Below, piece after piece: positions 1 through 64,000 of a DNA stretch of 64,000 nucleotides. The position numbers and the translations under genes are program-made. Origin of the DNA: Massilia atriviolacea (GTDB lineage Bacteria; Pseudomonadota; Gammaproteobacteria; Burkholderiales; Burkholderiaceae_D); contig NZ_RXLQ01000021.1 of assembly GCF_003953935.1 (NCBI RefSeq), positions 1 through 64,000 of the forward strand, written 5' to 3'. A model generated the notes under the pieces. It saw nothing but the letters and a program-made list of their open reading frames with translations, had not been told where the DNA came from and ran no database searches. Position 1 is the first letter of the stretch, and every line of letters begins with the position of its first letter.

Positions 1-125
1 CCGCCGAATTTCTTCGACAGAACGGTTGCGATCGCAGCCGTCAGGGTGGTCTTACCGTGGTCGACGTGACCGATGGTGCCCACGTTGACGTGCGGCTTGG
101 TCCGTTCGAATTTACCTTTTGCCAT
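1..125 (-). CDS. tuf: Elongation factor Tu, N-terminal part (cut by window start)
   Basis: Only the first 41 codons are present; the gene runs off the left edge. The translation begins [20 protein letters not shown] and continues with the P-loop motif HVDHGKTT, which is diagnostic for EF-Tu, the GTPase that brings aminoacyl-tRNA to the ribosome. It lies 140 bp downstream of fusA on the same strand, as in the usual str operon. The ATG at 125 is preceded by AAGGAAGATC-type ribosome-binding sequence. Identification is secure; whether this is the only tuf copy cannot be seen. Confidence 0.97.
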
Positions 126-265
126 TTTGATCTTCCTTTAAAGACTATTTTTACAATTTTTGTTTGTCGCCAGCGCAGCTTATGGCCGCGCCTGGCAAAC
201 CGATTCATTCAGCTGAGGACGGGGCAACGGCGGTGCGCCATGCCCTGTCGCGCAACGAAGCTTGA

Positions 266-2371
266 TTACTTGGCCTTAGCGGTGACGATTGCGTCAGTCA
301 CATGCTTAGGCGCTTCCGAGTAGTGCTTGAATTCCATCGTGTAGGTAGCACGGCCTTGCGTTGCGGAACGCAGCGAGGTCGAGTAACCGAACATTTCGGA
401 CAGTGGCACTTCGGCTTTGATGATCTTGCCGCCGCCGCCTGGGATCTCGTCCATGCCCTGCACCATACCGCGGCGGGACGACAGGTCGCCCATCACGGTA
501 CCGGCGTAGTCTTCCGGCGTTTCCACTTCCACGGCCATCATTGGCTCCAGGATGACTGGCGATGCTTTACGGCAGCCATCCTTGAATGCCATCGAAGCGG
601 CCATCTGGAACGCGTTTTCGTTCGAGTCCACATCGTGGTACGAACCGAAGAACAGCGTGACCTTGACGTCGACCACTGGGTAGCCAGCCATCACGCCCGA
701 GTTCAGCGTGCCGCGCACACCCTTTTCAACCGCAGGGATGTATTCGCGTGGAACGGTACCGCCCTTGATCGCGTCGACGAATTCGAAACCTTTACCGGCT
801 TCTTGCGGCTCGATCTTCAGGACAACGTGACCGTACTGACCACGACCGCCCGACTGCTTGACGAACTTGCCTTCGGACTCTTCGCAGGTCTTGCGGATCG
901 TTTCGCGGTAAGCCACTTGTGGCTTGCCGACGGTCGCTTCGACGCCGAATTCGCGCTTCATGCGGTCGACGATAATTTCCAGGTGCAATTCGCCCATACC
1001 ACCGATGATGGTCTGGCCCGACTCTTCGTCGGTCTTCACGCGGAACGAAGGATCTTCCTGCGCCAGGCGGTTCAGCGCCAGGCCCATTTTTTCCTGGTCG
1101 GCCTTGGTTTTCGGCTCGACTGCCTGCTGGATCACAGGCTCAGGGAAGACCATTTTTTCCAGGGTGATGATGGCCGATGGATCGCACAGGGTTTCGCCCG
1201 TGGTTGCATCTTTCAGGCCAACGGCGGCGGCGATGTCGCCGGCGCGCACTTCCTTGATTTCTTCGCGCTGATTCGCGTGCATCTGCAGAATACGGCCAAG
1301 ACGCTCTTTCTTGTTCTTGATCGGATTGAAGACGGTATCGCCCGAATTGATCATGCCCGAGTAGACGCGGAAGAAGATCAGCTGGCCCACGAACGGGTCG
1401 GTCATGATCTTGAATGCCAGCGCCGAGAATTTCTCGTCGTCCGACGCTTTACGCGTGGTTGGCTGGTCGTCTTCGTCCATGCCGCCGACTGGTGGAATGT
1501 CGATTGGCGATGGCAGGTATTCGATCACGCCGTCGAGCATGGCTTGCACGCCCTTGTTCTTGAACGCGGTGCCGCACATCATCGGAACGATTTCCGAGGC
1601 GATGGTACGCTGACGCAGGGCGGTCTTGATCTCTTCTTCCGACAGATCGCCTTCTTCCAGGTACTTGTTCATCAGTTCGTCGTTCGCTTCAGCAGCGGTT
1701 TCGACCAGCTTCAGACGCCACTCGGCGGCCTGCTCCTGCAGTTCCGCAGGAATGTCGCGGTAGTCGAACTTCATGCCCTGCGACGCGTCGTCCCAGTAGA
1801 TGGCTTTCATCTTGACCAGATCGACCACGCCCTTGAAGTTGTCTTCGGCGCCGATAGGAATCTGCAGCGGAATCGGGTTCGCCTTCAGGCGAGCGCGCAT
1901 CTGCTCGTAGACCTTGAAGAAGTTGGCGCCGGTACGGTCCATCTTGTTCACGAAGGCCAGACGTGGCACTTTGTATTTGTTAGCCTGACGCCATACGGTT
2001 TCCGACTGTGGCTGAACACCGCCCACTGCGCAGTAAACCATGCAAGCACCGTCGAGCACGCGCATCGAGCGTTCAACTTCAATGGTGAAGTCGACGTGGC
2101 CCGGGGTGTCGATGATGTTGATGTGGTGCTCAGGGAAGTTGTTAGCCATCCCTTTCCAGAAGCAGGTCGTTGCAGCCGAGGTAATCGTGATACCGCGTTC
2201 CTGCTCTTGCTCCATCCAGTCCATGGTGGCCGCGCCATCATGCACTTCGCCGATCTTGTGGTTCACGCCCGTGTAGAACAGGACGCGCTCGGTCGTGGTG
2301 GTCTTGCCAGCATCGATGTGAGCCGAGATACCGATGTTGCGGTAGCGCTCAATGGGGGTCTTGCGTGCCAT
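266..2371 (-). CDS. fusA: Elongation factor G
   Basis: This is a 701-residue translation factor GTPase that drives ribosomal translocation. It begins [20 protein letters not shown], and the P-loop AHIDAGKT occupies residues 17-24. The G3 motif DTPGHVDFT and the G4 motif NKMDR follow. Full EF-G length is reached, with domain IV and V sequence through to the C-terminus. An upstream in-frame ATG at 2461 would add 30 residues that do not resemble EF-G, so the start at 2371 is chosen. It sits between rpsG and tuf in the str operon. Confidence 0.98.
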
Positions 2372-2485
2372 AATTATTCCTAAATCTTTTAATGGACAAA
2401 ACCGAGCGGCATTTTGTGAACAAAATGAGCCCGGCCTCGAACAACAGATACATGGCCGCACCCCTTTCGGGATGGGGCCAATTGA

Positions 2486-2956
2486 TTAGAAGCGGAAATG
2501 CGAGAACGCTTTGTTCGCTTCTGCCATGCGGTGAACTTCGTCCCGCTTCTTCATAGCACCACCGCGCATTTCAGCGGCTTCCATCAGCTCACCACCGAGG
2601 CGTTGCGGCATGGATTTTTCGCTGCGCTTGTTTGCGGCTTCGCGCAACCAACGCATGGACAGCGCCATACGACGAACCGGACGAACTTCAACTGGCACCT
2701 GGTAGTTGGCGCCACCGACACGGCGGGATTTTACCTCAACCATCGGTTTGGCATTGTTGATCGCGGTTGCAAACACTTCGAGCGGGTCCTTGCCGGACTT
2801 TTGCTTGATGTGCTCAAATGCACCGTAAATGATGTTTTCTGCAACGGACTTCTTGCCCGACAGCATCAGAACGTTGACGAATTTGGCGACATCGGTGTTG
2901 CCGAATTTTGGATCTGGCAAGATTTCGCGCTTGGGTACTTCACGACGACGTGGCAT
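2486..2956 (-). CDS. rpsG: 30S ribosomal protein S7
   Basis: A 156-residue protein starting [20 protein letters not shown], the standard S7 opening. S7 nucleates assembly of the 30S head by binding the 3' domain of 16S rRNA. The basic loop with [16 protein letters not shown] and the C-terminal [15 protein letters not shown] match the family, and the length is normal. It lies between rpsL (gap 128 bp) and fusA (gap 114 bp) in the same direction. Confidence 0.98.
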
Positions 2957-3084
2957 TTCAATTCCTTCCTATCTTCAGTTGAGTGGGCTGGGCTCACTCG
3001 CGGAGGGTCATCATAACCATCCACTTACTCGACCATGACGGTCGGTTCAACTCGTTAAATTTCTAAGTAAAGCGGGGCGAAAAA

Positions 3085-3468
3085 TTACTTCTTGCCAGCT
3101 TTAGCGCGCTTCGTACCATACTTGGAACGAGCTTGCTTACGGTCTTTGACGCCCTGGGTATCCAGTGCACCGCGAACCATGTGGTAACGCACACCCGGCA
3201 AATCCTTCACACGGCCGCCGCGCAGCAGCACGACACTGTGTTCTTGCAGGTTGTGGCCTTCACCGCCGATGTACGAAATGACTTCGAAACCGTTGGTCAG
3301 GCGAACTTTGGCGACTTTACGCAGAGCCGAGTTTGGCTTCTTTGGGGTCGTCGTGTACACACGGGTGCAAACACCACGTTTTTGCGGGCTGTTTTCCAGC
3401 GCCGGCGATTTGCTTTTCACGGTCAGGGCGACGCGTGGATTGCGAATCAGTTGATTGATGGTTGGCAT
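3085..3468 (-). CDS. rpsL: 30S ribosomal protein S12
   Basis: A 127-residue protein beginning [20 protein letters not shown]. It contains the decoding-centre segment [12 protein letters not shown], whose lysine is the classic streptomycin-resistance position and is wild type here, and the loop [12 protein letters not shown]. An in-frame ATG at 3570 would add 34 unrelated residues, so 3468 is the start. It is the first gene of the str operon here. The upstream neighbour is an M48 protease gene, not rpoC, and a strong promoter lies about 160 bp upstream. Confidence 0.98.
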
Positions 3469-3502
3469 CGTTATAAATCCAACAAAATTACAACATGAAT
3501 AA

Positions 3503-3521
3503 CCCGGACAAACTGTCCGGG
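3503..3521 (-). promoter_or_regulatory. Hairpin in the rpsL leader
   Basis: An 8-bp perfect stem (CCCGGACA/TGTCCGGG) with a 3-nt loop lies about 35 nt upstream of the rpsL ATG, inside the transcript expected from the promoter at 3630-3658. No T-run follows on the minus strand, so a plain terminator is unlikely. It may be a leader structure for autogenous or attenuation control of the str operon, but that is inference. Confidence 0.45.
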
Positions 3522-3629
3522 GACTAAAACGGAGTCCCGAGGACCGCACAAGGGAGGCACCGACAGCCACTCGCGAAGGAGCGGCGCTGAATGCGTAAAC
3601 AGTGTGCAGAATAAAATCGAGAACTCGCG

Positions 3630-3658
3630 AGTATAGGCGCGATGAGGCAGGCAGTCAA
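3630..3658 (-). promoter_or_regulatory. Sigma70-type promoter of the str operon
   Basis: Reading on the minus strand, TTGACT (3658-3653) and TATACT (3635-3630) are separated by 17 bp. Both hexamers differ from consensus at one position, and the spacing is optimal. Transcription would start near 3622 and give a leader of about 155 nt before rpsL. This fits strong expression of the translation genes downstream. Confidence 0.75.
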
Positions 3659-3760
3659 ACAGTTTAACGTCTGGCAAGGCGAAAGTCGGGCGATCGCGCC
3701 ATGCGGGACGGGGGGTGTGGCGGGGGCGAGACAGTGATTCTTCCGCCCTGGCCCTTGACA

Positions 3761-3846
3761 CGTCGTCCCCGCGCAGGCGGGGACCCAAGTTGTTTGCGTC
3801 GTCGATGACGTTGCGAACTCGGGTCCCCGGCTGCGCGGGGACGGCG
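3761..3846. repeat. REP/BIME-like inverted repeat pair
   Basis: Two opposed palindromic arms flank a short spacer. The left arm (3761-3790) contains GTCCCCGCGCAGGCGGGGAC and the right arm (about 3817-3846) is its near-inverse. A related, better conserved copy occurs at 30882-30969. Such paired extragenic palindromes are common between genes in betaproteobacteria. This copy sits between rpsL and the M48 protease gene and extends to within 10 bp of the protease stop codon. The rest of the 386-bp gap holds the rpsL promoter and leader. Confidence 0.75.
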
Positions 3847-3854
3847 GGGGGCGC

Positions 3855-4598
3855 TTACAGCTTGTCGGCGGCCGCCTTCATGCGGTCGGCGCGCGCGTTC
3901 GCACCCGGATGGCTGGCCATCATGCTGCCTTCGCCCGATCCCTTGGCCGCCAGCTTGCGGAACGCCGATTCCATGGCGCGCACGTCGTACTTGTGCTTCT
4001 GCATGAACTTGAAGCCATAGTCATCCGACGCGGTCTCGTCCGACTGCGAGAACTGGGCATTGCCGAACGCCTTGATGGTTTCCTCATTGGCGGCGACCAT
4101 GCCGCCCACCTGGCTGCCGCTCGCGCCCGCCGCCTTGGTGCCGGCCGACAGCAGCAGCGCCTTTTTCATCTGCGAGGCCGAGTGACCCAGCTTGGCATGG
4201 CCGATTTCGTGGCCGATCACGCCGCGCAGTTCGTCGTCGCTCATCAGGTCCATCAGACCCGAGTAAATGCGGATGCTGCCGTCCGGGGTGGCGAAGGCAT
4301 TGATCTCGTCGGACTGGTAGACCGCGAAATTGAGCTTCAGGCCGTCTTCGTTTTCCAGGCCCTTGGTCAGCATCGCCAGGCGCTTGGCGTACTTGCTGCC
4401 GGCCGGCGCGACTTTTTCTTCCTTGTCCATCTGGCGCATCATCAGGCGCGATCCTTCGATCACATCCTTGTCGCTGACGGTCGCGGCCTTGGCCAGGTCC
4501 TTGCCGGCGCCCAGCATGCCGCCGAGGTCGATCGCCGAGGCGGCACCCGTGCTCAGGATAAACATGGTCAGCGCGGCAATACGGAGTGTGTTTTTCAT
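3855..4598 (-). CDS. Secreted M48 family zinc metalloprotease
   Basis: A 247-residue protein with an N-terminal signal peptide (hydrophobic stretch ending about residue 22) and the zinc motif HEIGH at residues 130-134, followed by AKLGHSAS. The third ligand region is the downstream ETASDDYGFKFM segment typical of the M48 peptidase domain. It resembles the small periplasmic LoiP/YggG group, which act in envelope protein quality control. An in-frame upstream start at 4652 adds only polar residues, so the ATG at 4598 directly before the signal peptide is chosen. It is transcribed alone, divergent from the phosphoethanolamine transferase gene. Confidence 0.9.
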   Translation of the reverse strand: MKNTLRIAALTMFILSTGAASAIDLGGMLGAGKDLAKAATVSDKDVIEGSRLMMRQMDKEEKVAPAGSKYAKRLAMLTKGLENEDGLKLNFAVYQSDEINAFATPDGSIRIYSGLMDLMSDDELRGVIGHEIGHAKLGHSASQMKKALLLSAGTKAAGASGSQVGGMVAANEETIKAFGNAQFSQSDETASDDYGFKFMQKHKYDVRAMESAFRKLAAKGSGEGSMMASHPGANARADRMKAAADKL

Positions 4599-4792
4599 GG
4601 AGTTGTTCTCGATCAGGTTATTAGTATTAAAACATTGCCATTGTAGCAGCACTGTGCATCAGCCATTGCATGCCAAACCAAATCATTGCATCCGCCACAA
4701 CATTCCCGCCCTGGCCAGGCGCGTCGAATATTTGGCTATGAGAACTAAAAACCCGGGATAATGCCCCATTTTGCCGGTTCACTATTTCCCTG

Positions 4793-6607
4793 ATGCGACA
4801 CCTGCTGCGCCCCGCCCCGCTTTACCTGCTGCTGACCTACGCGGCGCTGTCGGCCATCCCCTTCTTCCCCATGCTGCTCGGCAAGCGGCTCGACCGACCC
4901 TGGCAGGTGTTCGGCATCGAAGCGGTGGCCTGGGTGGCGGTATGGGCCCTGTTCAAGCGTCCGGCCTGGTTCCATTGGCTGCTGATTCCCGCCTTCCTGG
5001 CGCTGCCGACCGAAATCTACCTGTTCAGCTTCTACGGGCAGAGCATGTCGACCCACCACCTCGGCATCATTGCCGAAACCAGCCCCAAGGAAGCGCTGGA
5101 GTTTCTGGGCGCGACGGTGTGGCTGATGCTGGCCGTCATGGCCGCCGTCATCGCCTGGTGGCTCACCAGCTTCCGGGCGGCGCGCCGCGCGCGCGAACTC
5201 GACTGGGACGACGGCTCGCGCTGGCTGACCCTGGGCCTGCTGGCCATCGGCGCCGGCCTGTGGGCCTACGGCCATGAGTTCGGGGTGGCGCCGCGCCCCG
5301 CCGCCGCCTCATCGGCCAAAGCCGCCGCCAGCGCCGCCAAGCCCGCTGCGGGCGCCGCCTACACCGGCTTGCGCGCCCCGCCCCTGCCGCGCTGGGCCGT
5401 GCTGCCGCTCGAATTCGACGCCTTCGCGCAAACCTGGCCCTTCGGCATCACCGCACGCGGGGTCGACTTCTATAAGGAGCGCAAGCACCTGGCCCAGCTG
5501 GTCCGGCGCAACAGCCACTTCAGCTTCGGCGCGCGCCAGGCCACGCCCGACGCCGAGCCCGAAATCGTGGTGATGGTGCTCGGCGAATCGTCGCGCTTCG
5601 ACCGCTGGAGCCTGAACGGCTACGCGCGCGAGACCAATCCCCTGCTCGCCAAGGAAGCCAACCTGGTCACCCTGCCGGACGTGGTCACCTCGGTCTCGGC
5701 CACGCGCCTGTCGGTCCCGGTGATCATCTCGCGCAAGCCGGCCATGCAGAGCCTCAAGGACGGCTTCGCCGAAAAATCCTTCCTGACCGCCTACAAGGAA
5801 GCCGGCTTCAAGACCTGGTGGCTGTCGAACCAGATCTCGTTCGGGGAATTCGACACGCCGGTGTCGGTGTTTGCAAAGGAAGCGGACGTGATCCAGTTCC
5901 TCAACCTGGGCGGCTTTACCAACAGTTCGAATTTCGACGAGATCCTGTTCGACCCGCTGCGCATCGCCATCGCCGACCCGGCCCCGAAAAAGCTGATCGT
6001 GCTGCACTCGCTGGGCAGCCACTGGAACTACAGCCAGCGCTATCCCAAGCAGTTCGACCGCTGGCAGCCATCGCTGTTCGGCATCGACAAGCCGGTCTAC
6101 AGCGATCCGGCGCTCAAGGCGCAGCTCAATAACAGCTACGACAGCAGCATCCTGTATACCGACTGGTTCCTGGCCAATGTGATCGGCCAGCTCAAAGGGT
6201 CGCAGCAGCGCAGCGCCATGCTGTACGTGTCCGACCACGGCCAATCGCTGTACGACAAGAGCTGCAAGCTGGCCTTCCACGGCCACAATACCCAGTTCGA
6301 CTTCCACGTGCCGGCCCTGCTCTGGTATTCGGAACAGTACCGGGCCCGCTATCCGGCCAAGGTGGAACAGCTGCAGCGCCACCGGGACGCGCGCCTGGCG
6401 ACCGAGAACATGTTCCACACCGTGCTCGACCTGGCCGACATCCGCTACCCCGGCGAGCGCCTGGAACGCAGCTTCGTGAACCCCGGCTTCCGGGAGCACA
6501 AGCGCTACGTCGACAGCTACGGCTGGAGCGACTACGACAACGCCGCCTTCAAGGGCGACTGCCGCGAAGTGATCGACAAGGGCACGCCGCTCAAGCGCGA
6601 AAAATAA
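4793..6607 (+). CDS. Phosphoethanolamine transferase (EptA/CptA-like)
   Basis: A 604-residue inner-membrane enzyme. Several hydrophobic segments fill the first 180 residues, then a proline/alanine-rich linker, then a periplasmic sulfatase-fold domain. The nucleophile motif is GESSRFDRWSLNGYARETNP at 264-283, so Ser266 stands where the usual enzyme has Thr. Metal-binding sequence SDHGQSLYDK and HGHNTQFDFHVP follow. The family transfers phosphoethanolamine from phosphatidylethanolamine to lipid A, core heptose or other envelope glycans; the exact acceptor is not evident. The next gene starts 11 bp later. No clear ribosome-binding site precedes the ATG. Confidence 0.88.
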   Translation: MRHLLRPAPLYLLLTYAALSAIPFFPMLLGKRLDRPWQVFGIEAVAWVAVWALFKRPAWFHWLLIPAFLALPTEIYLFSFYGQSMSTHHLGIIAETSPKEALEFLGATVWLMLAVMAAVIAWWLTSFRAARRARELDWDDGSRWLTLGLLAIGAGLWAYGHEFGVAPRPAAASSAKAAASAAKPAAGAAYTGLRAPPLPRWAVLPLEFDAFAQTWPFGITARGVDFYKERKHLAQLVRRNSHFSFGARQATPDAEPEIVVMVLGESSRFDRWSLNGYARETNPLLAKEANLVTLPDVVTSVSATRLSVPVIISRKPAMQSLKDGFAEKSFLTAYKEAGFKTWWLSNQISFGEFDTPVSVFAKEADVIQFLNLGGFTNSSNFDEILFDPLRIAIADPAPKKLIVLHSLGSHWNYSQRYPKQFDRWQPSLFGIDKPVYSDPALKAQLNNSYDSSILYTDWFLANVIGQLKGSQQRSAMLYVSDHGQSLYDKSCKLAFHGHNTQFDFHVPALLWYSEQYRARYPAKVEQLQRHRDARLATENMFHTVLDLADIRYPGERLERSFVNPGFREHKRYVDSYGWSDYDNAAFKGDCREVIDKGTPLKREK

Positions 6608-6618
6608 GGAAAAACATC

Positions 6619-6906
6619 GTGAGCAAATACATCGAAACCGGATTCACACTGCTGTTGTGGTACCTCGCCGCGACCTTCATCGCCACCCAGCTCTGGCTGG
6701 TGCTGGAAGCGCCGCACGCCCACGCGCCGGGCGGCCTGTTCATGGTGCTCTCGCCGCTCGGACCGGTGGTCTGGATCAAGGCGATCCTGGAAGGGCGCGC
6801 CTCGGCGGCGAACGTCATCGCGCTGCTGATCGTGGCGGCGGCGCTGGCCGCGGGAACCTGGCATTCGCTGCGCAAACGCGATCGCGATCGCGATCGCGAT
6901 CATTAA
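6619..6906 (+). CDS. Small membrane protein of unknown function with RD-repeat tail
   Basis: A 95-residue protein, 11 bp downstream of the phosphoethanolamine transferase gene and preceded by an AAGGA site, so probably co-transcribed. It has two or three hydrophobic helices (about residues 8-28, 38-52 and 65-82). The tail is RKRDRDRDRDH, encoded by four tandem copies of the hexamer CGCGAT (6877-6900). I do not recognise a family. The stop codon overlaps that of the convergent MutS-like gene in the palindrome TTAA at 6903-6906. Confidence 0.7.
   Translation: MSKYIETGFTLLLWYLAATFIATQLWLVLEAPHAHAPGGLFMVLSPLGPVVWIKAILEGRASAANVIALLIVAAALAAGTWHSLRKRDRDRDRDH
6877..6900 (+). repeat. Hexanucleotide tandem repeat (CGCGAT)x4
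   Basis: Four perfect copies of CGCGAT encode the Arg-Asp repeat at the end of the small membrane protein. The unit is a multiple of three, so copy-number change would lengthen or shorten the tail without a frameshift. The repeat also contains a run of overlapping GATC sites. Confidence 0.9.
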
Positions 6907-8555
6907 CGGGACCCGGTCCGGATCCCGAAGGCGCCGGCATCGCTCGCCGGCGCGCGAGCCAGCACCCCGTCGCAGTCGCCCGGGTGCGCCAGATAGCCAT
7001 TGAGCCAGTCGAACACCCTGTCCGCGCGCTCTTCGACGGCGCGGCCGAAACCGCGCTGCGCCAGCAGGGCGATGCCGTTGGTATGCGCCAGCACGCCCGC
7101 TTCCAGCGCCAGCCGGCCGCCGGCGTCGAGGCGCACGCACAGGGGCGCGAGCCGGTGCGCCAGCAGCGACGCCAGCACCAGGTTGTGCGACGACACGATC
7201 ACCAGCCCTTTGGCCGCCAGCACATCGAGCACCGAGGCCGCCGCCGACACCGATTCGAGGTGATTCGTCCCCCTGAAAATCTCGTCGATGATGCAGATGC
7301 CCGGATGCGGCCCGTCGGCCGCCGCCAGCAGTTCCTGCGCGCGCCGCAGTTCGGCCATGTACAGGCTCTCGCCGCCGAACAGCGAATCCTCGCTCTGCAT
7401 GCTGGTGTAGACCGGCAGGTCCGGCACGCTGGCCCGGCGCGCATAGCAAAAGCCGAATGCGCGCGCCGTCGCCAGGTTCAGGCCCACGGTGCGCAGCAAG
7501 GTGCTCTTGCCGATCCCGTTCTGGCCCGAGATGAAGGCCCCGCCGCCATCGAGCACGACCGACAGCGCCTGCGCCTGCGGCAGCAGCGGATGCACGGTCG
7601 CTTCCAGCGCCAGCGCGTTGCGCGCATGCCGTTCGGCCCAGCACAGCGCCGGTGCGCCGAGCAGATGGCGCGCCAGGGCGATATCGGCTTCCAGCTCGCC
7701 CACCCGCGCAAGGCAGGCGCGCAAGAAGTCCAGATGGCCGTGCACCAGGCGCACGCCCTTGAAGTAATGGTTCACGTTATCGAGCATGAACCAGTCCAGG
7801 TAGACGCTCGCGCCGGGCGTCATCCGCACCAGCGGCGCGCGCGAAAGCTGGCGATTGAGCTTGCCGGCCGCCGCCGCCGCGCCGGCGAAGGGCTGCAGCG
7901 GCGCGTCGCCGCGCGCGCCGAGGATGCTCGACACCCGCAGCAGCATCTGCAGCGCGTTCATCGAGCGCTGCCACGCTTCCACCCTCTCGTGGTAGCGCAT
8001 CTGGGTGCTCATTAACAGGTAGGCGACCGCGCCGGTGGCCAGCCACGCGGCCGGCGTGACGATGACGGCCGCGATCGATGCCAGCAGCAGGATCGGCAGC
8101 GGCCAGGTCTTGCCCACCCACCAGGGCAGGGGCGGGGCGGCGTCTTCGAACAGCAGGGTGGCGATCTCCTTGTCCGCATGGCGCAGCGACGTGCAGTCGC
8201 GGTGCAGCGCGGCCAGGCGCGCCGGGTCGCGCATCAAGCCGCGCACCCGCTCGCCCACCGCGGCGCAGGCGCCATCGTCCAGCCCCGCGCGCAGGCGCTT
8301 GTACAGCACCTGCTGGCCGAAGATGCTCGTTTCAGCGGACAAGTGCGCGCGGTAGGTATCGAGCAGCAGGTCCTTCCAGGTAGCGTCGTCGAGCGCGCCG
8401 CGCGCCGGATCGGGACAGAGCCGGTGCAGCTGCGCCACGTCGCTCTCCACGAAACCGTAATCGACCGGCTCCCTGTCGGGAATGATCAGGAAAGCGCGCG
8501 CATGGGTGGCTACCTGCGCCCACAGGGCGGACAACGTCGAGACGAACGCGGACAT
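6903..8555 (-). CDS. MutS-like ATPase lacking mismatch-recognition domain
   Basis: A 550-residue protein whose C-terminal half is a MutS-type ABC ATPase. Walker A GQNGIGKST is at about 344-352, and a Walker B region CIIDEIFRGTNHLES and the dimer-contact SSHNLVLASLL follow. The N-terminal half has helical core-like sequence and two hydrophobic segments (around 155-195), but no mismatch-binding FxE domain, and it is far shorter than MutS (about 850 residues). Members of this group are called MutS-related family proteins and have no established role. The start at 8555 is chosen because the longer frame adds 59 non-conserved residues. It converges on the small membrane protein gene with a 4-bp overlap. 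Confidence 0.8.
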   Translation of the reverse strand: MSAFVSTLSALWAQVATHARAFLIIPDREPVDYGFVESDVAQLHRLCPDPARGALDDATWKDLLLDTYRAHLSAETSIFGQQVLYKRLRAGLDDGACAAVGERVRGLMRDPARLAALHRDCTSLRHADKEIATLLFEDAAPPLPWWVGKTWPLPILLLASIAAVIVTPAAWLATGAVAYLLMSTQMRYHERVEAWQRSMNALQMLLRVSSILGARGDAPLQPFAGAAAAAGKLNRQLSRAPLVRMTPGASVYLDWFMLDNVNHYFKGVRLVHGHLDFLRACLARVGELEADIALARHLLGAPALCWAERHARNALALEATVHPLLPQAQALSVVLDGGGAFISGQNGIGKSTLLRTVGLNLATARAFGFCYARRASVPDLPVYTSMQSEDSLFGGESLYMAELRRAQELLAAADGPHPGICIIDEIFRGTNHLESVSAAASVLDVLAAKGLVIVSSHNLVLASLLAHRLAPLCVRLDAGGRLALEAGVLAHTNGIALLAQRGFGRAVEERADRVFDWLNGYLAHPGDCDGVLARAPASDAGAFGIRTGSR

Positions 8556-8636
8556 ACTGCCTTTCTGGCCTGTGGCCGCGCCCCTCGCGCAGCCTGCCTG
8601 CAAGATGTGGATTAATTGACAAAACGCAAGTGTGCG

Positions 8637-8681
8637 CTGTCCGCTCGCTGTCCATACGCGCCGTCCGGACGGCGCGGACAG
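8637..8681 (+). promoter_or_regulatory. Putative enhancer dyad CTGTCCG-N31-CGGACAG
   Basis: CTGTCCG at 8637-8643 and CGGACAG at 8675-8681 form an inverted pair separated by 31 bp. Their centres lie 88 and 50 bp upstream of the GG of the sigma54 promoter at 8727. Between them are a further CTGTCC (8648-8653) and the palindrome GTCCGGAC (8663-8670). The same dyad with the same spacing to its promoter occurs at 34175-34219. The position is right for a bacterial enhancer-binding protein, most simply the response regulator encoded at 13410-14738. Confidence 0.75.
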
Positions 8682-8726
8682 TCCTGCGCCGGCGCCGAAC
8701 CTGATACGAATCAAGGACTTAGCCTG

Positions 8727-8742
8727 TGGCACGCTTCCTGCA
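8727..8742 (+). promoter_or_regulatory. Sigma54 (-24/-12) promoter of the efflux operon
   Basis: TGGCACG-N4-CTGCA matches the sigma54 consensus TGGCACG-N4-TTGCW with one mismatch. The invariant GG (8728-8729) and GC (8740-8741) are separated by exactly 10 bp. Transcription would begin about 12 bp downstream, around 8753, shortly before the adaptor ATG at 8777. A sigma54-dependent activator is encoded five genes downstream in the same operon, which supports the call. Confidence 0.8.
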
Positions 8743-8776
8743 TTGGTGTGGCTATCTTTTGTTCAAGCAAACCAAC

Positions 8777-10045
8777 ATGATCCGAGACACTTCTTCCCAG
8801 GACGCCACCATCAGCGCACCGCCCGCGCACAAGGCCAGGCGCCGCCTGCTTGGCGCCGTGCTGGCGGCGGGCGCGCTGGGCGGCGCGGCGCTGCTGCTGT
8901 CCGCCTGGCGCGGCAGCGAACACGCGGTCAGCGCGGCGCGCCTGCGCGTGGCCGAGGTCACGCGCGGCACCCTGGTGCGCGACGCCTCCGTCAACGGCCG
9001 CGTGGTGGCCGCCGTCAGCCCCACCCTGTACGCCACCGCGCCGGCCACGGTCACGCTCAAGGTGGCCGCCGGCGACACCGTCAAGAAGGGCCAGATCCTC
9101 GCTTTGCTCGAATCGCCCGACCTGTCGGACGCGCTCAAACGCGAGCAATCGAGCTACCAGCAGCTGGAAGCGGAAGTGGCGCGCCAGCGCATCCTGGCCA
9201 AAAAGCAGAAGCTGCTGGCCCAGCGCGAAGCCGACACCGCCGAAATCGAGCGCCTCTCGGCCCAGCGCACGCTGGAGCGTTACGACAGCGTGGTCCAGGA
9301 AGGCATCATCGCCAAGATCGACTACCAGAAGGCCAAAGACGCGCTCAATTCGGCCGGCATCCGCGCGCGCCATGCCGCGCAGGCGGCCACGCTGGAAGGC
9401 GACGACGTCGGCCTGGCCCTGCAGACCAAGGTGGCCGAACTCGACCGCCAGCGCCTGTCGATGGCCAACGCCCAGCGCCGCGTGGACGAACTGTCGGTGC
9501 GCGCGCCGGTCGACGGCTTCATCGGCACGCTGTCGGTGCAGAACCGCAGCGTGGTGGCGGCCAACGCGGCGCTCATGACGCTGGTCGACCTGTCGCGCCT
9601 CGAAGTCGAACTCGAAGTCCCGGAAACCTATGTCGACGACATGGGCCTGGGCATGCGCGCCGAGATCGCGCTCGGCAACGCCACCGCCAGCGGCACGCTG
9701 TCGGCGCTCTCGCCCGAAGTGGTCAAGAACCAGGTGCTGGCGCGGGTGCGCTTCGACGGCGCCCAGCCCAAGGGACTGCGCCAGAGCCAGCGCGTCAGCG
9801 CGCGCCTGCTGATCGAAGAAAAACGCGACGTCGTCCTGCTGCCGCGCGGCCCCTTCGTCGAGAGCGAGGGCGGACGCTTCGCCTACGTGGTGCAGGGCGG
9901 CGAGGCCGTGCGCACCCCGATCGCCCTGGGCGCGACCAGCGTGTCCTCGGTCGAAATCCTGAGCGGCCTGAAAGCGGGCGACCAGGTCGTCGTCGCCGGC
10001 ACCGACAGCTTCGCCAACGCGGCCCGCGTCTCCATCCATCGATAG
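8777..10045 (+). CDS. HlyD/MacA-like periplasmic adaptor subunit
   Basis: A 422-residue membrane-fusion protein. A single N-terminal transmembrane anchor (about 24-42) is followed by a lipoyl-like half, a long coiled-coil hairpin (about 115-215), the second lipoyl half with VRAPVDGFIGTL, and a beta-barrel/membrane-proximal region ending with the typical GLKAGDQVVVAGTDSF. It should bridge an inner-membrane ABC transporter and an outer-membrane channel. No TolC-type gene is in the window. The ATG at 8777 is preferred to one 51 bp upstream because that one overlaps the sigma54 promoter. It is the first gene of the operon. Confidence 0.87.
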   Translation: MIRDTSSQDATISAPPAHKARRRLLGAVLAAGALGGAALLLSAWRGSEHAVSAARLRVAEVTRGTLVRDASVNGRVVAAVSPTLYATAPATVTLKVAAGDTVKKGQILALLESPDLSDALKREQSSYQQLEAEVARQRILAKKQKLLAQREADTAEIERLSAQRTLERYDSVVQEGIIAKIDYQKAKDALNSAGIRARHAAQAATLEGDDVGLALQTKVAELDRQRLSMANAQRRVDELSVRAPVDGFIGTLSVQNRSVVAANAALMTLVDLSRLEVELEVPETYVDDMGLGMRAEIALGNATASGTLSALSPEVVKNQVLARVRFDGAQPKGLRQSQRVSARLLIEEKRDVVLLPRGPFVESEGGRFAYVVQGGEAVRTPIALGATSVSSVEILSGLKAGDQVVVAGTDSFANAARVSIHR

Positions 10046-10067
10046 CATTCCAACGAAAGGACCATCC

Positions 10068-10790
10068 ATGCTGCGCATGACCAATCTGAGCAAGGTGTAC
10101 CGCACCCACATGATCGAAACGCACGCGCTGCGCGGCTTCGAGATCCACGTCAGGCAGGGCGAATTCGTCACCGTCACCGGCCCTTCCGGCTCGGGCAAGA
10201 CCAGCTTCCTGAACATCGCCGGCCTGCTCGAAGAATTTACCGACGGCGAGTATGTGCTCGACGGCGTCAACGTCAAGGGCATGGACGACAACGCCCGCTC
10301 GCGCCTGCGCAACGAAAAACTGGGCTTCATCTTCCAGGGCTTCAACCTGATTCCCGACCTGTCCCTGTTCGACAACGTCGACGTGCCGCTGCGCTACCGC
10401 GGCTTCAACGCCGCCGAGCGCAAGGAGCGCATCGAAGACGCCCTGTCCAAGGTCGGCCTGGCCTCGCGCATGAAGCACTATCCGGCCGAACTGTCGGGCG
10501 GCCAGCAGCAGCGCGTGGCGATCGCGCGCGCGCTGGCCGGCTCGCCCAAGCTGCTGCTGGCCGACGAACCGACCGGCAACCTGGACACGCAAATGGCGCG
10601 CGGCGTGATGGAGCTGCTCGAAGACATCAACGCCCAGGGCACCACCATCCTGATGGTCACGCACGATCCCGAGCTGGCGGTGCGCGCCCAGCGCAATGTG
10701 CACATCATCGACGGCCAGGTGTCGGACCTGGTGCGCAAGGGCCCCACCCTGGCCGGCGCCAGCGCCAGCGCATCCGGCCAGGCCGCATAA
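10068..10790 (+). CDS. ABC transporter ATP-binding protein (MacB/LolD type)
   Basis: A 240-residue ATPase with Walker A GPSGSGKT at residues 38-45, Q-loop FQGFNLIPDL, signature LSGGQQQRVAIARAL, Walker B LLLADEPTGNLD and H-loop VTHDPELA. The separate ATPase subunit with two FtsX-type permeases next to it resembles split MacAB-like or BceAB-like exporters. An AAAGGA ribosome-binding site precedes the ATG. It is 22 bp after the adaptor gene and 9 bp before the first permease. Confidence 0.93.
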   Translation: MLRMTNLSKVYRTHMIETHALRGFEIHVRQGEFVTVTGPSGSGKTSFLNIAGLLEEFTDGEYVLDGVNVKGMDDNARSRLRNEKLGFIFQGFNLIPDLSLFDNVDVPLRYRGFNAAERKERIEDALSKVGLASRMKHYPAELSGGQQQRVAIARALAGSPKLLLADEPTGNLDTQMARGVMELLEDINAQGTTILMVTHDPELAVRAQRNVHIIDGQVSDLVRKGPTLAGASASASGQAA

Positions 10791-10799
10791 GGAGCGCCC

Positions 10800-12113
10800 A
10801 TGTTCTCGTACTACTTCAAGCTGGGCGTGCGCAGCCTGCGCCGCAATCCGGCCCTGACCGCGCTGATGGTGCTGACCCTGGCCATCGGCGTGGCGGCCAG
10901 CGTGTCGACCCTGACCATCCTGCACGTCATGTCGAGCAATCCGATTCCGCACAAGAGCGAGCGCCTGTTCGTGCCGAGGATCGACAACGGCCTGCTCGAG
11001 ACCTTCAAGCCGCATGAAGACGACCGCTTCGACCCGCAGTCGACCTACCCCGACGCCATGAACTTCCTGCGCGACGGGCATGGCGAACGGCGCACCGTGC
11101 TGTATGGCGTGTCGGCCCCGCTGGAGCCGGTGCGCAAGGACTTGCCGGTCATGTCGGTCACCGGCCTGGCCCTGACGCGCGACTTCTTCGCGATGATGGA
11201 TGTGCCCTTCCTGCACGGGCAGCCGTGGAGCGACGCCGACGAACGGGCCGGCGCCGAAGTGGTGGTCTTAAGCCGCGACCTGGCCGAAAAGCTGTTCGGC
11301 GCGGACAACCCGGTCGGCAAGCGCATCCGCCTGATGGACAAGCAGTTCCAGGTGGTGGGCGTGCGCAAGCCGTGGCGGCCGGTACCCAAATTCTACAAGC
11401 TGATCGGCGGTGGCGCGTTCACCCAGGAAGACGAGATCATGATCCCGTTCGCCACCGCGATCCGGCTCGAAGCGAATCCGGAAGGCAGCATCAGCTGCCA
11501 GGGCAAGACCGAACCTGGCTGGCAGGGTTTCCTGCGCTCCGAATGCACCTGGCTGCAGGTGTTCTTCGAAACCAGAACCGCCGCCGGACGCGCCGAACTG
11601 CAGGAATACCTGGACAACTACGCCGACGCGCAGCGCAGGCTGGGGCGCCTGAAACGCAAGCAGCCGAACCAGCTGTTCGACGTGATGCAGTGGCTGGAAC
11701 ACCGCAAGGTGGTCGGCAACGACAGCCGCCTGGCGGCCTGGCTGGCGTTCGGCTTCCTGCTGCTTTGCCTGGTCAACACCGTGGGCCTGCTGCTGGCCAA
11801 ATTCTCGGTGCGCGCCTCCGAAGTCGGCATCCGGCGCGCGCTGGGCGCCTCGCGCAAGGAGATCTTCCGCCAGTTCCTGACCGAGACGGCGGTGGTCGGC
11901 CTGGCCGGCGGCCTGCTCGGCCTGTTGCTGGCCTGGGGCGCCCTGGCCCTGATCCGCCTGCAATCGGAGCAGTTGCGCATCGTCGCCCACATGGATTGGC
12001 AGATGCTGGGCGCGACCTTCCTGCTGGCGCTGGGCGCCGCCATGCTGGCCGGCCTGCTGCCGACCTGGCGCGCCTGCCAGGTCACGCCGGCCATCCAACT
12101 CAAATCGCAATAA
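10800..12113 (+). CDS. FtsX/MacB-type ABC permease 1
   Basis: A 437-residue permease with an N-terminal transmembrane helix (about 20-40), a large periplasmic MacB-like core domain (about 45-300) and three C-terminal helices (about 315-425) carrying the FtsX motif VRASEVGIRRALGASRKEIF. This mechanotransmission topology is used for exporting peptides, lipids or toxins from the periplasm rather than through the membrane pore. AAGGAG lies 6 bp before the ATG. Downstream comes a second, diverged permease, so the transporter is probably a heterodimer. Confidence 0.9.
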   Translation: MFSYYFKLGVRSLRRNPALTALMVLTLAIGVAASVSTLTILHVMSSNPIPHKSERLFVPRIDNGLLETFKPHEDDRFDPQSTYPDAMNFLRDGHGERRTVLYGVSAPLEPVRKDLPVMSVTGLALTRDFFAMMDVPFLHGQPWSDADERAGAEVVVLSRDLAEKLFGADNPVGKRIRLMDKQFQVVGVRKPWRPVPKFYKLIGGGAFTQEDEIMIPFATAIRLEANPEGSISCQGKTEPGWQGFLRSECTWLQVFFETRTAAGRAELQEYLDNYADAQRRLGRLKRKQPNQLFDVMQWLEHRKVVGNDSRLAAWLAFGFLLLCLVNTVGLLLAKFSVRASEVGIRRALGASRKEIFRQFLTETAVVGLAGGLLGLLLAWGALALIRLQSEQLRIVAHMDWQMLGATFLLALGAAMLAGLLPTWRACQVTPAIQLKSQ

Positions 12114-12130
12114 CCTTCGAAAGGCACGGC

Positions 12131-13369
12131 ATGGAAATCCGTCCCATCCTCTCCGCGCTCCTGCGCAGCAAGACCGGCGCCATCCTGGTGGCGCTGCAAG
12201 TGGCGATCAGCCTGGCGATCCTGACCAACGCGCTGCATATCGTCGGCGTGCGCCAGGCCGTGGCGGCACGCCCGACCGGCATCGCCGGCGAGAACAGCGT
12301 GTTCTATATCCGGGTACGCCACCTGGTCGAAGGCAGCCACCAGCAGCAGATCGCGCGCCAGCAGTCCGAAACGCAGGCCCTGCGCGCCATCGGCGGCGTG
12401 GCCTCGGCCGCCTTTGCCAGCCAGGCGCCGATTTCGCGCTCCGGCTGGACCACCTCCCTGGCGGCGACGCGCACGCCGGGCGCCGACACCTCGCCCGGCG
12501 CCATGTACTACTCGAGCGATTCGCTGGTCGACACCTGGGGCCTGAAGCTGGTGCAAGGGCGCGACCTGCGTCCGGACGACGTGGTCGACATCGACGGCAA
12601 GACCTCGCCCGAGGAACTGTTCCCCAAATCGGTGCTGATGACCAGGGCGCTGGCCGGCAAGCTGTGGCCCGGCGCGGCCGGGGTGCTCGGCAAGACCGTC
12701 TACTTCGGCACCAGCCCGGATGGCAACGCCGCCACCGTGGTCGGGGTCATCGACACGCTGCAGACCCAGAACGGCGAACTGGCCGCGCGCGGCGACTATG
12801 CGCTGATCGTGCCGATCCGCCAGTCATTCAGCCCGGCGATGTACACGGTGCGCGCCGAAGCCGGCCAGCTGGACCGGGTCATGAAGGAGGCCGAAGCGAC
12901 GCTGCGCGCCAGCAACCAGGGGCGCGCGATCATCACCATGCAGACGGCGGCGGCCGACCGCAAGGAACGCTACCGGGCCGACATGGCGCTGTCGTGGATG
13001 CTGATCGCGGTCAGCGTGCTGCTGCTGCTGATCACCGCCAGCGGCATCGTCGGCATGGCCAGCCTGTGGGTCACGCAGCGCCGCAAGCAGATCGGCGTGC
13101 GCCGCGCCCTTGGCGCCCGCCGCACCGACATCCTGCGCTACTTCATCACCGAGAATTTCATGATCACCAGCGTCGGGGTGCTGTGCGGGGTGGCGCTGTC
13201 GGTGGCGCTGAACCAGCTGCTGGTCAGCCGGCTGGAGATGGCGCGCCTGCCGCTGGCCTACCTGGCGGTGGGAGCCGGCGTGTTCTGGGCGCTCGGCGTG
13301 GCGGCGGTGTACGGGCCGGCCTGGCGCGCCGCCTCGATCTCGCCGGCCACCGCGACGCGCAGTGCCTGA
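12131..13369 (+). CDS. FtsX/MacB-type ABC permease 2
   Basis: A 412-residue protein beginning MEIRPILSALLRSKTGAILV, with the same layout as permease 1: one N-terminal helix, a periplasmic domain and three C-terminal helices. It has the motif RRKQIGVRRALGARRTDILRYF. It shares the fold but clearly differs in sequence from permease 1, consistent with a heterodimer. The ATG at 12131, 17 bp after the previous stop and preceded by GAAAGG, is the start; the frame is open further upstream only because of high GC. Confidence 0.88.
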   Translation: MEIRPILSALLRSKTGAILVALQVAISLAILTNALHIVGVRQAVAARPTGIAGENSVFYIRVRHLVEGSHQQQIARQQSETQALRAIGGVASAAFASQAPISRSGWTTSLAATRTPGADTSPGAMYYSSDSLVDTWGLKLVQGRDLRPDDVVDIDGKTSPEELFPKSVLMTRALAGKLWPGAAGVLGKTVYFGTSPDGNAATVVGVIDTLQTQNGELAARGDYALIVPIRQSFSPAMYTVRAEAGQLDRVMKEAEATLRASNQGRAIITMQTAAADRKERYRADMALSWMLIAVSVLLLLITASGIVGMASLWVTQRRKQIGVRRALGARRTDILRYFITENFMITSVGVLCGVALSVALNQLLVSRLEMARLPLAYLAVGAGVFWALGVAAVYGPAWRAASISPATATRSA

Positions 13370-13409
13370 GCCGCTTCCCGGCCCGGGTTCCGATGGTATG
13401 CTAGCGCCC

Positions 13410-14738
13410 ATGCCTACTGTACTGATCATCGACGACAACGCCGCCGTCGCCATCGCACTCGATGTCCTGTTTTCGCTGCACGACATCGGCGCGCTGCGCG
13501 CCACCTCGCCCGAAGAAGGCCTGGCCATCCTGGAACGCACGAGCGTGGACCTGGTCATCCAGGACATGAATTTTTCGGCCGACACCACCTCGGGCGAGGA
13601 AGGCACGGCCCTGTTCCGCGAGATCCGCCGGCGCCACCCGGACCTGCCGGTGATCCTGCTGACCGCCTGGACCCACCTGGATGCGGCGGTCGAGCTGGTC
13701 AAGTCGGGCGCGGCCGATTACCTGTCCAAACCCTGGAACGACAACCGCCTGATCGCGACCGTGACCAACCTGGTCGAACTGGGCCAGGCCAACCGCGCGC
13801 TGCGCCAGCGCGTGCAGCAGGAGCGGCGCGTGCGGCGCGACCTGGAACAGGGCTTCGACCTGCGCGGCATGGTGTGGCAGGACGCCGCCACCGAACGCAT
13901 CCTGCACCTGGCCTGCCAGGTGGCGCGGGCCGACGTGCCGGTGCTGATCAGTGGCCCCAACGGCACCGGCAAGGAGCGCATCGCCGAGATCATCCAGGCC
14001 AATTCGCTGGTGGCCGACGGCCCCTTCGTGGTGCTCAACTGCGGCGCGCTGCCGGCCGAACTGATCGAGGCCGAACTGTTCGGCGCCGAAGCGGGCGCCT
14101 ACACCGGCGCCTCGCGCGCGCGCGAAGGCAAGTTCGAAGCGGCCGACGGCGGCACCCTGTTCCTGGACGAAATCGGCAACCTGCCGCTGGCCGGCCAGAT
14201 GAAACTGCTGCGCGTGCTGGAGACCGGACGCTTCGAGCGCCTCGGCTCGAACCGCGAGCGCCAGGTCAAGGTGCGCGTGATCAGCGCCACCAACGCCGAC
14301 CTGGGCGCGATGATCCGCGCCGGCACCTTTCGCGAAGACCTGTTCTACCGCCTCAACGTGATCGAACTGCGCCTGCCGGCGCTGGCGGCGCGTCCGGCCG
14401 ACATTTTGCCGCTGGCGGCCAGTTTTCTGGCGCGCGGCAAAAGCCTGCACCACTGCGCCCAGGCCGCGCTGCTGGCGCACGCCTGGCCAGGCAATGTGCG
14501 CGAACTCAAGAACGTGATGGCGCGCGCCAGCCTGCTGGCCGCCGGCGACGTCATCAAGGCGGGCGACCTGGGGCTGCCGGTCACGCTGGCCGCCAGCGTC
14601 GAAGTGGAGCCGGACCGCGACGCCATCGTGCAGGCCATGGCGCGCGCGGGCGGCGTGGTGGCGCAGGCCGCGGCCGACCTGGGCCTGTCGCGCCAGGCGC
14701 TGTACCGGCGCATGGAGCGGCTCGGGATCGCGCGCTAG
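13410..14738 (+). CDS. Sigma54-dependent NtrC-family response regulator
   Basis: A 442-residue activator. The receiver domain (1-120) has acidic residues D8/D9 and phospho-acceptor D52. The AAA+ domain (about 150-375) has a Walker A variant GPNGTGKE, the sigma54-contacting loop GAYTGA at 229-234 (usual form GAFTGA) and Walker [12 protein letters not shown] Fis-type helix-turn-helix ([20 protein letters not shown]) ends the protein. It is encoded in the operon behind a sigma54 promoter, so it probably activates its own operon. The kinase gene follows after 3 bp. The ATG at 13410 gives the canonical receiver start; one 12 bp upstream is possible. Confidence 0.93.
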
Positions 14739-14741
14739 CCG

Positions 14742-16058
14742 ATGCGCCTGTCCCTCGTCACGCGCTGGTCGGCACTGGTGGGCACCCTGCTCACGCTCGG
14801 CGTCCTCATCGCGCTCGGGCTGGACCGCCTGCTGCCGGGGCGCGTGCTGACGGTGCTGGCCGTCTCGCTGGCCTGCGTGGTGCCGATCGCGGTAATCACC
14901 ATGCGCGCCCAGATCCGCCCCATCCTGTCCCTGTTCCGCGCGCTCGAAGGCACCGTCACCAGCTACAAGGATGGCGACTTTTCCTTCAGCCTGCACTGGC
15001 CGCAGAACGACGAACTGGCCGACCTGGTGGCGGCCCACAACGCGCTCGGGAACGTGCTGCGCGAACAGCGCCTGGCGCTGGTTCAGCGCGAACTGCTGCT
15101 CGATACCATGGTCCAGAACACGCCGGTGGCGATGCTGCTGGTGGGCGAGCTGGCGGGCAGCCCGGGGGCGATCGTCTACGCCAACCTGTCGGCGCGCCAG
15201 ATGCTGGGCGAAGGCCGCAAGCTCGAAGGCCACCGCCTGTCCGAGATCCTGGGCACGGCCTCGCCGGCGCTGGTGGACGCGCTGGCGCGCGGCGGCGACG
15301 GCCTGTTTTCGGCCGGCGACGGCGAGGACGAAGAGGTCTACCACCTGGCGCGCCGCAGCTTCAGCCTGAACGGCCGCAAGCACGAACTGCTGCTGCTGCG
15401 CCAATTGACCCACGAACTGCGGCGCCAGGAAGTGCAGACCTGGAAAAAGGTCATCCGCGTGATCAGCCACGAACTGAATAACTCGCTCGCGCCCCTGACG
15501 TCGCTGGCGCATTCCGGCGCGGAGCTGGTGCGGCGCGGCCAGACCGAGCGCCTGCCGCAGATCCTGGAAACCATCGAAGAGCGCACGCGCCACCTGGAGA
15601 GCTTCATCCTCGGCTACGCGCGCTTCGCCAAGCTGCCTGCGCCGCGCATCGAAGCATGTCCGTGGCCCGGCTTTGTCGGCCAGCTGGCCTCGCAGGTGGC
15701 CGTGACGGTGGTCGGCGCGCTGCCGCCCGAAGCGGCCCGCTTCGACCCGGCCCAGATGGAACAGGCCTTGCTCAACCTGCTCAAGAACGCCCACGAATCT
15801 GGTTCGCCGGCCGCCGACGTGGCGCTGCAGGTGCGCCAGGCGCACGGCACCCTGCGCATCGAAGTGATGGACCGCGGCCAGGGCATGAACGACGCGGTGC
15901 TGACCAATGCGCTGGTACCCTTCTACTCCACCAAGCGCAGCGGCACCGGCCTGGGACTGGCGCTGGCGCGCGAAATCGCCGAGGCGCACGGCGGGCGCAT
16001 CACGCTCGGCAACCGCGAGGGCGGCGGCCTGACGGTGACCCTGATCCTGCCGGCCTAA
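14742..16058 (+). CDS. NtrB-like sensor histidine kinase, intramembrane-sensing type
   Basis: A 438-residue kinase. Two transmembrane helices (about 10-27 and 35-53) are joined by a loop of only about seven residues, so there is no periplasmic sensor domain. A HAMP-like linker and a PAS-like segment (about 110-220) follow. The H-box is SHELNNSLAPL with the phosphorylated His243. The ATPase motifs are NLLKNAHE (N), DRGQGMND (G1) and GTGLGLALA (G2). Kinases of this form next to FtsX-type ABC transporters often sense through the transporter. It should phosphorylate the regulator encoded 3 bp upstream. Confidence 0.9.
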   Translation: MRLSLVTRWSALVGTLLTLGVLIALGLDRLLPGRVLTVLAVSLACVVPIAVITMRAQIRPILSLFRALEGTVTSYKDGDFSFSLHWPQNDELADLVAAHNALGNVLREQRLALVQRELLLDTMVQNTPVAMLLVGELAGSPGAIVYANLSARQMLGEGRKLEGHRLSEILGTASPALVDALARGGDGLFSAGDGEDEEVYHLARRSFSLNGRKHELLLLRQLTHELRRQEVQTWKKVIRVISHELNNSLAPLTSLAHSGAELVRRGQTERLPQILETIEERTRHLESFILGYARFAKLPAPRIEACPWPGFVGQLASQVAVTVVGALPPEAARFDPAQMEQALLNLLKNAHESGSPAADVALQVRQAHGTLRIEVMDRGQGMNDAVLTNALVPFYSTKRSGTGLGLALAREIAEAHGGRITLGNREGGGLTVTLILPA

Positions 16059-16105
16059 GTAAGTGCGGGTGGTAAGATCGCTGTTCCACTTTTTCTCCGC
16101 CAGCG

Positions 16106-16879
16106 ATGCCAGACACCCCCACTTCCACCCGCTTCGACGCCCCCGGCCACCCGCCGGCCACCATCACCGAATTCAAAGGCGTGCGCTTCCTGCACCTGGG
16201 CACCTCGTGGGTGCAGGGCGCCATGCGCCTGGCCAAGCCGGACAACATCGAACTCGAATACGTGCAGATGATGATGATGTGGATGCTCTTCCTCGACCAT
16301 CCGAAGCACATCGTGCAGCTGGGACTGGGCAGCGCGGCCCTGACCAAGTTTTCCTACCAGCGCTTCCCGCAGGCGCGCGTGACGGTGGCCGAACTCAATC
16401 CCAACGTGATCGACGTCTGCCACGCCCACTTCGGCCTGCCGCCCAACGACGCGCGCCTGGACGTGCGCCAGATGGACGCGCTGGACTTCGTGCTCGATCC
16501 GGCCAACCACGGCACGGTCGACGTGCTGCAGGTGGACCTGTACGACGAAGAGGCGCGCGGGCCGGTACTCGACTCGCCCGAGTTCTACCAGGCCTGCATG
16601 GATTGCCTGTCCGATGACGGCATCATGACCACCAATGTGTTCGGCGACTTTGCCAGCTACGACAAGAACCTGCAAAACATGGAGCTGGTGTTCGACGCGG
16701 TGGTGTGGCTACCCGAAGTGCATGACGCGAACATCGTCGTGGTGGCGTTCAAGCGCGCGCCGTCGATCGATTTTTCGGTGTTGTACGAACGTGCGGGGGC
16801 CATTAAAAAGAGCATGAACCTGCCGGCCAAGAACTGGGTGACAGGGCTGAAAGGCTGGATGCAGGACCACAGCGAATAA
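16106..16879 (+). CDS. Spermidine synthase-like methyltransferase-fold protein
   Basis: A 257-residue protein with a Rossmann-type nucleotide-binding core: VQLGLGSAALTKFSY (glycine-rich loop), VTVAELNPNVIDVC (acidic end of strand 2), then MDALDFV and VDVLQVDLYDEEARGP, which match the spermidine/spermine synthase family. The N-terminal tetramerisation strand region is short. The exact substrate is unknown, since many small members are not true polyamine synthases. It starts 47 bp after the kinase stop and could be read through from that operon. Confidence 0.75.
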   Translation: MPDTPTSTRFDAPGHPPATITEFKGVRFLHLGTSWVQGAMRLAKPDNIELEYVQMMMMWMLFLDHPKHIVQLGLGSAALTKFSYQRFPQARVTVAELNPNVIDVCHAHFGLPPNDARLDVRQMDALDFVLDPANHGTVDVLQVDLYDEEARGPVLDSPEFYQACMDCLSDDGIMTTNVFGDFASYDKNLQNMELVFDAVVWLPEVHDANIVVVAFKRAPSIDFSVLYERAGAIKKSMNLPAKNWVTGLKGWMQDHSE

Positions 16880-17016
16880 GCATATAGCGAGGGCGCATAA
16901 GTGCAGCGCGCGCGCGGGGTACGTAGTCGAGATTACATGCTTTTGTGAATACAAGCACGTCATTTTGCTACGGATTGCTGCCGTTGCACGCATTTACAAC
17001 ACTCTCATATGACTCG

Positions 17017-17046
17017 TTGCGCGTCGCAAAACTCGTCAGGTAGTAT
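17017..17046 (+). promoter_or_regulatory. Possible sigma70 promoter of the TonB receptor gene
   Basis: TTGCGC (17017-17022) and TAGTAT (17041-17046) are spaced by 18 bp and lie 78 bp before the receptor ATG. Match to consensus is modest. No Fur box or obvious riboswitch fold was found in the rest of the 244-bp gap (16880-17123). Confidence 0.35.
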
Positions 17047-17123
17047 CGTTTTCACATTGGCTGGCCCCACGAGGGTGTGACCAGTCAATTCCCTAAAAAT
17101 GAAAACGACAACGAGACATCTAC

Positions 17124-19604
17124 ATGACGAATACCCCAGGCAGCCCTCACCTTCAACGCACCTTGCTCGCATCGGCCCTCCTGCTCGCGCTGGGCAGCAC
17201 CTACGCGCAACAGGGCGCAACAGCTCCCGCCGCACGCAGTGGCGAGGACACCCCCGCTTCCGTCGTGATCCTCGGTTCGCGCTCGACCGCCAAGACCTCG
17301 CTCGATACCGCCGCGCCGGTCGGCCTGATCAACATCAAGGACATGCAGACCGCCGGCCCGCTGGAACTGGGCAAGCTGCTGCAAACGCTGGACCCCTCGT
17401 TCAACTTCAGCTCGACCTTCATCAGCGACGGCACCGACATCATCCGTCCCGCCACCCTGCGCGGCCTCGGCCCCGACCAGCTGCTGGTGCTGGTGAACGG
17501 CAAACGGCGCCACCAGCAGGCGCTGGTCAATGTGCAGCAGACCATCGGACGCGGCTCGGCCGGTACCGACATCAACGCCATTCCGCTGTCGGCCATCCAC
17601 CACATCGAAGTGCTGCGTGACGGCGCGGCCGCCCAATACGGCTCGGACGCGATCGCCGGCGTGATCAACATCGTGCTCAAGAAGCAGACCAACGAGACGC
17701 AGCTGAGCAGCAGCATCGGCACCACCTCCGAAGGCGACGGCGACCTGATTTCCGGCAGCGCCAACACCGGCTTCAAGCTGGGCGAACGCGGTTACCTGAA
17801 CCTGTCGGTCGAAGGCCGCCGCCGCAACGAAACCAACCGCGCCGGTGTCGACTCCGAACGCGTCAACCCGCCGCGCGTGACCCAGCGCATCGGCGACAGC
17901 CTGGCCAAGGATGCCTACCTGTGGTGGAACGCCGGCCTGCCGATCGACGACGCCAGCGAGTTCTACGCCTTCGGCGGCATCTCCAAGCGCACCGGCGATT
18001 CGGCGGGATTTTTCCGCTCGCCGGGCGACGGCCGCACCGTGCCGGCCGTGTACCCGAACGGCTTCCTGCCGAACATCATCACCACCGTGAAGGACGCCTC
18101 GTTCGCCGTCGGCTACAAGCGCGACCTGGCCAACGAATGGAAGTTCGACGTGAGCGTGAACCACGGCCGCAGCGAACTCGGTTTCCACGAACGGAACTCG
18201 ATCAACGTCAGCTACTGGTACGAACCGAAGCCGGGTGGCGGCATCTACGCCGAATCGCCGCTCGAAGCCGACACCGGCAAGCTGAAATTCAACCAGACCA
18301 CCTTCAACGCCGACGTGCGCGGCCCGATCCAGTTCGGCGACCGCACCGTGCAACTGGCCACCGGCTTCGAATACCGCCGCGACAACTACGCGATCGAAGC
18401 GGGCGACCCGGTCTCGTACCAGTACGGCCGCACCAACAACCCGGCCATCAAGATCTTCGACCAGGTCGGCGGCATCGCGGCATCGGGCGCACAAGGCTTC
18501 CCGGGCTACACGCCGGGCACCGAAGTCGACCAGGGCCGCCACAACATCGCCCTGTATCTCGATGCGGAGCACAACATCAGCGAGAAACTGCTGGTTGCCG
18601 CCGCGATGCGCTTCGAAAAATACTCGGACTTCGGTAACACCACCACCGGCAAATTGAGCATGCGCTACGATCCGACCCGCATGTTCGGCATGCGCGGCAG
18701 CGTCTCGACGGGCTTCCGCGCACCGAGCGTGCAGCAGAAGTTCTACAGCTCCGTGTCGACCAACCTCAATTCGGCCGGCGTGCTGACCGAAACGCTGACC
18801 GCGCGCGAAGGCAGCGCCGTCACGCGCGCCTTCGGCATCTCGCCGCTCAAGGAAGAAACCTCGAAGAGCGCCAGCATCGGCATGATCCTGCGCCCGATGC
18901 CGAACTTCTCGGTCACCGCCGACCTGTACCGCATCGACATCGACGACCGCATCGTCTTCTCCAGTAACATCGCGCCGGAATCCGGCAACTGCGTGCCTGC
19001 CTCCAAGTGCCCGATCAAGGCGATCCTCGATCCGCTCAAGGTCGGCCAGGCGCAGTTCTTCACCAACGCGATCGACACCACCACGGACGGCCTGGACATC
19101 GTGGCCGAGCACACCACCAGGTGGACCGGCTCGACCCTGGTGCTGTCGGGTCAACTGGGCTTCAACAAGACCGAAGTCAAGGCGCGCAAATCGCAGTCGC
19201 CGGTGCTGACCGGCACCCAGCTGTTCGACGACGCGCAAGTGACGCTGATCGAACGCGGCCAGCCGCGCAAGAAGCACGTCATCGCGGCCGACTACACGAC
19301 CGGCGCATGGAACGTGAACACCCGCGCCAACTACTACGGCGCGGTGCAGGGCCAGGGCTTTACCGCCCCGTTCATCCAGACCTGGGAAGCGAAGTGGCTG
19401 GTCGACATGTCGCTGCGCTATTCCTTCACCAAGAAGATCAGCGCCTCGTTCGGCGTGAACAACCTGTTCGACACCTACCCGACCGAATGGGACAAGACCA
19501 AGGCTGCACCGTTCCCGCAACTGGGCTTCACCCGCTGCTGGGAAACCTGCCCGATCGGCATCAACGGCCGCCAGATGTACGCCAAGGTTGACTGGGCTTT
19601 CTAA
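17124..19604 (+). CDS. TonB-dependent receptor
   Basis: An 826-residue outer-membrane receptor. A signal peptide ends near AQQG (about residue 30). The plug domain (about 60-185) contains LRGLGPDQLLVLVNGKRRHQ and IEVLRDGAAAQYGSDAIAGV, and the 22-strand barrel ends in aromatic VDWAF. It lacks a Fur box, and its substrate is unknown. The plug sequence with VLVNGKRRH is typical of receptors in Oxalobacteraceae and Xanthomonadaceae thought to take up plant or peptide-derived compounds. A rho-independent terminator follows 22 bp after the stop. Confidence 0.93.
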   Translation: MTNTPGSPHLQRTLLASALLLALGSTYAQQGATAPAARSGEDTPASVVILGSRSTAKTSLDTAAPVGLINIKDMQTAGPLELGKLLQTLDPSFNFSSTFISDGTDIIRPATLRGLGPDQLLVLVNGKRRHQQALVNVQQTIGRGSAGTDINAIPLSAIHHIEVLRDGAAAQYGSDAIAGVINIVLKKQTNETQLSSSIGTTSEGDGDLISGSANTGFKLGERGYLNLSVEGRRRNETNRAGVDSERVNPPRVTQRIGDSLAKDAYLWWNAGLPIDDASEFYAFGGISKRTGDSAGFFRSPGDGRTVPAVYPNGFLPNIITTVKDASFAVGYKRDLANEWKFDVSVNHGRSELGFHERNSINVSYWYEPKPGGGIYAESPLEADTGKLKFNQTTFNADVRGPIQFGDRTVQLATGFEYRRDNYAIEAGDPVSYQYGRTNNPAIKIFDQVGGIAASGAQGFPGYTPGTEVDQGRHNIALYLDAEHNISEKLLVAAAMRFEKYSDFGNTTTGKLSMRYDPTRMFGMRGSVSTGFRAPSVQQKFYSSVSTNLNSAGVLTETLTAREGSAVTRAFGISPLKEETSKSASIGMILRPMPNFSVTADLYRIDIDDRIVFSSNIAPESGNCVPASKCPIKAILDPLKVGQAQFFTNAIDTTTDGLDIVAEHTTRWTGSTLVLSGQLGFNKTEVKARKSQSPVLTGTQLFDDAQVTLIERGQPRKKHVIAADYTTGAWNVNTRANYYGAVQGQGFTAPFIQTWEAKWLVDMSLRYSFTKKISASFGVNNLFDTYPTEWDKTKAAPFPQLGFTRCWETCPIGINGRQMYAKVDWAF

Positions 19605-19626
19605 GCTGGCCCGAGCAATCCGACAA

Positions 19627-19656
19627 GGCCACGCCGGCGACGGCGTGGCCTTTTTT
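19627..19656 (+). terminator. Rho-independent terminator of the TonB receptor gene
   Basis: A 10-bp perfect stem GGCCACGCCG/CGGCGTGGCC with a 4-nt loop is followed directly by six T residues. It lies 22 bp after the receptor stop codon. Confidence 0.92.
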
Positions 19657-19759
19657 GATGGAACAGGCAGTGTCATCCCTGCCATCGGCTTGCGATGACG
19701 GACGTTCCAACGAAGAAGTCGAAGCAAGGTTCGCCGCCCGCCGCAGTTTTCGGAGGCAG

Positions 19760-19924
19760 ACTGAGCTGGCAGCCTTTCCGCGCCTCGGACACGCCGGGAA
19801 AATTCGCGGTACGCTTGAACTCATCGTTCACGAAAGCTACCGTATCGTATATGAAATCAACGGTGAGACAATCGGGATTCTGGCCCTTGTGAACAGCTCG
19901 CGCCAATGGCCTCCCGCTTCGTGA
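19760..19924 (+). pseudogene. Remnant of a ParE/RelE-family toxin
   Basis: The translated segment FPRLGHAGKIRGTLELIVHE, followed by SYRIVYEINGETIGILALVN and SSRQWPP, closely matches the C-terminal half of ParE toxins (family pattern FP-LGR-G--GTRELIV--YRIVYR---I-IL-V-H--RQWP). The normal N-terminal 45-50 residues are missing. In this frame the upstream codons, from a TTG at 19655 inside the terminator T-run, encode unrelated sequence. No antitoxin gene is next to it. It is read as a degraded toxin-antitoxin locus. Confidence 0.6.
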
Positions 19925-19947
19925 CCCGGGCGCGACTGGGTTAGCGC

Positions 19948-20826
19948 CTATGCCGGCACGTCGATCCGCGCCTTGATGTGCTTGAGGTTGACGATGATGG
20001 TGAACGTCATCACCACCAGCAAGGACCATGAACTCCACTTCCCCACATGCACCATCGACCACGCCCCGAGCTGGTTGGGGTACTTCCAGATGCCGAAGAA
20101 GGTGCTGAGGTTTTCGGCCAGCCAGATGAAAAACCCGATCAGCACGAAGGCCAGCAGCAGGGGCATGCGGCGCTCGACGTCGAGCGGACGCAAAATGACG
20201 GTCGAACGCGCATACAGCCCGAGCGCGCAGGCCGCCACGTACCAGCGATAGTCGCCGATGTAGTGGTGGGTGAAAAAGTTGATGTAGATGAGAAGCGCGA
20301 TCGCCACGCCCATCCAGAACGGCGGATGGTGTTCCACGCGCAGGTCGAACAGGCGCCAGGCCTGGATGATGTAGCTGCCGACGGCGGCGTACATGAAGCC
20401 CGCAAACAGCGGCACGCCGCACAGCTTGGTGTAGGCAAAGTCCGGATACGACCATGACTGGATCGCGCCGGACACCTTGAACACTTCCAGCGCGAAGCCG
20501 ATCACGTGGAACAGCGTGATCGCCTTGAGTTCATCGACAGTTTCGAGACCGGACCAGACCATCGCCCCCTGGATGGCGAGGGCGACGACGAGCAGCATGT
20601 CGTAGCGCGGAATGCCCCACAAGCCGGTACGCGGCAGCAGGAACACCGCCGCGAAAAACAGGCCAGCGAACAGGCAGGCGCGCGCTTCCTTGATGCCGAA
20701 GTAAAGAAATTCGGCTGCAAAGCGCGCCAGGCCGGTCAGCCCGGGGCGGGGATGAAACCCCAGCAGATGCGCATCGACCGCGCTCGGACGCAGGGAAAAC
20801 AGGCGTGACAGGAGGCGGGCGGCCAT
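19948..20826 (-). CDS. DUF817 (YoaT-like) integral membrane protein
   Basis: A 292-residue protein with about eight transmembrane helices from residue 35 to the end. Conserved segments FGIKEARACLFAG, FALEVFKVSGAIQSWSYPD and FFTHHYIGDYRWYV match the DUF817 family as I know it. The function of the family is unknown. It lies 68 bp beyond the last gene of the TldD/PmbA-MoxR operon on the same strand and may be its tail or an independent unit. Confidence 0.8.
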   Translation of the reverse strand: MAARLLSRLFSLRPSAVDAHLLGFHPRPGLTGLARFAAEFLYFGIKEARACLFAGLFFAAVFLLPRTGLWGIPRYDMLLVVALAIQGAMVWSGLETVDELKAITLFHVIGFALEVFKVSGAIQSWSYPDFAYTKLCGVPLFAGFMYAAVGSYIIQAWRLFDLRVEHHPPFWMGVAIALLIYINFFTHHYIGDYRWYVAACALGLYARSTVILRPLDVERRMPLLLAFVLIGFFIWLAENLSTFFGIWKYPNQLGAWSMVHVGKWSSWSLLVVMTFTIIVNLKHIKARIDVPA

Positions 20827-20894
20827 GCGGACAGGACTCCAGGAAAAAAGGGTTGGGCAGGTTGAGCGGCATCATAACCGACGCCGGCCGGGAC

Positions 20895-22424
20895 TCAGCG
20901 CCGCTCGCGCCACCACAGCAGCAGCATCGCCAGCGCGAACAGCAGCGCGAACGGCCAGGCCGGCAGCGGCGCGGTGCCGGCCGCCATGGCGGCCGGGGTG
21001 CGCGCGGCGTAGCGCGCCGTGGCCGCGCGCCGCTGCGCCTTTTGCCACAGGGGCCAGTCGGCCCTGTCGTACACGTACAGCTTGCCCGCGACCGGTTTTG
21101 CGCCGTCGGTCTGCATCGCCAGCCAGCCGGCCTTGCGCGGCCACACGGCCACGCAGGAAGCGTCGGCCTTGTCCGGGCGGCGCTGCCAGGCCAGCGTCTG
21201 CTTCAGTTCGGGGAAGGTGACCTTGCCCTGCACGCCGAGCGCGCACACTTCCACGCGGCGGCCGGGCAGCGGCATCTCTTGCGGGTCGAGCCAGGCCACG
21301 TCCTGCGCGCGCTCGATGCCGGCGCGGTCGAGCACACCCTGCCACCACAGCGCGAGCGCCTGCGGTTCGCTGATCGCATAGCGGTGCCAGTCGGCCACGC
21401 CAAGCCAGACGATGCGGCCCTTTTCCCATGAGCGGGTCCAGATCCGGTCGCCGGCCGCGCTCCACGGACCCGCAACCGCCGCCGGATTGAGCGGCGCCGA
21501 CGCCAGCGCCAGCGGCGTGCCGGCAGGCCGGGCCTCGGCCTGTTCCTTCAATGGCAGCTGCACGGTGCGCGCCCAGGTCTGCTTGTCCTGGGCGTTGGCC
21601 GCCAGGATCACCAGCGGCGTACCGGCCGCCACCTGGGCCAGCAGCGCGGCGCGCGCGCCGTCGCCCAGGCGCTCGATGTGCGCCGCATCGGCCACCAGCA
21701 GATTGGGCTGCGTGGGCGCTGCGCGCGCGGTCTCGCTGCGGGTGACGGTTTTACCCAGCACCACCTGCCAGTCGAGCGCCGCATGGCTGTTCACCAGCAG
21801 TTCGTTGAGCGCGCGCGCATCGAACGATGGCGCGCCGAAGCGCCCCACCACCTGCAGCGGCACCGGCGCCGTGACGGAAAACGGCACCGGGCCATGCGCC
21901 ATCACCTTGCCGCTGGCGTCGAGCATGCGCGCGCTGAGCACCAGCGTTTCGGCCACCGGCGGCAGCCACTGCACCGTCAGCGCCGCGCCCTCGCCTGCCA
22001 CGTCGGCAATCACCTGCCTGTTCTCGGCCAGCAGTTGCAGGCGCCAGCTCGCTGCCTGGCTGCGGCGCACGGTCAGCGCGAACATGCGCCCCAGCGTCAG
22101 CTCGCGCGGAAAATCCAGGTGCAGCACTTCGCTGGCGGGCGTCTCCCAGAGCAAGGGCCGCGCCGGCAGGTCGTGCCACTGCGCGGCCGGCAGGCCGTCG
22201 CCGGTCAGCTTCACGGCGGCCGCCTCGTTCAGGTCGATCGCCTCGGCCTCGGAATCGATCGACAAGGTGCCGCCCACGCCCGCCGGCAGCCTGAAGTCGC
22301 CGACGATCACGCCCAGCGCGGCGGCAGCGACCAGGATCAAGGCGGCGTCGATCCACTGGCGCCGCCACAGGTAGACCGCGGCGCTGCCGATGCCTATCAG
22401 GAAAATCAGGCCGGCTGCGATCAT
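20895..22424 (-). CDS. Membrane-anchored protein at end of MoxR operon, function unknown
   Basis: A 509-residue protein with two N-terminal transmembrane helices (about 4-18 and 25-42), a long periplasmic or cytoplasmic region with a glutamine-amidotransferase-like fold (segments NLLVADAAHIERLGDGARAA and GTPLVILAAN), and a C-terminal helix (about 485-503). The start codon overlaps the stop of the upstream DUF4175-like gene by 4 bp (ATGA), showing tight coupling. It resembles large BatA-associated membrane proteins in other MoxR clusters, but I cannot name a family with certainty. Confidence 0.7.
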   Translation of the reverse strand: MIAAGLIFLIGIGSAAVYLWRRQWIDAALILVAAAALGVIVGDFRLPAGVGGTLSIDSEAEAIDLNEAAAVKLTGDGLPAAQWHDLPARPLLWETPASEVLHLDFPRELTLGRMFALTVRRSQAASWRLQLLAENRQVIADVAGEGAALTVQWLPPVAETLVLSARMLDASGKVMAHGPVPFSVTAPVPLQVVGRFGAPSFDARALNELLVNSHAALDWQVVLGKTVTRSETARAAPTQPNLLVADAAHIERLGDGARAALLAQVAAGTPLVILAANAQDKQTWARTVQLPLKEQAEARPAGTPLALASAPLNPAAVAGPWSAAGDRIWTRSWEKGRIVWLGVADWHRYAISEPQALALWWQGVLDRAGIERAQDVAWLDPQEMPLPGRRVEVCALGVQGKVTFPELKQTLAWQRRPDKADASCVAVWPRKAGWLAMQTDGAKPVAGKLYVYDRADWPLWQKAQRRAATARYAARTPAAMAAGTAPLPAWPFALLFALAMLLLWWRERR

Positions 22425-24376
22425 CGGGGTGCTCCATTGCGCAGCGCGCGGGTGAAGGGGGTTTGCGGGACGGCCCTGGCCTGCAACAGCACCGGCGCGC
22501 CGCTGATGGCGCCGCGCAGCCAGGCGCGCAGCACCGGGCGGCATGCGGCGCAGCCGTCGGCCACGTCCTGCACGGCGCGCTGCGCTTCGAGGCGCTGTTC
22601 GTCGTTGGCGATGCGCTCGCGAATCCACTCGTGCGCGCCACGGCTCCACAGGGCGGGCAAGGCGCCATCGCCATCGAGCGCTTCGATCAGGCGCCGCACC
22701 TCGTCGGGCACCGGCATGGCGGCAGTGGCCTGCTCGCGGCGGTAGCCTTTGGCGCCGACAACGTCGCCGGTCATGCGGATTTCCTCCTTGAGCGGCGGCG
22801 GCACGAAGGCGGTCTTGTGCAGGTAGATGCGGTCGGCCTGCTGCAACTGCTTGATCGCGTCGAGCGCCTTGTACTCGGGCGGCAGCGCGGTTTTGGGCGC
22901 GATGGCGCGCAGGGCCTTTTCGGCATCCCACATCGCGCTCAGGGCGCGCCGCAGGATCTTCTTGGTCGACTCGTCGAACAGGGTGGCGTTTTCGGCCTGG
23001 TCGTGCGCGTGGCCGAATTCGGCAACCACGTCGTGCTTCTCATCGTCGTCGTGATGTTCCTCGCCGCCGAACAGGGTCGATTCTTCGCCGAGGAACTGGC
23101 CGTAGCGGCGCCGCAGCTGCGCCTGGTCGTCGGCGATCGATTCGCTGCGCGCGCGCAGCGTGGCCTGGTTCATGCCCGGCGCGGCCTTCAGGTCGGCCAG
23201 CAGCTGCTCGGTGTCGATGATGATCTGGCGCTGGCTGCGCAGGTTCTCGGGCTTGACCAGCATCGGCTGCGCGGACGATTCGTCGCTCTCTTCCACCGGT
23301 CCGGGCAGGCGCAGGGTGTAGGTGGGCGAGACGGTGGTGTGCGCACGTTCGGCGTTGTCGGTCGCGCGCACGAAGAAATACAGCTCGTCGCCCGGCTCCA
23401 TGCCCAGTTCCGCCAGCGTCCACTGCTTGTGCCAGTTGCGCGTGCGCGGGTCGCTCGACTCGGGCAGCGGCAGTTCGCGGTCGCTGAAGCGGATATTCTC
23501 GCCGCTGCCGCGCGCCAGGGTCAGGTGCAGGGTGGCGCGCCGCACCTGGTAGTCGTCGCGCACCGCCAGCGCAATGGCGGCGTTGGCGGCATCGCGCGCG
23601 AGCGTGTGGATCATTTCGCGCGGCGCGGACATGGTCACTTCGGGCGCCTGGTCGGCAATCACGCGCAGCTTGTAGCGCGCTCCGCGCCAGCGCCAGAACA
23701 CCGATTCGGTCGCGGTCCAGCGCGCGCACTCGCGGCCGATCCTGAGCGACTGGCCGTCGCTCAGTTCGACCGGCGTATCGACCGGCTGCGGCGCGCGCAG
23801 GCACCATTCGACGACGCTGTGTTCCGGCACCTGCAATTCGCGCGGCGCGCCCTCGGACCTGGCTACTCCCGTATATCCGGGCGGCGTCACGCGCACGGTG
23901 ATCTCGCTGGTCTGCTTCGCGATCAGGGCCTTGACCTCGTGCGGCGCGGGGGGCAGGGCGTCTGCCAGCCGCCATGCGAACAAGGCCAGCGCCGCGCACA
24001 CGCTCAAGGCCAGCCAGCGCGCATCGAGGCGCACGCGCTCCCTGGCAATCGCCGCCAGCACGTCGTCGGTAAGCGCGGTGGCGAGGCGCGCCAGCAGGCG
24101 GCGCCGCTGGAGCTGGCCGATGGCACTGGTGGCGCCGGCCAGCAGCGCGCTGCTGTCTTCCAGCGCGGGCACGGCGGCGTCGGTCCAGCCGCTCCAGTCG
24201 CGCTCGACGCGCGCGCGCAGGCGGCGGCAATCCCATACCGCCCAGGCGCTCCACGCCGCGACGCCGGGGAGCGACAGCAACAGTACCCATGGCAGGATCG
24301 CCGCGATCCACAGCGGCGCGCGCCGGCGCGTGGCGGCGAACTGCAGGCGGCCGCAGATGTCAGCGTCGGCTTGCAT
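22421..24376 (-). CDS. DUF4175-like membrane protein of the MoxR operon
   Basis: A 651-residue protein. Two hydrophobic helices lie at the N-terminus (about 22-42 and 125-145), then a beta-rich domain with TSEITVRVTPPGYTGVARSE, then a long helical region. A His/Asp/Glu-rich patch EEHHDDDEKHD (about 445-455) sits in it. The layout resembles DUF4175 proteins found beside MoxR/DUF58/BatA genes. The ATG at 24376 overlaps the preceding gene by 17 bp; an exact start is uncertain. Confidence 0.65.
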   Translation of the reverse strand: MQADADICGRLQFAATRRRAPLWIAAILPWVLLLSLPGVAAWSAWAVWDCRRLRARVERDWSGWTDAAVPALEDSSALLAGATSAIGQLQRRRLLARLATALTDDVLAAIARERVRLDARWLALSVCAALALFAWRLADALPPAPHEVKALIAKQTSEITVRVTPPGYTGVARSEGAPRELQVPEHSVVEWCLRAPQPVDTPVELSDGQSLRIGRECARWTATESVFWRWRGARYKLRVIADQAPEVTMSAPREMIHTLARDAANAAIALAVRDDYQVRRATLHLTLARGSGENIRFSDRELPLPESSDPRTRNWHKQWTLAELGMEPGDELYFFVRATDNAERAHTTVSPTYTLRLPGPVEESDESSAQPMLVKPENLRSQRQIIIDTEQLLADLKAAPGMNQATLRARSESIADDQAQLRRRYGQFLGEESTLFGGEEHHDDDEKHDVVAEFGHAHDQAENATLFDESTKKILRRALSAMWDAEKALRAIAPKTALPPEYKALDAIKQLQQADRIYLHKTAFVPPPLKEEIRMTGDVVGAKGYRREQATAAMPVPDEVRRLIEALDGDGALPALWSRGAHEWIRERIANDEQRLEAQRAVQDVADGCAACRPVLRAWLRGAISGAPVLLQARAVPQTPFTRALRNGAPR

Positions 24377-25343
24377 GGGCCAGTATCCGTTCCACTGCAA
24401 ACAGGCCAAGCAGCACCAGCGTGAGCAGGTAACGCAGGGCGCCGCTGGACTGCGCCGGCGTGGCACTCGCCGTGGCAGCGAGCACCTGCGATGGCATGGT
24501 GTACGCCACCGGCGCGTAATGCAGGCGCTGCCAGGTTTCGAACAGGCGGCGCGCGGCATCCGGTCCGGCGGGCGGCCACGCGCTGGCGGTCCACACGCGG
24601 CCGCGCGCGCCGCCGGCGTAGCGCATGCCGTCGACCTGCGCCGCCTTGTGCAGTTGCGCAAAGGCGGTGGTGTCGCCAGCCCACCAGAGCGGCGCGCGCA
24701 GATCCGCAGGCGGCGCTTGCGGCACATCCCAGATCACCAGTTCGGCCGCGCCTTGCGGCGCTTCGTCGACCTTGTAGCGGCGCGGGCCGTCGAGGGCGGC
24801 GAACATGGCGCGCCATTGCGCCGCGCGTTTGCTGACGACGACCACGCGCTGTTCGGTTTGCGCAAATGCCGGCGCCTTGCTGCGCACCTCGATCCGGTGG
24901 CGCGACCGTGGCGGCGCAGCCGGCATCGGCACGTTCCCCAGCACCAGCAGGCGCGAACCGGAGCGCCACTCGCGGTCGTGGCGCGCCAGCCAGGCAAAGG
25001 GATCGTCGGCCGGCACCGCGATCCAGCTGGCGTCGTAAAAACCGGCCTGCCTGATCTGGCGTTCGGCCCATTCGCTGTCGGTACCGGCGGGTATCAGCAC
25101 CGCGTCGCGCCGCCATGGCAGCACCAGGTCGGCCAGCCAGGCCAGGACGGCGACGATCAGCAGGCAGCGCGCGAGCAGCAGCAGGCGTTCGGTCCAGCGC
25201 CACACACGCAGTTGCTGCGGATCGGCGCGCGGCAGGAAGCGCGCGGTGGCCAGCGGCTCCTGGCGCATGCGCTGGCGCCGCTGGCGGTGCCACAGCACCG
25301 GCAACGCCAGCAGGGCCAGTCCGAGCCACCAGAGTGAAATCAT
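24360..25343 (-). CDS. BatA-like protein with N-terminal double-transmembrane region
   Basis: A 327-residue protein starting MISLWWLGLALLALPVLWHR, with a second helix at about 52-73 and a C-terminal helix near 305-320. The N-terminal layout is that of the BatA/aerotolerance double-transmembrane domain. No von Willebrand MIDAS motif (DxSxS) is visible in the soluble part. Its ATG overlaps the DUF58 stop by 4 bp. It probably anchors a MoxR-dependent complex in the membrane. Confidence 0.7.
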   Translation of the reverse strand: MISLWWLGLALLALPVLWHRQRRQRMRQEPLATARFLPRADPQQLRVWRWTERLLLLARCLLIVAVLAWLADLVLPWRRDAVLIPAGTDSEWAERQIRQAGFYDASWIAVPADDPFAWLARHDREWRSGSRLLVLGNVPMPAAPPRSRHRIEVRSKAPAFAQTEQRVVVVSKRAAQWRAMFAALDGPRRYKVDEAPQGAAELVIWDVPQAPPADLRAPLWWAGDTTAFAQLHKAAQVDGMRYAGGARGRVWTASAWPPAGPDAARRLFETWQRLHYAPVAYTMPSQVLAATASATPAQSSGALRYLLTLVLLGLFAVERILAHASRR

Positions 25344-26227
25344 GCGCGCGCACCCCGGCGCAGCCATGCGCGCAGCACGGCGGGCAATGGCTCTTCGATG
25401 CAGGCGGCCAGCAGGGCAATATCGTTGTGGCGGCATTGCGCCGTCATGCGCTCGACGTGTTCGTCGCGGTTCTTGCGATACACGCCGACCGTCCCGGCAG
25501 CGAAGCGGAACACGCCGTCGGCGTTTTCGGGATCGCGCCAGATGGTGTCGGGCGCGAAGCTGGCGTCGCACTCGGCGCGCGTCTGCAGGCACAGGAGGCG
25601 CACGTCGTGGCGCATGCGGCGCAGGCGCAACAGGGCTTCGGCCTGGCTGGAAGGCCAGTCGAGAAAATCGCTGGCGGCGAACACCAGGCTGGGCGAGCGC
25701 ACGAAGGGCATGCTGGCGCGCAGGGTCTCGCCATCCGGCAGCGTGCCGCCGGCCTCGATCCGCTGCAATTGCGCCAACACGCGCTGCATCTGGCGCGGTC
25801 CGCGCGCGGCGGGGGTGAACTGCACGCGCTCGCCGCTGCAGATGACCAGGCCGAAGGCGTCGCCCTGGCGCTGGGCGATGGCGGCGATGCAGGCCAGGAC
25901 GGTGCGCGCATACCAGAGTTTGTCCAGTCCCGACACGCCGCTGCGGCTTGGCTCGGCCATCGACGCGGTGGCATCGAGCCAGAGCCAGACCGCCACGTGG
26001 CTGTCGCGCTCCGCCTCGCGCACGTAGTAACGGTCGGCGCGCGCCAGCAGCTTCCAGTCGATGCGGCGCCACTCGTCGCCGGGCGCGTAGGCGCGGTATT
26101 CGGAAAATTCGACGCCGGCGCCGCGCTCGCGGCCCGCATGGATGCCGTGACCGAGCCCCGCCAGCACGTGGCGGATGATCAGGTTCAGGTCATTGGTATG
26201 CGCGAGCAGCGCCGGCGTCGACAGCAT
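25340..26227 (-). CDS. DUF58 domain protein (MoxR partner)
   Basis: A 295-residue protein with the DUF58 signature YAPGDEWRRIDWKLLARADR at about 46-65, followed by VWLWLDATASM, a von Willebrand-like strand with a partial metal site (DATAS). DUF58 proteins are encoded next to MoxR ATPases nearly everywhere and are thought to be their clients or adaptors. The ATG at 26227 is chosen because a start 60 bp upstream would fall inside moxR. It is 7 bp downstream of the MoxR gene. Confidence 0.88.
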   Translation of the reverse strand: MLSTPALLAHTNDLNLIIRHVLAGLGHGIHAGRERGAGVEFSEYRAYAPGDEWRRIDWKLLARADRYYVREAERDSHVAVWLWLDATASMAEPSRSGVSGLDKLWYARTVLACIAAIAQRQGDAFGLVICSGERVQFTPAARGPRQMQRVLAQLQRIEAGGTLPDGETLRASMPFVRSPSLVFAASDFLDWPSSQAEALLRLRRMRHDVRLLCLQTRAECDASFAPDTIWRDPENADGVFRFAAGTVGVYRKNRDEHVERMTAQCRHNDIALLAACIEEPLPAVLRAWLRRGARA

Positions 26228-26234
26228 GCGATGG

Positions 26235-27239
26235 CTAATCCTTGTCGGCGCGGATCTCGGCACGCAGGGCGAGCAGGATGTCGGCAATCGCCACGCCGTC
26301 GGCTTCGGCCTCGAAGTTGCGCAGCACGCGATGCGCCAGCACCGGCAGCAGCATGGCGCCGATGTCGTCGCGCGTCACCGCCAGGCGATTGTGCATCAGC
26401 GCGCGCGCCTTGGCCGCCAGCACCAGCGCCTGGCCGGCGCGCGGTCCGGCGCCCCAGCCGACATGTTTGCCGACGGCGGCGACGTGCGTCTCCTGCGGGC
26501 GGGTCGCGCGCACCAGGCGCGTGGCGTAGCGCAGCAGGTGTTCGCCGATGTCGATATCGCGCACCAGCGTTTGCAGGCGCAGCAGGCTGTCCACATCCAT
26601 CGCCTGCGGCGCATCGGGCAGGCCCGCGTGGGTGGTGCGCGAGACCATCGTCATCTCTTCCTCTTCGGTCGGGTAGCCGACGTCGATGCGCAGCAAGAAG
26701 CGGTCGAGCTGCGCTTCCGGCAGCGGGTAGGTGCCGGCCTGCTCGATCGGGTTCTGGGTGGCCAGCACGAAGAACGGCTTTTGCAGGGTGTGGGTGACGC
26801 CGGCAAAGGTCACCGCGCGCTCCTGCATCGCTTCGAGCAGCGCCGACTGGGTCTTGGGCGGCGCGCGGTTGATTTCGTCGGCCAGCAGCACCTGCGTGAA
26901 CACGGGACCGGGCTGGAAGCGGAAGATGCGCTGGCGCGTGGCCTGGTTTTCTTCGAGGATTTCGGTGCCGATGATATCCGACGGCATCAGGTCGGGCGTG
27001 AACTGCACGCGCTGGAATTTCAGGTCGGTGGCCTGCGCCAGCGACTTGACCAGCAAGGTCTTGCCCAGTCCCGGCACGCCCTCGACCAGCGCGTGGCCGC
27101 CGGCCAGCAGGCAGATGATCAGCGACTCGATCACATTGTCCTGGCCGACGATCACGCTCGACATGCTCGCCTTGAGCGCGCCGATCTTTGCCGTCAGGTC
27201 GGCGATGTCTTTTTCTTCCCAGGCTACTGGCACTGTCAT
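26235..27239 (-). CDS. MoxR-family AAA+ ATPase
   Basis: A 334-residue ATPase with Walker A GVPGLGKT at 54-61, Walker B LLADEINRAPPKTQSALLEA, sensor 1 ATQNPIEQAGTYPLPEAQLD and a C-terminal lid domain. MoxR proteins act as chaperones that load metals or assemble complexes, together with DUF58/VWA partners. The start at 27239 overlaps the DUF4159 stop by 4 bp. Its place inside an operon with TldD/PmbA proteases suggests it assembles or activates that machinery. Confidence 0.93.
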   Translation of the reverse strand: MTVPVAWEEKDIADLTAKIGALKASMSSVIVGQDNVIESLIICLLAGGHALVEGVPGLGKTLLVKSLAQATDLKFQRVQFTPDLMPSDIIGTEILEENQATRQRIFRFQPGPVFTQVLLADEINRAPPKTQSALLEAMQERAVTFAGVTHTLQKPFFVLATQNPIEQAGTYPLPEAQLDRFLLRIDVGYPTEEEEMTMVSRTTHAGLPDAPQAMDVDSLLRLQTLVRDIDIGEHLLRYATRLVRATRPQETHVAAVGKHVGWGAGPRAGQALVLAAKARALMHNRLAVTRDDIGAMLLPVLAHRVLRNFEAEADGVAIADILLALRAEIRADKD

Positions 27240-27856
27240 GCTCCCAAAGCGTACTGAATGATATTGACCGCGAAGCGGGTGTTGTCGACCACCAGCCAGC
27301 GCTTGTTGCGGAAGTCGTAGTCCCACTCGCAGCCGTAGTCCTTGTTCGAATACAGCACCCGCACGCGCCCGTTGATTTCGATGGCCTTCAGGTAGTCGTG
27401 CACCAGGTCGTCGCCCCAGCCATTGAGCTCGTTGCCGGTGTTGGGCGGGCCGTCGAACTGGAAGAAGCTCGAATACACCGGGTGGTTGTTGGGGATCTTC
27501 CTGAGCGCCCTGGGGCCGAAGATGCGCGCCATTTCGGCCTCGAAGGACTTGGCGAACAGGCCGTCGATGTCGTGGTTGCAGTCGTCGACGAACACAAAGC
27601 CGCCGCCGCGCACGTAGCGCTCGAAGTTCTTGCGCTCGGCCGGCGTGAACTGCACCAGCTTGTGCCCGGCCAGGTAGCAGAAGGGCGACTCCAGCATCTT
27701 TGCGTCGGCCAGCGCAATCACGCGTTCCACCGGATCGACGCGCAGGGTGGTGTACTCCACCAGCGAATTGAGTACGTTGCTGGGCATGCGGATATCCACG
27801 TCCCAGTCGCCCGACTCGTACATCAGGCGCGTGAAGTAGAAGTCGTAGCTGCGCAT
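27236..27856 (-). CDS. DUF4159 domain protein
   Basis: A 206-residue protein with no signal peptide in the chosen frame. Its central GGGFVFVDDCNHDIDGLFAK and the C-terminal region with WDYDFRNKRWLVVDNTRFAV, where a glutamine-amidotransferase-like flavodoxin fold is expected, match DUF4159. The domain is usually encoded in MoxR/DUF58 clusters and its function is unknown. It starts 14 bp after the PmbA-like gene and overlaps MoxR by 4 bp. Confidence 0.85.
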   Translation of the reverse strand: MRSYDFYFTRLMYESGDWDVDIRMPSNVLNSLVEYTTLRVDPVERVIALADAKMLESPFCYLAGHKLVQFTPAERKNFERYVRGGGFVFVDDCNHDIDGLFAKSFEAEMARIFGPRALRKIPNNHPVYSSFFQFDGPPNTGNELNGWGDDLVHDYLKAIEINGRVRVLYSNKDYGCEWDYDFRNKRWLVVDNTRFAVNIIQYALGA

Positions 27857-27870
27857 GGCGCGGTCCCGCC

Positions 27871-29208
27871 CTAGACCGCGTCCGACAGCGACGTGAAGTT
27901 GAAGTCGCGGATTTTCATCGGCGGAATGACCATCTGGAAGTTGGCGCCGTCGCCGCCCAGGATCTGCGGCTTGCCCAGTTCATCGAGGTTGTTGAGCATC
28001 GACACCGGGCTTTCGTTGAAGCGGAAGTTCTTCACCGGATGCTTGATCTTGCCGTTTTCGACGTAGAAGGTGCCGTCGCGCGTAAGGCCCGTGAGCAGCA
28101 GCGATTGCGGATCGACGTCGCGGATGTACCAGGTGCGGGTAACGACGATGCCCTTCCTGGTCGACGCGATCAGTTCGTCGAGCGATCTGGAGCCGCCCGA
28201 CATGATCATGTTGCCGTGACGGCCGCGCGCCTTCATCTTCTGCTTGTTGGCCCAGAACAGCGAGTAATCGAGCGAGACGATCTTGCCGTTTCTGATGATG
28301 TCGGTGCGTTCGCGCGGCAGCATCGATTCGGTGTCCCATGGGCGCACCGGCACGTCCTTGTCCCACGGGTCGGCCCACACATTGACCTGTTCGTCGAAGA
28401 GCTTTTCGCCGAGGCGGTTGCCGCCGCCCTTTTTGGAGAGGAAGCTGCGGCCTTCGTCGGCGCGGCGCGCATCGAAGGAGCCGAACATGCGCCCGACCAG
28501 GTCCGAGGTGGCGGCCGGCTCCAGGATCACCGTGTAGCGGCCCGGCTCCAGCGCCTTGGCGTCGACCGAACGCAGCGCCTTTTCGATGGCCACGCTGGAC
28601 GCTTCGCGCGCGTCGAAACGGCGCACGTCGTTGGCCGAGCGGGTCACCCAGCCGGAGCCGCGCCCGTCTTCGGTGCGCGCGGTGCAGGTGAAGCTGACGT
28701 TGGTGAATTCGTGGTGGCCGAACACGCCGTTGGAGTTGGCGATGGTCTCGAAGCCCGTGTTATCGACAAAGAAGCCGGCCGTCACCAGCTTGTTCTTGCG
28801 CCCCGCGAGGATGCTGTGCGAGGCTACGTCGGCGCGGAACTCCGGGTCGATGGCGGCGGTCTCGCGCGCAAAGGCGTTGGAGGGCTTGTATTCCTGCTTG
28901 CCGATGGCTGCCATGAATTCGGGATTTTCGGGCGCCAGGCGGGCCAGGTCTTCGGCGCGGCGCACGGCTTTTTCGAGCGACTTGTCGTCGAACTCATTGA
29001 TCGAGGCGGTGCCCTGGCGCTTGCCGAAGGCGACGCTCACGGTCAGCTGCATGTTCTCGTTCAGGCCCGCGGTCGACACGCTGTTCTGCGCGTAGCGGAT
29101 ATTGCCGCTACGGGTGCCGTTGATCGCCACGCGGCATTCGTCGGCCCTGGAAAATCCGAGCACGCGGTCGCAGATGCGTTTTGCTTCTTCCTGGTTCAAC
29201 TGTTTCAT
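27871..29208 (-). CDS. PmbA/TldE-like protein, copy 1
   Basis: A 445-residue protein of the TldD/PmbA family. It has the family strands and loops (AFGKRQGTASINEFDDKSLE, KNFRFNESPVSMLNN) but no HExxxH zinc motif, as expected of the PmbA (TldE) partner. E. coli TldD and TldE form a heterodimer that trims unfolded peptides and matures microcin B17. It has no signal peptide, unlike its TldD partner 14 bp upstream. It is closely similar by eye to the second copy at 30979-32316 and the same length. The ATG at 29208 is used; the frame is open further upstream inside tldD. Confidence 0.9.
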   Translation of the reverse strand: MKQLNQEEAKRICDRVLGFSRADECRVAINGTRSGNIRYAQNSVSTAGLNENMQLTVSVAFGKRQGTASINEFDDKSLEKAVRRAEDLARLAPENPEFMAAIGKQEYKPSNAFARETAAIDPEFRADVASHSILAGRKNKLVTAGFFVDNTGFETIANSNGVFGHHEFTNVSFTCTARTEDGRGSGWVTRSANDVRRFDAREASSVAIEKALRSVDAKALEPGRYTVILEPAATSDLVGRMFGSFDARRADEGRSFLSKKGGGNRLGEKLFDEQVNVWADPWDKDVPVRPWDTESMLPRERTDIIRNGKIVSLDYSLFWANKQKMKARGRHGNMIMSGGSRSLDELIASTRKGIVVTRTWYIRDVDPQSLLLTGLTRDGTFYVENGKIKHPVKNFRFNESPVSMLNNLDELGKPQILGGDGANFQMVIPPMKIRDFNFTSLSDAV

Positions 29209-29222
29209 GCTGCGAATTCTCC

Positions 29223-30860
29223 TTAGCCGATCTTGCGGGCGGTGTTGATGACGTTGATGCCGTTGAAACGCGTGGTAGCAGATCCGTGCGACACCGCGCT
29301 GACCTGGCTGGGCTGCCCTTTGCCGTCGAAGAAGGAGCCGCCCATGCGCCAGTCGCGCGCGTCGCAGATGGCGCTGCACGCGTTCCAGAATTCCTGGGTG
29401 TTGGACTGGTAGGCCACGTCTTCCAGGGGGCCGGCGATCTTGCCGTTCCTGATCTCGAAGTACAGCTGGCCGCCGAACTGGAAGTTGTAGCGCTGCTGGT
29501 CGATCGAGTAAGAGCCGCGCCCGAGGATGTAGATGCCCTTCTTGACGTCCTTGACCATCTCGTCGGGGGTCAGGGCTTCCTTGCCGGCGGCGAGCGAAAT
29601 GTTCGGCATGCGCTGGAATTGCACGCTGTTCCAGCTGTCGGCGTACGAGCAGCCGTGCGACTCCTTTTCGCCGATGAGGTGGGCCTGGTCGCGCGTGGCC
29701 TGGTAGTTGACCAGGATGCCGTCCTTGATGATGTCCCAGCGCTTGGCGGGCACGCCTTCATCGTCGTAGGCGACGGCGCCGAGCGAACCCGGTTCGTTCT
29801 TGTCGGCGATGAAGTTGACCCTGTCGGCGCCGAACTTGAATTTCTTGGTCTTCCACTTATCGAGGGTGGCGAAGCTGGTGCCGGCGTAATTGGCTTCGTA
29901 GCCGAGTACCCGGTCCAGCTCCGTCGGGTGGCCGACCGACTCGTGGATGGTCAGGAACAGGTGTTCGGGCGAGAGCACCAGGTCGTACTTGCCCGGTTCG
30001 ACCGTCTTGGCGGAGAGTTTTTCGCGCGCCTGGCGGCCGGCCGCGCGCGCGTCCTCCACGATATCGTAGGACTTGGTGTAGAGCGTGGCGACGCCGCCGG
30101 CGGCCTTGATCTTGTCGGCCGGGCGCGCGTCGAAGTATTCGTAACCCATGCCGGCCGGCGCGGCCAGGCTGTCGCGCGTGCGGAACTTGTTGCTGGCCTT
30201 GTCGACGGCGGTGGCGGTCAGCGGCGCCCACAGGCGGTGGATGTCCTGGTCGATGTAGGAACCGTCGGTGGAGGCGAAGTACTTTTGCTGGTTGACCTGG
30301 AACAGGGTCGAGGTCATGAAGCTGGCGCCGGCGTCCAGGCCCGCCTTGTTGGCGGCGATCAGCATCTCGGCCTTGTCCTTGATCGGGACCGTGCGCCAGT
30401 CGCGGGTGAACGGCGTGGCCCACGCCACTTCGCCGACGCCCTTGACCGGCGCCATTTGCAGCGGCTCGCCTTGCAGCTTGCTGTTGGCGCGGGCAATCGC
30501 CACGGCCTGGCGCGCGGCGGCGGCGATGCTGTCCGGGGACATGTCGTTGGTGGAGGCGAAGCCGTAGGCGCCGTTGGCGATCACGCGCACCCCCACGCCG
30601 GACGACTCGGTGTTGACGATGTTCTCCACGCTCAGGTCGCGCGTGGTGATGAACTGGTTCAGGTAGCGGCCGATGCGCACGTCGCAGTAGCTGGCGCCGG
30701 CCCTGGTGGCGGCGTTCATCGCGGCGTCGGCCAGGGACTTCTTGAAGGCGATGGCGACCGGGTTCATTAATTCTTCGGCCGCGATGGCGTTACCGAAGAC
30801 GGGCACCAGGATGGCGCCGGCGGCGCCGCTGCCGATTTTGAGGAAGGTACGTCGTTCCAC
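29223..30860 (-). CDS. TldD-like zinc metalloprotease with Tat signal, copy 1
   Basis: A 545-residue protein starting with GTG, AGGAG 7 bp upstream. The N-terminus MERRTFLKIGSGAAGAILVP has the twin-arginine motif RRTFLK, a hydrophobic stretch and an AEE cleavage region near residue 28. The TldD motif HESVGH lies at 306-311, and the C-terminal WNACSAIC offers the cysteine ligand region. TldD family members cut peptides in unfolded proteins, normally in the cytoplasm; this one looks exported folded with zinc through Tat. It is a tandem paralogue of 32331-33968. Confidence 0.9.
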   Translation of the reverse strand: MERRTFLKIGSGAAGAILVPVFGNAIAAEELMNPVAIAFKKSLADAAMNAATRAGASYCDVRIGRYLNQFITTRDLSVENIVNTESSGVGVRVIANGAYGFASTNDMSPDSIAAAARQAVAIARANSKLQGEPLQMAPVKGVGEVAWATPFTRDWRTVPIKDKAEMLIAANKAGLDAGASFMTSTLFQVNQQKYFASTDGSYIDQDIHRLWAPLTATAVDKASNKFRTRDSLAAPAGMGYEYFDARPADKIKAAGGVATLYTKSYDIVEDARAAGRQAREKLSAKTVEPGKYDLVLSPEHLFLTIHESVGHPTELDRVLGYEANYAGTSFATLDKWKTKKFKFGADRVNFIADKNEPGSLGAVAYDDEGVPAKRWDIIKDGILVNYQATRDQAHLIGEKESHGCSYADSWNSVQFQRMPNISLAAGKEALTPDEMVKDVKKGIYILGRGSYSIDQQRYNFQFGGQLYFEIRNGKIAGPLEDVAYQSNTQEFWNACSAICDARDWRMGGSFFDGKGQPSQVSAVSHGSATTRFNGINVINTARKIG

Positions 30861-30881
30861 TATTTGCTCCTGCTTGCGCTC

Positions 30882-30969
30882 CGTCGTTCCCGCGAAGGCG
30901 GGAACCCAATTTGCACGCGGCCCGGTGGACGCGGCACGTACTTGGGTTCCCGCCTTCGCGGGAACGACG
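30882..30969. repeat. REP/BIME-like element between the two tldD/pmbA pairs
   Basis: Two 28-bp arms (30882-30909 and 30942-30969) are perfect inverted repeats of each other, separated by 32 bp. Each arm is itself a hairpin (TTCCCGC/GCGGGAA). It shares the GGGAACCCAA-type core with the copy at 3761-3846. It fills most of the 118-bp gap between the second pair and the first. Such structures can protect upstream mRNA from 3' decay and so uncouple expression of the pairs. Confidence 0.9.
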
Positions 30970-30978
30970 TGGTAATGT

Positions 30979-32316
30979 TTACACTGCGTCCGACAAGGAC
31001 GTAAAGTTGAAGTCCCTGACCTTCATCGGCGGAATCAGCATCGAATACGGCACCTCGTCGCCCGCGATCACCTGCGGCTTGCCGATCGCCTCGATATTGT
31101 TCAGCATGGTCACCGGGCTTTCGTTAAAACGGAAGTTCTTGATCGGATGCTTGATCTTGCCGTTCTCGATGTAGAACGTGCCGTCGCGCGTCAGGCCGGT
31201 CAGCAGTACCGACTGCGGGTCCACTTCGCGGATATACCAGGTGCGCGTGACCAGCACGCCGCGCTTGGTGCCTGCGATCAGCTCCGCCGTGGTTTTGCCG
31301 GTCCCGCCCATGATCATATTGCCTGGCGCGCCAATGGCGCGCACGCCTTTCTTGTTGGCCCAGAACAGCGAATAATCGAGCGCCGATACCTTGCCGTCCT
31401 TGATCAGGTTCATGCGCTCGCGCGCCAGCATGGTGCCCGCGTCCCACGGCATCACCGGCACATCCTTGTCCCACGGGTCGGACCAGATATTGACCTGGGC
31501 GTCGAACAGCTTGTCGCCCAGGCGCGTGCCGCCGCCCTTCTTCGACAGGAAGCTGCGGCCCTCGTCGGCCTGGCGCGCGTCGAAGCCGCCCAGCATGAAG
31601 CCGATCAGGTCGGAAGTGGCGGCCGGCTCCAGGATCACCGTGTAGCGGCCCGGTTCGAGCGCCTTGGCGTCGACCGAGCGCAGGGCCTTTTCGATGGCCA
31701 CGTCGGACGCTTCGCGCGCATCGAAACGCGCCACGTCGGTGGCCGAACGCTTGACCCAGCCCGAGCCGCGTCCGTCTTCGGTGCGCACGGTGCAGGTGAA
31801 GTCGACGTTGGTCTCTTCCTGGTGCCCGAACACGCCGTTCGAATTGGCGATGGTCTGGAAGCTGTGGCTGTCGGTGAAGAAGCCGGCGCATACCAGCTTG
31901 TTCTTGCGGCTCGCCTCGATGCTGTAGGCCGCCGTCTGCGCGCGAAACTCCGGATCGACGGCGGCGGTGGCGCGGCTGAAGGTCTCCGAGGCCTTGAACG
32001 CCTGCTTCGACACGGCCGGCATGAACTCCGGGTTTTCCGGCGCCAGGCGCGCCAGGTCCTCGGCGCGGCGCACGACTTTTTCGAGCGACTTGTCGTCGAA
32101 TTCGTTGATGGTGGCGGTGCCCTGGCGCTTGCCGAAGGCCACCTGCACCACCAGGTCGGCGTTGTCCACCAGGCCGGCGGTGGAGACGTTATTGCGCGCG
32201 TAGCGGATGTTCCCGGTGCGTCCGCCGGAAACGCGCACCGTGCATTCGTCGGCTTTTGTCAGCGCCATCACGCGGTCGGCGATACGCTTGCTTTCTTCTT
32301 GAGTCAGAATCTTCAT
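30979..32316 (-). CDS. PmbA/TldE-like protein, copy 2
   Basis: A 445-residue protein, parallel to the copy at 27871-29208 along its whole length. It shares DARQADEGRSFLSKKGGGTR-type sequence and the identical C-terminus RDFNFTSLSDAV. It lacks the zinc motif and a signal peptide. It is 14 bp downstream of its TldD partner, the same spacing as in copy 1, so the two pairs come from duplication of a unit. The start at 32316 is preceded by AGGGA. Confidence 0.9.
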   Translation of the reverse strand: MKILTQEESKRIADRVMALTKADECTVRVSGGRTGNIRYARNNVSTAGLVDNADLVVQVAFGKRQGTATINEFDDKSLEKVVRRAEDLARLAPENPEFMPAVSKQAFKASETFSRATAAVDPEFRAQTAAYSIEASRKNKLVCAGFFTDSHSFQTIANSNGVFGHQEETNVDFTCTVRTEDGRGSGWVKRSATDVARFDAREASDVAIEKALRSVDAKALEPGRYTVILEPAATSDLIGFMLGGFDARQADEGRSFLSKKGGGTRLGDKLFDAQVNIWSDPWDKDVPVMPWDAGTMLARERMNLIKDGKVSALDYSLFWANKKGVRAIGAPGNMIMGGTGKTTAELIAGTKRGVLVTRTWYIREVDPQSVLLTGLTRDGTFYIENGKIKHPIKNFRFNESPVTMLNNIEAIGKPQVIAGDEVPYSMLIPPMKVRDFNFTSLSDAV

Positions 32317-32330
32317 GTGCGGTCCCTGGC

Positions 32331-33968
32331 TTAGCCGATCTTGCGTGCGGTGTTGATGACGTTGATGCCATTGAAGCGCGCGGTACTCGACCCGTGCGAC
32401 ACGGTGCTGACCTGGCTCGGCTGGCCCTTGCCGTCGAAGAAGGAGCCGCCCATGCGCCAATCGCGCTCGTCGCAGATGGCGCTGCAGGCGTTCCAGAATT
32501 CCTGGGTGTTCGACTGGTAGGCCACGTCTTCGAGCGGCGCGCCGATCTTGCCGTTGTTGATCTCGTAGAACAGCTGGCCGCCGAACTGGAAGTTGTAGCG
32601 CTGCTGGTCGATCGAGAACGAACCCGCGCCGACGATGTAGATGCCCTTCTTGACGTCCTTGACCATCTGGTCCGGGGTCAGCCTGGCCTTGCCCGCTTCC
32701 AGCGAGATGTTGGGCATGCGCTGGAACTGCACGCTGCTCCAGCTGTCCGCGTACGAACAGCCGTGCGACTCCTTCTCGCCGATGATGTGGGCCTGGTCGC
32801 GCGTGGCCTGGTAGTTGACCAGGATGCCGTCCTTGATGATGTCCCAGCGCTTGCCCGGCACCCCTTCATCGTCGTAGCCGACCGCGCCCAGCGAACCTGG
32901 CGCGGTCTTGTCGGCCACGATGTTCACGCGTTCGGAGCCGTACTTGAATTTTTTGGTTTCCCACTTGTCCAGCGTGGCGAAGCTGGTGCCGGCGTAATTG
33001 GCTTCGTAGCCCAGCACGCGATCGAGTTCGGTCGGATGGCCCACCGATTCGTGGATGGTCAGGTACAGGTGCTCCGGCGAGAGCACCAGGTCGTATTTGC
33101 CCGGCGCGACCGACTTGGCGGTCAGCTTTTCCTTGGCCTGGCGCCCGCAGGCGCGCGCGTCTTCGATCAGGTCGTAGGAATTCTTGTACAGGGTGCAGAC
33201 GCCGCCGGCGGCCTTGATCTTGTCCTCGGAACGCGCGTCCAGGTATTCGTAGCCCATGCCGACCGGCGTGGACAAGCCCTGGCGCGAGCGGAACTTGTTG
33301 GTGGCCTTGTCGACGGCGGTGGCGAACACCGGCATCCACATGCGGTGCACGTCCTGGTCGATGTAGGAACCGTCGGTGGAAGCGAAGTATTTTTGCTGGT
33401 TCACCTGGAACATCAGCGACTGCATGAAGCTCGCGCCGCCGTCCATGCCGGCCTTGTTGGCGGCGATCAGCAGCTCGGCTTTTTCCTTGATGGGAACCGT
33501 GCGCCAGTCCTTCCTGATCGGGGTGGTCCAGGCCACTTCGCCCACGCCCTTGACGGGCGCCAGGCGCACCGGTTCGGATTGCAGCCTGGCGTTGGCCTTG
33601 GCGATGGCGACCGCCTGGCGCGCGGCGCCGGCCACCGCGTCGGGCGACATGTCGGAGGTGGCGGCAAAGCCGTAGGCGCCGTTGCACAGCACCCGCACGC
33701 CGACGCCTGCGGATTCGGTATTGGTCACGCTTTCGACGTTCAGGTCGCGCGTGGTGATGAACTGGTTCAGGTAGCGGCCGATGCGCACGTCGCAGTAGCT
33801 GGCGCCGGCGCCGGTGGCGGCATTGAGGGCCACGTCGGCCAGGGTCTTCTTGAACTTTGCTGCGAGGGGATTGAGTAATTCTTCAGCGGCGATGGCGTTG
33901 CCGAAGACCGGCACCAGCATCGTGCCCAGTGCGAGCCCGCTGATATTGAGAAAAGCACGTCGTTCCAT
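32331..33968 (-). CDS. TldD-like zinc metalloprotease with Tat signal, copy 2 (first gene of operon)
   Basis: A 545-residue protein. MERRAFLNISGLALGTMLVP gives a twin-arginine signal (RRAFLN, slightly weaker than copy 1). HESVGH is at 306-311, at exactly the same residues as copy 1. AGGAGA lies 6 bp before the ATG at 33968; an in-frame ATG 15 bp upstream is less well placed. It is the first gene after the sigma54 promoter at 34113-34129. The role is inferred to be peptide cleavage in the periplasm with its PmbA partner. Confidence 0.9.
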   Translation of the reverse strand: MERRAFLNISGLALGTMLVPVFGNAIAAEELLNPLAAKFKKTLADVALNAATGAGASYCDVRIGRYLNQFITTRDLNVESVTNTESAGVGVRVLCNGAYGFAATSDMSPDAVAGAARQAVAIAKANARLQSEPVRLAPVKGVGEVAWTTPIRKDWRTVPIKEKAELLIAANKAGMDGGASFMQSLMFQVNQQKYFASTDGSYIDQDVHRMWMPVFATAVDKATNKFRSRQGLSTPVGMGYEYLDARSEDKIKAAGGVCTLYKNSYDLIEDARACGRQAKEKLTAKSVAPGKYDLVLSPEHLYLTIHESVGHPTELDRVLGYEANYAGTSFATLDKWETKKFKYGSERVNIVADKTAPGSLGAVGYDDEGVPGKRWDIIKDGILVNYQATRDQAHIIGEKESHGCSYADSWSSVQFQRMPNISLEAGKARLTPDQMVKDVKKGIYIVGAGSFSIDQQRYNFQFGGQLFYEINNGKIGAPLEDVAYQSNTQEFWNACSAICDERDWRMGGSFFDGKGQPSQVSTVSHGSSTARFNGINVINTARKIG

Positions 33969-34112
33969 AGTATCTCCTGACAATCACCACCAAGGTAAAC
34001 GTCCCGCTTGACCGTGCGAGCGCTCTTTATTTTTCTACTCATCGGACCATGCCGATCGCTGGCCTGGACCAAAAATCAACAAGAACCTTACCAGCAAAAT
34101 GGCGAAAAGAAT

Positions 34113-34129
34113 ACGCAAAACTTGTGCCA
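34113..34129 (-). promoter_or_regulatory. Sigma54 (-24/-12) promoter of the TldD/PmbA-MoxR operon
   Basis: On the minus strand TGGCACAAGTTTTGCGT matches the sigma54 consensus TGGCACG-N4-TTGC with one mismatch. GG (34128-34127) and GC (34116-34115) are 10 bp apart. Transcription would begin near 34103, giving a leader of about 135 nt before the tldD ATG at 33968. No good sigma70 promoter was seen for this gene. Confidence 0.85.
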
Positions 34130-34160
34130 CTTGCTAAGTGCTTGATTCGCGATTGCGCGA

Positions 34161-34239
34161 GTGTCCGGCGGACGCTGTCCGCAGTGTCCGCAGCACTGTC
34201 CGCCCCCTGTAACGGACAGTATGTACAGGAGCCTGTCCC
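34161..34239 (-). promoter_or_regulatory. Cluster of CTGTCCG enhancer-like sites, dyad CTGTCCG-N31-CGGACAG
   Basis: Read on the minus strand, CTGTCCG (34219-34213) and CGGACAG (34181-34175) are 31 bp apart, with centres 88 and 50 bp upstream of the promoter GG. This is identical to the arrangement at 8637-8681. Further half-sites occur at 34161-34173, 34184-34190, 34196-34202 and 34233-34239, so this region is richer in sites. It occupies the middle of the 410-bp gap between tldD and the divergent methyltransferase gene; the rest of that gap shows nothing else I can identify. Confidence 0.8.
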
Positions 34240-34378
34240 GGTGTATCGGGGCAAGCGGATGGGGATGACTGGCTCCATCAAATTCGGCTTGACCTGCAAG
34301 CGTGCATACTCGATCATCGCGCTAGTTGGCGATATCACATCGCTCCCCGCAGTACTTACCGATACCGGAGACGAGAAC

Positions 34379-35176
34379 ATGAAACGATTGATCCTGGCCG
34401 CGATGCTGGCCGCTGGCATGAGCGGCGCAGCCCACGCCGATGACGCCCTCAAGGCAGCCATCGCCAACAGCGAGCGCGCGAGCGCCAACGTCGCCCGCGA
34501 CGGCGCCCGTCATCCTTACGAAACGCTGACCTTCTTCGGCATCAAGCCGACCATGACGGTGGTCGAGCTGTCGCCGGGCGGCGGCTGGTACACCGAAATC
34601 CTGGCGCCCTACCTGCGCGAGAAGGGCAAGCTGATCGCCGCCGGCGAATCGCCGACCTCGGCCCGCGAAGGCGCGCGCAAGTACGCCGCCAACCTGACCA
34701 AGAAGCTCGAGTCGAAGCCGGCCATGTTCGACAAGGTGCAGCGCGGCGTGTTCGAAGTGCCGACCACCTACGACTTCGCCAAGCCGGGAACGGCCGACCT
34801 GGTGGTCACCTTCCGCAACATCCATAACTGGACCGGCAATGGCGACGAGAAGGTCAAGGAGATCTTCAGGAAGGTCCACGAGAGCCTGAAACCGGGCGGC
34901 GTGTTCGGCGTGGTCGAACACCGCGCGCCGGCCGGCAAGGAGCCGAAGGCCGACAGCGGCTACGTGCAGGAAGCCTACGTCATCAAGATGGCCGAAAGCG
35001 CCGGCTTCAAGCTGGCCGGCAAATCGGAAGTGAACGCCAATCCGAAGGACAAGGCGGACCACAACAAGGGCGTCTGGGCGCTGCCGCCGGTCCTGGCCAA
35101 CAAGGACGTCGACCGCGAGAAGTACCTGGCGATCGGCGAGAGCGACCGCATGACGCTCAAGTTCGTGAAGCAGTGA
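34379..35176 (+). CDS. Exported SAM-dependent methyltransferase-like protein
   Basis: A 265-residue protein with a signal peptide (MKRLILAAMLAAGMSGAAHA, cleavage near AHA-DD). The class I fold follows: motif I VVELSPGGGWYTEILAPYL, motif IV ADLVVTFRNIHNW, and motif VI LKPGGVFGVVEHR. It resembles the COG4798 group of predicted periplasmic methyltransferases of unknown substrate. SAM is not known in the periplasm, so the true activity is open. It is divergent from the tldD operon and shares the enhancer-containing gap, but no sigma54 promoter was seen on this strand. Confidence 0.82.
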   Translation: MKRLILAAMLAAGMSGAAHADDALKAAIANSERASANVARDGARHPYETLTFFGIKPTMTVVELSPGGGWYTEILAPYLREKGKLIAAGESPTSAREGARKYAANLTKKLESKPAMFDKVQRGVFEVPTTYDFAKPGTADLVVTFRNIHNWTGNGDEKVKEIFRKVHESLKPGGVFGVVEHRAPAGKEPKADSGYVQEAYVIKMAESAGFKLAGKSEVNANPKDKADHNKGVWALPPVLANKDVDREKYLAIGESDRMTLKFVKQ

Positions 35177-35182
35177 TCGCCT

Positions 35183-35200
35183 CTCCCGCAAAGGCGGGAG
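35183..35200 (+). terminator. Hairpin after the methyltransferase gene
   Basis: CTCCCGC-AAAG-GCGGGAG forms a 7-bp stem 6 bp after the methyltransferase stop. There is no T-run, so it may be a weak terminator or a partial REP-like arm. Confidence 0.4.
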
Positions 35201-35280
35201 CGGCGAGAGGGCTGGGACGGCGCCAGGAGCGCGTGTATGATGAACGCTCGCCGTCCCCTCTCCCAGACAGAAATTACCCC

Positions 35281-36816
35281 ATGAACATATCGCGTATCGT
35301 CGCCGCCGCCCTTGCCACGGCGAGCCTGCTGGCCCACGCCGCACAGGACGTCACCAGCGGCTCGACCCCGGCCGCGCCGGTGGCCGCCATTCCCGCCAAC
35401 CTGGAAAATTCGGTCGTCAAGGTGTTCGCCACGCTGCGCCGCCCCGACCCGTACAAGCCATGGACCAAGGCCTCGCCGGTCGAGGTGACCGGTTCCGGCG
35501 TGGTCATCGACGGCAAGCGCATCCTCACCAACGCCCACGTGGTCGGCTACGCCAGCCAGGTCCAGGTGCAGGCCAGCCAGGCCGGCGGCAAGGTCTCGGC
35601 CACGGTGGTGGCGGTCGCGCGCGGGATCGACCTGGCCATCCTCAAGCTCGACGACGAATCGTTCTTCGACACCCACGCGCCGGTCTCGCGCGCCAGCGTG
35701 CTGCCGGACGTGCGCGACCAGGTCTTCGCCTACGGCTACCCGACCGGCGGCACCTCGCTCTCGATCACCAAGGGCATCGTCTCGCGCATCGAATTCGCCA
35801 ACTACAGCATGGGCACCACCGGCCTGCGCATCCAGATCGACGCCGCCATCAACCCCGGCAACAGCGGCGGCCCGGCCATCGCCAACGACAAGATGGTGGG
35901 CCTGGCCTTCGGCGGCGCCGCCAACACGCAGAACATCGGCTACATCATCCCCAACGAAGAAGTCGACCTGTTCCTGCGCGATGTCGCCGACGGCAAATAC
36001 GACGGCAAGCCATCGCTCGCCGACGAAGTGCAGACGCTGGAAAACCCGGTCCTGCGCGAATTCCTCAAACTCGACAAATCGGTCGCCGGCGCCGTGGTGC
36101 AGCGCCCCAACCAGAACGATGCCGCCTATCCGCTCAAGGAATGGGACGTGATCACCCACATCGGCGATTCGCCGATCGACAACCAGGGCATGGTCAAGCT
36201 GGGCACCAACCTGCGCGTGCGCTTCCAGTACCGCGTACAGCAGGTGACCAGGGATGGCGCGGTGCCGCTGACCATCGTCCGCGCCGGCAAAAGCATGAAC
36301 GTCAAGGTGCCGGCCGTGGGCGGGCGCAAGCTGCTCATTCCGGACCTGAACAACGGCTACCCGTCCTACTTCATCTACGGCCCGATCGTGTTCTCGCGCG
36401 CCAGCACCGACTTCCTGGCCTTCCTCAACTCCAACGTCAACGTGATGGCGGCGGCCAGCTACATCGCCAGCCCGCTGGTGACGCGCCGTGGCGATCCGCC
36501 GACGCCGGAGCGCCAGGAACTGGTGGTGGTCAGCTCGCCCTTCTTCCCGCATAAGTCGGTGACCGGCTATTCCAACCGTTTCGGCTCGGTGATCCATTCG
36601 CTGAACAAGGTCCCGGTGCGCAGCCTGGCCCACATGGTGCAGCTGCTGCGCGACTCGAAGGACGAACTGATCGTGATCCACTTCGACCAGCGCGGCGGCG
36701 AAACCATGGTCGTGCGGCGCAAGGACATGGTCGACGCCACCGAAAGTATCTTGTCCGACAACGGCATCCGCCTGCAAGGCTCCCAGGACATGATGGACGT
36801 CTGGAACCGCAAGTAA
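35281..36816 (+). CDS. Periplasmic S1C serine protease (Deg-like)
   Basis: A 511-residue protein with a signal peptide (cleavage near HAA-QD, residue 21). The trypsin-like domain carries the triad H86 (TNAHVV), D117 (GIDLAI) and S195 (GNSGGP). A PDZ domain follows (about 250-340, WDVITHIGDSPIDNQG) and then a second PDZ-like region. The layout resembles plant-type Deg9/Deg2 proteases found in some bacteria rather than classical DegP. It probably degrades damaged periplasmic proteins. It starts at the ATG before the signal peptide. Confidence 0.88.
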   Translation: MNISRIVAAALATASLLAHAAQDVTSGSTPAAPVAAIPANLENSVVKVFATLRRPDPYKPWTKASPVEVTGSGVVIDGKRILTNAHVVGYASQVQVQASQAGGKVSATVVAVARGIDLAILKLDDESFFDTHAPVSRASVLPDVRDQVFAYGYPTGGTSLSITKGIVSRIEFANYSMGTTGLRIQIDAAINPGNSGGPAIANDKMVGLAFGGAANTQNIGYIIPNEEVDLFLRDVADGKYDGKPSLADEVQTLENPVLREFLKLDKSVAGAVVQRPNQNDAAYPLKEWDVITHIGDSPIDNQGMVKLGTNLRVRFQYRVQQVTRDGAVPLTIVRAGKSMNVKVPAVGGRKLLIPDLNNGYPSYFIYGPIVFSRASTDFLAFLNSNVNVMAAASYIASPLVTRRGDPPTPERQELVVVSSPFFPHKSVTGYSNRFGSVIHSLNKVPVRSLAHMVQLLRDSKDELIVIHFDQRGGETMVVRRKDMVDATESILSDNGIRLQGSQDMMDVWNRK

Positions 36817-36858
36817 GCAGGCAGCCGCACACCGCCCCGGCGGGGATACATTGCAAAT

Positions 36859-36877
36859 GATAATGATTCTTGTTATC
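36859..36877 (+). promoter_or_regulatory. Fur box of the haem receptor operon
   Basis: GATAATGATTCTTGTTATC matches the 19-bp Fur consensus (GATAATGATAATCATTATC) at 15 of 19 positions and lies 90 bp before the TonB receptor ATG. It implies iron-repressed expression of the receptor and the HemS-like gene. Confidence 0.88.
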
Positions 36878-36966
36878 ATTTGACACCCGCCAGCAAGTGT
36901 TCCTTCCCGACGCCCCCGCGTCGCCAGGTCCGAGAGCCAGCCTGAACCTCTCCGACCCGGACCACC

Positions 36967-39300
36967 ATGACCACATCGACCCCGATGCCGGCACGCGCGC
37001 TTGCGCGCCGGCCTGCCGCCGCACCATCGCGCCGCCTGCTCAACACAACCCTCAACGCCGCCATGCTGGCGATCCTTGGCGCCGGCGCGGCGCAGGCGCA
37101 AGGCCCGCGCGAGCCGCAGCAGTTGTCCGGCATCGTCGTCACGCCGCTGCGCGACAAGGCAGCCGACGCCCTGCAAGGCAGCGTGGCCGTCATCTCCGCC
37201 GAGGAACTGGCGCGCCGCAACGCGGGCGACATGAGCGCCATCGCGCGCTACGAACCGCTGGTGGCGGTGCCGGCCGCTTTCAGCGGCAGCGGCAGCGTGT
37301 GGGATGGCGCCGGCAATACCGGCTTTAACATTCGCGGCGTGGAAGGCAACCGGGTCAGCCTCGACATCGACGGCATCGCCCTGCCCGACGCCGCCCCCAA
37401 GCCGGACGGCACCGCCATGAACACCTTCGGCATCGGCCGCGATTATTTTGACCCCGCCATGTTCCGCGAAGTGCGGATCGGCTCCGGCACCGGCCCGGCG
37501 GCGGCAGGCACGCCGGGGCTGGCCGGCAGCGTCGCCTTTGTCACCAAGTCCCCTTCCGACTACCTGAGCGACGACAAGCGCAGTTACCTGGCGTATGCGC
37601 TCGGCTACAGCGCCGCCAACAAGAGCCGCTCGCACAGCCTGACCGGCGCCGCCCGCATGGGCACCCTCGATGCGCTGGCCGTGGCCGTGCACCGCAGCGG
37701 CAAGGAGCTTGAGAACAAGGGCAGCGTGGCGGAAAATCCGGACGACTGGGATTCCAACGCGGTGCTGGCCAAGTTCCAGTGGACGCCCGTACAGGGCCAG
37801 CGCATCGGCCTGACCCTGGACGGCTACGAACGCGATAACGCGCGCAGCTACGTCAACAAGACCGGCGGCCTGTATCCGAACGGCGTGCTGCAGGATTCGC
37901 ACACCAAGCGCACCCGGGTCAGCCTGGAGCACCGCATGACGGGCGCCGCCAACGGCATCTTCGACACGCTGGAGAGCCGCCTGTACGTGCAGGACGCCAG
38001 CGTGGACGACCGCACCCGCGCGCGCTACATTACCGGCAACCAGCCCTACCTGCGCAATATCGATACCGGCTACTTCAACAAGAGCGTTGGCGCGGCGGCC
38101 GACGCCACCCTCAAGCTGGGCGACGCGCTCAGCCTGGCCTACGGCGCCTCCTGGGAGCAGACCGAGACGCGCCGCCCATGGCTGGAAGACCGCACCGTCA
38201 TCGCCACCGGCGCGCACCAGTTCACCATGAAGAACCGCATGGCCGACATGGACAGCGACAAGGCCGGCGCCTACCTGCGCGGCGAAGCCGGCTTCGCGCT
38301 GGGCGGCTACAAGGCCACGCTCACGCCCGGCCTGCGCTTTGAATACCGCAAGCTCACGCCGAAAAACCTGGCCGCCTACGCGGTCGCCGTGCCCTCGGCG
38401 GCCGCCGAAATCAGGACCGAGAGCGACGCCTACGCCACCCCGAGCCTGAACCTGTCGGTCGCGCTGCGCGACGACCTGTCGGTGTATGCCAGGATCAATC
38501 GCGGCGCGCGCCTGCCGACGGCGGCCGAACGCACCGGCACCTACGACTCCTTCAGCTACACCGGATCGGGCGTCGGCTACGCGGTGCTGGGCAATCCGAA
38601 CCTGAAAAAGGAAACCAGCCAGGCCTTCGAAGCGGGCCTGAAAAGCAGCCCGGCCAAGGGCATGCAGCTGAGCGCCTCGGTATTCCGCACCGAATACAAG
38701 AACTTCATCGACTACGTGGCGCAGGCGCCGGACCCGGTGAACTACCCGACCATCACGCGCGGCCTGTACCGGCCCGAGAACAACGGCAGCGCGCGCACCT
38801 GGGGCGGCGAAGCCTCGCTGCGCGCGGAACTGGGCACATGGGCGCCGGCGCTGGCCGGCTTGAGCGTCCAGGCGGCGGCCGGCGTCTCGCACGGCAAGGC
38901 GCGCGACAGCAGCACCGGCAAGCAAGGCGAACTGGCTTCCACCTTGCCGCGCAAGGCCAGCGCCACGTTTGCGTATGATGCGCCGAGCGACGCCTACGGC
39001 GTGTCGCTGAGCGCCGTCGCCACGGCCGGCAAGCAGCCGGCGTCGGACACCATCGGCGACACCAGCGTAAAGCGCTTGCGCATTGCCGGCGCCACCGTGC
39101 TGGACCTGGCCGCCTGGTGGAACATCGGCAAGAACGTCAAACTCAATGTCGGCATCTACAACCTGGGCGACAAGCGCTATTGGGACTATGCGACCTCGCG
39201 CTCGCTGGCTGCCGGCGTCGACGCCGCCACCCTGGCCGACATCGAACGCCAGACGCGCCCCGGCCGCAATGCGGCGGCCATGCTGACGTTCCAGTATTAA
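36967..39300 (+). CDS. TonB-dependent haem/haemoglobin-type receptor
   Basis: A 777-residue outer-membrane receptor. A long signal region ends near AQAQG (residue 45). The plug has GNTGFNIRGVEGNRVSLDID and VRIGSGTGPAAAGTPGLAGS, and the barrel contains the receptor motif GNPNLKKETSQAFEAG and ends MLTFQY. The layout fits the HutA/HmuR-type haem receptors, and the next gene is a HemS-like protein, which supports haem as substrate. A Fur box lies upstream. The FRAP motif of haem receptors is not clearly seen, so substrate is an inference. Confidence 0.87.
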   Translation: MTTSTPMPARALARRPAAAPSRRLLNTTLNAAMLAILGAGAAQAQGPREPQQLSGIVVTPLRDKAADALQGSVAVISAEELARRNAGDMSAIARYEPLVAVPAAFSGSGSVWDGAGNTGFNIRGVEGNRVSLDIDGIALPDAAPKPDGTAMNTFGIGRDYFDPAMFREVRIGSGTGPAAAGTPGLAGSVAFVTKSPSDYLSDDKRSYLAYALGYSAANKSRSHSLTGAARMGTLDALAVAVHRSGKELENKGSVAENPDDWDSNAVLAKFQWTPVQGQRIGLTLDGYERDNARSYVNKTGGLYPNGVLQDSHTKRTRVSLEHRMTGAANGIFDTLESRLYVQDASVDDRTRARYITGNQPYLRNIDTGYFNKSVGAAADATLKLGDALSLAYGASWEQTETRRPWLEDRTVIATGAHQFTMKNRMADMDSDKAGAYLRGEAGFALGGYKATLTPGLRFEYRKLTPKNLAAYAVAVPSAAAEIRTESDAYATPSLNLSVALRDDLSVYARINRGARLPTAAERTGTYDSFSYTGSGVGYAVLGNPNLKKETSQAFEAGLKSSPAKGMQLSASVFRTEYKNFIDYVAQAPDPVNYPTITRGLYRPENNGSARTWGGEASLRAELGTWAPALAGLSVQAAAGVSHGKARDSSTGKQGELASTLPRKASATFAYDAPSDAYGVSLSAVATAGKQPASDTIGDTSVKRLRIAGATVLDLAAWWNIGKNVKLNVGIYNLGDKRYWDYATSRSLAAGVDAATLADIERQTRPGRNAAAMLTFQY

Positions 39301-39330
39301 CTCATTTTCACACCCACCACGGAGACTTTC

Positions 39331-40479
39331 ATGAAACGCTTACGCACCCTTCCGCTGGCTATTGCCGGCGCCCTGCTCGTGCTGGCCGGCCACGCCGGCG
39401 CGGCCACCCTGGCCGAGCGCTGGAGCGCGCTGCGCGCCGAACAGCCCAAGGTGATGATCCGCGATGCCGCGCGCACGCTCGGCGTCTCCGAAGCCGACCT
39501 GCTGGCGACAAGCATCGGCAGCACCGTCACGCGCCTGCGCAGCGACGGCAACGACCCGCGCGAAATCATGCGCCGCGCGCTCGACCTGGGCACCGTGCTG
39601 GCGCTGACGCGCAACGAGAACGGCGTGCTCGAACGCACCGGCGTGGCCACCAAGGTCAAGCCGCAGCCGGAGGACGATAAGGAGGTCAAGGACGAAGAAC
39701 GCGAAGCGCGCCTGCGCAACATCGCCGGCGGCTACCTCGGTGGCGAGATCGACCTGCGCTTCACGTTCTCGAAATGGAAATACGCCTTCGCGGTAGCGCA
39801 GCCGGGCGCCGACGGCGCGGTCAAGCGCAGCCTGCAATTCTTCGACGAGAACGGCGCCGCGATCCACAAGATCTATCCGAAAGACGCGGCCGGCGTGGCG
39901 GTGTTCGACAAGCTGGTGGCCGACTTCCGCCACCCCGACCAGCAGGCAGCGCTGAAGGTGGCCGCGCGCGCGCCGAAAGCGGCCGAACTGGCCGACAGCA
40001 AGGTCGACGTGAAGGAATTCCAGCAAGCCTGGAACGAGATGAGCGACGTGCACCAGTTCAACCGCCTGCTGACCGAATTCAAGATCACGCGCGAACAGGC
40101 GATGCGCCTGGCGCCGGCCGGCATGGTGCAGCGACTCAAGCCGGAAGCGGTGCGCACCCTGCTCGACGAAGCGGCCAGGCAGCAGCTGCCGATCATGTCA
40201 TTCCTCGGCAACGGCGCCGTGATCCAGATCTTCAGCGGCAAGATCGCCAAGACGGCGCCGAGCGCGGGCTGGTACAACGTGCTCGATCCGGCCTTTAACC
40301 TGCACCTGCGCGACAGCGCCTTCAAGAGCGGCTGGGTGGTCCGGCGCGCGGGGGTGACCTCGGTCGAGTTCTACGACAACGAAGGCGAACAGGTGGTGAG
40401 CTTTTTCGGCGTGCGCGAACGCGGCCAACCGCAGCCGAAAAGCTGGGTCGACCTGACCGCCGCGCTGCCGAAGGGCTAA
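39331..40479 (+). CDS. HemS/HmuS-like hemin-degrading factor with signal peptide
   Basis: A 382-residue protein with two HemS/ChuX repeats. The first opens LAERWSALRAEQPKVMIRDA and TLGVSEADLLA, with the family core VLALTRNENGVLERTG. The second contains SDVHQFNRLLTEF, whose His241 is a candidate haem ligand by position. HemS proteins bind and break down haem in the cytoplasm. This one carries a clear N-terminal signal peptide (MKRLRTLPLAIAGALLVLAG, cleavage near AGA-AT), so it appears exported. It is 30 bp after the haem receptor and in the same Fur-controlled unit. Confidence 0.85.
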   Translation: MKRLRTLPLAIAGALLVLAGHAGAATLAERWSALRAEQPKVMIRDAARTLGVSEADLLATSIGSTVTRLRSDGNDPREIMRRALDLGTVLALTRNENGVLERTGVATKVKPQPEDDKEVKDEEREARLRNIAGGYLGGEIDLRFTFSKWKYAFAVAQPGADGAVKRSLQFFDENGAAIHKIYPKDAAGVAVFDKLVADFRHPDQQAALKVAARAPKAAELADSKVDVKEFQQAWNEMSDVHQFNRLLTEFKITREQAMRLAPAGMVQRLKPEAVRTLLDEAARQQLPIMSFLGNGAVIQIFSGKIAKTAPSAGWYNVLDPAFNLHLRDSAFKSGWVVRRAGVTSVEFYDNEGEQVVSFFGVRERGQPQPKSWVDLTAALPKG

Positions 40480-40486
40480 GCGAGAC

Positions 40487-42136
40487 CTACTTCGCTTCCT
40501 TGGCGTCCTTCTTCTTCGCGGGCGTAAACAGCAGGTCCGCGAAGTCGTAGCTGAAATCGGTCTCGGACGACACCGGCGCCATTTTCATGCGCTCGATGCT
40601 GCCGTCCGGGTTCAGCGAAAACGTCACGTAGGCGTCGGCATTGAAGTTCCTTTCCTTCCAGCGCACGATGAAGGTATCGTGCTGGAAGTGCTCCAGCTCT
40701 CCGGTCAGGTCGGGCGTGCGGGTAAAACTCATCACGCGCTTTGCGCCGGCCGGCTTGATGGTCACCGCGCCGTACCAGGCGTCGTTGTACTCGCCGTCGT
40801 AGGCTGCCAGCGGCAGCGACGGACGCGAGGCGGCGGCCCGGGTGGCGCTGGCCGACTTCTGCCTGGCCAGGTCCTTGTTGCGGGTCTCGGTCTCCACATC
40901 GCTGATTAACTTGATCCAGTCGCTCGGCTCGCGGTTGAGCGAATCACCGAGATAATGATCGAGCAGGCGATACTGCAGCGACGTGAGCGAACCGCCGCTT
41001 TCGGCATTGGTCAGGATCGCGATGCCCAGCTTCGCTTCCGGCACCATCACCACGCGCGAATAGAATCCCTGCAGCGCGCCGCCGTGCAAGGCCAGCTTGC
41101 GGCCCTTGTAGTCGCGCAGCTGGAAGCCGAGGCCATAGGCGAAGAAATTCGGCCTGGTCGCCTCCAGGGTCGGTTTCGGCTCGCTGATTTTCATCGGCGT
41201 TTGCGCGGTCCACATCTCGCGGCCCTGCGCCTCGCTGAACAGGCGCGCCGGATTGCCCTGCGCATCCTTGGGCGCGGCGGCGATGGCCCCGCCATCGAGC
41301 AGCACCGTCATCCAGCGCGCGATATCCTCGGCGTTGGTATTGATGCCGACCGCGCCGACCGCGTTCGGCACCGGCAGCGCGCGCACGGCCGCGATCTTGC
41401 CGTTGATTTTGCTGTGCGGGGCCGACACGTTGGGATTGCCCGCATTCTCGGCCAGGCTGGTGGTGGTCGCATTCATCCCCAGCGGCTTGAGGATACGCTC
41501 GCGCATCGCATCGCCCCATGGCTTGCCGGCCTTTTGCGCGATGATCTTGCCGGCCACGATATACAGCAGGTTATCGTAGGCGTAGCTGTTGCGAAAACTC
41601 GTCGCGGGCCGCACGTAGCGCAGCTGCTCGATGATTTCGTCGGTGGTAAACGTCGTGGTCGGCCACCACAGCAGGTCGCCGGCGCCCAGTCCCAGGCCGC
41701 TGCGGTGCACCAGCAGGTCGCGCACCGTCATCTCGCGCGTCACGTACGCGTCGTACATCTGGAAGTCGGGCAGGTGCTTGACCACCTTGTCGTCCCATTC
41801 CAGCTTGCCCTCGTCGACCAGCATCGCCAGGCCGGCGGCGGTGAAGGCCTTGGAATTGGACGCCACCTCGAAGATGGTCTTGCCGTCGACCGGCGCCGGC
41901 TCGCCCAGCTTGCGCACGCCGAAGCCGCGCGCGGCGACCACCTTGCCGTCCTTGACGATGGCAATGGCGATGCCGGGGACATCGAAGGTCTTCATCGCGC
42001 GGGCGACATCGGCATCGAGGTCGTACGCGCGCGCCGGGGCGCTGGCCGCGGCCGGAGCGGCAGGCGCCTGGGCCACGGCCGCAAAACTACTGAACGCGAG
42101 CAGGATCGCTGCCGCGAGACGGTTCATAGGGTGCAC
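40487..42136 (-). CDS. Exported class C beta-lactamase-like serine hydrolase
   Basis: A 549-residue protein with a signal peptide (cleavage near VAQ-AP) and the beta-lactamase/DD-peptidase fold. SxxK is SNSK at about 93-96, the YxN element is YDN (about 199) and an HGG (KTG-like) triad box is ALHGGALQG. A C-terminal extension (about 420-549) is longer than in AmpC and resembles the lipocalin-like tail of esterase/peptidase family members. It is more likely a peptidase or esterase than an antibiotic beta-lactamase. Start may be the ATG 9 bp downstream. Confidence 0.85.
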   Translation of the reverse strand: MHPMNRLAAAILLAFSSFAAVAQAPAAPAAASAPARAYDLDADVARAMKTFDVPGIAIAIVKDGKVVAARGFGVRKLGEPAPVDGKTIFEVASNSKAFTAAGLAMLVDEGKLEWDDKVVKHLPDFQMYDAYVTREMTVRDLLVHRSGLGLGAGDLLWWPTTTFTTDEIIEQLRYVRPATSFRNSYAYDNLLYIVAGKIIAQKAGKPWGDAMRERILKPLGMNATTTSLAENAGNPNVSAPHSKINGKIAAVRALPVPNAVGAVGINTNAEDIARWMTVLLDGGAIAAAPKDAQGNPARLFSEAQGREMWTAQTPMKISEPKPTLEATRPNFFAYGLGFQLRDYKGRKLALHGGALQGFYSRVVMVPEAKLGIAILTNAESGGSLTSLQYRLLDHYLGDSLNREPSDWIKLISDVETETRNKDLARQKSASATRAAASRPSLPLAAYDGEYNDAWYGAVTIKPAGAKRVMSFTRTPDLTGELEHFQHDTFIVRWKERNFNADAYVTFSLNPDGSIERMKMAPVSSETDFSYDFADLLFTPAKKKDAKEAK

Positions 42137-42149
42137 GGTGTCGGTCCTC

Positions 42150-44015
42150 TTATTTGCCTGCCATTTTCTTGTCGACGCTGGTCTGCGTGGCCGGGTGGTA
42201 GCGCTCGCGCGCTTTTTTGTAGACCGACTCCGCGAACACCTTGTCGGCCGGCTTGGCGCGCAGGGCGGCGTACAGCGGCACCACGAACTTCTGGCGGCCC
42301 ACGCTCATGAGGAAGGCTTCGAGCGGCGCGCGCACGTCGGTGTAACCGGCATTGATCGACGCGCGGAAGAAGCGGAAGGCCACTTCGTTGTTCGCGCTCT
42401 TCGCGAGGTGGAAGGTCTGGTCGAGTTCCTTGAGCTGGGCGGCAGTGGCCTTGTTATCGATATCGTTCAGGAACTTCATCCACTCGGTGGAATTCCATTT
42501 TTTGGTATCGAGCCTGGCGGTCGGCGTGGCGCCCGACAGCCAGCTGGCGCGGGTCGCATCGAGCGCGCTCAAACGGGTCGACACCGCGCGCCTGGCGCTG
42601 GCCGGAATGCCGGCGCCGTGCAGCCACTCTTCCAGTTCGGCCTCGCTTAACAGCTTGGGATTTTTCGCCAGCAGGTTCTTGCGCAGGTAATCCACGAACT
42701 GCTCGGTGGTCACGCTCTGGAACGCGTGCTGGTCGAACCAGCCGCGCAGGAAGGGATCGAACACCGCGCGGCCGGCGCGCTGCTCCAGGGTGCGCAGGAA
42801 CCAGGCGCCCTTCGGATAGGCCAGTCCTTCATCGGTGTAGTTGGCCGACGAGGTGTCCGGATCCTTGGTCAGCAAGGCCTGCTTGGCCGCCGGAATGGTG
42901 GCCAGCGAGGCGATGGCTTCTTCCTGTTCCAGCTGCAGGTTCATGTCCGCCACTTCCGCGCCGTACAAGGATTCCAGGATGCGGGTGGTGACGTAGGTGG
43001 TGAAGCCCTCGTTGAGCCACCAGTGCTTCCACGAGGCGTTGGTGACCAGGTTGCCCGACCAGCTGTGCGCCAGCTCGTGCGCGATCAGGTCGACCAGGCT
43101 GCGGTCGCCCGCGATCATGGTCGGCGTGAGGAAGGTCAGGCGCGGGTTTTCCATGCCGCCGATCGGGAACGATGGCGGCAGCACCAGCATGTCGTAACGC
43201 CCCCAGCGATAGGGGCCGTACAGCGATTCGGCGGCGGCCACCATCTTTTCGGTATCGATGAATTCGTAGGCGGCCGCGCCGATGCGTTTCGGTTCGGCGT
43301 ACACGCCGGTGCGCGAGCCGAGGGCGCGCACGTCGATCTCGCCGATGCCGATGGCCAGCAGGTAGGATGGAATCGGCTGCGGCATCTTGAAGTCCCAGCC
43401 GCCCTTGCCGGTGGCATTGACATCGTTATTGGCGCTCATGACCACGCGCAGGTCCTTGGGCGCCTCGATGTGGGCGCTGTAGGTGAAGCGCACGGCCGGG
43501 GTATCCTGCAGCGGCACCCAGGAGCGCGCATCGATCGTCTGCGACTGGCTGAACATGAAAGGACGCTTGCCCGACATGGTCTGCACCGGCGCGAGCCACT
43601 GCAGCGCGGTGGCGCTCGGCGAGGTGCGGTAATAGATGCGCACCTTTTCCGGCTGCGCGGGCAGCGCGGCCAGGTCGATGTGCATGGCCTGGCCTTTTTC
43701 GGGATCGAGCTTGTCGATCGTGTGGCGCACGGCGACCCACTTGCCATCGGCGTCCAGCGCCTGCACCTTGGAGACGGTCAGCGCGCGCGTGTCGAGGTCG
43801 AGGGTGCGCGCCGATTTATCGATCCAGTTCAGGGTCAGTTCGGCGTGGCCGGACAGCGTCTTCTTCGCGAAATCGGCCTTCAGGTCCATGTGCAGGGCGC
43901 TGGTTTTCACCTGGTCGTAGCGCGCATAGCTGAGGGGGTCGAGGGCGTACGCGTGGGCGCTCAATTGGCAGAATACGGCGCAGGCGGTGGCGCGCAGGAG
44001 GGTCGATGTCTTCAT
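42150..44015 (-). CDS. Secreted M1 family aminopeptidase
   Basis: A 621-residue protein with a signal peptide (ending near HAYA-LD). The exopeptidase motif GGMENP precedes the zinc motif HELAHSWSGN with H313, E314 and H317, and E336 (NEGF) is the third ligand, 18 residues after H317. The C-terminal helical domain is of the LTA4-hydrolase type. The enzyme trims N-terminal residues from peptides, here in the periplasm. The ATG at 44015 precedes the signal sequence directly. It is 13 bp upstream of the beta-lactamase-like gene, so co-transcription is likely. Confidence 0.92.
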   Translation of the reverse strand: MKTSTLLRATACAVFCQLSAHAYALDPLSYARYDQVKTSALHMDLKADFAKKTLSGHAELTLNWIDKSARTLDLDTRALTVSKVQALDADGKWVAVRHTIDKLDPEKGQAMHIDLAALPAQPEKVRIYYRTSPSATALQWLAPVQTMSGKRPFMFSQSQTIDARSWVPLQDTPAVRFTYSAHIEAPKDLRVVMSANNDVNATGKGGWDFKMPQPIPSYLLAIGIGEIDVRALGSRTGVYAEPKRIGAAAYEFIDTEKMVAAAESLYGPYRWGRYDMLVLPPSFPIGGMENPRLTFLTPTMIAGDRSLVDLIAHELAHSWSGNLVTNASWKHWWLNEGFTTYVTTRILESLYGAEVADMNLQLEQEEAIASLATIPAAKQALLTKDPDTSSANYTDEGLAYPKGAWFLRTLEQRAGRAVFDPFLRGWFDQHAFQSVTTEQFVDYLRKNLLAKNPKLLSEAELEEWLHGAGIPASARRAVSTRLSALDATRASWLSGATPTARLDTKKWNSTEWMKFLNDIDNKATAAQLKELDQTFHLAKSANNEVAFRFFRASINAGYTDVRAPLEAFLMSVGRQKFVVPLYAALRAKPADKVFAESVYKKARERYHPATQTSVDKKMAGK

Positions 44016-44172
44016 GGTCTTTCCGGGTCGGTGGCATGTGGATTGGCGCAGGCAGAATATCACTTCCGCAGGCCGGACGAAAGCGCGCGGGTTCGTATTG
44101 ACGGCGGCGTGAGGCGCGCAGCGGGCCACGCGTCTCTGTTATGATCCGCGCCTTCCCCTCGGATTGCACTGT

Positions 44173-44751
44173 ATGGACGCCTTTCTTGTATCAACGGGCA
44201 TCGTCGCCCTTGCCGAAATCGGCGACAAGACGCAGCTGCTGGCCTTCCTGCTGGCGGCCAAATTCCGGCGGCCGGTGCCGATCGTGCTGGGGATCCTGGC
44301 GGCGACGCTCGCCAACCATGCGTTTGCGGCGGCGGTGGGGGCGTGGATCAGCGCCCTGCTCGGGCCGGACGTGATGCGCTGGGTGCTGGGCGTGTCGTTC
44401 CTGGGGATGGCCGCGTGGACGCTGGTGCCCGACAAGATCGACGATGACGAGCAGGCTGGGATAGGCCGCTACGGCGTGTTCCTGACGACGCTGATCGCCT
44501 TCTTCCTGGCCGAGATGGGCGACAAGACCCAGATCGCCACGGTGGCCCTGGCCGCGCGTTACGAATCGATGCTGGCGGTGGTGGCCGGCACCACCTTCGG
44601 GATGATGCTGGCCAACGTGCCGGCGGTGTATTTCGGCGAACGGATCGCCAACAAAGTACCGTTAAAGCTGGTGCACGGCATCGCCGCCGCCATTTTCGCC
44701 GCGCTCGGCATCGCCACCCTGCTCGGCGCCGGCGCCCGCTTCGGCTTTTGA
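44173..44751 (+). CDS. TMEM165/GDT1-family (UPF0016) cation transporter
   Basis: A 192-residue membrane protein with two copies of the family motif, AEIGDKTQLLAFLLA (about 13-27) and AEMGDKTQIATVALA (about 115-129), within six transmembrane helices. The family moves manganese or calcium out of the cytoplasm. A riboswitch of the yybP-ykoY type was looked for in the leader and not found. The ATG at 44173 is used; one 9 bp upstream is possible. Confidence 0.93.
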   Translation: MDAFLVSTGIVALAEIGDKTQLLAFLLAAKFRRPVPIVLGILAATLANHAFAAAVGAWISALLGPDVMRWVLGVSFLGMAAWTLVPDKIDDDEQAGIGRYGVFLTTLIAFFLAEMGDKTQIATVALAARYESMLAVVAGTTFGMMLANVPAVYFGERIANKVPLKLVHGIAAAIFAALGIATLLGAGARFGF

Positions 44752-44783
44752 ATTCCTAACAAATTCCGCCCCCGATTCCTACA

Positions 44784-44972
44784 ACCGGGGTCAGAGCTTT
44801 GACTCGAAACATTGCAAACCCAACGACGCATCCGATTTCACATTCTGCCCAATCCGCAAATTTTGCCGAGTTCGGTGCACGAACTACGCAACGGGCAGTA
44901 GTTTGTTGTACTAGCGCGCTTTGTCGTCGGTGATGCAACAAAAAAGTTGCAAATTAAAGCTCTGACCCCGGT
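44784..44972. mobile_element. MITE-like element with 17-bp terminal inverted repeats
   Basis: ACCGGGGTCAGAGCTTT at 44784-44800 and its perfect reverse complement at 44956-44972 bound 189 bp with no coding capacity. The pairing continues outward (CTAC/GTAG) with one base slipped. Ends of the form GGGGTCAGAGC are widely repeated in proteobacterial genomes and often accompany REP-associated tyrosine transposases, which is my basis for the mobile call; no transposase is present here. It fills most of the 242-bp gap between the GDT1 gene and the PHP-domain gene. Confidence 0.75.
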
Positions 44973-44993
44973 GTAGGGGGGTGTTGGTTTTGA

Positions 44994-47459
44994 TTATTGG
45001 ATCGTGAGGGTCACGTCGTCGATCAGGAAGCTGGTCGGGATTGTCGAGCCTTCCACGCCTTCGAAGTAGATCCGCACCGTTTGCCCTTTGTAGGCCGTCA
45101 GGTCGAAGCTCTTTTGCACGTAGCTCGTTCCCTTGTTCAGGTTGGAGTACGTCGCCAGGGTCGACAGCACGGCGTTGCCGCCGCTGCGCACTTGCACCTT
45201 CAGCTTGTCGTAGGCGCTGCTGGTGGTCGTTTCGCTCGACACCACTTTCAGCCAGAATCCCAGCTTCGCACTGGTCGCCGTCGATGGAATCGCGACCTGC
45301 TGGTACACGCTGTCGGTGTTGGCTGCACCTTCGCCGTTGAGCGCAGCCTTCCAGCTGCCCCCATGCGCCGCCTGCCCGCTCGCGTTGATCACGCCAGCCG
45401 TCGCCACCCAGCCGCTCACGCCCGATTCGAAGCCGCTGTTTAACAGCAATTGCTGCTGCACCGTGCCGCCGTTGCTGACGCTAAATCCGATCGGGGCCGA
45501 CACCGCGCTGTTGAGCGCCACGTCGTACGCTTTCGCCGTCAATTGATGGCTGCCGTTGCTCAAGGTCGCCGAATCGAGGCTGAGCGCGTACGGCGCGGTG
45601 CTGTCGACGCCTTTGAGCACATTGTCGACATAGAACTCGACCCGGCTGATGCCGCCGGCATCGCTCGCCGTCGCCGCCAGCGCAATGGTGCCGCTGCTGC
45701 CGCTCTGGCTGGCGCTGACGGTCGGCGCCGTGGTGTCGCCACCGCCGCCGCCCGCCGTCTGCGTCACCCAGACCGGCGCCGACCACAGGATCTTGCCGTC
45801 ATCCTGGGTCACTTTGGCGTAGTAGTAGTGCTCGCCGACCGATGGCGTGATGGTGGTGTCGGCCGTGCTGGCCAACTGGCTGACCGTGCCTTTGCGCCCC
45901 GGTACGCCTTCGACGATCGATACCGTCGACGCCGTCCTGCCGCTGGTGCTGGCAAAGTTGGCGACCAGGTTGAGCGGGCCGCTGTTGCTGAAACGCTCGC
46001 CCATGAGCCTGCCGTTGGCGGTAAGCACCAGCTGCGCGTTCTTGTCCATGGTGGCGAACACGCGCCGCGCTTTGAGTGCCTCGATGAAGCTCGCTTGCGT
46101 CAGCGGCGTGCCGTTCGGAATCAACACGCCGGTGCGGTTGCTGTAGGACGCGCCCCAGTTGGCGCAGTGATTGTCCTGGTTGGTGGCAAAGGCGATGTGA
46201 AAGCCCGCTTCCAGCGCCTTGTTGCAGGCGCCTTCGAAGCTGCTGCGCCCGGTTTCGGTTTCGCTCGTATTGGTCGAGAAGGCCGAGGTATTGAGCACTT
46301 CGCACAGCACCATGGCTTCGTCGCCGTCGGCGGTGTAGCCGAGCGGCACGCCGCCGACCAGGAATTGCCCGCTCGACGAGGGGTGGTTGAATTGCCCGAC
46401 CCAGCCGCGCTGGCGCATCAGGGTGTACAGGGCGCTGTAGTCGCCCTTGGGCGTGAGGGTGTCGCCGATCAGCTGGCCGCTGCTGTTCAATTCCCACTGC
46501 AACAGTTCCGGCGTGTTGAAGATGTTCAGGTGGCCGCCATTGTTGATGACGCCCCATTCGATACCGTACACGCCCAGGAAGCCGGGATTGGCGGCATTGA
46601 AATCGGCCGCGGCCGCCAGTCCGGATTTGAACAGGGCCTTGGCCGTGGCCGGGCTGGCCGAGGTGTTGGTGCCGTCGGAGCCGTCGAACATGTGGTTGTG
46701 CTCGGAGGTGGCGAGGATGTCGAGGCCCTTGTTGCGGGCGTAGGCGAAGGCGTCGGCCGGCCCGAAGGCGGCGCTCTGCGGCGCTTGCGAGCCGCTGCAG
46801 CTGCCGAGGGCGCCGCCGCCGTCGCTGTGGTTGGTCTGGCTGTGCAGGTTGGCAAAGTAGACGGTGTAGGGCAACGAGCCGGGCGCGGGCGCGGCCAGTT
46901 GCACGGACGACAGCTCGCCCCCCTTGGCGTTGGCCTTGTTTGCCGGCAAAGCGCGGAAGGCCGGCATGGCGGGCTGGGCGGTCTTGCCGATGGCCAGGTC
47001 CCAGCGTTGCTCCACCAGCGCGTCGGCGCCGGCCGCCAGCAGGCGCTCGATCGATTCCTGCGACAGGTCCGGTTCACGGCCGCGCTCGGCAGCGTCGTTG
47101 GACACGGCCTGCATGCGCACCTGGTACACGCCGTCGGCCAGGCCGGCCCGTCCGGCCCAGCGCACCTTGACCTCGACCGGCTTCTGGAACATGCGCTGCA
47201 CGCCGTGCCATTGCTGGACCACCTGCCCGGCCGGGCCGAGCAGCTCCAGTTTCCAGCTCACTTCCTGCTGGCGCTCGACGTGCGGATAGTCGAAGGCGAG
47301 CGTGAAGGTGCGCGCCGCGCTGGACGCGGCGTACGGCACATGCAGGGTGGCGTCGAATTCCCGATGGTCGGCTTCGGACGCCATGACGACAGGGCTGGCG
47401 GACAGGGCCAGGGCGATGGCGAGCGGGCGGAACAGCTTGAAACTGGTGAGGTGGCGCAT
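44994..47459 (-). CDS. Secreted PHP-domain protein with Ig-like and C-terminal binding modules
   Basis: An 821-residue protein with a signal peptide (ending near VMA-SE). The PHP metal-binding motifs are LHSQTNHSDGGG, TSEHNHMFDG, FNHPSSS and NQDNHCANWG (about 200-450). A Gly-rich linker leads to a bacterial Ig-like domain (about 590-680, TASDAGGISRVEFYVDN) and a beta-sandwich module at the C-terminus (about 690-821, LLLNSGFESGVSGW) of the type found in carbohydrate-binding CBM4/9 modules. PHP proteins are usually phosphoesterases; a secreted modular form suggests extracellular phosphate or glycan chemistry, which is inference. Confidence 0.82.
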   Translation of the reverse strand: MRHLTSFKLFRPLAIALALSASPVVMASEADHREFDATLHVPYAASSAARTFTLAFDYPHVERQQEVSWKLELLGPAGQVVQQWHGVQRMFQKPVEVKVRWAGRAGLADGVYQVRMQAVSNDAAERGREPDLSQESIERLLAAGADALVEQRWDLAIGKTAQPAMPAFRALPANKANAKGGELSSVQLAAPAPGSLPYTVYFANLHSQTNHSDGGGALGSCSGSQAPQSAAFGPADAFAYARNKGLDILATSEHNHMFDGSDGTNTSASPATAKALFKSGLAAAADFNAANPGFLGVYGIEWGVINNGGHLNIFNTPELLQWELNSSGQLIGDTLTPKGDYSALYTLMRQRGWVGQFNHPSSSGQFLVGGVPLGYTADGDEAMVLCEVLNTSAFSTNTSETETGRSSFEGACNKALEAGFHIAFATNQDNHCANWGASYSNRTGVLIPNGTPLTQASFIEALKARRVFATMDKNAQLVLTANGRLMGERFSNSGPLNLVANFASTSGRTASTVSIVEGVPGRKGTVSQLASTADTTITPSVGEHYYYAKVTQDDGKILWSAPVWVTQTAGGGGGDTTAPTVSASQSGSSGTIALAATASDAGGISRVEFYVDNVLKGVDSTAPYALSLDSATLSNGSHQLTAKAYDVALNSAVSAPIGFSVSNGGTVQQQLLLNSGFESGVSGWVATAGVINASGQAAHGGSWKAALNGEGAANTDSVYQQVAIPSTATSAKLGFWLKVVSSETTTSSAYDKLKVQVRSGGNAVLSTLATYSNLNKGTSYVQKSFDLTAYKGQTVRIYFEGVEGSTIPTSFLIDDVTLTIQ

Positions 47460-47723
47460 GGGAATCCCGTTTACAGTGATAGTTGCAGACAACTGAATTC
47501 TCGCAACTATGCATGACGTAAACGTGACAGAGTATTTACATTTGGAAATGTCCTGCCAGAAGCGAACGTGTTTCCTTAGGTGAAGTAACACGGTCGTTGC
47601 CGAGGGCCAACGTCAACATGGCGGGCTTAGCAGGGAGGACGGGGTGGATTGCCGAAGAAGAGCGCAACGCGCCTGTGGATAACTAAATCCATGGTCTGTT
47701 GCGCAAAACATGAAAATGTCTCA

Positions 47724-47768
47724 TTTGAGACAGATTCCGTCGTTCGCGGCGAGCCGCAACGACGGAAT
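47724..47768 (-). terminator. Double hairpin after the cyclic glucan synthase gene
   Basis: A long stem (ATTCCGTCGTT...AACGACGGAAT, with one bulge, 47734-47768) lies 12 bp beyond the synthase stop. It is followed on the minus strand by a second 7-bp stem (TGTCTCA/TGAGACA) and a T-rich stretch. The rest of the 321-bp gap (47460-47780) shows no gene. Confidence 0.75.
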
Positions 47769-47780
47769 CGAGGCCGGCGA

Positions 47781-50700
47781 TTACGCTTTGCGGCGCACCT
47801 GCAACTGCACCGTGTGCGGCCGGCCGTCATCGACCATCTGGATCACGTGCACATCCTGGCGCACGCCATCGACGGTCATGGCGTCGGCCTCGCCGGCCTG
47901 CACCGAGATCGCATACACGGTCTCGCGATAGCGGTACTGCAAGCTGAAGCCCGGCCAGTCGTGCGGCAGATGCGGCGTCATGCTCAGCTTGTCGCCGGAC
48001 AGGCTCACGCCCAGCAGCGATTCGACGATCAGGCGATACATCCAGCCCGACGAACCGGTGTACCAGCTCCACCCGCCACGCCCGATGTGCGGCGAGACCG
48101 CATACACGTCGGCCGCCACCACATACGGTTCGACCTTGTACAGGGCCGCGCTTTCCGGCGTACTGCCATGCTGCACCGGATTGATCATGCGCAGCAGCTC
48201 CCAGGCGCGCTCGGTGTCGCCCATCTTGGCGAAGGCCATCGCGGTCCAGATCGCGGCGTGCGTGTACTGCCCGCCGTTTTCGCGCACTCCCGGCACATAG
48301 CCACGGATGTAGCCGGGATTGAGCACGCCGTCGTCGAACGGCGGATCGAGCAGCTGCACCAGACCGTAGTCGCGCCGCACCAGGCGCTCGTCGACCGCCT
48401 TCATGGCCGACGCCGTGCGCTCCGGATTGGCCGCGCCCGAAATCACGCCCCAGCTCTGCGAGATCGAATCGATCTGGCATTCGTCGTTGGTGTGCGATCC
48501 GAGCGGCGTGCCGTCGTCGAAATAGGCGCGGCGGTACCACTGGCCGTCCCAGGCATGCGCTTCCACGTTGGCCGCCAGGGTGGCCGCCTCGGTCTTGCAG
48601 GTCTCGGCAAACGCGTGGTCGCCGTACACCACCGCCACCTCGGAGAAGCGCTGCAGCACTTCGTACAGGAAGAAGGCCAGCCACACGCTCTCGCCCTTGC
48701 CTTCGTTGCCGACGCGGTCCATGCCGTCGTTCCAGTCGCAGGTGCCGATCAGCGGCAAGCCATGTTCGCCGAAGCGCAGCCCGCGCTTGATGGCGCGCAC
48801 GCAGTGCTCGTACAGGTCGCCAGTCTGGCTGGAGCGTCCCGGCATGTCGTAGTAGGACTCTTCCTCGGGTTTCAGCATGCGCCCTTCGAGGAACGGCGCC
48901 GGTTCGGTCAGCACGCTGCGGTCGCCCGTGCCGATGACGTAGCGGTGCGCCGCCAGCGGCAGCCACAGATAATCGTCCGAGCAGTGCGTGCGCACGCCAC
49001 GGTCCGACGGCGGATGCCACCAGTGCTGCACGTCGCCTTCCACGAACTGGTGGGCCGCGCACATCAGCAGGTGCTCGCGCAGCAGGTGCGGTTCGGTGTG
49101 GATCATCGCCATCGCGTCCTGCAGCTGGTCGCGGAAGCCGAAGGCGCCGCCGGACTGGTAGTAGCCGCTGCGCGCCCACAGGCGGCAGGCGATGGTCTGG
49201 TACATCAGCCAGCCGTTGGCGATCACGTCGAGCGATGGATCGGGCGTCTGCACCTGGATCGCGCCTAGCGTGTGATCCCAGTGCTTGCGCACCATCGCCA
49301 GCGAGGCTGCTGCTGCCGCGCTGCCGCTGTATTTCTGTACCAGGCCGCTGGCGTCCGCGTTGCGGCGCCCGCCCACGCCGAGCATGAACACTAGCTCGCG
49401 TTCCTGGCCCGGCTGCAGTTCCACCATCACCTGCAGCGCGGCGCAGGGATCGAGGGCGGCGCCGATCTTGCCCGACAGGCGCGCGCGCCCCATTGCCGCC
49501 GGACTGGCCAGGGTGCGGTTGCGGCCGATGAATTCGTTGCGGTCGGCGGTGAAGGACTTTTGCTGCGCGTCGACGTGGAAGAATCCCACGCGGCCCGTGA
49601 ACTCGGTGTTGTAGGCATTGCGCGCAAAGATCGCGCCGCTCATCGGATCCTGCTCGGTGGTGACGTGCATCGCCGACTTGGCGCGCAGGTCTCCCAGCAC
49701 CCACTCAACATAGCCGGTGGCCGACAGGCGGCGCGGCACGGTGCTGTCGTTGCGGATCTTGATGACCGAGTATTTGATCGACGCGTCCAGCGCCACGAAG
49801 GTGGACAGTTCGGTGTGGATGCCCTCTTCGCTGTGCTCGAACACGCTGTAGCCGAAGCCGTGGCGCGTGACGTAGTCGCCCGCCGCGCGCACCGGCAGCG
49901 CAGTCGGCGACCAGAAGCGGCCAGTCTGCTCGTCGCGAATGTAGAACGACTCGCCGCTGCGGTCCGATACCGGGTCGTTGTCCCACGGCGTGAGGCGGAA
50001 TTCGTGCGCGTTTTCGCTCCAGGTGTAGGCCTGGCCGCTCTCCGACACCACGCTGCCGAAGTTCGGGTTGGCCAGCACGTTGACCCACGGCGCCGGCGTG
50101 CGGTTCGCGGCATTGGTGCGGATGACGTATTCGCTGCCGTCGGCGCTGAAGCCGCCCAGGCCGTTGTGCAGGATCAGGTCGCGCGCAGCGACAGGGATGT
50201 CGGCGCGCGGCTGGTACTGCTCGTCGCGCGATTCGACCACCAGCGGCGGCAGTTTCGGCGCCACCGGCGTGGCGCGCTTGACCTGGTCGGCCAGGGTGCC
50301 GCGGCTGTCGGAAATGATGGCGCGCGCCACCGACTGCATCAGCACCCGGTCTTCCTGCGCGATCTGGTCGAGCAGGCGCACGAAGATGCCGCCCGGACGG
50401 TCGATCGCCTGCGCGTCGATGCCGGAGGCGATCAGGCCCATGATCTGGTCGTGCAGCAGTTGACGGTAACCCGACTGGTCTTCGTACCAGATGACCAGGT
50501 CGACCACCAGCCCCTTGAGGCGCCAGTAAGCGTGCGCCTGCACCATCTGGCGCGCCAGGTCGATATTGGCCGCGTCCTTGATCTGCAACAGCACGATCGG
50601 CAGGTCGCCCGAAATGGCGTAGGCCCACAGGCCGGACTGGCCGCGCTGGTTGCGGATCAGGATACCGGCGTCGGCGCGCAGCGAGGCGTTCGGGTAGATC

Positions 50701-53700
50701 ACCGTGCTGGCCAGGCGGCTGTACAGCTGCGCGTCCGATTCGGTGGCGTTCAACTGGCGCAGCACGACCTGGCTGTGGGTCCATGCCAGTTCGAACACGC
50801 GGTCGGCCAGGTGGCGGTCCTGGTATTTGTCGATCAGGTGCACGGCTTGCTCGCGCGTGTCGGTCATGCCGGTCACCACGTCGAGCACCACCATCTGGTC
50901 CGGTTCGAGCGTGACCTTGTAGCGGATCGCGACCACCGGATCGAGCACCGAGCCTTCGCTGCCGCCCAGCGGCTGCGGTTCGAGCAGGGCGCGCGGGGCC
51001 ACCGCGCTGTTGGCGCGGCCGAGGAATTCGCTGCGGCTGGTCTCGAACGAGACATCGAGCAGCGCGCCGTCGTGCACCGTCATCAGGTTGAACATCCACG
51101 GCATCTGCTCGTCCTTGGCGCGCGGACGGCGGGTGCACAGGATGGCATTTTCGTTGCGCAGGATTTCGGTCTGCACGAACAGTTTGCTGAACGCCGGGTG
51201 CGCGTTGTCGGCGGCGGCCGGCGCCATCACCACTTCGGCGTAGCTGGTAAATTCGATGGTGCGCTTGACGTTCGACTTATTGGTGATGCGGGTACGCCGC
51301 ATTTCGATATCGTCTTCCGGCGAGACCACGATTTCGGTGTACAGGTCCAGGCCGCGGTCGTGACGGCGGAATTCGGCGCGCCCTTCCGAGAAGATCACTT
51401 CGTAGGACTGAGGCTCGACCATGGTCGGCTGGTAGGCGGTCGACCAGAAATGGCCGCTGTCGACATCGCGCACGTAGCAGAAGTTACCCCAGTTGTCGGA
51501 GGTGCCGTCTTCGCGCCAGCGCGTCACGGCCAGGTCCTTCCAGCGGCTGTAGCTGCCGCCGGCGCTGGTGACCATCACATGGTAGCGGCCATTCGAGAGC
51601 AGCTGCACTTCCGGCTGCACCGTGGTGGTCTGGGTGATGATGCGGGTGGCGGCGGTGGCCACTTCCTGCGCCGGGGCGCGCATGGCGGCCAGTTCGGCGG
51701 TGTTGGAATAGAAGGCGCCGGCGCGCGGCACCCGCTCCTGCAGCACCAGCAAGGTGGCCTGGAACAGCGGGTCGGACTCGAAGCGGCGCTGCATCGGACG
51801 GTCGTGCAGCAGGTAGCTGAGGGCGAGGAAGCCCATGCCCTGGTGGTGCGCCATGAAGGAGCGGATCACGGCAAAGCTCTGGCCGCGCGGCAGGCGCGCA
51901 GCGGTGTAGTCGATCGCTTCGTAGAAGCCGTGCTTGCCCATGAAGCCCAGGTCGGCCATGCGCTGCAGGTTCTCGACCGCCGCATCCGGATGGACCATCA
52001 GGCTCATCATGGTGGCGTACGGGGCGATCACCAGGTCGTCGGCCAGGCCGCGCTTCAGGCCCGTGCCGGGCACGCCGAAGGCGCGGTACTGGTAATTCAG
52101 GCTGGCGTCGACGGTGTTGTAGCCGGATTCGGAAATCCCCCACGGCACCTCGCGCTGCTTGCCGTACTCGATCTGGGCGTTGACCACCGAACGGTAGGTC
52201 TGGTCGAGCAGGGTATTCTGGTAGGTCGGCATGACCAGCAGCGGCATCAGGTATTCGAACATCGAGCCGCTCCACGACAGCAGCAGCTGCTCGTTGCCGA
52301 TGATGCACAGCTGGCGGCCCAGCGCAAACCAGTGCTCCTGCGGGAACTGGCCCTGCGCGATGCCGACGAAGCTGCACAGGCGCACTTCGGACGCCAGCAG
52401 GTCGTAGCAGGCCGCGTCCAGGCGGCGGTCGGAGACGTTGTAGCCGATCGCCAGCAGGTTGGTGGTCGTGTTGTACATGAAGCGGAAGTCCATGTTCGCG
52501 AACTCGCGCGCCTCGAACGCCATGCGGTTGATGTCTTCGATGCGCTGGGCGGCGCGGGCGCTGCCCTGGGCCACCAGCTCGGTCAGGGTTTGCTGGCGTT
52601 CGCGCTCGCTCGGGGCGAGGTCGGTACTGGCACTGCCGGTGAGGGCAAAGTTGGCCAGTTCGCGCAGGGTCGGAATGCGGGTCAGGCTGGTGTCGACCAC
52701 GTATTCCTGGGCCGAACGCATCCACGGCGCCAGCTGCAGCAGCTCGTCGCGCGCGCTGTGGCACTGGTCGGCCAGCTTGTCGGCCCAGCCTTGCAGGGCC
52801 GGCTCTCCCACCGGATGCATCGCCGCCAGGATGGCGTCGGCGCAGCTGGACAGGCGTCCCAGTTCGGCCACCATGCCGGGCAGGCTGTCGCTTGCGCGCA
52901 CGCGGTCGGCCGACAGGTGGCTGCGCATGGCGTCGATCGCGGCCTTGACGGCCGGTCCGGCTTCAAGCGCGTGTTCCTGCACCACGTTCAGGGTGATCGA
53001 GATGCCGTCCAGGGTCTGCTTGCCGACGATCGGCTGGTCGGCCAATTGGGTCAGGCCCGGCGCCAGCGTGAGCAGGTGGCCGGCCAGGTTGCCGCTGTCG
53101 ACCGCCGACACGTACATCGGGTGCAGCGGATTCAAGGTCAGCGTGTCGTACCAGTTATAGAAGTGGCCATGGTAGCGTTCCATGCGCGCCATGGTGTTGA
53201 GCGTGTCGCGGGTGCGCTTGAGCAGGCGCCCGGTGGTGATGAAGCCGAAGTCCCAGGCGGTCAGGTTGGCCAGCAGCGCCATGCCGATATTGGTCGGCGA
53301 GGTGCGGTGCGCCACCACCTTGACCGGGTGTTCCTGCATATTGTCGGGCGCGAGCCAGTTGTCTTCCGCCGTGACGTAGGTCTCGAAGAAGCTCCAGGTC
53401 TTGCGCGCGAGCGACTCGAGGAACAGGGTTTGCGGCGACGACAGGGCGGTGGCGGCGCGCTCCTGCGGAAGGCTGATCCACCATGCCACCACCGGCGCGA
53501 AGAACCACAGCAGCAGCACCGGCGCGGCGACCGGCAGCGCGGCGCGGTGCACGTAGGCGAGCATCAGCGCGGTGGCCACGGCCAGGACCGGCGAGATCCA
53601 CATGCTCTTCCAGTTGCTCTCCATGTCGGTGCTGGAGCGGTTCAGGCTCGATGGACGCCATTCCAGCAGGCGGCGGCGCGTGACCAGCATGCGCCACGAG

Positions 53701-56516
53701 GCGCGCACGATGGCGTCGAGGCTGAAGTACGCTTCGTACGGCAAAAAGGCCAGCTGCAGGGCCGAGTGCCCGAACATCAGGCGCGCGCTCTTGAAGGCGG
53801 TCGACAGGTGCTGCTCCCACAGCACGTCGTGCGGCTTTTCGATCATGTCGAACATGGCGCTGAAGAAGGTCGGCAGGAAGATCACCGCCAGCACGCCCAG
53901 GGTCCAGAACAGCGGCGTCGGCATCAGGGCCCAGCAGACGATCAGCAAGGCGGTCAGGGTGGTGGCGATCAGGCTGCGGCGCAGGTTGTCGAACAGCTTC
54001 CAGCGCGACAGCGCGGTCAGCGGATTGGCTTCGCGCTTGCCGTTCGCGCCGGGCACGCGCGGCAGCAGCCAGCCGGCCAGCTGCCAGTCGCCGCGGATCC
54101 AGCGGTGGCGCCGGCTCACGTCGTCGCTGTAGCGCGCCGGGTATTCCTCGTACAGCTGGGCGTCGCTCAGCAGGCCGGCGCGCAGGTAGCAGCCTTCCAG
54201 CAGATCGTGGCTGAGAATCTGGTTGTCGGGCAGGCGGTGGCCGAGCACCGTTTCGAAGGTGTCGACATCGTAGATGCCCTTGCCGACGAAGGAACCTTCG
54301 TAGAACACGTCCTGGTAGACGTCCGAGACGGTGCGGGTGTACGGGTCGATGCCCGGTTCGCCGCCGCACAGGTGCTCGTAGCGCGACGCGGTGTCGCCCG
54401 GCAGGGCCGCGGCCACGCGCGGCTGCAGGATGCCGTAGCCTTCGACCACTCGCCGGCCGTCCTTGTCGAGGGTCGGGCGGTTCAGCGGGTGCGCCATGGT
54501 GGCGATGAACTGGCGCGCGGCGTCGCGCGGCAGCTGGGTGTCGGTGTCGAGCGTGATCACGTAGCGCACGTTGGCCAGGCCGTCGGTGGAACCGGCGACC
54601 ATGGAGAACTGCTCGCGCGCGCCGCCGCGCAAGAAGGCGTTGAGCGCGGCCAGCTTGCCGCGTTTGCGTTCGAAGCCGATCCAGGCGTTTTCGCTGGCGC
54701 TCCACATGCGCGGGCGGTGCAGCAGCAGGAACGGCAGCAGGTGGCAGCGCGACATGGCCTTCTGGCCGTCCGGCCCGATGATTTCCTGGTCGACGTCGCA
54801 GCCGTATTTGGCATTGAGTTCGTCGATGGTGGCGCGCGCCTGCTCGACCAGCTCGTCGTCGCCCGGCATGTGCTGCTTGGGCGCGTCGACGAAGTCGGTC
54901 AGCAGGCAAAAGCGCAGGTTGGCATCGCGGTTGGCCAGGTAGCGCACTTCCAGCGCTTCGCACAGCGAGGCCACGTTGTCGCGGCTGTACAGCAGCGTCG
55001 GCACCACCACCATCGAGCGCGCATCGGTCGGAATGCCTTCCTTGAAGTCCATGCGCGGCAGCGGGTGCGGGCGGGTGAGCTGGGTGGCCATGAAGTTGAC
55101 CAGGGCCAGCGCCAGCTGGCTCGATCCGAGCAGGGCCAGGATGCCCAGCACGGCCAGCATCGAGTCGTCGACGCCGTCGGCGCGCGCGTGGATGATGGCG
55201 GTGCCGGTAAACAGCAGCGTGAGCACGACGATGCCGCCCAAATAGGTCGACAGCGGCGAGGCGCGCCCGCTCTTGTTGAGCGCTTCGAGCGGCGGATTGC
55301 GCACCGCCAGGCGTTTTTCGAGCTGCGCCTGGCCGCTGCCGACCAGGTAGTAGCCGATGTGGCGCGTGCGTTCATCGAGCCCGCCGGCGGACGGCGCGCG
55401 GTTCGCGGTGGCCAGTTCGAGCGCGGCTTCGGCGACCTGCACTTCGGTGAAGTCGCTGCGCTTGGCCAGCTTTTCGATCACGTGGCGGTAGTTGTCGCGC
55501 GTGGAAAAATCCATTTTGCCGTAGGTGCCGGCGGGGTCCTGGCGCAGGGTCTGTTCGACCGCGCTCATGGTTTCGACGAACTCCTGCCAGTCCATGGTGC
55601 CGAGGAAGCGCAGGCTGCCGATGCTGTTGCTGATCGAGACCTGGTCGGCCGCCTGCTGGCCGATTTCGGCCTGGATCTGCTGTTCGATGGTCAGGCCGGC
55701 GTCGGCCAGGCGCGTGGTCACCCACTGCAGCGCCAGGGTCAGCGCGGGGCTCTGCCCCTGCAGGCGGCGCGCCAGTTCGGCAACGAAGCCGCTGTTCATC
55801 GGCTGGCCCGAGCGGGCCATGTCGGCCACCAGCAAAATCAGGTCGCTCGGATTTTTTTCGGCCGTTTCGGCCATCTGGTCGGCCCAGGTGTTGGCGCGGT
55901 CGCGCTGGGCGCGGTTGTCGTACACGCGCGCGGCCACGCGCCGCAGGTTTTCGATCAGCGCCAGGCGCAGCATGATCGGAATGGCCCACAGTTCGCCCAG
56001 CTTGAGGGTCGCGACTTCCTGGTAGGCGTCCACGAAGCGCGACAGGCTCTCGGGATCGACCCGGCCGTCGCCGTGCGAGATGATCTCCAGCGCGATCTGG
56101 TACACGCGCGGATTGCCGTCGGCTTCGTCGTTGGCCAGGCGCGGCAGCTCCTTGGAGTAATCCTTCGGCAGGTGGCGCCGGGCGATGCGGATCTGCTCTT
56201 CGACCAGGTAGAAGTTATCCAGCAGCCATTCGGAGGCGGGCGTGATCTGCCGCCCCGCCTTGATCGCGGCGGTCAGCTCCGAGCAGGTGTCGGTGATGAT
56301 GGCGGCGTTTTCGGTCAGGCGCGGAAGCAGGCGGTCGGGACCGCTGCGCTCGCTGAGCTTGTGGGAAGTGGCAAGGTGCTTTCCGTGCATCGCCATCTGG
56401 GCGGCACTGAACAGTTCCGAGCGCAGGGGGACATCGTCGCCGGCATGGCGTTCGCCGTCGTGGACGTTGCGCCACGCATACAGCGTGTCGGCTAATTTGG
56501 TATTTTCTTGATTCAA
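47781..56516 (-). CDS. ndvB: Cyclic beta-(1,2)-glucan synthase (NdvB/Cgs type)
   Basis: A protein of about 2911 residues. The order is an N-terminal helical region, a membrane-embedded GT84 glycosyltransferase (from about residue 430) with TLDTDTQLPRDAARQ, SHDLLEGCY and the Q/RxxRW-type motif RRHRWIRGDWQ, a glucoamylase-like domain, and a C-terminal GH94 phosphorylase region with DWNDGMDRVGNEGKG. The enzyme builds, trims and closes periplasmic cyclic glucans. A TTG at 56516 with GAGG 6 bp upstream is the likely start; a GTG at 56555 has no ribosome-binding site. Cyclic glucan export (NdvA) is not in the window. Confidence 0.92.
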   Translation of the reverse strand: MNQENTKLADTLYAWRNVHDGERHAGDDVPLRSELFSAAQMAMHGKHLATSHKLSERSGPDRLLPRLTENAAIITDTCSELTAAIKAGRQITPASEWLLDNFYLVEEQIRIARRHLPKDYSKELPRLANDEADGNPRVYQIALEIISHGDGRVDPESLSRFVDAYQEVATLKLGELWAIPIMLRLALIENLRRVAARVYDNRAQRDRANTWADQMAETAEKNPSDLILLVADMARSGQPMNSGFVAELARRLQGQSPALTLALQWVTTRLADAGLTIEQQIQAEIGQQAADQVSISNSIGSLRFLGTMDWQEFVETMSAVEQTLRQDPAGTYGKMDFSTRDNYRHVIEKLAKRSDFTEVQVAEAALELATANRAPSAGGLDERTRHIGYYLVGSGQAQLEKRLAVRNPPLEALNKSGRASPLSTYLGGIVVLTLLFTGTAIIHARADGVDDSMLAVLGILALLGSSQLALALVNFMATQLTRPHPLPRMDFKEGIPTDARSMVVVPTLLYSRDNVASLCEALEVRYLANRDANLRFCLLTDFVDAPKQHMPGDDELVEQARATIDELNAKYGCDVDQEIIGPDGQKAMSRCHLLPFLLLHRPRMWSASENAWIGFERKRGKLAALNAFLRGGAREQFSMVAGSTDGLANVRYVITLDTDTQLPRDAARQFIATMAHPLNRPTLDKDGRRVVEGYGILQPRVAAALPGDTASRYEHLCGGEPGIDPYTRTVSDVYQDVFYEGSFVGKGIYDVDTFETVLGHRLPDNQILSHDLLEGCYLRAGLLSDAQLYEEYPARYSDDVSRRHRWIRGDWQLAGWLLPRVPGANGKREANPLTALSRWKLFDNLRRSLIATTLTALLIVCWALMPTPLFWTLGVLAVIFLPTFFSAMFDMIEKPHDVLWEQHLSTAFKSARLMFGHSALQLAFLPYEAYFSLDAIVRASWRMLVTRRRLLEWRPSSLNRSSTDMESNWKSMWISPVLAVATALMLAYVHRAALPVAAPVLLLWFFAPVVAWWISLPQERAATALSSPQTLFLESLARKTWSFFETYVTAEDNWLAPDNMQEHPVKVVAHRTSPTNIGMALLANLTAWDFGFITTGRLLKRTRDTLNTMARMERYHGHFYNWYDTLTLNPLHPMYVSAVDSGNLAGHLLTLAPGLTQLADQPIVGKQTLDGISITLNVVQEHALEAGPAVKAAIDAMRSHLSADRVRASDSLPGMVAELGRLSSCADAILAAMHPVGEPALQGWADKLADQCHSARDELLQLAPWMRSAQEYVVDTSLTRIPTLRELANFALTGSASTDLAPSERERQQTLTELVAQGSARAAQRIEDINRMAFEAREFANMDFRFMYNTTTNLLAIGYNVSDRRLDAACYDLLASEVRLCSFVGIAQGQFPQEHWFALGRQLCIIGNEQLLLSWSGSMFEYLMPLLVMPTYQNTLLDQTYRSVVNAQIEYGKQREVPWGISESGYNTVDASLNYQYRAFGVPGTGLKRGLADDLVIAPYATMMSLMVHPDAAVENLQRMADLGFMGKHGFYEAIDYTAARLPRGQSFAVIRSFMAHHQGMGFLALSYLLHDRPMQRRFESDPLFQATLLVLQERVPRAGAFYSNTAELAAMRAPAQEVATAATRIITQTTTVQPEVQLLSNGRYHVMVTSAGGSYSRWKDLAVTRWREDGTSDNWGNFCYVRDVDSGHFWSTAYQPTMVEPQSYEVIFSEGRAEFRRHDRGLDLYTEIVVSPEDDIEMRRTRITNKSNVKRTIEFTSYAEVVMAPAAADNAHPAFSKLFVQTEILRNENAILCTRRPRAKDEQMPWMFNLMTVHDGALLDVSFETSRSEFLGRANSAVAPRALLEPQPLGGSEGSVLDPVVAIRYKVTLEPDQMVVLDVVTGMTDTREQAVHLIDKYQDRHLADRVFELAWTHSQVVLRQLNATESDAQLYSRLASTVIYPNASLRADAGILIRNQRGQSGLWAYAISGDLPIVLLQIKDAANIDLARQMVQAHAYWRLKGLVVDLVIWYEDQSGYRQLLHDQIMGLIASGIDAQAIDRPGGIFVRLLDQIAQEDRVLMQSVARAIISDSRGTLADQVKRATPVAPKLPPLVVESRDEQYQPRADIPVAARDLILHNGLGGFSADGSEYVIRTNAANRTPAPWVNVLANPNFGSVVSESGQAYTWSENAHEFRLTPWDNDPVSDRSGESFYIRDEQTGRFWSPTALPVRAAGDYVTRHGFGYSVFEHSEEGIHTELSTFVALDASIKYSVIKIRNDSTVPRRLSATGYVEWVLGDLRAKSAMHVTTEQDPMSGAIFARNAYNTEFTGRVGFFHVDAQQKSFTADRNEFIGRNRTLASPAAMGRARLSGKIGAALDPCAALQVMVELQPGQERELVFMLGVGGRRNADASGLVQKYSGSAAAAASLAMVRKHWDHTLGAIQVQTPDPSLDVIANGWLMYQTIACRLWARSGYYQSGGAFGFRDQLQDAMAMIHTEPHLLREHLLMCAAHQFVEGDVQHWWHPPSDRGVRTHCSDDYLWLPLAAHRYVIGTGDRSVLTEPAPFLEGRMLKPEEESYYDMPGRSSQTGDLYEHCVRAIKRGLRFGEHGLPLIGTCDWNDGMDRVGNEGKGESVWLAFFLYEVLQRFSEVAVVYGDHAFAETCKTEAATLAANVEAHAWDGQWYRRAYFDDGTPLGSHTNDECQIDSISQSWGVISGAANPERTASAMKAVDERLVRRDYGLVQLLDPPFDDGVLNPGYIRGYVPGVRENGGQYTHAAIWTAMAFAKMGDTERAWELLRMINPVQHGSTPESAALYKVEPYVVAADVYAVSPHIGRGGWSWYTGSSGWMYRLIVESLLGVSLSGDKLSMTPHLPHDWPGFSLQYRYRETVYAISVQAGEADAMTVDGVRQDVHVIQMVDDGRPHTVQLQVRRKA

Positions 56517-56642
56517 CAGAGACCTCGCGTGGGCATGACCAACACGCTGCGGCACAGCGGGTTGCGACCGGGTCGTACGGCTGTTGCAATCCTATAACGA
56601 TGACGCGTCCGCGACTGTGCGCCATCGAACATAAGAATGAAG

Positions 56643-56671
56643 GGCTTGCCACCGTGGTACGGTGGCAAGCC
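56643..56671 (-). terminator. Hairpin after the tyrosinase gene
   Basis: A 13-bp perfect stem (GGCTTGCCACCGT/ACGGTGGCAAGCC) with a 3-nt loop lies 20 bp beyond the tyrosinase stop on the minus strand. The downstream sequence is only mildly T-rich. Confidence 0.7.
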
Positions 56672-56690
56672 ACCTCGTCAGGCAAATGGG

Positions 56691-58349
56691 CTAGATGACC
56701 TCATCGGTGGAACCGACCAGTACCTTCACCGCAAGCGAGCGGAGGTGAACCGGGCCGCCCTCCGCTTGATCGAGCGGCTTGCCTGAGGCGTCCGTGCCGA
56801 CGGAGCGGACGAACGTAAAGATAATTTCCGAGGGATTGACTTTTTTGTCGGAAGAAAGCTTCTGGACAAACGCCGTAATATCGACCCGATGATGAACTTC
56901 CTTGCCGGGGGCGCCGTTCGGGCGGCGGCGCGGCGCCTCGAACGTGGTCAGGTAGCCGACCCTGCTGGCCTTGCCCAGTTCAGGGGGGACCGCTCCCGGG
57001 AGGCTGGCATAAATGTCGTAATTTCCGGCGCTTCCCGATTCTTTCTCGATGCCGCTGATATCGAGCACGACATAGTTATACTTTTCCTTGACGCTTTCCA
57101 GCGCCATCGGACGCTTGCCCGGGGCAGTCGATCCAGGAGGCGGCGGCAATGGCGCGAGCGGCACTCGGATGTCGGTACGGGCGCTACTCGACAATGTCAC
57201 CGCGCTGGTGGCCGGTCCGGCTGGTTTTTCGAAAAAGCCCTTTATTTCCCGGGGTAGTTGCTGGATACTTTTCAGATTGGGCGGCTTTTTACCCGCCGGC
57301 TGACCCAGCGTCGGCTGGGGTAGCAGGGTCGGATCGGAATCGTAACGGTATCCCAGATTGGCCTGATCGGCGTAAAACGAGCGCTTTTCGCGCACAATGG
57401 TGCCGTCCGGCGCCATGAAGGAAAATGGCGCCTGATCGAGCCAGCCATCCGGCATGGCGCCCCAGTACTTGTTTTTCGCGGCCAGCCACATATTCCACAG
57501 GCGATCGATATTTGCGTGATGAAACCAGAATACCGGATCGAACGCTGCGGTATCCACACTGCCCATCCACCCGCCCACACCGCCATGAACCGCACCGTGA
57601 GGAACGTTATCGATCGCACTGACCGCGCCTCCCTGCCCCACCGCGCCGCCGAAACCGGGAACGCCTGCCACCGCAAAATAGCGCTCCGCGTTGAATGCGT
57701 CGGTAATGTTCACGGCAGCGAGGCTGAGCTGATCTCCCTTGTTTTTCAGGGTCCGATCGGGTCCGCCTGTGGGAAACAAGGAATTGGAGATGGATTTTCC
57801 CTCCTTTTGCCGCTGCTTGCCGATGAAAATATCGGGCAGCATGCGGCTGCCGGCCTGCGGGGACGTATAGTCCCAGTAAGGCAATGCAAAGGAAGGGTCC
57901 CCGAGTATGTGCCTGGCGCTCTGCTCGAAGTGATAAACGTAAGCCCGGTGCCATACCAGGAAATCCGCCGGCTGGCCCTTTCCGAAATGCGTACATTGAT
58001 CCCAGTAAGGCAGCGCATCTTTGGCTTTGGGATCGGCGTCGAATATCGCCTTGATGGCCTGGACCCCAGGGTCTTTATCGGAAAAATCGGGAAACCAGTG
58101 GATCGCGGCTTGAAAAAAATAACTGGAAGGATGCGAGGCAGGCAGTGCGCGCATCCGCTCGAACAAGGTAAATAGCTGCTCGCGCCGGGCAGCGTCGGCC
58201 ATGACCGTGGAAAGCGGCTGCCGGGTGACCGTCTTGACCACCGGCTTGGTGGTTTGGGCATACAACGTCGACTGTGGAAGAAACAAGGCACCGCTCATCA
58301 GGGCAAACGTCTGGCTATTGAACTTCCTTCGACTGGCGCACGTAGTCAT
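56691..58349 (-). CDS. Exported tyrosinase-family copper enzyme
   Basis: A 552-residue protein with an N-terminal signal peptide (ending near LYA-QT). The CuA half has a CTHFGKG segment (a Cys-X-His close to the third-ligand helix FLVWHRAYVYHFE). The CuB half has HGAVHGGVGGWMG and FWFHHANIDRLW. A plant-type C-terminal domain follows with the NYVVLDISGIEKES strand. The enzyme should oxidise phenols to quinones; a secreted bacterial version may make melanin or detoxify phenolics. The AT content of this gene is somewhat higher than its neighbours, so acquisition by transfer is possible. Confidence 0.85.
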   Translation of the reverse strand: MTTCASRRKFNSQTFALMSGALFLPQSTLYAQTTKPVVKTVTRQPLSTVMADAARREQLFTLFERMRALPASHPSSYFFQAAIHWFPDFSDKDPGVQAIKAIFDADPKAKDALPYWDQCTHFGKGQPADFLVWHRAYVYHFEQSARHILGDPSFALPYWDYTSPQAGSRMLPDIFIGKQRQKEGKSISNSLFPTGGPDRTLKNKGDQLSLAAVNITDAFNAERYFAVAGVPGFGGAVGQGGAVSAIDNVPHGAVHGGVGGWMGSVDTAAFDPVFWFHHANIDRLWNMWLAAKNKYWGAMPDGWLDQAPFSFMAPDGTIVREKRSFYADQANLGYRYDSDPTLLPQPTLGQPAGKKPPNLKSIQQLPREIKGFFEKPAGPATSAVTLSSSARTDIRVPLAPLPPPPGSTAPGKRPMALESVKEKYNYVVLDISGIEKESGSAGNYDIYASLPGAVPPELGKASRVGYLTTFEAPRRRPNGAPGKEVHHRVDITAFVQKLSSDKKVNPSEIIFTFVRSVGTDASGKPLDQAEGGPVHLRSLAVKVLVGSTDEVI

Positions 58350-58554
58350 CTTATTACCTCATGGGTAAGAACAGCGTACAAACAAGGGAGGGCTCCGCCT
58401 GCCAAAAAGAGCGATTCGTACAGAGCGGAGGGGAAAACCAATATCCGCTTCCCGTGCAAAAATTACAAGCTGTTTATAGAGGGTTGTTTTTTTGGCGTGC
58501 GATGACACCGACGGCAAGCGTGCCCGCGCCGGCGGCAAGCCGCAATGGGTCCGC

Positions 58555-60654
58555 TTACGCCGCCAGCGGCAATTTGGCGTCCAACGCCACCCCGCCCGCC
58601 ACATGCCAGGCCTTGCGGTAGCCGAGGCGCTGCAGGCACTGCGCCGCCTTGATGCTGCGCGCGCCGCTGCGGCAGAAAAACACCAGCGGGCGTTCCTCCG
58701 CGCGCAGCCAGACCGACAGGCGGTCGGCCAGGCGCGACAAGGGCACGCTCTCGATTCGGCGGCCGTGCCACTGGCCGGCGTCGGCCGCCGCGTGTTCGTA
58801 GGCTTCGCGCACGTCGATCAGCAGCGCGTCGGGATGCTGGTCGAAGAAGCGCTCGAGGCCATGCGCCTCGAGCTGCATCGTCAAGGGGTTGGCGGCCGCG
58901 ATGGCGCCGCCGCGTTCCGCCACCAGCGTGGTGCAGGCCAGGCTGGCCGCTTCGCGGGCCTGGCACACGACGGTCTTGCGCGACACCAGTTCCGCCAGTT
59001 GCTCGATGTCGGCGTTCGGCCCGGTGAAGGCGAAGCGCACGTCGCCGGCGGCCAGGCCGGCGGCCGAACGCTCGCCGAACAGATAGCTGGCGCCGTCGTC
59101 GCGCTCCACGCGCGCCAGCAGGCGGCTGCCGAACATCAGCGCACCGGCGCTCTGGCCGTTATCGAGCGTGACCTGGTCGGCCAGCACCGGCCAGCCCAGC
59201 GCCTCGTGGCTGACGGCGCCGGCCAGCTGGCCGCCCAGCGCCGTCACCAGCGCCGCGCGGCCGGTGCCGCCGCGATGGGTGTCGATCACGGCGCGCACGC
59301 GGTAGCCCTGGCAGCGCACGAAGTCGTTGATGCGCCCGGCCAGCGGCGCCTGCGGATTGACGATGGCGCAGGTGCGGCTGGCGGCGTCGAGCAGCAGCCA
59401 GGTGCAGGCGCCGTCGCTACCCAGTTGAATCACGCCGTCGCCGTCCTGCGCGGGCATGCTCGATGGCACCAGGCAGCTGGCGCGCAAGGCCGCGCCGCAG
59501 CGGGCGATGCGCTCGCAGGCGGCGTCGATGAAGGCCTCGTCCGCCATCGGTCCGAACGACATGCGCACCGCCGCCGCGCAGCGCCATGGCGCCAGGCCCA
59601 TCGCCGCCAGCACGTAGCTGGGCGCGGCCTTGGCCGCCGAACAGGCCGAGCCCGCGCTGACGCGCACGCCGGCGGCGTCGAACAGGTCGAGCAGTTCCTT
59701 GCCGGCCAGGCCTTGCACGGAAAAATTGAGGGTGGTCGGCAGGCTGGTGGCGAACGGCGCGTTGAAGACGATGCCGGGCAGCGCCGCGCGCAGGGCGCCG
59801 ACCAGCCGTTCGCGCATGTCCGCCAGCTGCGCGTGGCTGCGAAAGCCGCCGCCCTCGTCCAGCGCCGCCAGCACCGCGCCCAGGGCGGCGATGCCGCTCA
59901 TGTTCTCGGTGCCCGAGCGCTGGGCCGACTCCTGGCCGCCGCCCATCATCAGCGCGGTGTAGGGCGCGCCCTCGCGCACATACAGCATGCCGATGCCCTT
60001 GGGCGCATACAGCTTGTGGCCGGAGAACGGCGCGTAGTCGATGCGGGTGGCGGCCAGGTCGAGCGCCAGCTTGCCGAGGGCCTGCACGCTGTCGACCATC
60101 CACAGCGCCTGCGGTGCGCAGTCGTTCAACACGGCTTCGATCCCGGCCAGGTCGGAAATGGCGCCACTTTCGTTATTCGCGGCCATGGTGCAGATGAAGG
60201 CGGCGCGCGGCGCCAGTTCGCGCAGCACGTCGAGGCGGTGGCGCCCGTCGCCGTCGACCGGCAGCGCGCGCAGTTCCAGCCCGGTGCCGAGCAGCGCGTT
60301 CCAGTGCGCCAGGCTTTCGGGCACCGCCTTGTGTTCGGTGGCGCCGTACAGCAGCAGGTCGCCGCCCGCTTCGCCCCTGGCGCGGCGCGCGCGCACCTCG
60401 CACAGCGCCGACAGCACCGCCGTCTGGATGCCTTCGGTGGCGCCGCTCGTAAACATCAGCCGGCCCTGCCCGGCGCCGAGCACGCGCCGCGCCAGCGCGC
60501 GCACGCCGTCGAGCATGGCCTTCGCTTTCAGGCCGGTGGCGTGGCTGCTGCTGGGGTTTCCGTAGCAGTCGCGCATGGCCTGTTCGGCGGCGGCGATGGC
60601 GGCGGGATGGACGGCCGATGTGGCATTTGCGTCAAGGTAGATTTCGGTGTGCAT
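58555..60654 (-). CDS. Cysteine desulfurase / degenerate MBL-fold / rhodanese fusion
   Basis: A 699-residue three-part protein. Residues 1-390 are a NifS/IscS-type class V aminotransferase with PLP lysine K214 (SGHKLY) and sulfur-accepting C338 (SACSAA). Residues about 412-585 resemble the persulfide-dioxygenase metallo-beta-lactamase fold (LLLDAASRTCAIVNPQ, VIDTHRGGTGR), but the HxHxDH zinc motif is lost. Residues about 595-699 are a rhodanese with active loop CRSGARS (C661). The fusion would pass sulfane sulfur from cysteine to a rhodanese acceptor. An Lrp-type regulator is divergent 128 bp away. The ATG at 60654 is used. Confidence 0.88.
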   Translation of the reverse strand: MHTEIYLDANATSAVHPAAIAAAEQAMRDCYGNPSSSHATGLKAKAMLDGVRALARRVLGAGQGRLMFTSGATEGIQTAVLSALCEVRARRARGEAGGDLLLYGATEHKAVPESLAHWNALLGTGLELRALPVDGDGRHRLDVLRELAPRAAFICTMAANNESGAISDLAGIEAVLNDCAPQALWMVDSVQALGKLALDLAATRIDYAPFSGHKLYAPKGIGMLYVREGAPYTALMMGGGQESAQRSGTENMSGIAALGAVLAALDEGGGFRSHAQLADMRERLVGALRAALPGIVFNAPFATSLPTTLNFSVQGLAGKELLDLFDAAGVRVSAGSACSAAKAAPSYVLAAMGLAPWRCAAAVRMSFGPMADEAFIDAACERIARCGAALRASCLVPSSMPAQDGDGVIQLGSDGACTWLLLDAASRTCAIVNPQAPLAGRINDFVRCQGYRVRAVIDTHRGGTGRAALVTALGGQLAGAVSHEALGWPVLADQVTLDNGQSAGALMFGSRLLARVERDDGASYLFGERSAAGLAAGDVRFAFTGPNADIEQLAELVSRKTVVCQAREAASLACTTLVAERGGAIAAANPLTMQLEAHGLERFFDQHPDALLIDVREAYEHAAADAGQWHGRRIESVPLSRLADRLSVWLRAEERPLVFFCRSGARSIKAAQCLQRLGYRKAWHVAGGVALDAKLPLAA

Positions 60655-60706
60655 GGCGGGGCGAAATGGTAATGTCATTCTTGCGTGATATGTTATCGGC
60701 TAAAAC

Positions 60707-60764
60707 GTGAGAAAATATGCCAAAATTTGCTCGTATTTGTACTCGTTTAGCATATTCATCTCAC
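60707..60764. promoter_or_regulatory. Inverted-repeat operator candidate between the fusion gene and the Lrp-type regulator
   Basis: GTGAG-AAA-ATATGC (60707-60720) and GCATAT-TCAT-CTCAC (60750-60764) form an interrupted dyad in an AT-rich gap between two divergent genes. Lrp/AsnC regulators often bind such AT-rich dyads at their own promoter and a divergent target. The match to any named consensus was not tested. Confidence 0.5.
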
Positions 60765-60782
60765 ATTTCAGAAAAAAGCAGA

Positions 60783-61268
60783 ATGAGTTCTCTCGATAAG
60801 TATGATTGCGCCATCCTCGCGGCCCTGCAGGCCGACGCCACCCTGTCGATCGCGGGCCTGAGCGAGAAGGTCGGCCTGTCCAGCACCCCGTGCTGGAAAC
60901 GGGTCAAGCGGCTGGAGGAAGAAGGCTATATCCAGACCCGCGTGAGCATCATCGACCGCGAAAAGGTGGGCCTGCCGGTCACCGTGTTCGTCAGCGTGCG
61001 CACCACCGAACACGACGAAAAATGGCTGACCCGCTTCGCCGCCGCCGTCATCGCCCTGCCCGAGGTCATGGAGTTCCACCGCATGAGCGGCGACGTCGAC
61101 TACCTGCTCAAGGTGGTCACCACCGACATCGGCGGCTACGACCGTTTTTACAAGAAGCTGATCAAGACGGCGCACATCACCGGCGTGTCGTCGGCGTTCT
61201 CGATGGAGCAGATCAAGTACACCACGGCGCTGCCGCTCGATCTCATTTCCAAACGGCTGCCCGCTTAA
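60783..61268 (+). CDS. Lrp/AsnC-family transcriptional regulator
   Basis: A 161-residue regulator. An N-terminal helix-turn-helix (LSEKVGLSSTPCWKRVKRLE) is followed by the RAM effector domain with VMEFHRMSGDVDYLLKVVT. Divergent placement against a cysteine desulfurase gene fits the cysteine-responsive CyuR/DecR-like group, which respond to cysteine and activate its breakdown. The AGAAAAAAG sequence lies before the ATG at 60783; an earlier in-frame ATG at 60717 would overlap the dyad. Confidence 0.9.
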   Translation: MSSLDKYDCAILAALQADATLSIAGLSEKVGLSSTPCWKRVKRLEEEGYIQTRVSIIDREKVGLPVTVFVSVRTTEHDEKWLTRFAAAVIALPEVMEFHRMSGDVDYLLKVVTTDIGGYDRFYKKLIKTAHITGVSSAFSMEQIKYTTALPLDLISKRLPA

Positions 61269-61336
61269 AACCGCATATAAAAATGCCGCGAATCGTGCGA
61301 TGATGCCGCTGTCCAGATCAGAGGAGAGACAAACGC

Positions 61337-62470
61337 ATGGCACCGAACAAAAAACACATCCCCTTCGCCGCAGCCGCCCTGCTGCTCGCTTCCCAGGCCG
61401 CGCTGGCGCAGGAGCAGGTCGTCAGGATCGGCGTGACCGGCCCGCTCTCGGGCGCGAATGCCTTCGCCGGCAAGGACAACGAAAACGGCGTGCGCCTCGC
61501 GCTGGAAGAATTGAACGCCAAAAAAATCAGCATCGCCGGCAAGCCCGTCAAGTTCGAACTCAAGTCCGAGGACGACCAGGGCGATCCGAAAGCCGGCGTG
61601 GTGGTCGCGCAAAAGCTGGTCGACGCCGGCGTGCGCTTCGTGCTCGGCCCGTACAACTCGGGCGTGGCCATTCCGGCCGCGCGCGTCTACAACGACGCCG
61701 GCGCGCTCATGTCCACCGTCGGCACCAATCCCAAGGTGACCCAGAGCGGCTACCAGGGCGTGTTCCGCATCGTCGCCAGCGACACCCAGCTCGGCGCTTC
61801 CATGGCCGGCTACGCGGCCAGGCAGTTAAAGCTCAAGAACATCGGCGTGATCGACGACCGCACCGCCTTCGGCCAGGGCATCGCGATGGAATTCGTCAAG
61901 CAGGCCAAGGCCTCCGGCATCACCGTGGCGGGCCATGAGTTCACGACCGACAAGGCGACCGATTTCGCCGCCATCCTGACCAAGCTCAAGGCGAAGAACG
62001 TCGATGCGATTTTCTTCGGCGGCTATGCGCCCCAGGGCGCACCGATGGCGCGCCAGATGCGCGCGCTCGGCCTGAACGTCAAGCTGCTCGGCGGCGACAC
62101 CCTGTGCAGCCCGGAGATGGCCAAGCTGGGGGGCGACGCGGTCGGCGAGAACGTGCTGTGCGCCCAGGGCGGCGCGATCCTCGACAAGCAAGCCGAGGGC
62201 CCGGCCTTCCAGGCCCGCTACAAGGCGCGCTTCAAGCAGGCGCCCGACGTCTACGCAGCCTCGTTCTACGACCAGACCATGTTCATGGCGCAGGCCATGA
62301 AGTCGGCCAACTCGCTCGATCCCTCCGTGGTGGCCGCCGCCATGCGCGCCAGCAGCTACAAGGGCGTGGTCGGCACCTATGCTTACGACGACAAGGGCAA
62401 CATGAAGCAGTCGGCCGTCACCGTCTACACCTTCAAGAACGGCGCCCCGTCCGCGCTGGCGACTTACTGA
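61337..62470 (+). CDS. Branched-chain amino acid ABC transporter substrate-binding protein (LivK-like)
   Basis: A 377-residue periplasmic binding protein with a signal peptide (ending near ALA-QE). It has the family opening VVRIGVTGPLSGANAFAGKD, the two lobes of the type I fold and LGPYNSGVAIPAARVYNDAG. No permease or ATPase genes lie next to it, so it is an orphan subunit. It overlaps the next gene by one base (TGATG), so the two are translationally coupled. The true ligand is unknown. Confidence 0.9.
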   Translation: MAPNKKHIPFAAAALLLASQAALAQEQVVRIGVTGPLSGANAFAGKDNENGVRLALEELNAKKISIAGKPVKFELKSEDDQGDPKAGVVVAQKLVDAGVRFVLGPYNSGVAIPAARVYNDAGALMSTVGTNPKVTQSGYQGVFRIVASDTQLGASMAGYAARQLKLKNIGVIDDRTAFGQGIAMEFVKQAKASGITVAGHEFTTDKATDFAAILTKLKAKNVDAIFFGGYAPQGAPMARQMRALGLNVKLLGGDTLCSPEMAKLGGDAVGENVLCAQGGAILDKQAEGPAFQARYKARFKQAPDVYAASFYDQTMFMAQAMKSANSLDPSVVAAAMRASSYKGVVGTYAYDDKGNMKQSAVTVYTFKNGAPSALATY

Positions 62471-64000
62471 TGCGCGGCGCGATGCTGCTGGCGGCGGCCC
62501 TGGGCGCGGCCGGCCTGTCCACGCACGCCGGCGCGCAGCCGCGCGCGGCGCTGACGCCGCCGCTGTCGCACTTCGCCATCGCGCAGCAGGCGATGCCGGC
62601 GTTTATCCAGCGCTACCAGCTCGATTACGCCAGTCTCGACAAACTGTACACGGTGGCCAACGGCACGGCGCGGGCGCGCCAGATGGAAGACTTCTTCACG
62701 CAGTGGCGCGCGGCGCTCGACGCGCTGCCGTTCGACAGCTACGGCGTGGAAGACCGCATCGACGCGGTCATGATGCGCAGCCAGATCGACTTCGAACTGC
62801 GCGAACTGGCTGCGCGGCGCCAGCGCTTTGCCGAAGCCGAGCCGCTGGTGCCGTTTGCGCGTCCCCTGATCGACATGGCCGAAGCGCGCCGCACGATGCA
62901 GGCGCAGGATGGCGCGGCCAGCGCGGCGGTCCTGCAGGGGGCGCTGCTGGCGGTGCGCAAGGCGCACGACGCGCTGCTGGCCGGGGCCGACATCCATGCG
63001 CGCAAACCGATGGCCTCGCGCAGCGTGGCCAACCGCGCCGCGCAGGTGCTGGCGTCCACCGCGCGCGACCTGAAGGCCTGGTACGCCTACTACGAAGGCT
63101 ACGATCCGCAGCTCACCTGGTGGGTCAAGCGTCCGTATGCGGACCTGGACAAGGCGATGGGCGAGTATGCGGCCAGCCTGAACGAACGGCTGGTCGGCAA
63201 GGCCTCGGCCAGACTGCTCAATGTGACGGGCGACCCGATCGGGCGCGACGGCTTGCTCAGCGCCCTGCAGCGCGAGATGATCCCGTACACGCCGGAAGAA
63301 TTGATGGCGCTGGCCGAGAAAGAGCTGGCCTGGGGCGAGGCCGAACTGCGCAAGGCCTCGGCCGAGATGGGCTTCGGCGCCGACTGGCACGCGGCCATGG
63401 AAAAGGTGAAGACCACCTACGTGGCGCCGGGCGAGCAGCCGGCCATGGTGCGGCGCCTGGCCAAGGAAGCGATCGACTACATGGAGGCCAACAGGCTGGT
63501 GACGGTGCCGGAAGTGGCGCGCCGCAGCTGGCGCATGGACATGCTCTCGCCCGAGAGCCAGTTGATCAGCCCCTTCTTCCTGGGCGGCGACACGATCCTG
63601 GTGTCCTACCCCACGGCCGAGATGACGCACGAGCAGAAGATGATGTCGATGCGCGGGAATAACCCGCACTTCTCGCGCGCGACCGTGCAGCACGAGCTGA
63701 TTCCGGGCCACCACCTGCAACTGTTCATGGCCGACCGCTACCAGCCGCAGCGCCGCCTGTTCGACTCGCCCTTCTACGTCGAAGGCTGGGCCGTGTACTG
63801 GGAGATGCTGCTGTACGAGCGCAATTTCGCGGTCACGCCGGAAGACCGCATCGGCATGATGTTCTGGCGTAATCACCGCGCCGCGCGCATCCTGTTCTCG
63901 CTCGGTTTCCACATGGGCAAAATCACGCCCGAGCAGGCGGTCGACATGCTGATACAACGCGTCGGCCATGAGCCGGACAATGCGCGCGCCGAGGTGCGGC
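62470..64000 (+). CDS. DUF885-family putative metallopeptidase (cut by window end)
   Basis: An open frame of 510 codons running off the right edge. A signal peptide (MRGAMLLAAALGAAGLSTHA) is followed by the DUF885 helical domain. The characteristic HELIPGHHLQ motif, with preceding RATVQ, lies at about residues 411-420, and FYVEGWAVYWE follows as the third-ligand region. DUF885 proteins are predicted zinc peptidases. The start overlaps the LivK-like stop by one base, so peptide or amino acid scavenging is a plausible common role. Confidence 0.88.
   Translation, partial: MRGAMLLAAALGAAGLSTHAGAQPRAALTPPLSHFAIAQQAMPAFIQRYQLDYASLDKLYTVANGTARARQMEDFFTQWRAALDALPFDSYGVEDRIDAVMMRSQIDFELRELAARRQRFAEAEPLVPFARPLIDMAEARRTMQAQDGAASAAVLQGALLAVRKAHDALLAGADIHARKPMASRSVANRAAQVLASTARDLKAWYAYYEGYDPQLTWWVKRPYADLDKAMGEYAASLNERLVGKASARLLNVTGDPIGRDGLLSALQREMIPYTPEELMALAEKELAWGEAELRKASAEMGFGADWHAAMEKVKTTYVAPGEQPAMVRRLAKEAIDYMEANRLVTVPEVARRSWRMDMLSPESQLISPFFLGGDTILVSYPTAEMTHEQKMMSMRGNNPHFSRATVQHELIPGHHLQLFMADRYQPQRRLFDSPFYVEGWAVYWEMLLYERNFAVTPEDRIGMMFWRNHRAARILFSLGFHMGKITPEQAVDMLIQRVGHEPDNARAEVR

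Follow-up and report, generated by a model that had tools for sequence, protein, structure and literature searches.

A candidate sigma54 regulon joining an exporter two-component operon and a TldD/PmbA-MoxR operon in Massilia atriviolacea

Introduction

Regulons of the NtrBC-glnA type combine a receiver-AAA-Fis regulator and an adjoining kinase with upstream sites and a -24/-12 promoter. The locus described here resembles them in all these features, as well as in an IHF-like site and probable autoregulation, but it has CGGACA half-sites in a phased row and, as targets, an exporter and a TldD/MoxR operon. A further similar system is the PrsK-PrsR PEP-CTERM regulon, which, according to the accessible text, also has an activator motif upstream of a sigma54 motif (PMC1569441) and was identified from this motif and a phylogenetic profile (PMC1569441; pepA in PMC9850573). 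Our locus differs from it in the regulator, in its helix, in having two targets, and in that no PEP-CTERM gene was recognized among them.

FtsX-like ABC permeases have been placed under predicted sigma54 control, with regulator and operator unnamed in the available text (PMC12316311), the main text of which does not mention TldD, PmbA, MoxR, or Massilia. The similar operon of Stenotrophomonas maltophilia codes for two TldD proteins, a MoxR-like ATPase, and membrane and hypothetical proteins; the accessible part of that report presents it as uncharacterized, with some genes lower in biofilm, and describes no regulator (PMC7688217). No description of the present regulon was found in the literature covered, most subscription journals lying outside that coverage.

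Results

Genes of the Two Operons

The window analyzed is a stretch of 64,000 nucleotides at the beginning of the M. atriviolacea contig NZ_RXLQ01000021.1. Operon 1 comprises the following genes:

8777..10045, plus strand: HlyD/MacA-like periplasmic adaptor (ATG at 8777; first residue aligned in most relatives)
10068..10790, plus strand: ABC ATPase
10800..12113, plus strand: MacB/FtsX-type permease 1
12113..13369, plus strand: MacB/FtsX-type permease 2 (start provisional)
13410..14738, plus strand: NtrC-family response regulator/sigma54 enhancer-binding protein, the proposed activator
14742..16058, plus strand: histidine kinase (two N-terminal transmembrane segments, by hydropathy only)
16106..16879, plus strand: spermidine-synthase-like protein, 47 bp 3' of the kinase gene

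Judging from the spacing, the last gene is the probable end of the operon. The regulator consists of a receiver, a sigma54 AAA+ domain, and a Fis helix-turn-helix, and occurs in Massilia, Duganella, Janthinobacterium, and Luteimonas.

Operon 2 is encoded on the opposite strand:

32331..33968, minus strand: TldD copy 1, first gene of the operon (Tat-type N-terminus MERRAFLNISG...)
30979..32460, minus strand: PmbA/TldE copy 1 (likely start inside the ORF; no signal peptide seen)
29223..30860, minus strand: TldD copy 2 (Tat-type N-terminus MERRTFLKIGSG)
27871..29379, minus strand: PmbA/TldE copy 2 (likely start inside the ORF)
27236..27856, minus strand: DUF4159 protein
26235..27326, minus strand: MoxR-type AAA ATPase
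25340..26287, minus strand: DUF58 protein
24360..26072, minus strand: ORF with a BatA-like C-terminal part (Pfam score exactly at the cut-off; true start well inside)
20895..24727, minus strand: two overlapping ORFs with predicted membrane segments, the operon tail, located behind BatA in relatives too

The two tail ORFs had no match in Pfam. Both TldD proteins begin with MERRxFL followed by an apolar stretch and an AxA-like site, as judged by eye, and no export signal was seen on the PmbA proteins. The first-pass annotation had called the products of this operon a periplasmic proteolysis machine, which is only partly supported because a putative Tat-type signal is found on TldD but not on PmbA.

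Architecture of the Two Promoters

The elements upstream of the two operons are as follows:

8637..8681, plus strand: operon-1 enhancer array (CTGTCCG at 8637, CTGTCC at 8648, palindrome GTCCGGAC at 8663, CGGACAG at 8675)
8709..8721, plus strand: operon-1 IHF-consensus-like site AATCAAGGACTTA, between the array and the -24 box
8727..8741, plus strand: operon-1 sigma54 promoter TGGCACGCTTCCTGC (GG at 8728-8729)
34161..34219, minus strand: operon-2 enhancer array of five half-sites
34135..34147, minus strand: operon-2 IHF-consensus-like site AATCAAGCACTTA
34115..34129, minus strand: operon-2 sigma54 promoter TGGCACAAGTTTTGC (GG at 34128-34127)
34084..34096, minus strand: conserved extended -10-like element TGCTGGTAAGGTT, directly 3' of the inferred sigma54 start

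The first-pass annotation had proposed that both promoters share the dyad CTGTCCG-N31-CGGACAG, at the same distances and beyond chance. Both copies are indeed present (8637-8681 and 34175-34219), and a scan of the whole 7,355,158-base genome (80 contigs) found no third one; the reversed pattern had no match in the genome, and the count expected from 100 dinucleotide shuffles of the window was 0. Counted from the first G of the promoter GG, as are all offsets here, the heptamers are centred 88 and 50 bp upstream at both promoters, and the GG-N10-GC spacing is found at both. The positions previously given for the promoters, 8727 and 34129, were one base off the GG. The "same orientation" of the two dyads carries no extra information since such a dyad reads identically on both strands.

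Three things had been overlooked, namely further half-sites within and beside the dyad, a second shared block, and the operon-2 extended -10-like element. The operon-1 array consists of the palindrome and three exact half-sites, the outermost two of which make up the dyad. On the minus strand, the operon-2 array reads CTGTCCG (34219-34213), CGGACAG (34202-34196), CGGACAC (34190-34184), CGGACAG (34181-34175), and CGGACAC (34167-34161), the first and fourth being the dyad. The second shared block, AATCAAG-N-ACTTAGC-N2-GTGGCAC-N5-T-N-GC, has one mismatch at operon 1 and none at operon 2, and a genome-wide search tolerating up to 3 mismatches returned no other copy. The candidate sites between enhancer and promoter were scored against the IHF consensus, which we take to be WATCAANNNNTTR, and it was matched perfectly at both operons. 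The promoter consensus after the IHF-like site is TGGCAC-N5-(T/C)TGC.

A search of the source genome for further targets with the pattern GGACA-N25-55-sigma54 gave 5 matches versus 5 in the reversed control. As two of the five are the promoters described here and the control also gave five, there is no excess of array-type promoters beyond these two; other pattern scans found no additional target above chance.

Half-Site Arrays in the Family and Beyond

The earlier expectation that close relatives would keep the spacing of the dyad held only in a Massilia clade. The exact dyad occurred in 15 of 245 family genomes, the source genome included. It stands at one or both promoters in seven genomes of the same genus (G111, G125, G138, G148, G170, G181, G192) and is also present in G017, G081, G087, G133, G204, G215, and G222. 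One additional copy lies elsewhere in the G148 genome. As the operator itself the dyad was rejected: the corresponding 38-bp start-to-start spacing from TGTCC to GGACA was seen in only 12 of 80 operon-1 and 13 of 39 operon-2 promoters. The conserved unit is, by sequence comparison, a phased row of half-sites, hence the restriction of the dyad spacing to one clade.

The half-site is CGGACA(C/G) at both operons, and a row typically holds 3-5 copies at operon 1 and 4-6 at operon 2, mostly 8-13 bp apart. Most are direct repeats, an arrangement unusual for a Fis-type dimer. We counted 284 half-sites in 80 operon-1 promoters from 80 genomes (17.8 expected), where the site scored in G218 is probably spurious and a better one lies farther upstream, and 147 in 38 operon-2 promoters (10.4 expected). 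The positions peak at -52/-61/-70 and -90 at operon 1, and the spacing peaks at 9 bp there and at 11-12 bp at operon 2. The GG-N10-GC promoter is conserved at both operons in relatives, and the IHF consensus was matched in 62 of 80 operon-1 promoters (0.08 expected) and in 15 of 38 at operon 2 (fewer than 0.1 expected).

Family-wide, matches to the combined array and promoter pattern fell mainly at these two operons; a match was called operon 1 by its position upstream of the regulator gene, with gene content used as a check for G203 and G108. By hand tally, the pattern was found in 61 of 88 regulator-bearing genomes (G113 having a stray match only) versus 6 of 157 genomes without the regulator. 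These six were five strays and one genome of 48% completeness whose TldD copies are broken, and the strays in the whole family numbered 9 versus 4 in the reversed control. The strict two-GGACA pattern missed 27 of the 88, most of which have other arrangements of operon-1 half-sites. Half-site rows without a sigma54 match were seen in G063 and G104, and two half-sites only in G107. The set comprised 84 operon-1 upstream sequences, the regulator-positive G203, G184, G044, and G069 being outside it. Janthinobacterium has the operon-1 array without having operon 2. In the family, the array characterizes the promoter of the regulator's own operon.

Outside the family, Luteimonas and Dyella still have the row at an adaptor identity of about 45%. 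Four half-sites precede the exporter operon in Luteimonas, Dyella, and a gammaproteobacterial MAG, and the Rhodanobacter exporter promoter has three TGTCC within 50 bp. The array is found at the corresponding exporter operon of Xanthomonadales, including where operon 2 is missing. A Burkholderiaceae MAG outside the family set (L270, L342) has arrays at both operons, its TldD promoter showing four half-sites plus a sigma54 match. A close TldD (1e-150) was found in 3 of 369 class-level genomes besides the source genome, and neither array nor sigma54 match was present within 700 bp at these three promoters. Six further named genomes were searched and two of them, Luteimonas and the Burkholderiaceae MAG, have TldD; the Luteimonas TldD promoter has neither an array nor a sigma54 match.

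The TldD Promoter and the Presence of the Regulator

At least three half-sites within 105 bp were counted as an array at the TldD operon. Of 56 informative genomes, 48 have the regulator next to the operon or cut off from it only by a contig end, and 37 of these show such an array; it was seen in none of the 8 where the regulator is absent or distant. Fisher's test gave p = 5e-5 with kinship ignored, and the effective sample is small because the eight negative genomes come from about three lineages. The contig-broken class includes G222, G098, and G193, with arrays present and the regulator on another contig; the distant class consists of five genus g32 genomes with the regulator on another contig and G176 (461 kb). 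G138 was counted as positive from the pattern scan, its retrieved upstream sequence being incomplete. The 48%-complete G231 with broken TldD copies was left out, as was G108, which has 91 bp upstream only and carries its operon-2 array on another contig beside a methyltransferase-like gene.

The array is missing from operon 2 in eleven of the 48 linked genomes. Five of the eleven retain the sigma54 promoter, and their operon may therefore depend on a different activator or on none. G079 has lost the regulator, and its TldD promoter is degenerate.

The association makes a single activator well supported. The earlier proposal that the NtrC-like regulator encoded at 13410-14738 drives both promoters thus gains comparative backing, as the array probably marks the regulator's own operon and at the TldD operon appears to follow the regulator.

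Alternative Readings

The sigma54 dependence might be true of operon 1 only, operon 2 then being transcribed largely from its extended -10-like element, with the array only as a modulator or repressor. The TGnTAnnnT element was found in 31 of 41 operon-2 leaders (1.55 in shuffles) and in 0 of 70 operon-1 leaders, and a similar one in 6 of 16 genomes without a recognized sigma54 site (G003, G018, G027, G079, G182, G223), where about 2 of 16 are estimated by chance. However, the array and the -24/-12 elements co-occur at operon 2 in most linked genomes, and we consider this reading unlikely.

Another enhancer-binding protein, e.g., one of two PrsR proteins, could drive both operons while the neighbouring regulator does something else. 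A sigma54-activator domain occurs in about 14 proteins of the genome; two of these score above the PrsR cut-off, and both are encoded elsewhere. PrsR regulons are similarly built, their activator motif lying, in the accessible text, about 63 nt 5' of the sigma54 motif (PMC1569441). A PrsR-type regulon should, however, have many targets, and the CGGACA motif has two. The regulator itself reached 325.6 bits against the PrsR model TIGR02915 (cut-off 502.6) and 322.3 bits against the curated NtrC model (cut-off 558.6), far below the cut-off in both cases. Its C-terminal helix, a 17-residue region, is near-invariant in the orthologues aligned and was not seen in 11 other enhancer-binding proteins of the genome (11 of 13 read; L353 and L363 outside), and both PrsR proteins have different C-terminal helices. 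Since the array also tracks the regulator's operon, in Janthinobacterium and at the Xanthomonadales exporter operon included, a different activator is very improbable.

Recent duplication or conversion of one promoter, leaving operon 2 without functional co-regulation, would account for the near-identical block of about 30 bp in the source genome, but it is most improbable given that the bases outside the elements mostly differ, the array spacing differs while the half-site is kept, and the operon-2 array of the linked genomes extends over several genera.

Discussion

The locus holds the parts of a sigma54-dependent NtrC-type regulon: GG-N10-GC promoters, a receiver-AAA+-Fis activator, and shared upstream sites (about 50-150 bp). 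From these parts and their distribution, it is highly probable that both promoters belong to one small sigma54 regulon activated by the NtrC-like response regulator, and operon 2 is very probably also under this regulator encoded in operon 1.

We propose that the membrane histidine kinase presumably phosphorylates the regulator, which would bind the CGGACA half-sites, mostly about one helical turn apart and located between about -90 and -50 relative to the GG (between -90 and -38 at operon 2), and assemble its AAA+ ring on the row. An IHF-type bend beside the -24 box may then allow it to contact the sigma54 polymerase. The first target would be the operon encoding the regulator itself (adaptor, ABC ATPase, two MacB-type permeases, regulator, and kinase), which would create a seemingly ancestral positive feedback loop. 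The second would be the neighbouring TldD/PmbA-MoxR-DUF58 operon, apparently gained in one branch of the Massilia/Duganella group, where the operons adjoin, with sigma54 control laid over what looks like a sigma70-type basal promoter. The signal sensed may, as a guess, be peptide or envelope stress.

More tentatively, a conserved, ancestrally self-activating exporter two-component system may have captured the neighbouring Tat-marked TldD/PmbA-MoxR operon into one export-plus-peptide-cleavage response; beside the regulator, this operon would usually carry a CGGACA array and a sigma54 promoter on top of its basal one, and it would lose them together with the regulator. If this is true, the response would serve for peptide maturation and export, or for defence against peptides.

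Under this proposal, an enhancer-binding protein that we found neither named nor described would gain two targets and an operator, the phased row of CGGACA half-sites. Genomes with an adjacent, distant, or missing regulator offer a natural experiment on how an operon enters and leaves a regulon. Finally, the poorly understood TldD/PmbA-MoxR-DUF58 operon would be tied to a defined signalling pathway, which would give a handle on its function.

Two sequence blocks shared by the promoters of both operons

The first-pass annotation had described two dyads CTGTCCG-N31-CGGACAG with identical offsets to sigma54 promoters and had suggested a genome scan. Both dyads were found at the given sites, and the search of the whole M. 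atriviolacea genome (7.36 Mb) returned no other copy. The gene content of the two operons also agrees with that annotation.

8637-8681, plus strand: dyad of operon 1
34175-34219, minus strand: dyad of operon 2
Operon 1, plus strand: adaptor, ABC ATPase, two MacB-type permeases, NtrC-type regulator (13410-14738), kinase
Operon 2, minus strand: two TldD/PmbA pairs, DUF4159, MoxR, DUF58, BatA-like ORF

A sigma54 promoter lies downstream of each dyad, the heptamer centres being 88 and 50 bp from its first G at both operons. A second common block, AATCAAG-N-ACTTAGC-N2-GTGGCAC together with the -12 bases, was found in the whole genome only at these two promoters, with up to three mismatches allowed. 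It contains a perfect match to the IHF consensus WATCAANNNNTTR. Extra half-sites are present as well: the operon-1 dyad encloses one CTGTCC and one GTCCGGAC palindrome; the operon-2 dyad encloses two CGGACA and is followed downstream by a third.

A phased array of half-sites across the family

For the comparison of promoters, upstream regions were taken from genomes of the 245-member family set. A regulator orthologue (70-100% identity) is encoded in 88 of them; the tandem TldD pair was taken from 57 genomes, any TldD-like match at 1e-40 being present in 85 of 245. A strong sigma54 site was found within 330 bp in 80 of the 84 operon-1 upstream sequences. All 80 of these promoters contain at least one exact half-site, 77 at least two and 67 three to five, giving 284 half-sites versus 17.8 expected from dinucleotide shuffles. 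The preferred operon-1 phases are -52, -61 and -70 for GGACA and -90 for TGTCC. Consecutive half-sites are 8-13 bp apart in 121 of 204 gaps at operon 1 and in 80 of 114 at operon 2, and the consensus, CGGACA(C/G), is the same for both.

The operon-1 promoter departs from this pattern in five outliers, whose adaptors are the most diverged. G218 and G198 carry five half-sites and a sigma54 match ~360 bp upstream, and the stretch between this match and the adaptor may be a small ORF. Five phased half-sites precede the adaptor in G063 and G104 (stretches L177 and L178), near which no -24/-12 (sigma54) promoter was recognised; in G107, two half-sites lie some 560-580 bp upstream. Outside the family, the exporter promoters of Luteimonas, Dyella and a gammaproteobacterial MAG (adaptor identity ~45%) contain four half-sites and a sigma54 promoter, and that of Rhodanobacter has, besides a sigma54 promoter, three TGTCC sites; among these, only Luteimonas has a regulator orthologue (70%) within the examined stretch. 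As rows of half-sites are kept across the family and beyond, the dyad is one pair within a row: its N31 form is exact in a Massilia clade only, and it does not stand as the operator unit.

The regulator associated with the array

The comparisons point to the regulator encoded at 13410-14738 as the activator of both promoters, in line with the single activator proposed initially, by three lines of evidence: the array at its own operon, the family-wide pattern of matches and the association with adjacency. The regulator's own operon bears the array as its promoter signature, also where operon 2 is missing (as in a Janthinobacterium, G005, and in G159). A search pattern of two half-sites plus a sigma54 promoter, tallied by hand against regulator presence, matched in 61 of the 88 regulator-bearing genomes (one via a stray only) versus 6 of the 157 without it. 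By position, the matches fell at these two operons and at nine strays; the reversed control gave four. Operon 2 was scored for a row of three or more half-sites spanning no more than 105 bp. Where the regulator lies next to it or is separated by a contig break, 37 of 48 genomes have such a row; where the regulator is missing (G027, G079) or far away (six genomes, all of genus g32), 0 of 8 do (Fisher p 5e-5, uncorrected).

In G079 (stretch L202), the operon-2 region can be aligned to relatives by eye, and a degenerate sigma54 promoter with changed -24 and -12 bases and two half-sites left lies ~150-230 bp before TldD. This promoter decay alongside the missing regulator is telling. The C-terminal helix region of the regulator is nearly invariant among the orthologues displayed, and the helix was not seen in 11 of the 13 other activators of the genome (two were unreadable).

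Variable membership of operon 2

No array was found within 500 bp of operon 2 in 11 of the 48 linked genomes, where only scattered sites occur up to 1.2-1.3 kb away, which argues that the membership of operon 2 in the regulon is changeable. The sigma54 promoter is kept in array-less G056, G120, G126, G214 and G244; several of the remaining genomes have a -24 box that, by eye, seems degenerate. The operon-2 leader contains a further element.

34084-34096, minus strand: extended -10-like element TGCTGGTAAGGTT

The motif TGnTAnnnT is present in 31 of 41 operon-2 leaders versus 1.55 in shuffled sequences and in 0 of 70 operon-1 leaders, and of 16 genomes lacking a sigma54 match, 6 have a similar element. 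Its wide occurrence, including some genomes without the sigma54 site, suggests basal sigma70-type expression of operon 2, with TGCTGGTAAGGTT as a possible second promoter.

The TldD module and a TonB receptor (17124-34378) lie between spermidine-synthase-like and methyltransferase-like genes. Both are cleanly missing from between these neighbours in G159 (stretch L219), so that the TonB receptor and TldD operon behave as a removable module; a Janthinobacterium genome (stretch L218) also lacks the module and keeps the flanking genes. The methyltransferase-like protein (34379-35176, plus strand, divergent from operon 2) has a weak Pfam hit and an apparent signal peptide; secretion of a methyltransferase would be odd.

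Gene products and the proposed mechanism

Among named relatives, those nearest to the adaptor come from Massilia species (95%). In Dyella and Rhodanobacter (stretches L300 and L301, 12000-21000), a promoter of the same type precedes a single adaptor and ATPase followed by several permease pairs, four in Dyella and three in Rhodanobacter; the last Rhodanobacter pair is truncated where the stretch ends. TldD1 and TldD2 (32331-33968 and 29223-30860, minus strand) start with twin-arginine (Tat)-type signals, and the PmbA copies (30979-32460 and 27871-29379, minus strand) have no such signal, their starts looking cytoplasmic. Hence, speculatively, each pair might be exported together, PmbA being carried out with TldD if heterodimers form.

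The system is of a known kind, a sigma54/NtrC-type regulon. Literature searches for this regulator, its operator or the exporter/TldD pairing found no description. The nearest precedent found is the PrsR regulons (PMC1569441, PMC9850573); a 2025 survey places FtsX-type permeases under predicted sigma54 control (PMC12316311), and a Stenotrophomonas study includes an uncharacterised TldD/MoxR operon, some of whose genes are lower in biofilm (PMC7688217).

In the mechanism that we propose, a signal would act through the kinase on the regulator, which would bind the phased row of half-sites cooperatively and then assemble into a ring. A bend made by IHF would help the opening of the sigma54 complex, both at the regulator's own operon, as feedback, and at the TldD operon, as a second target.
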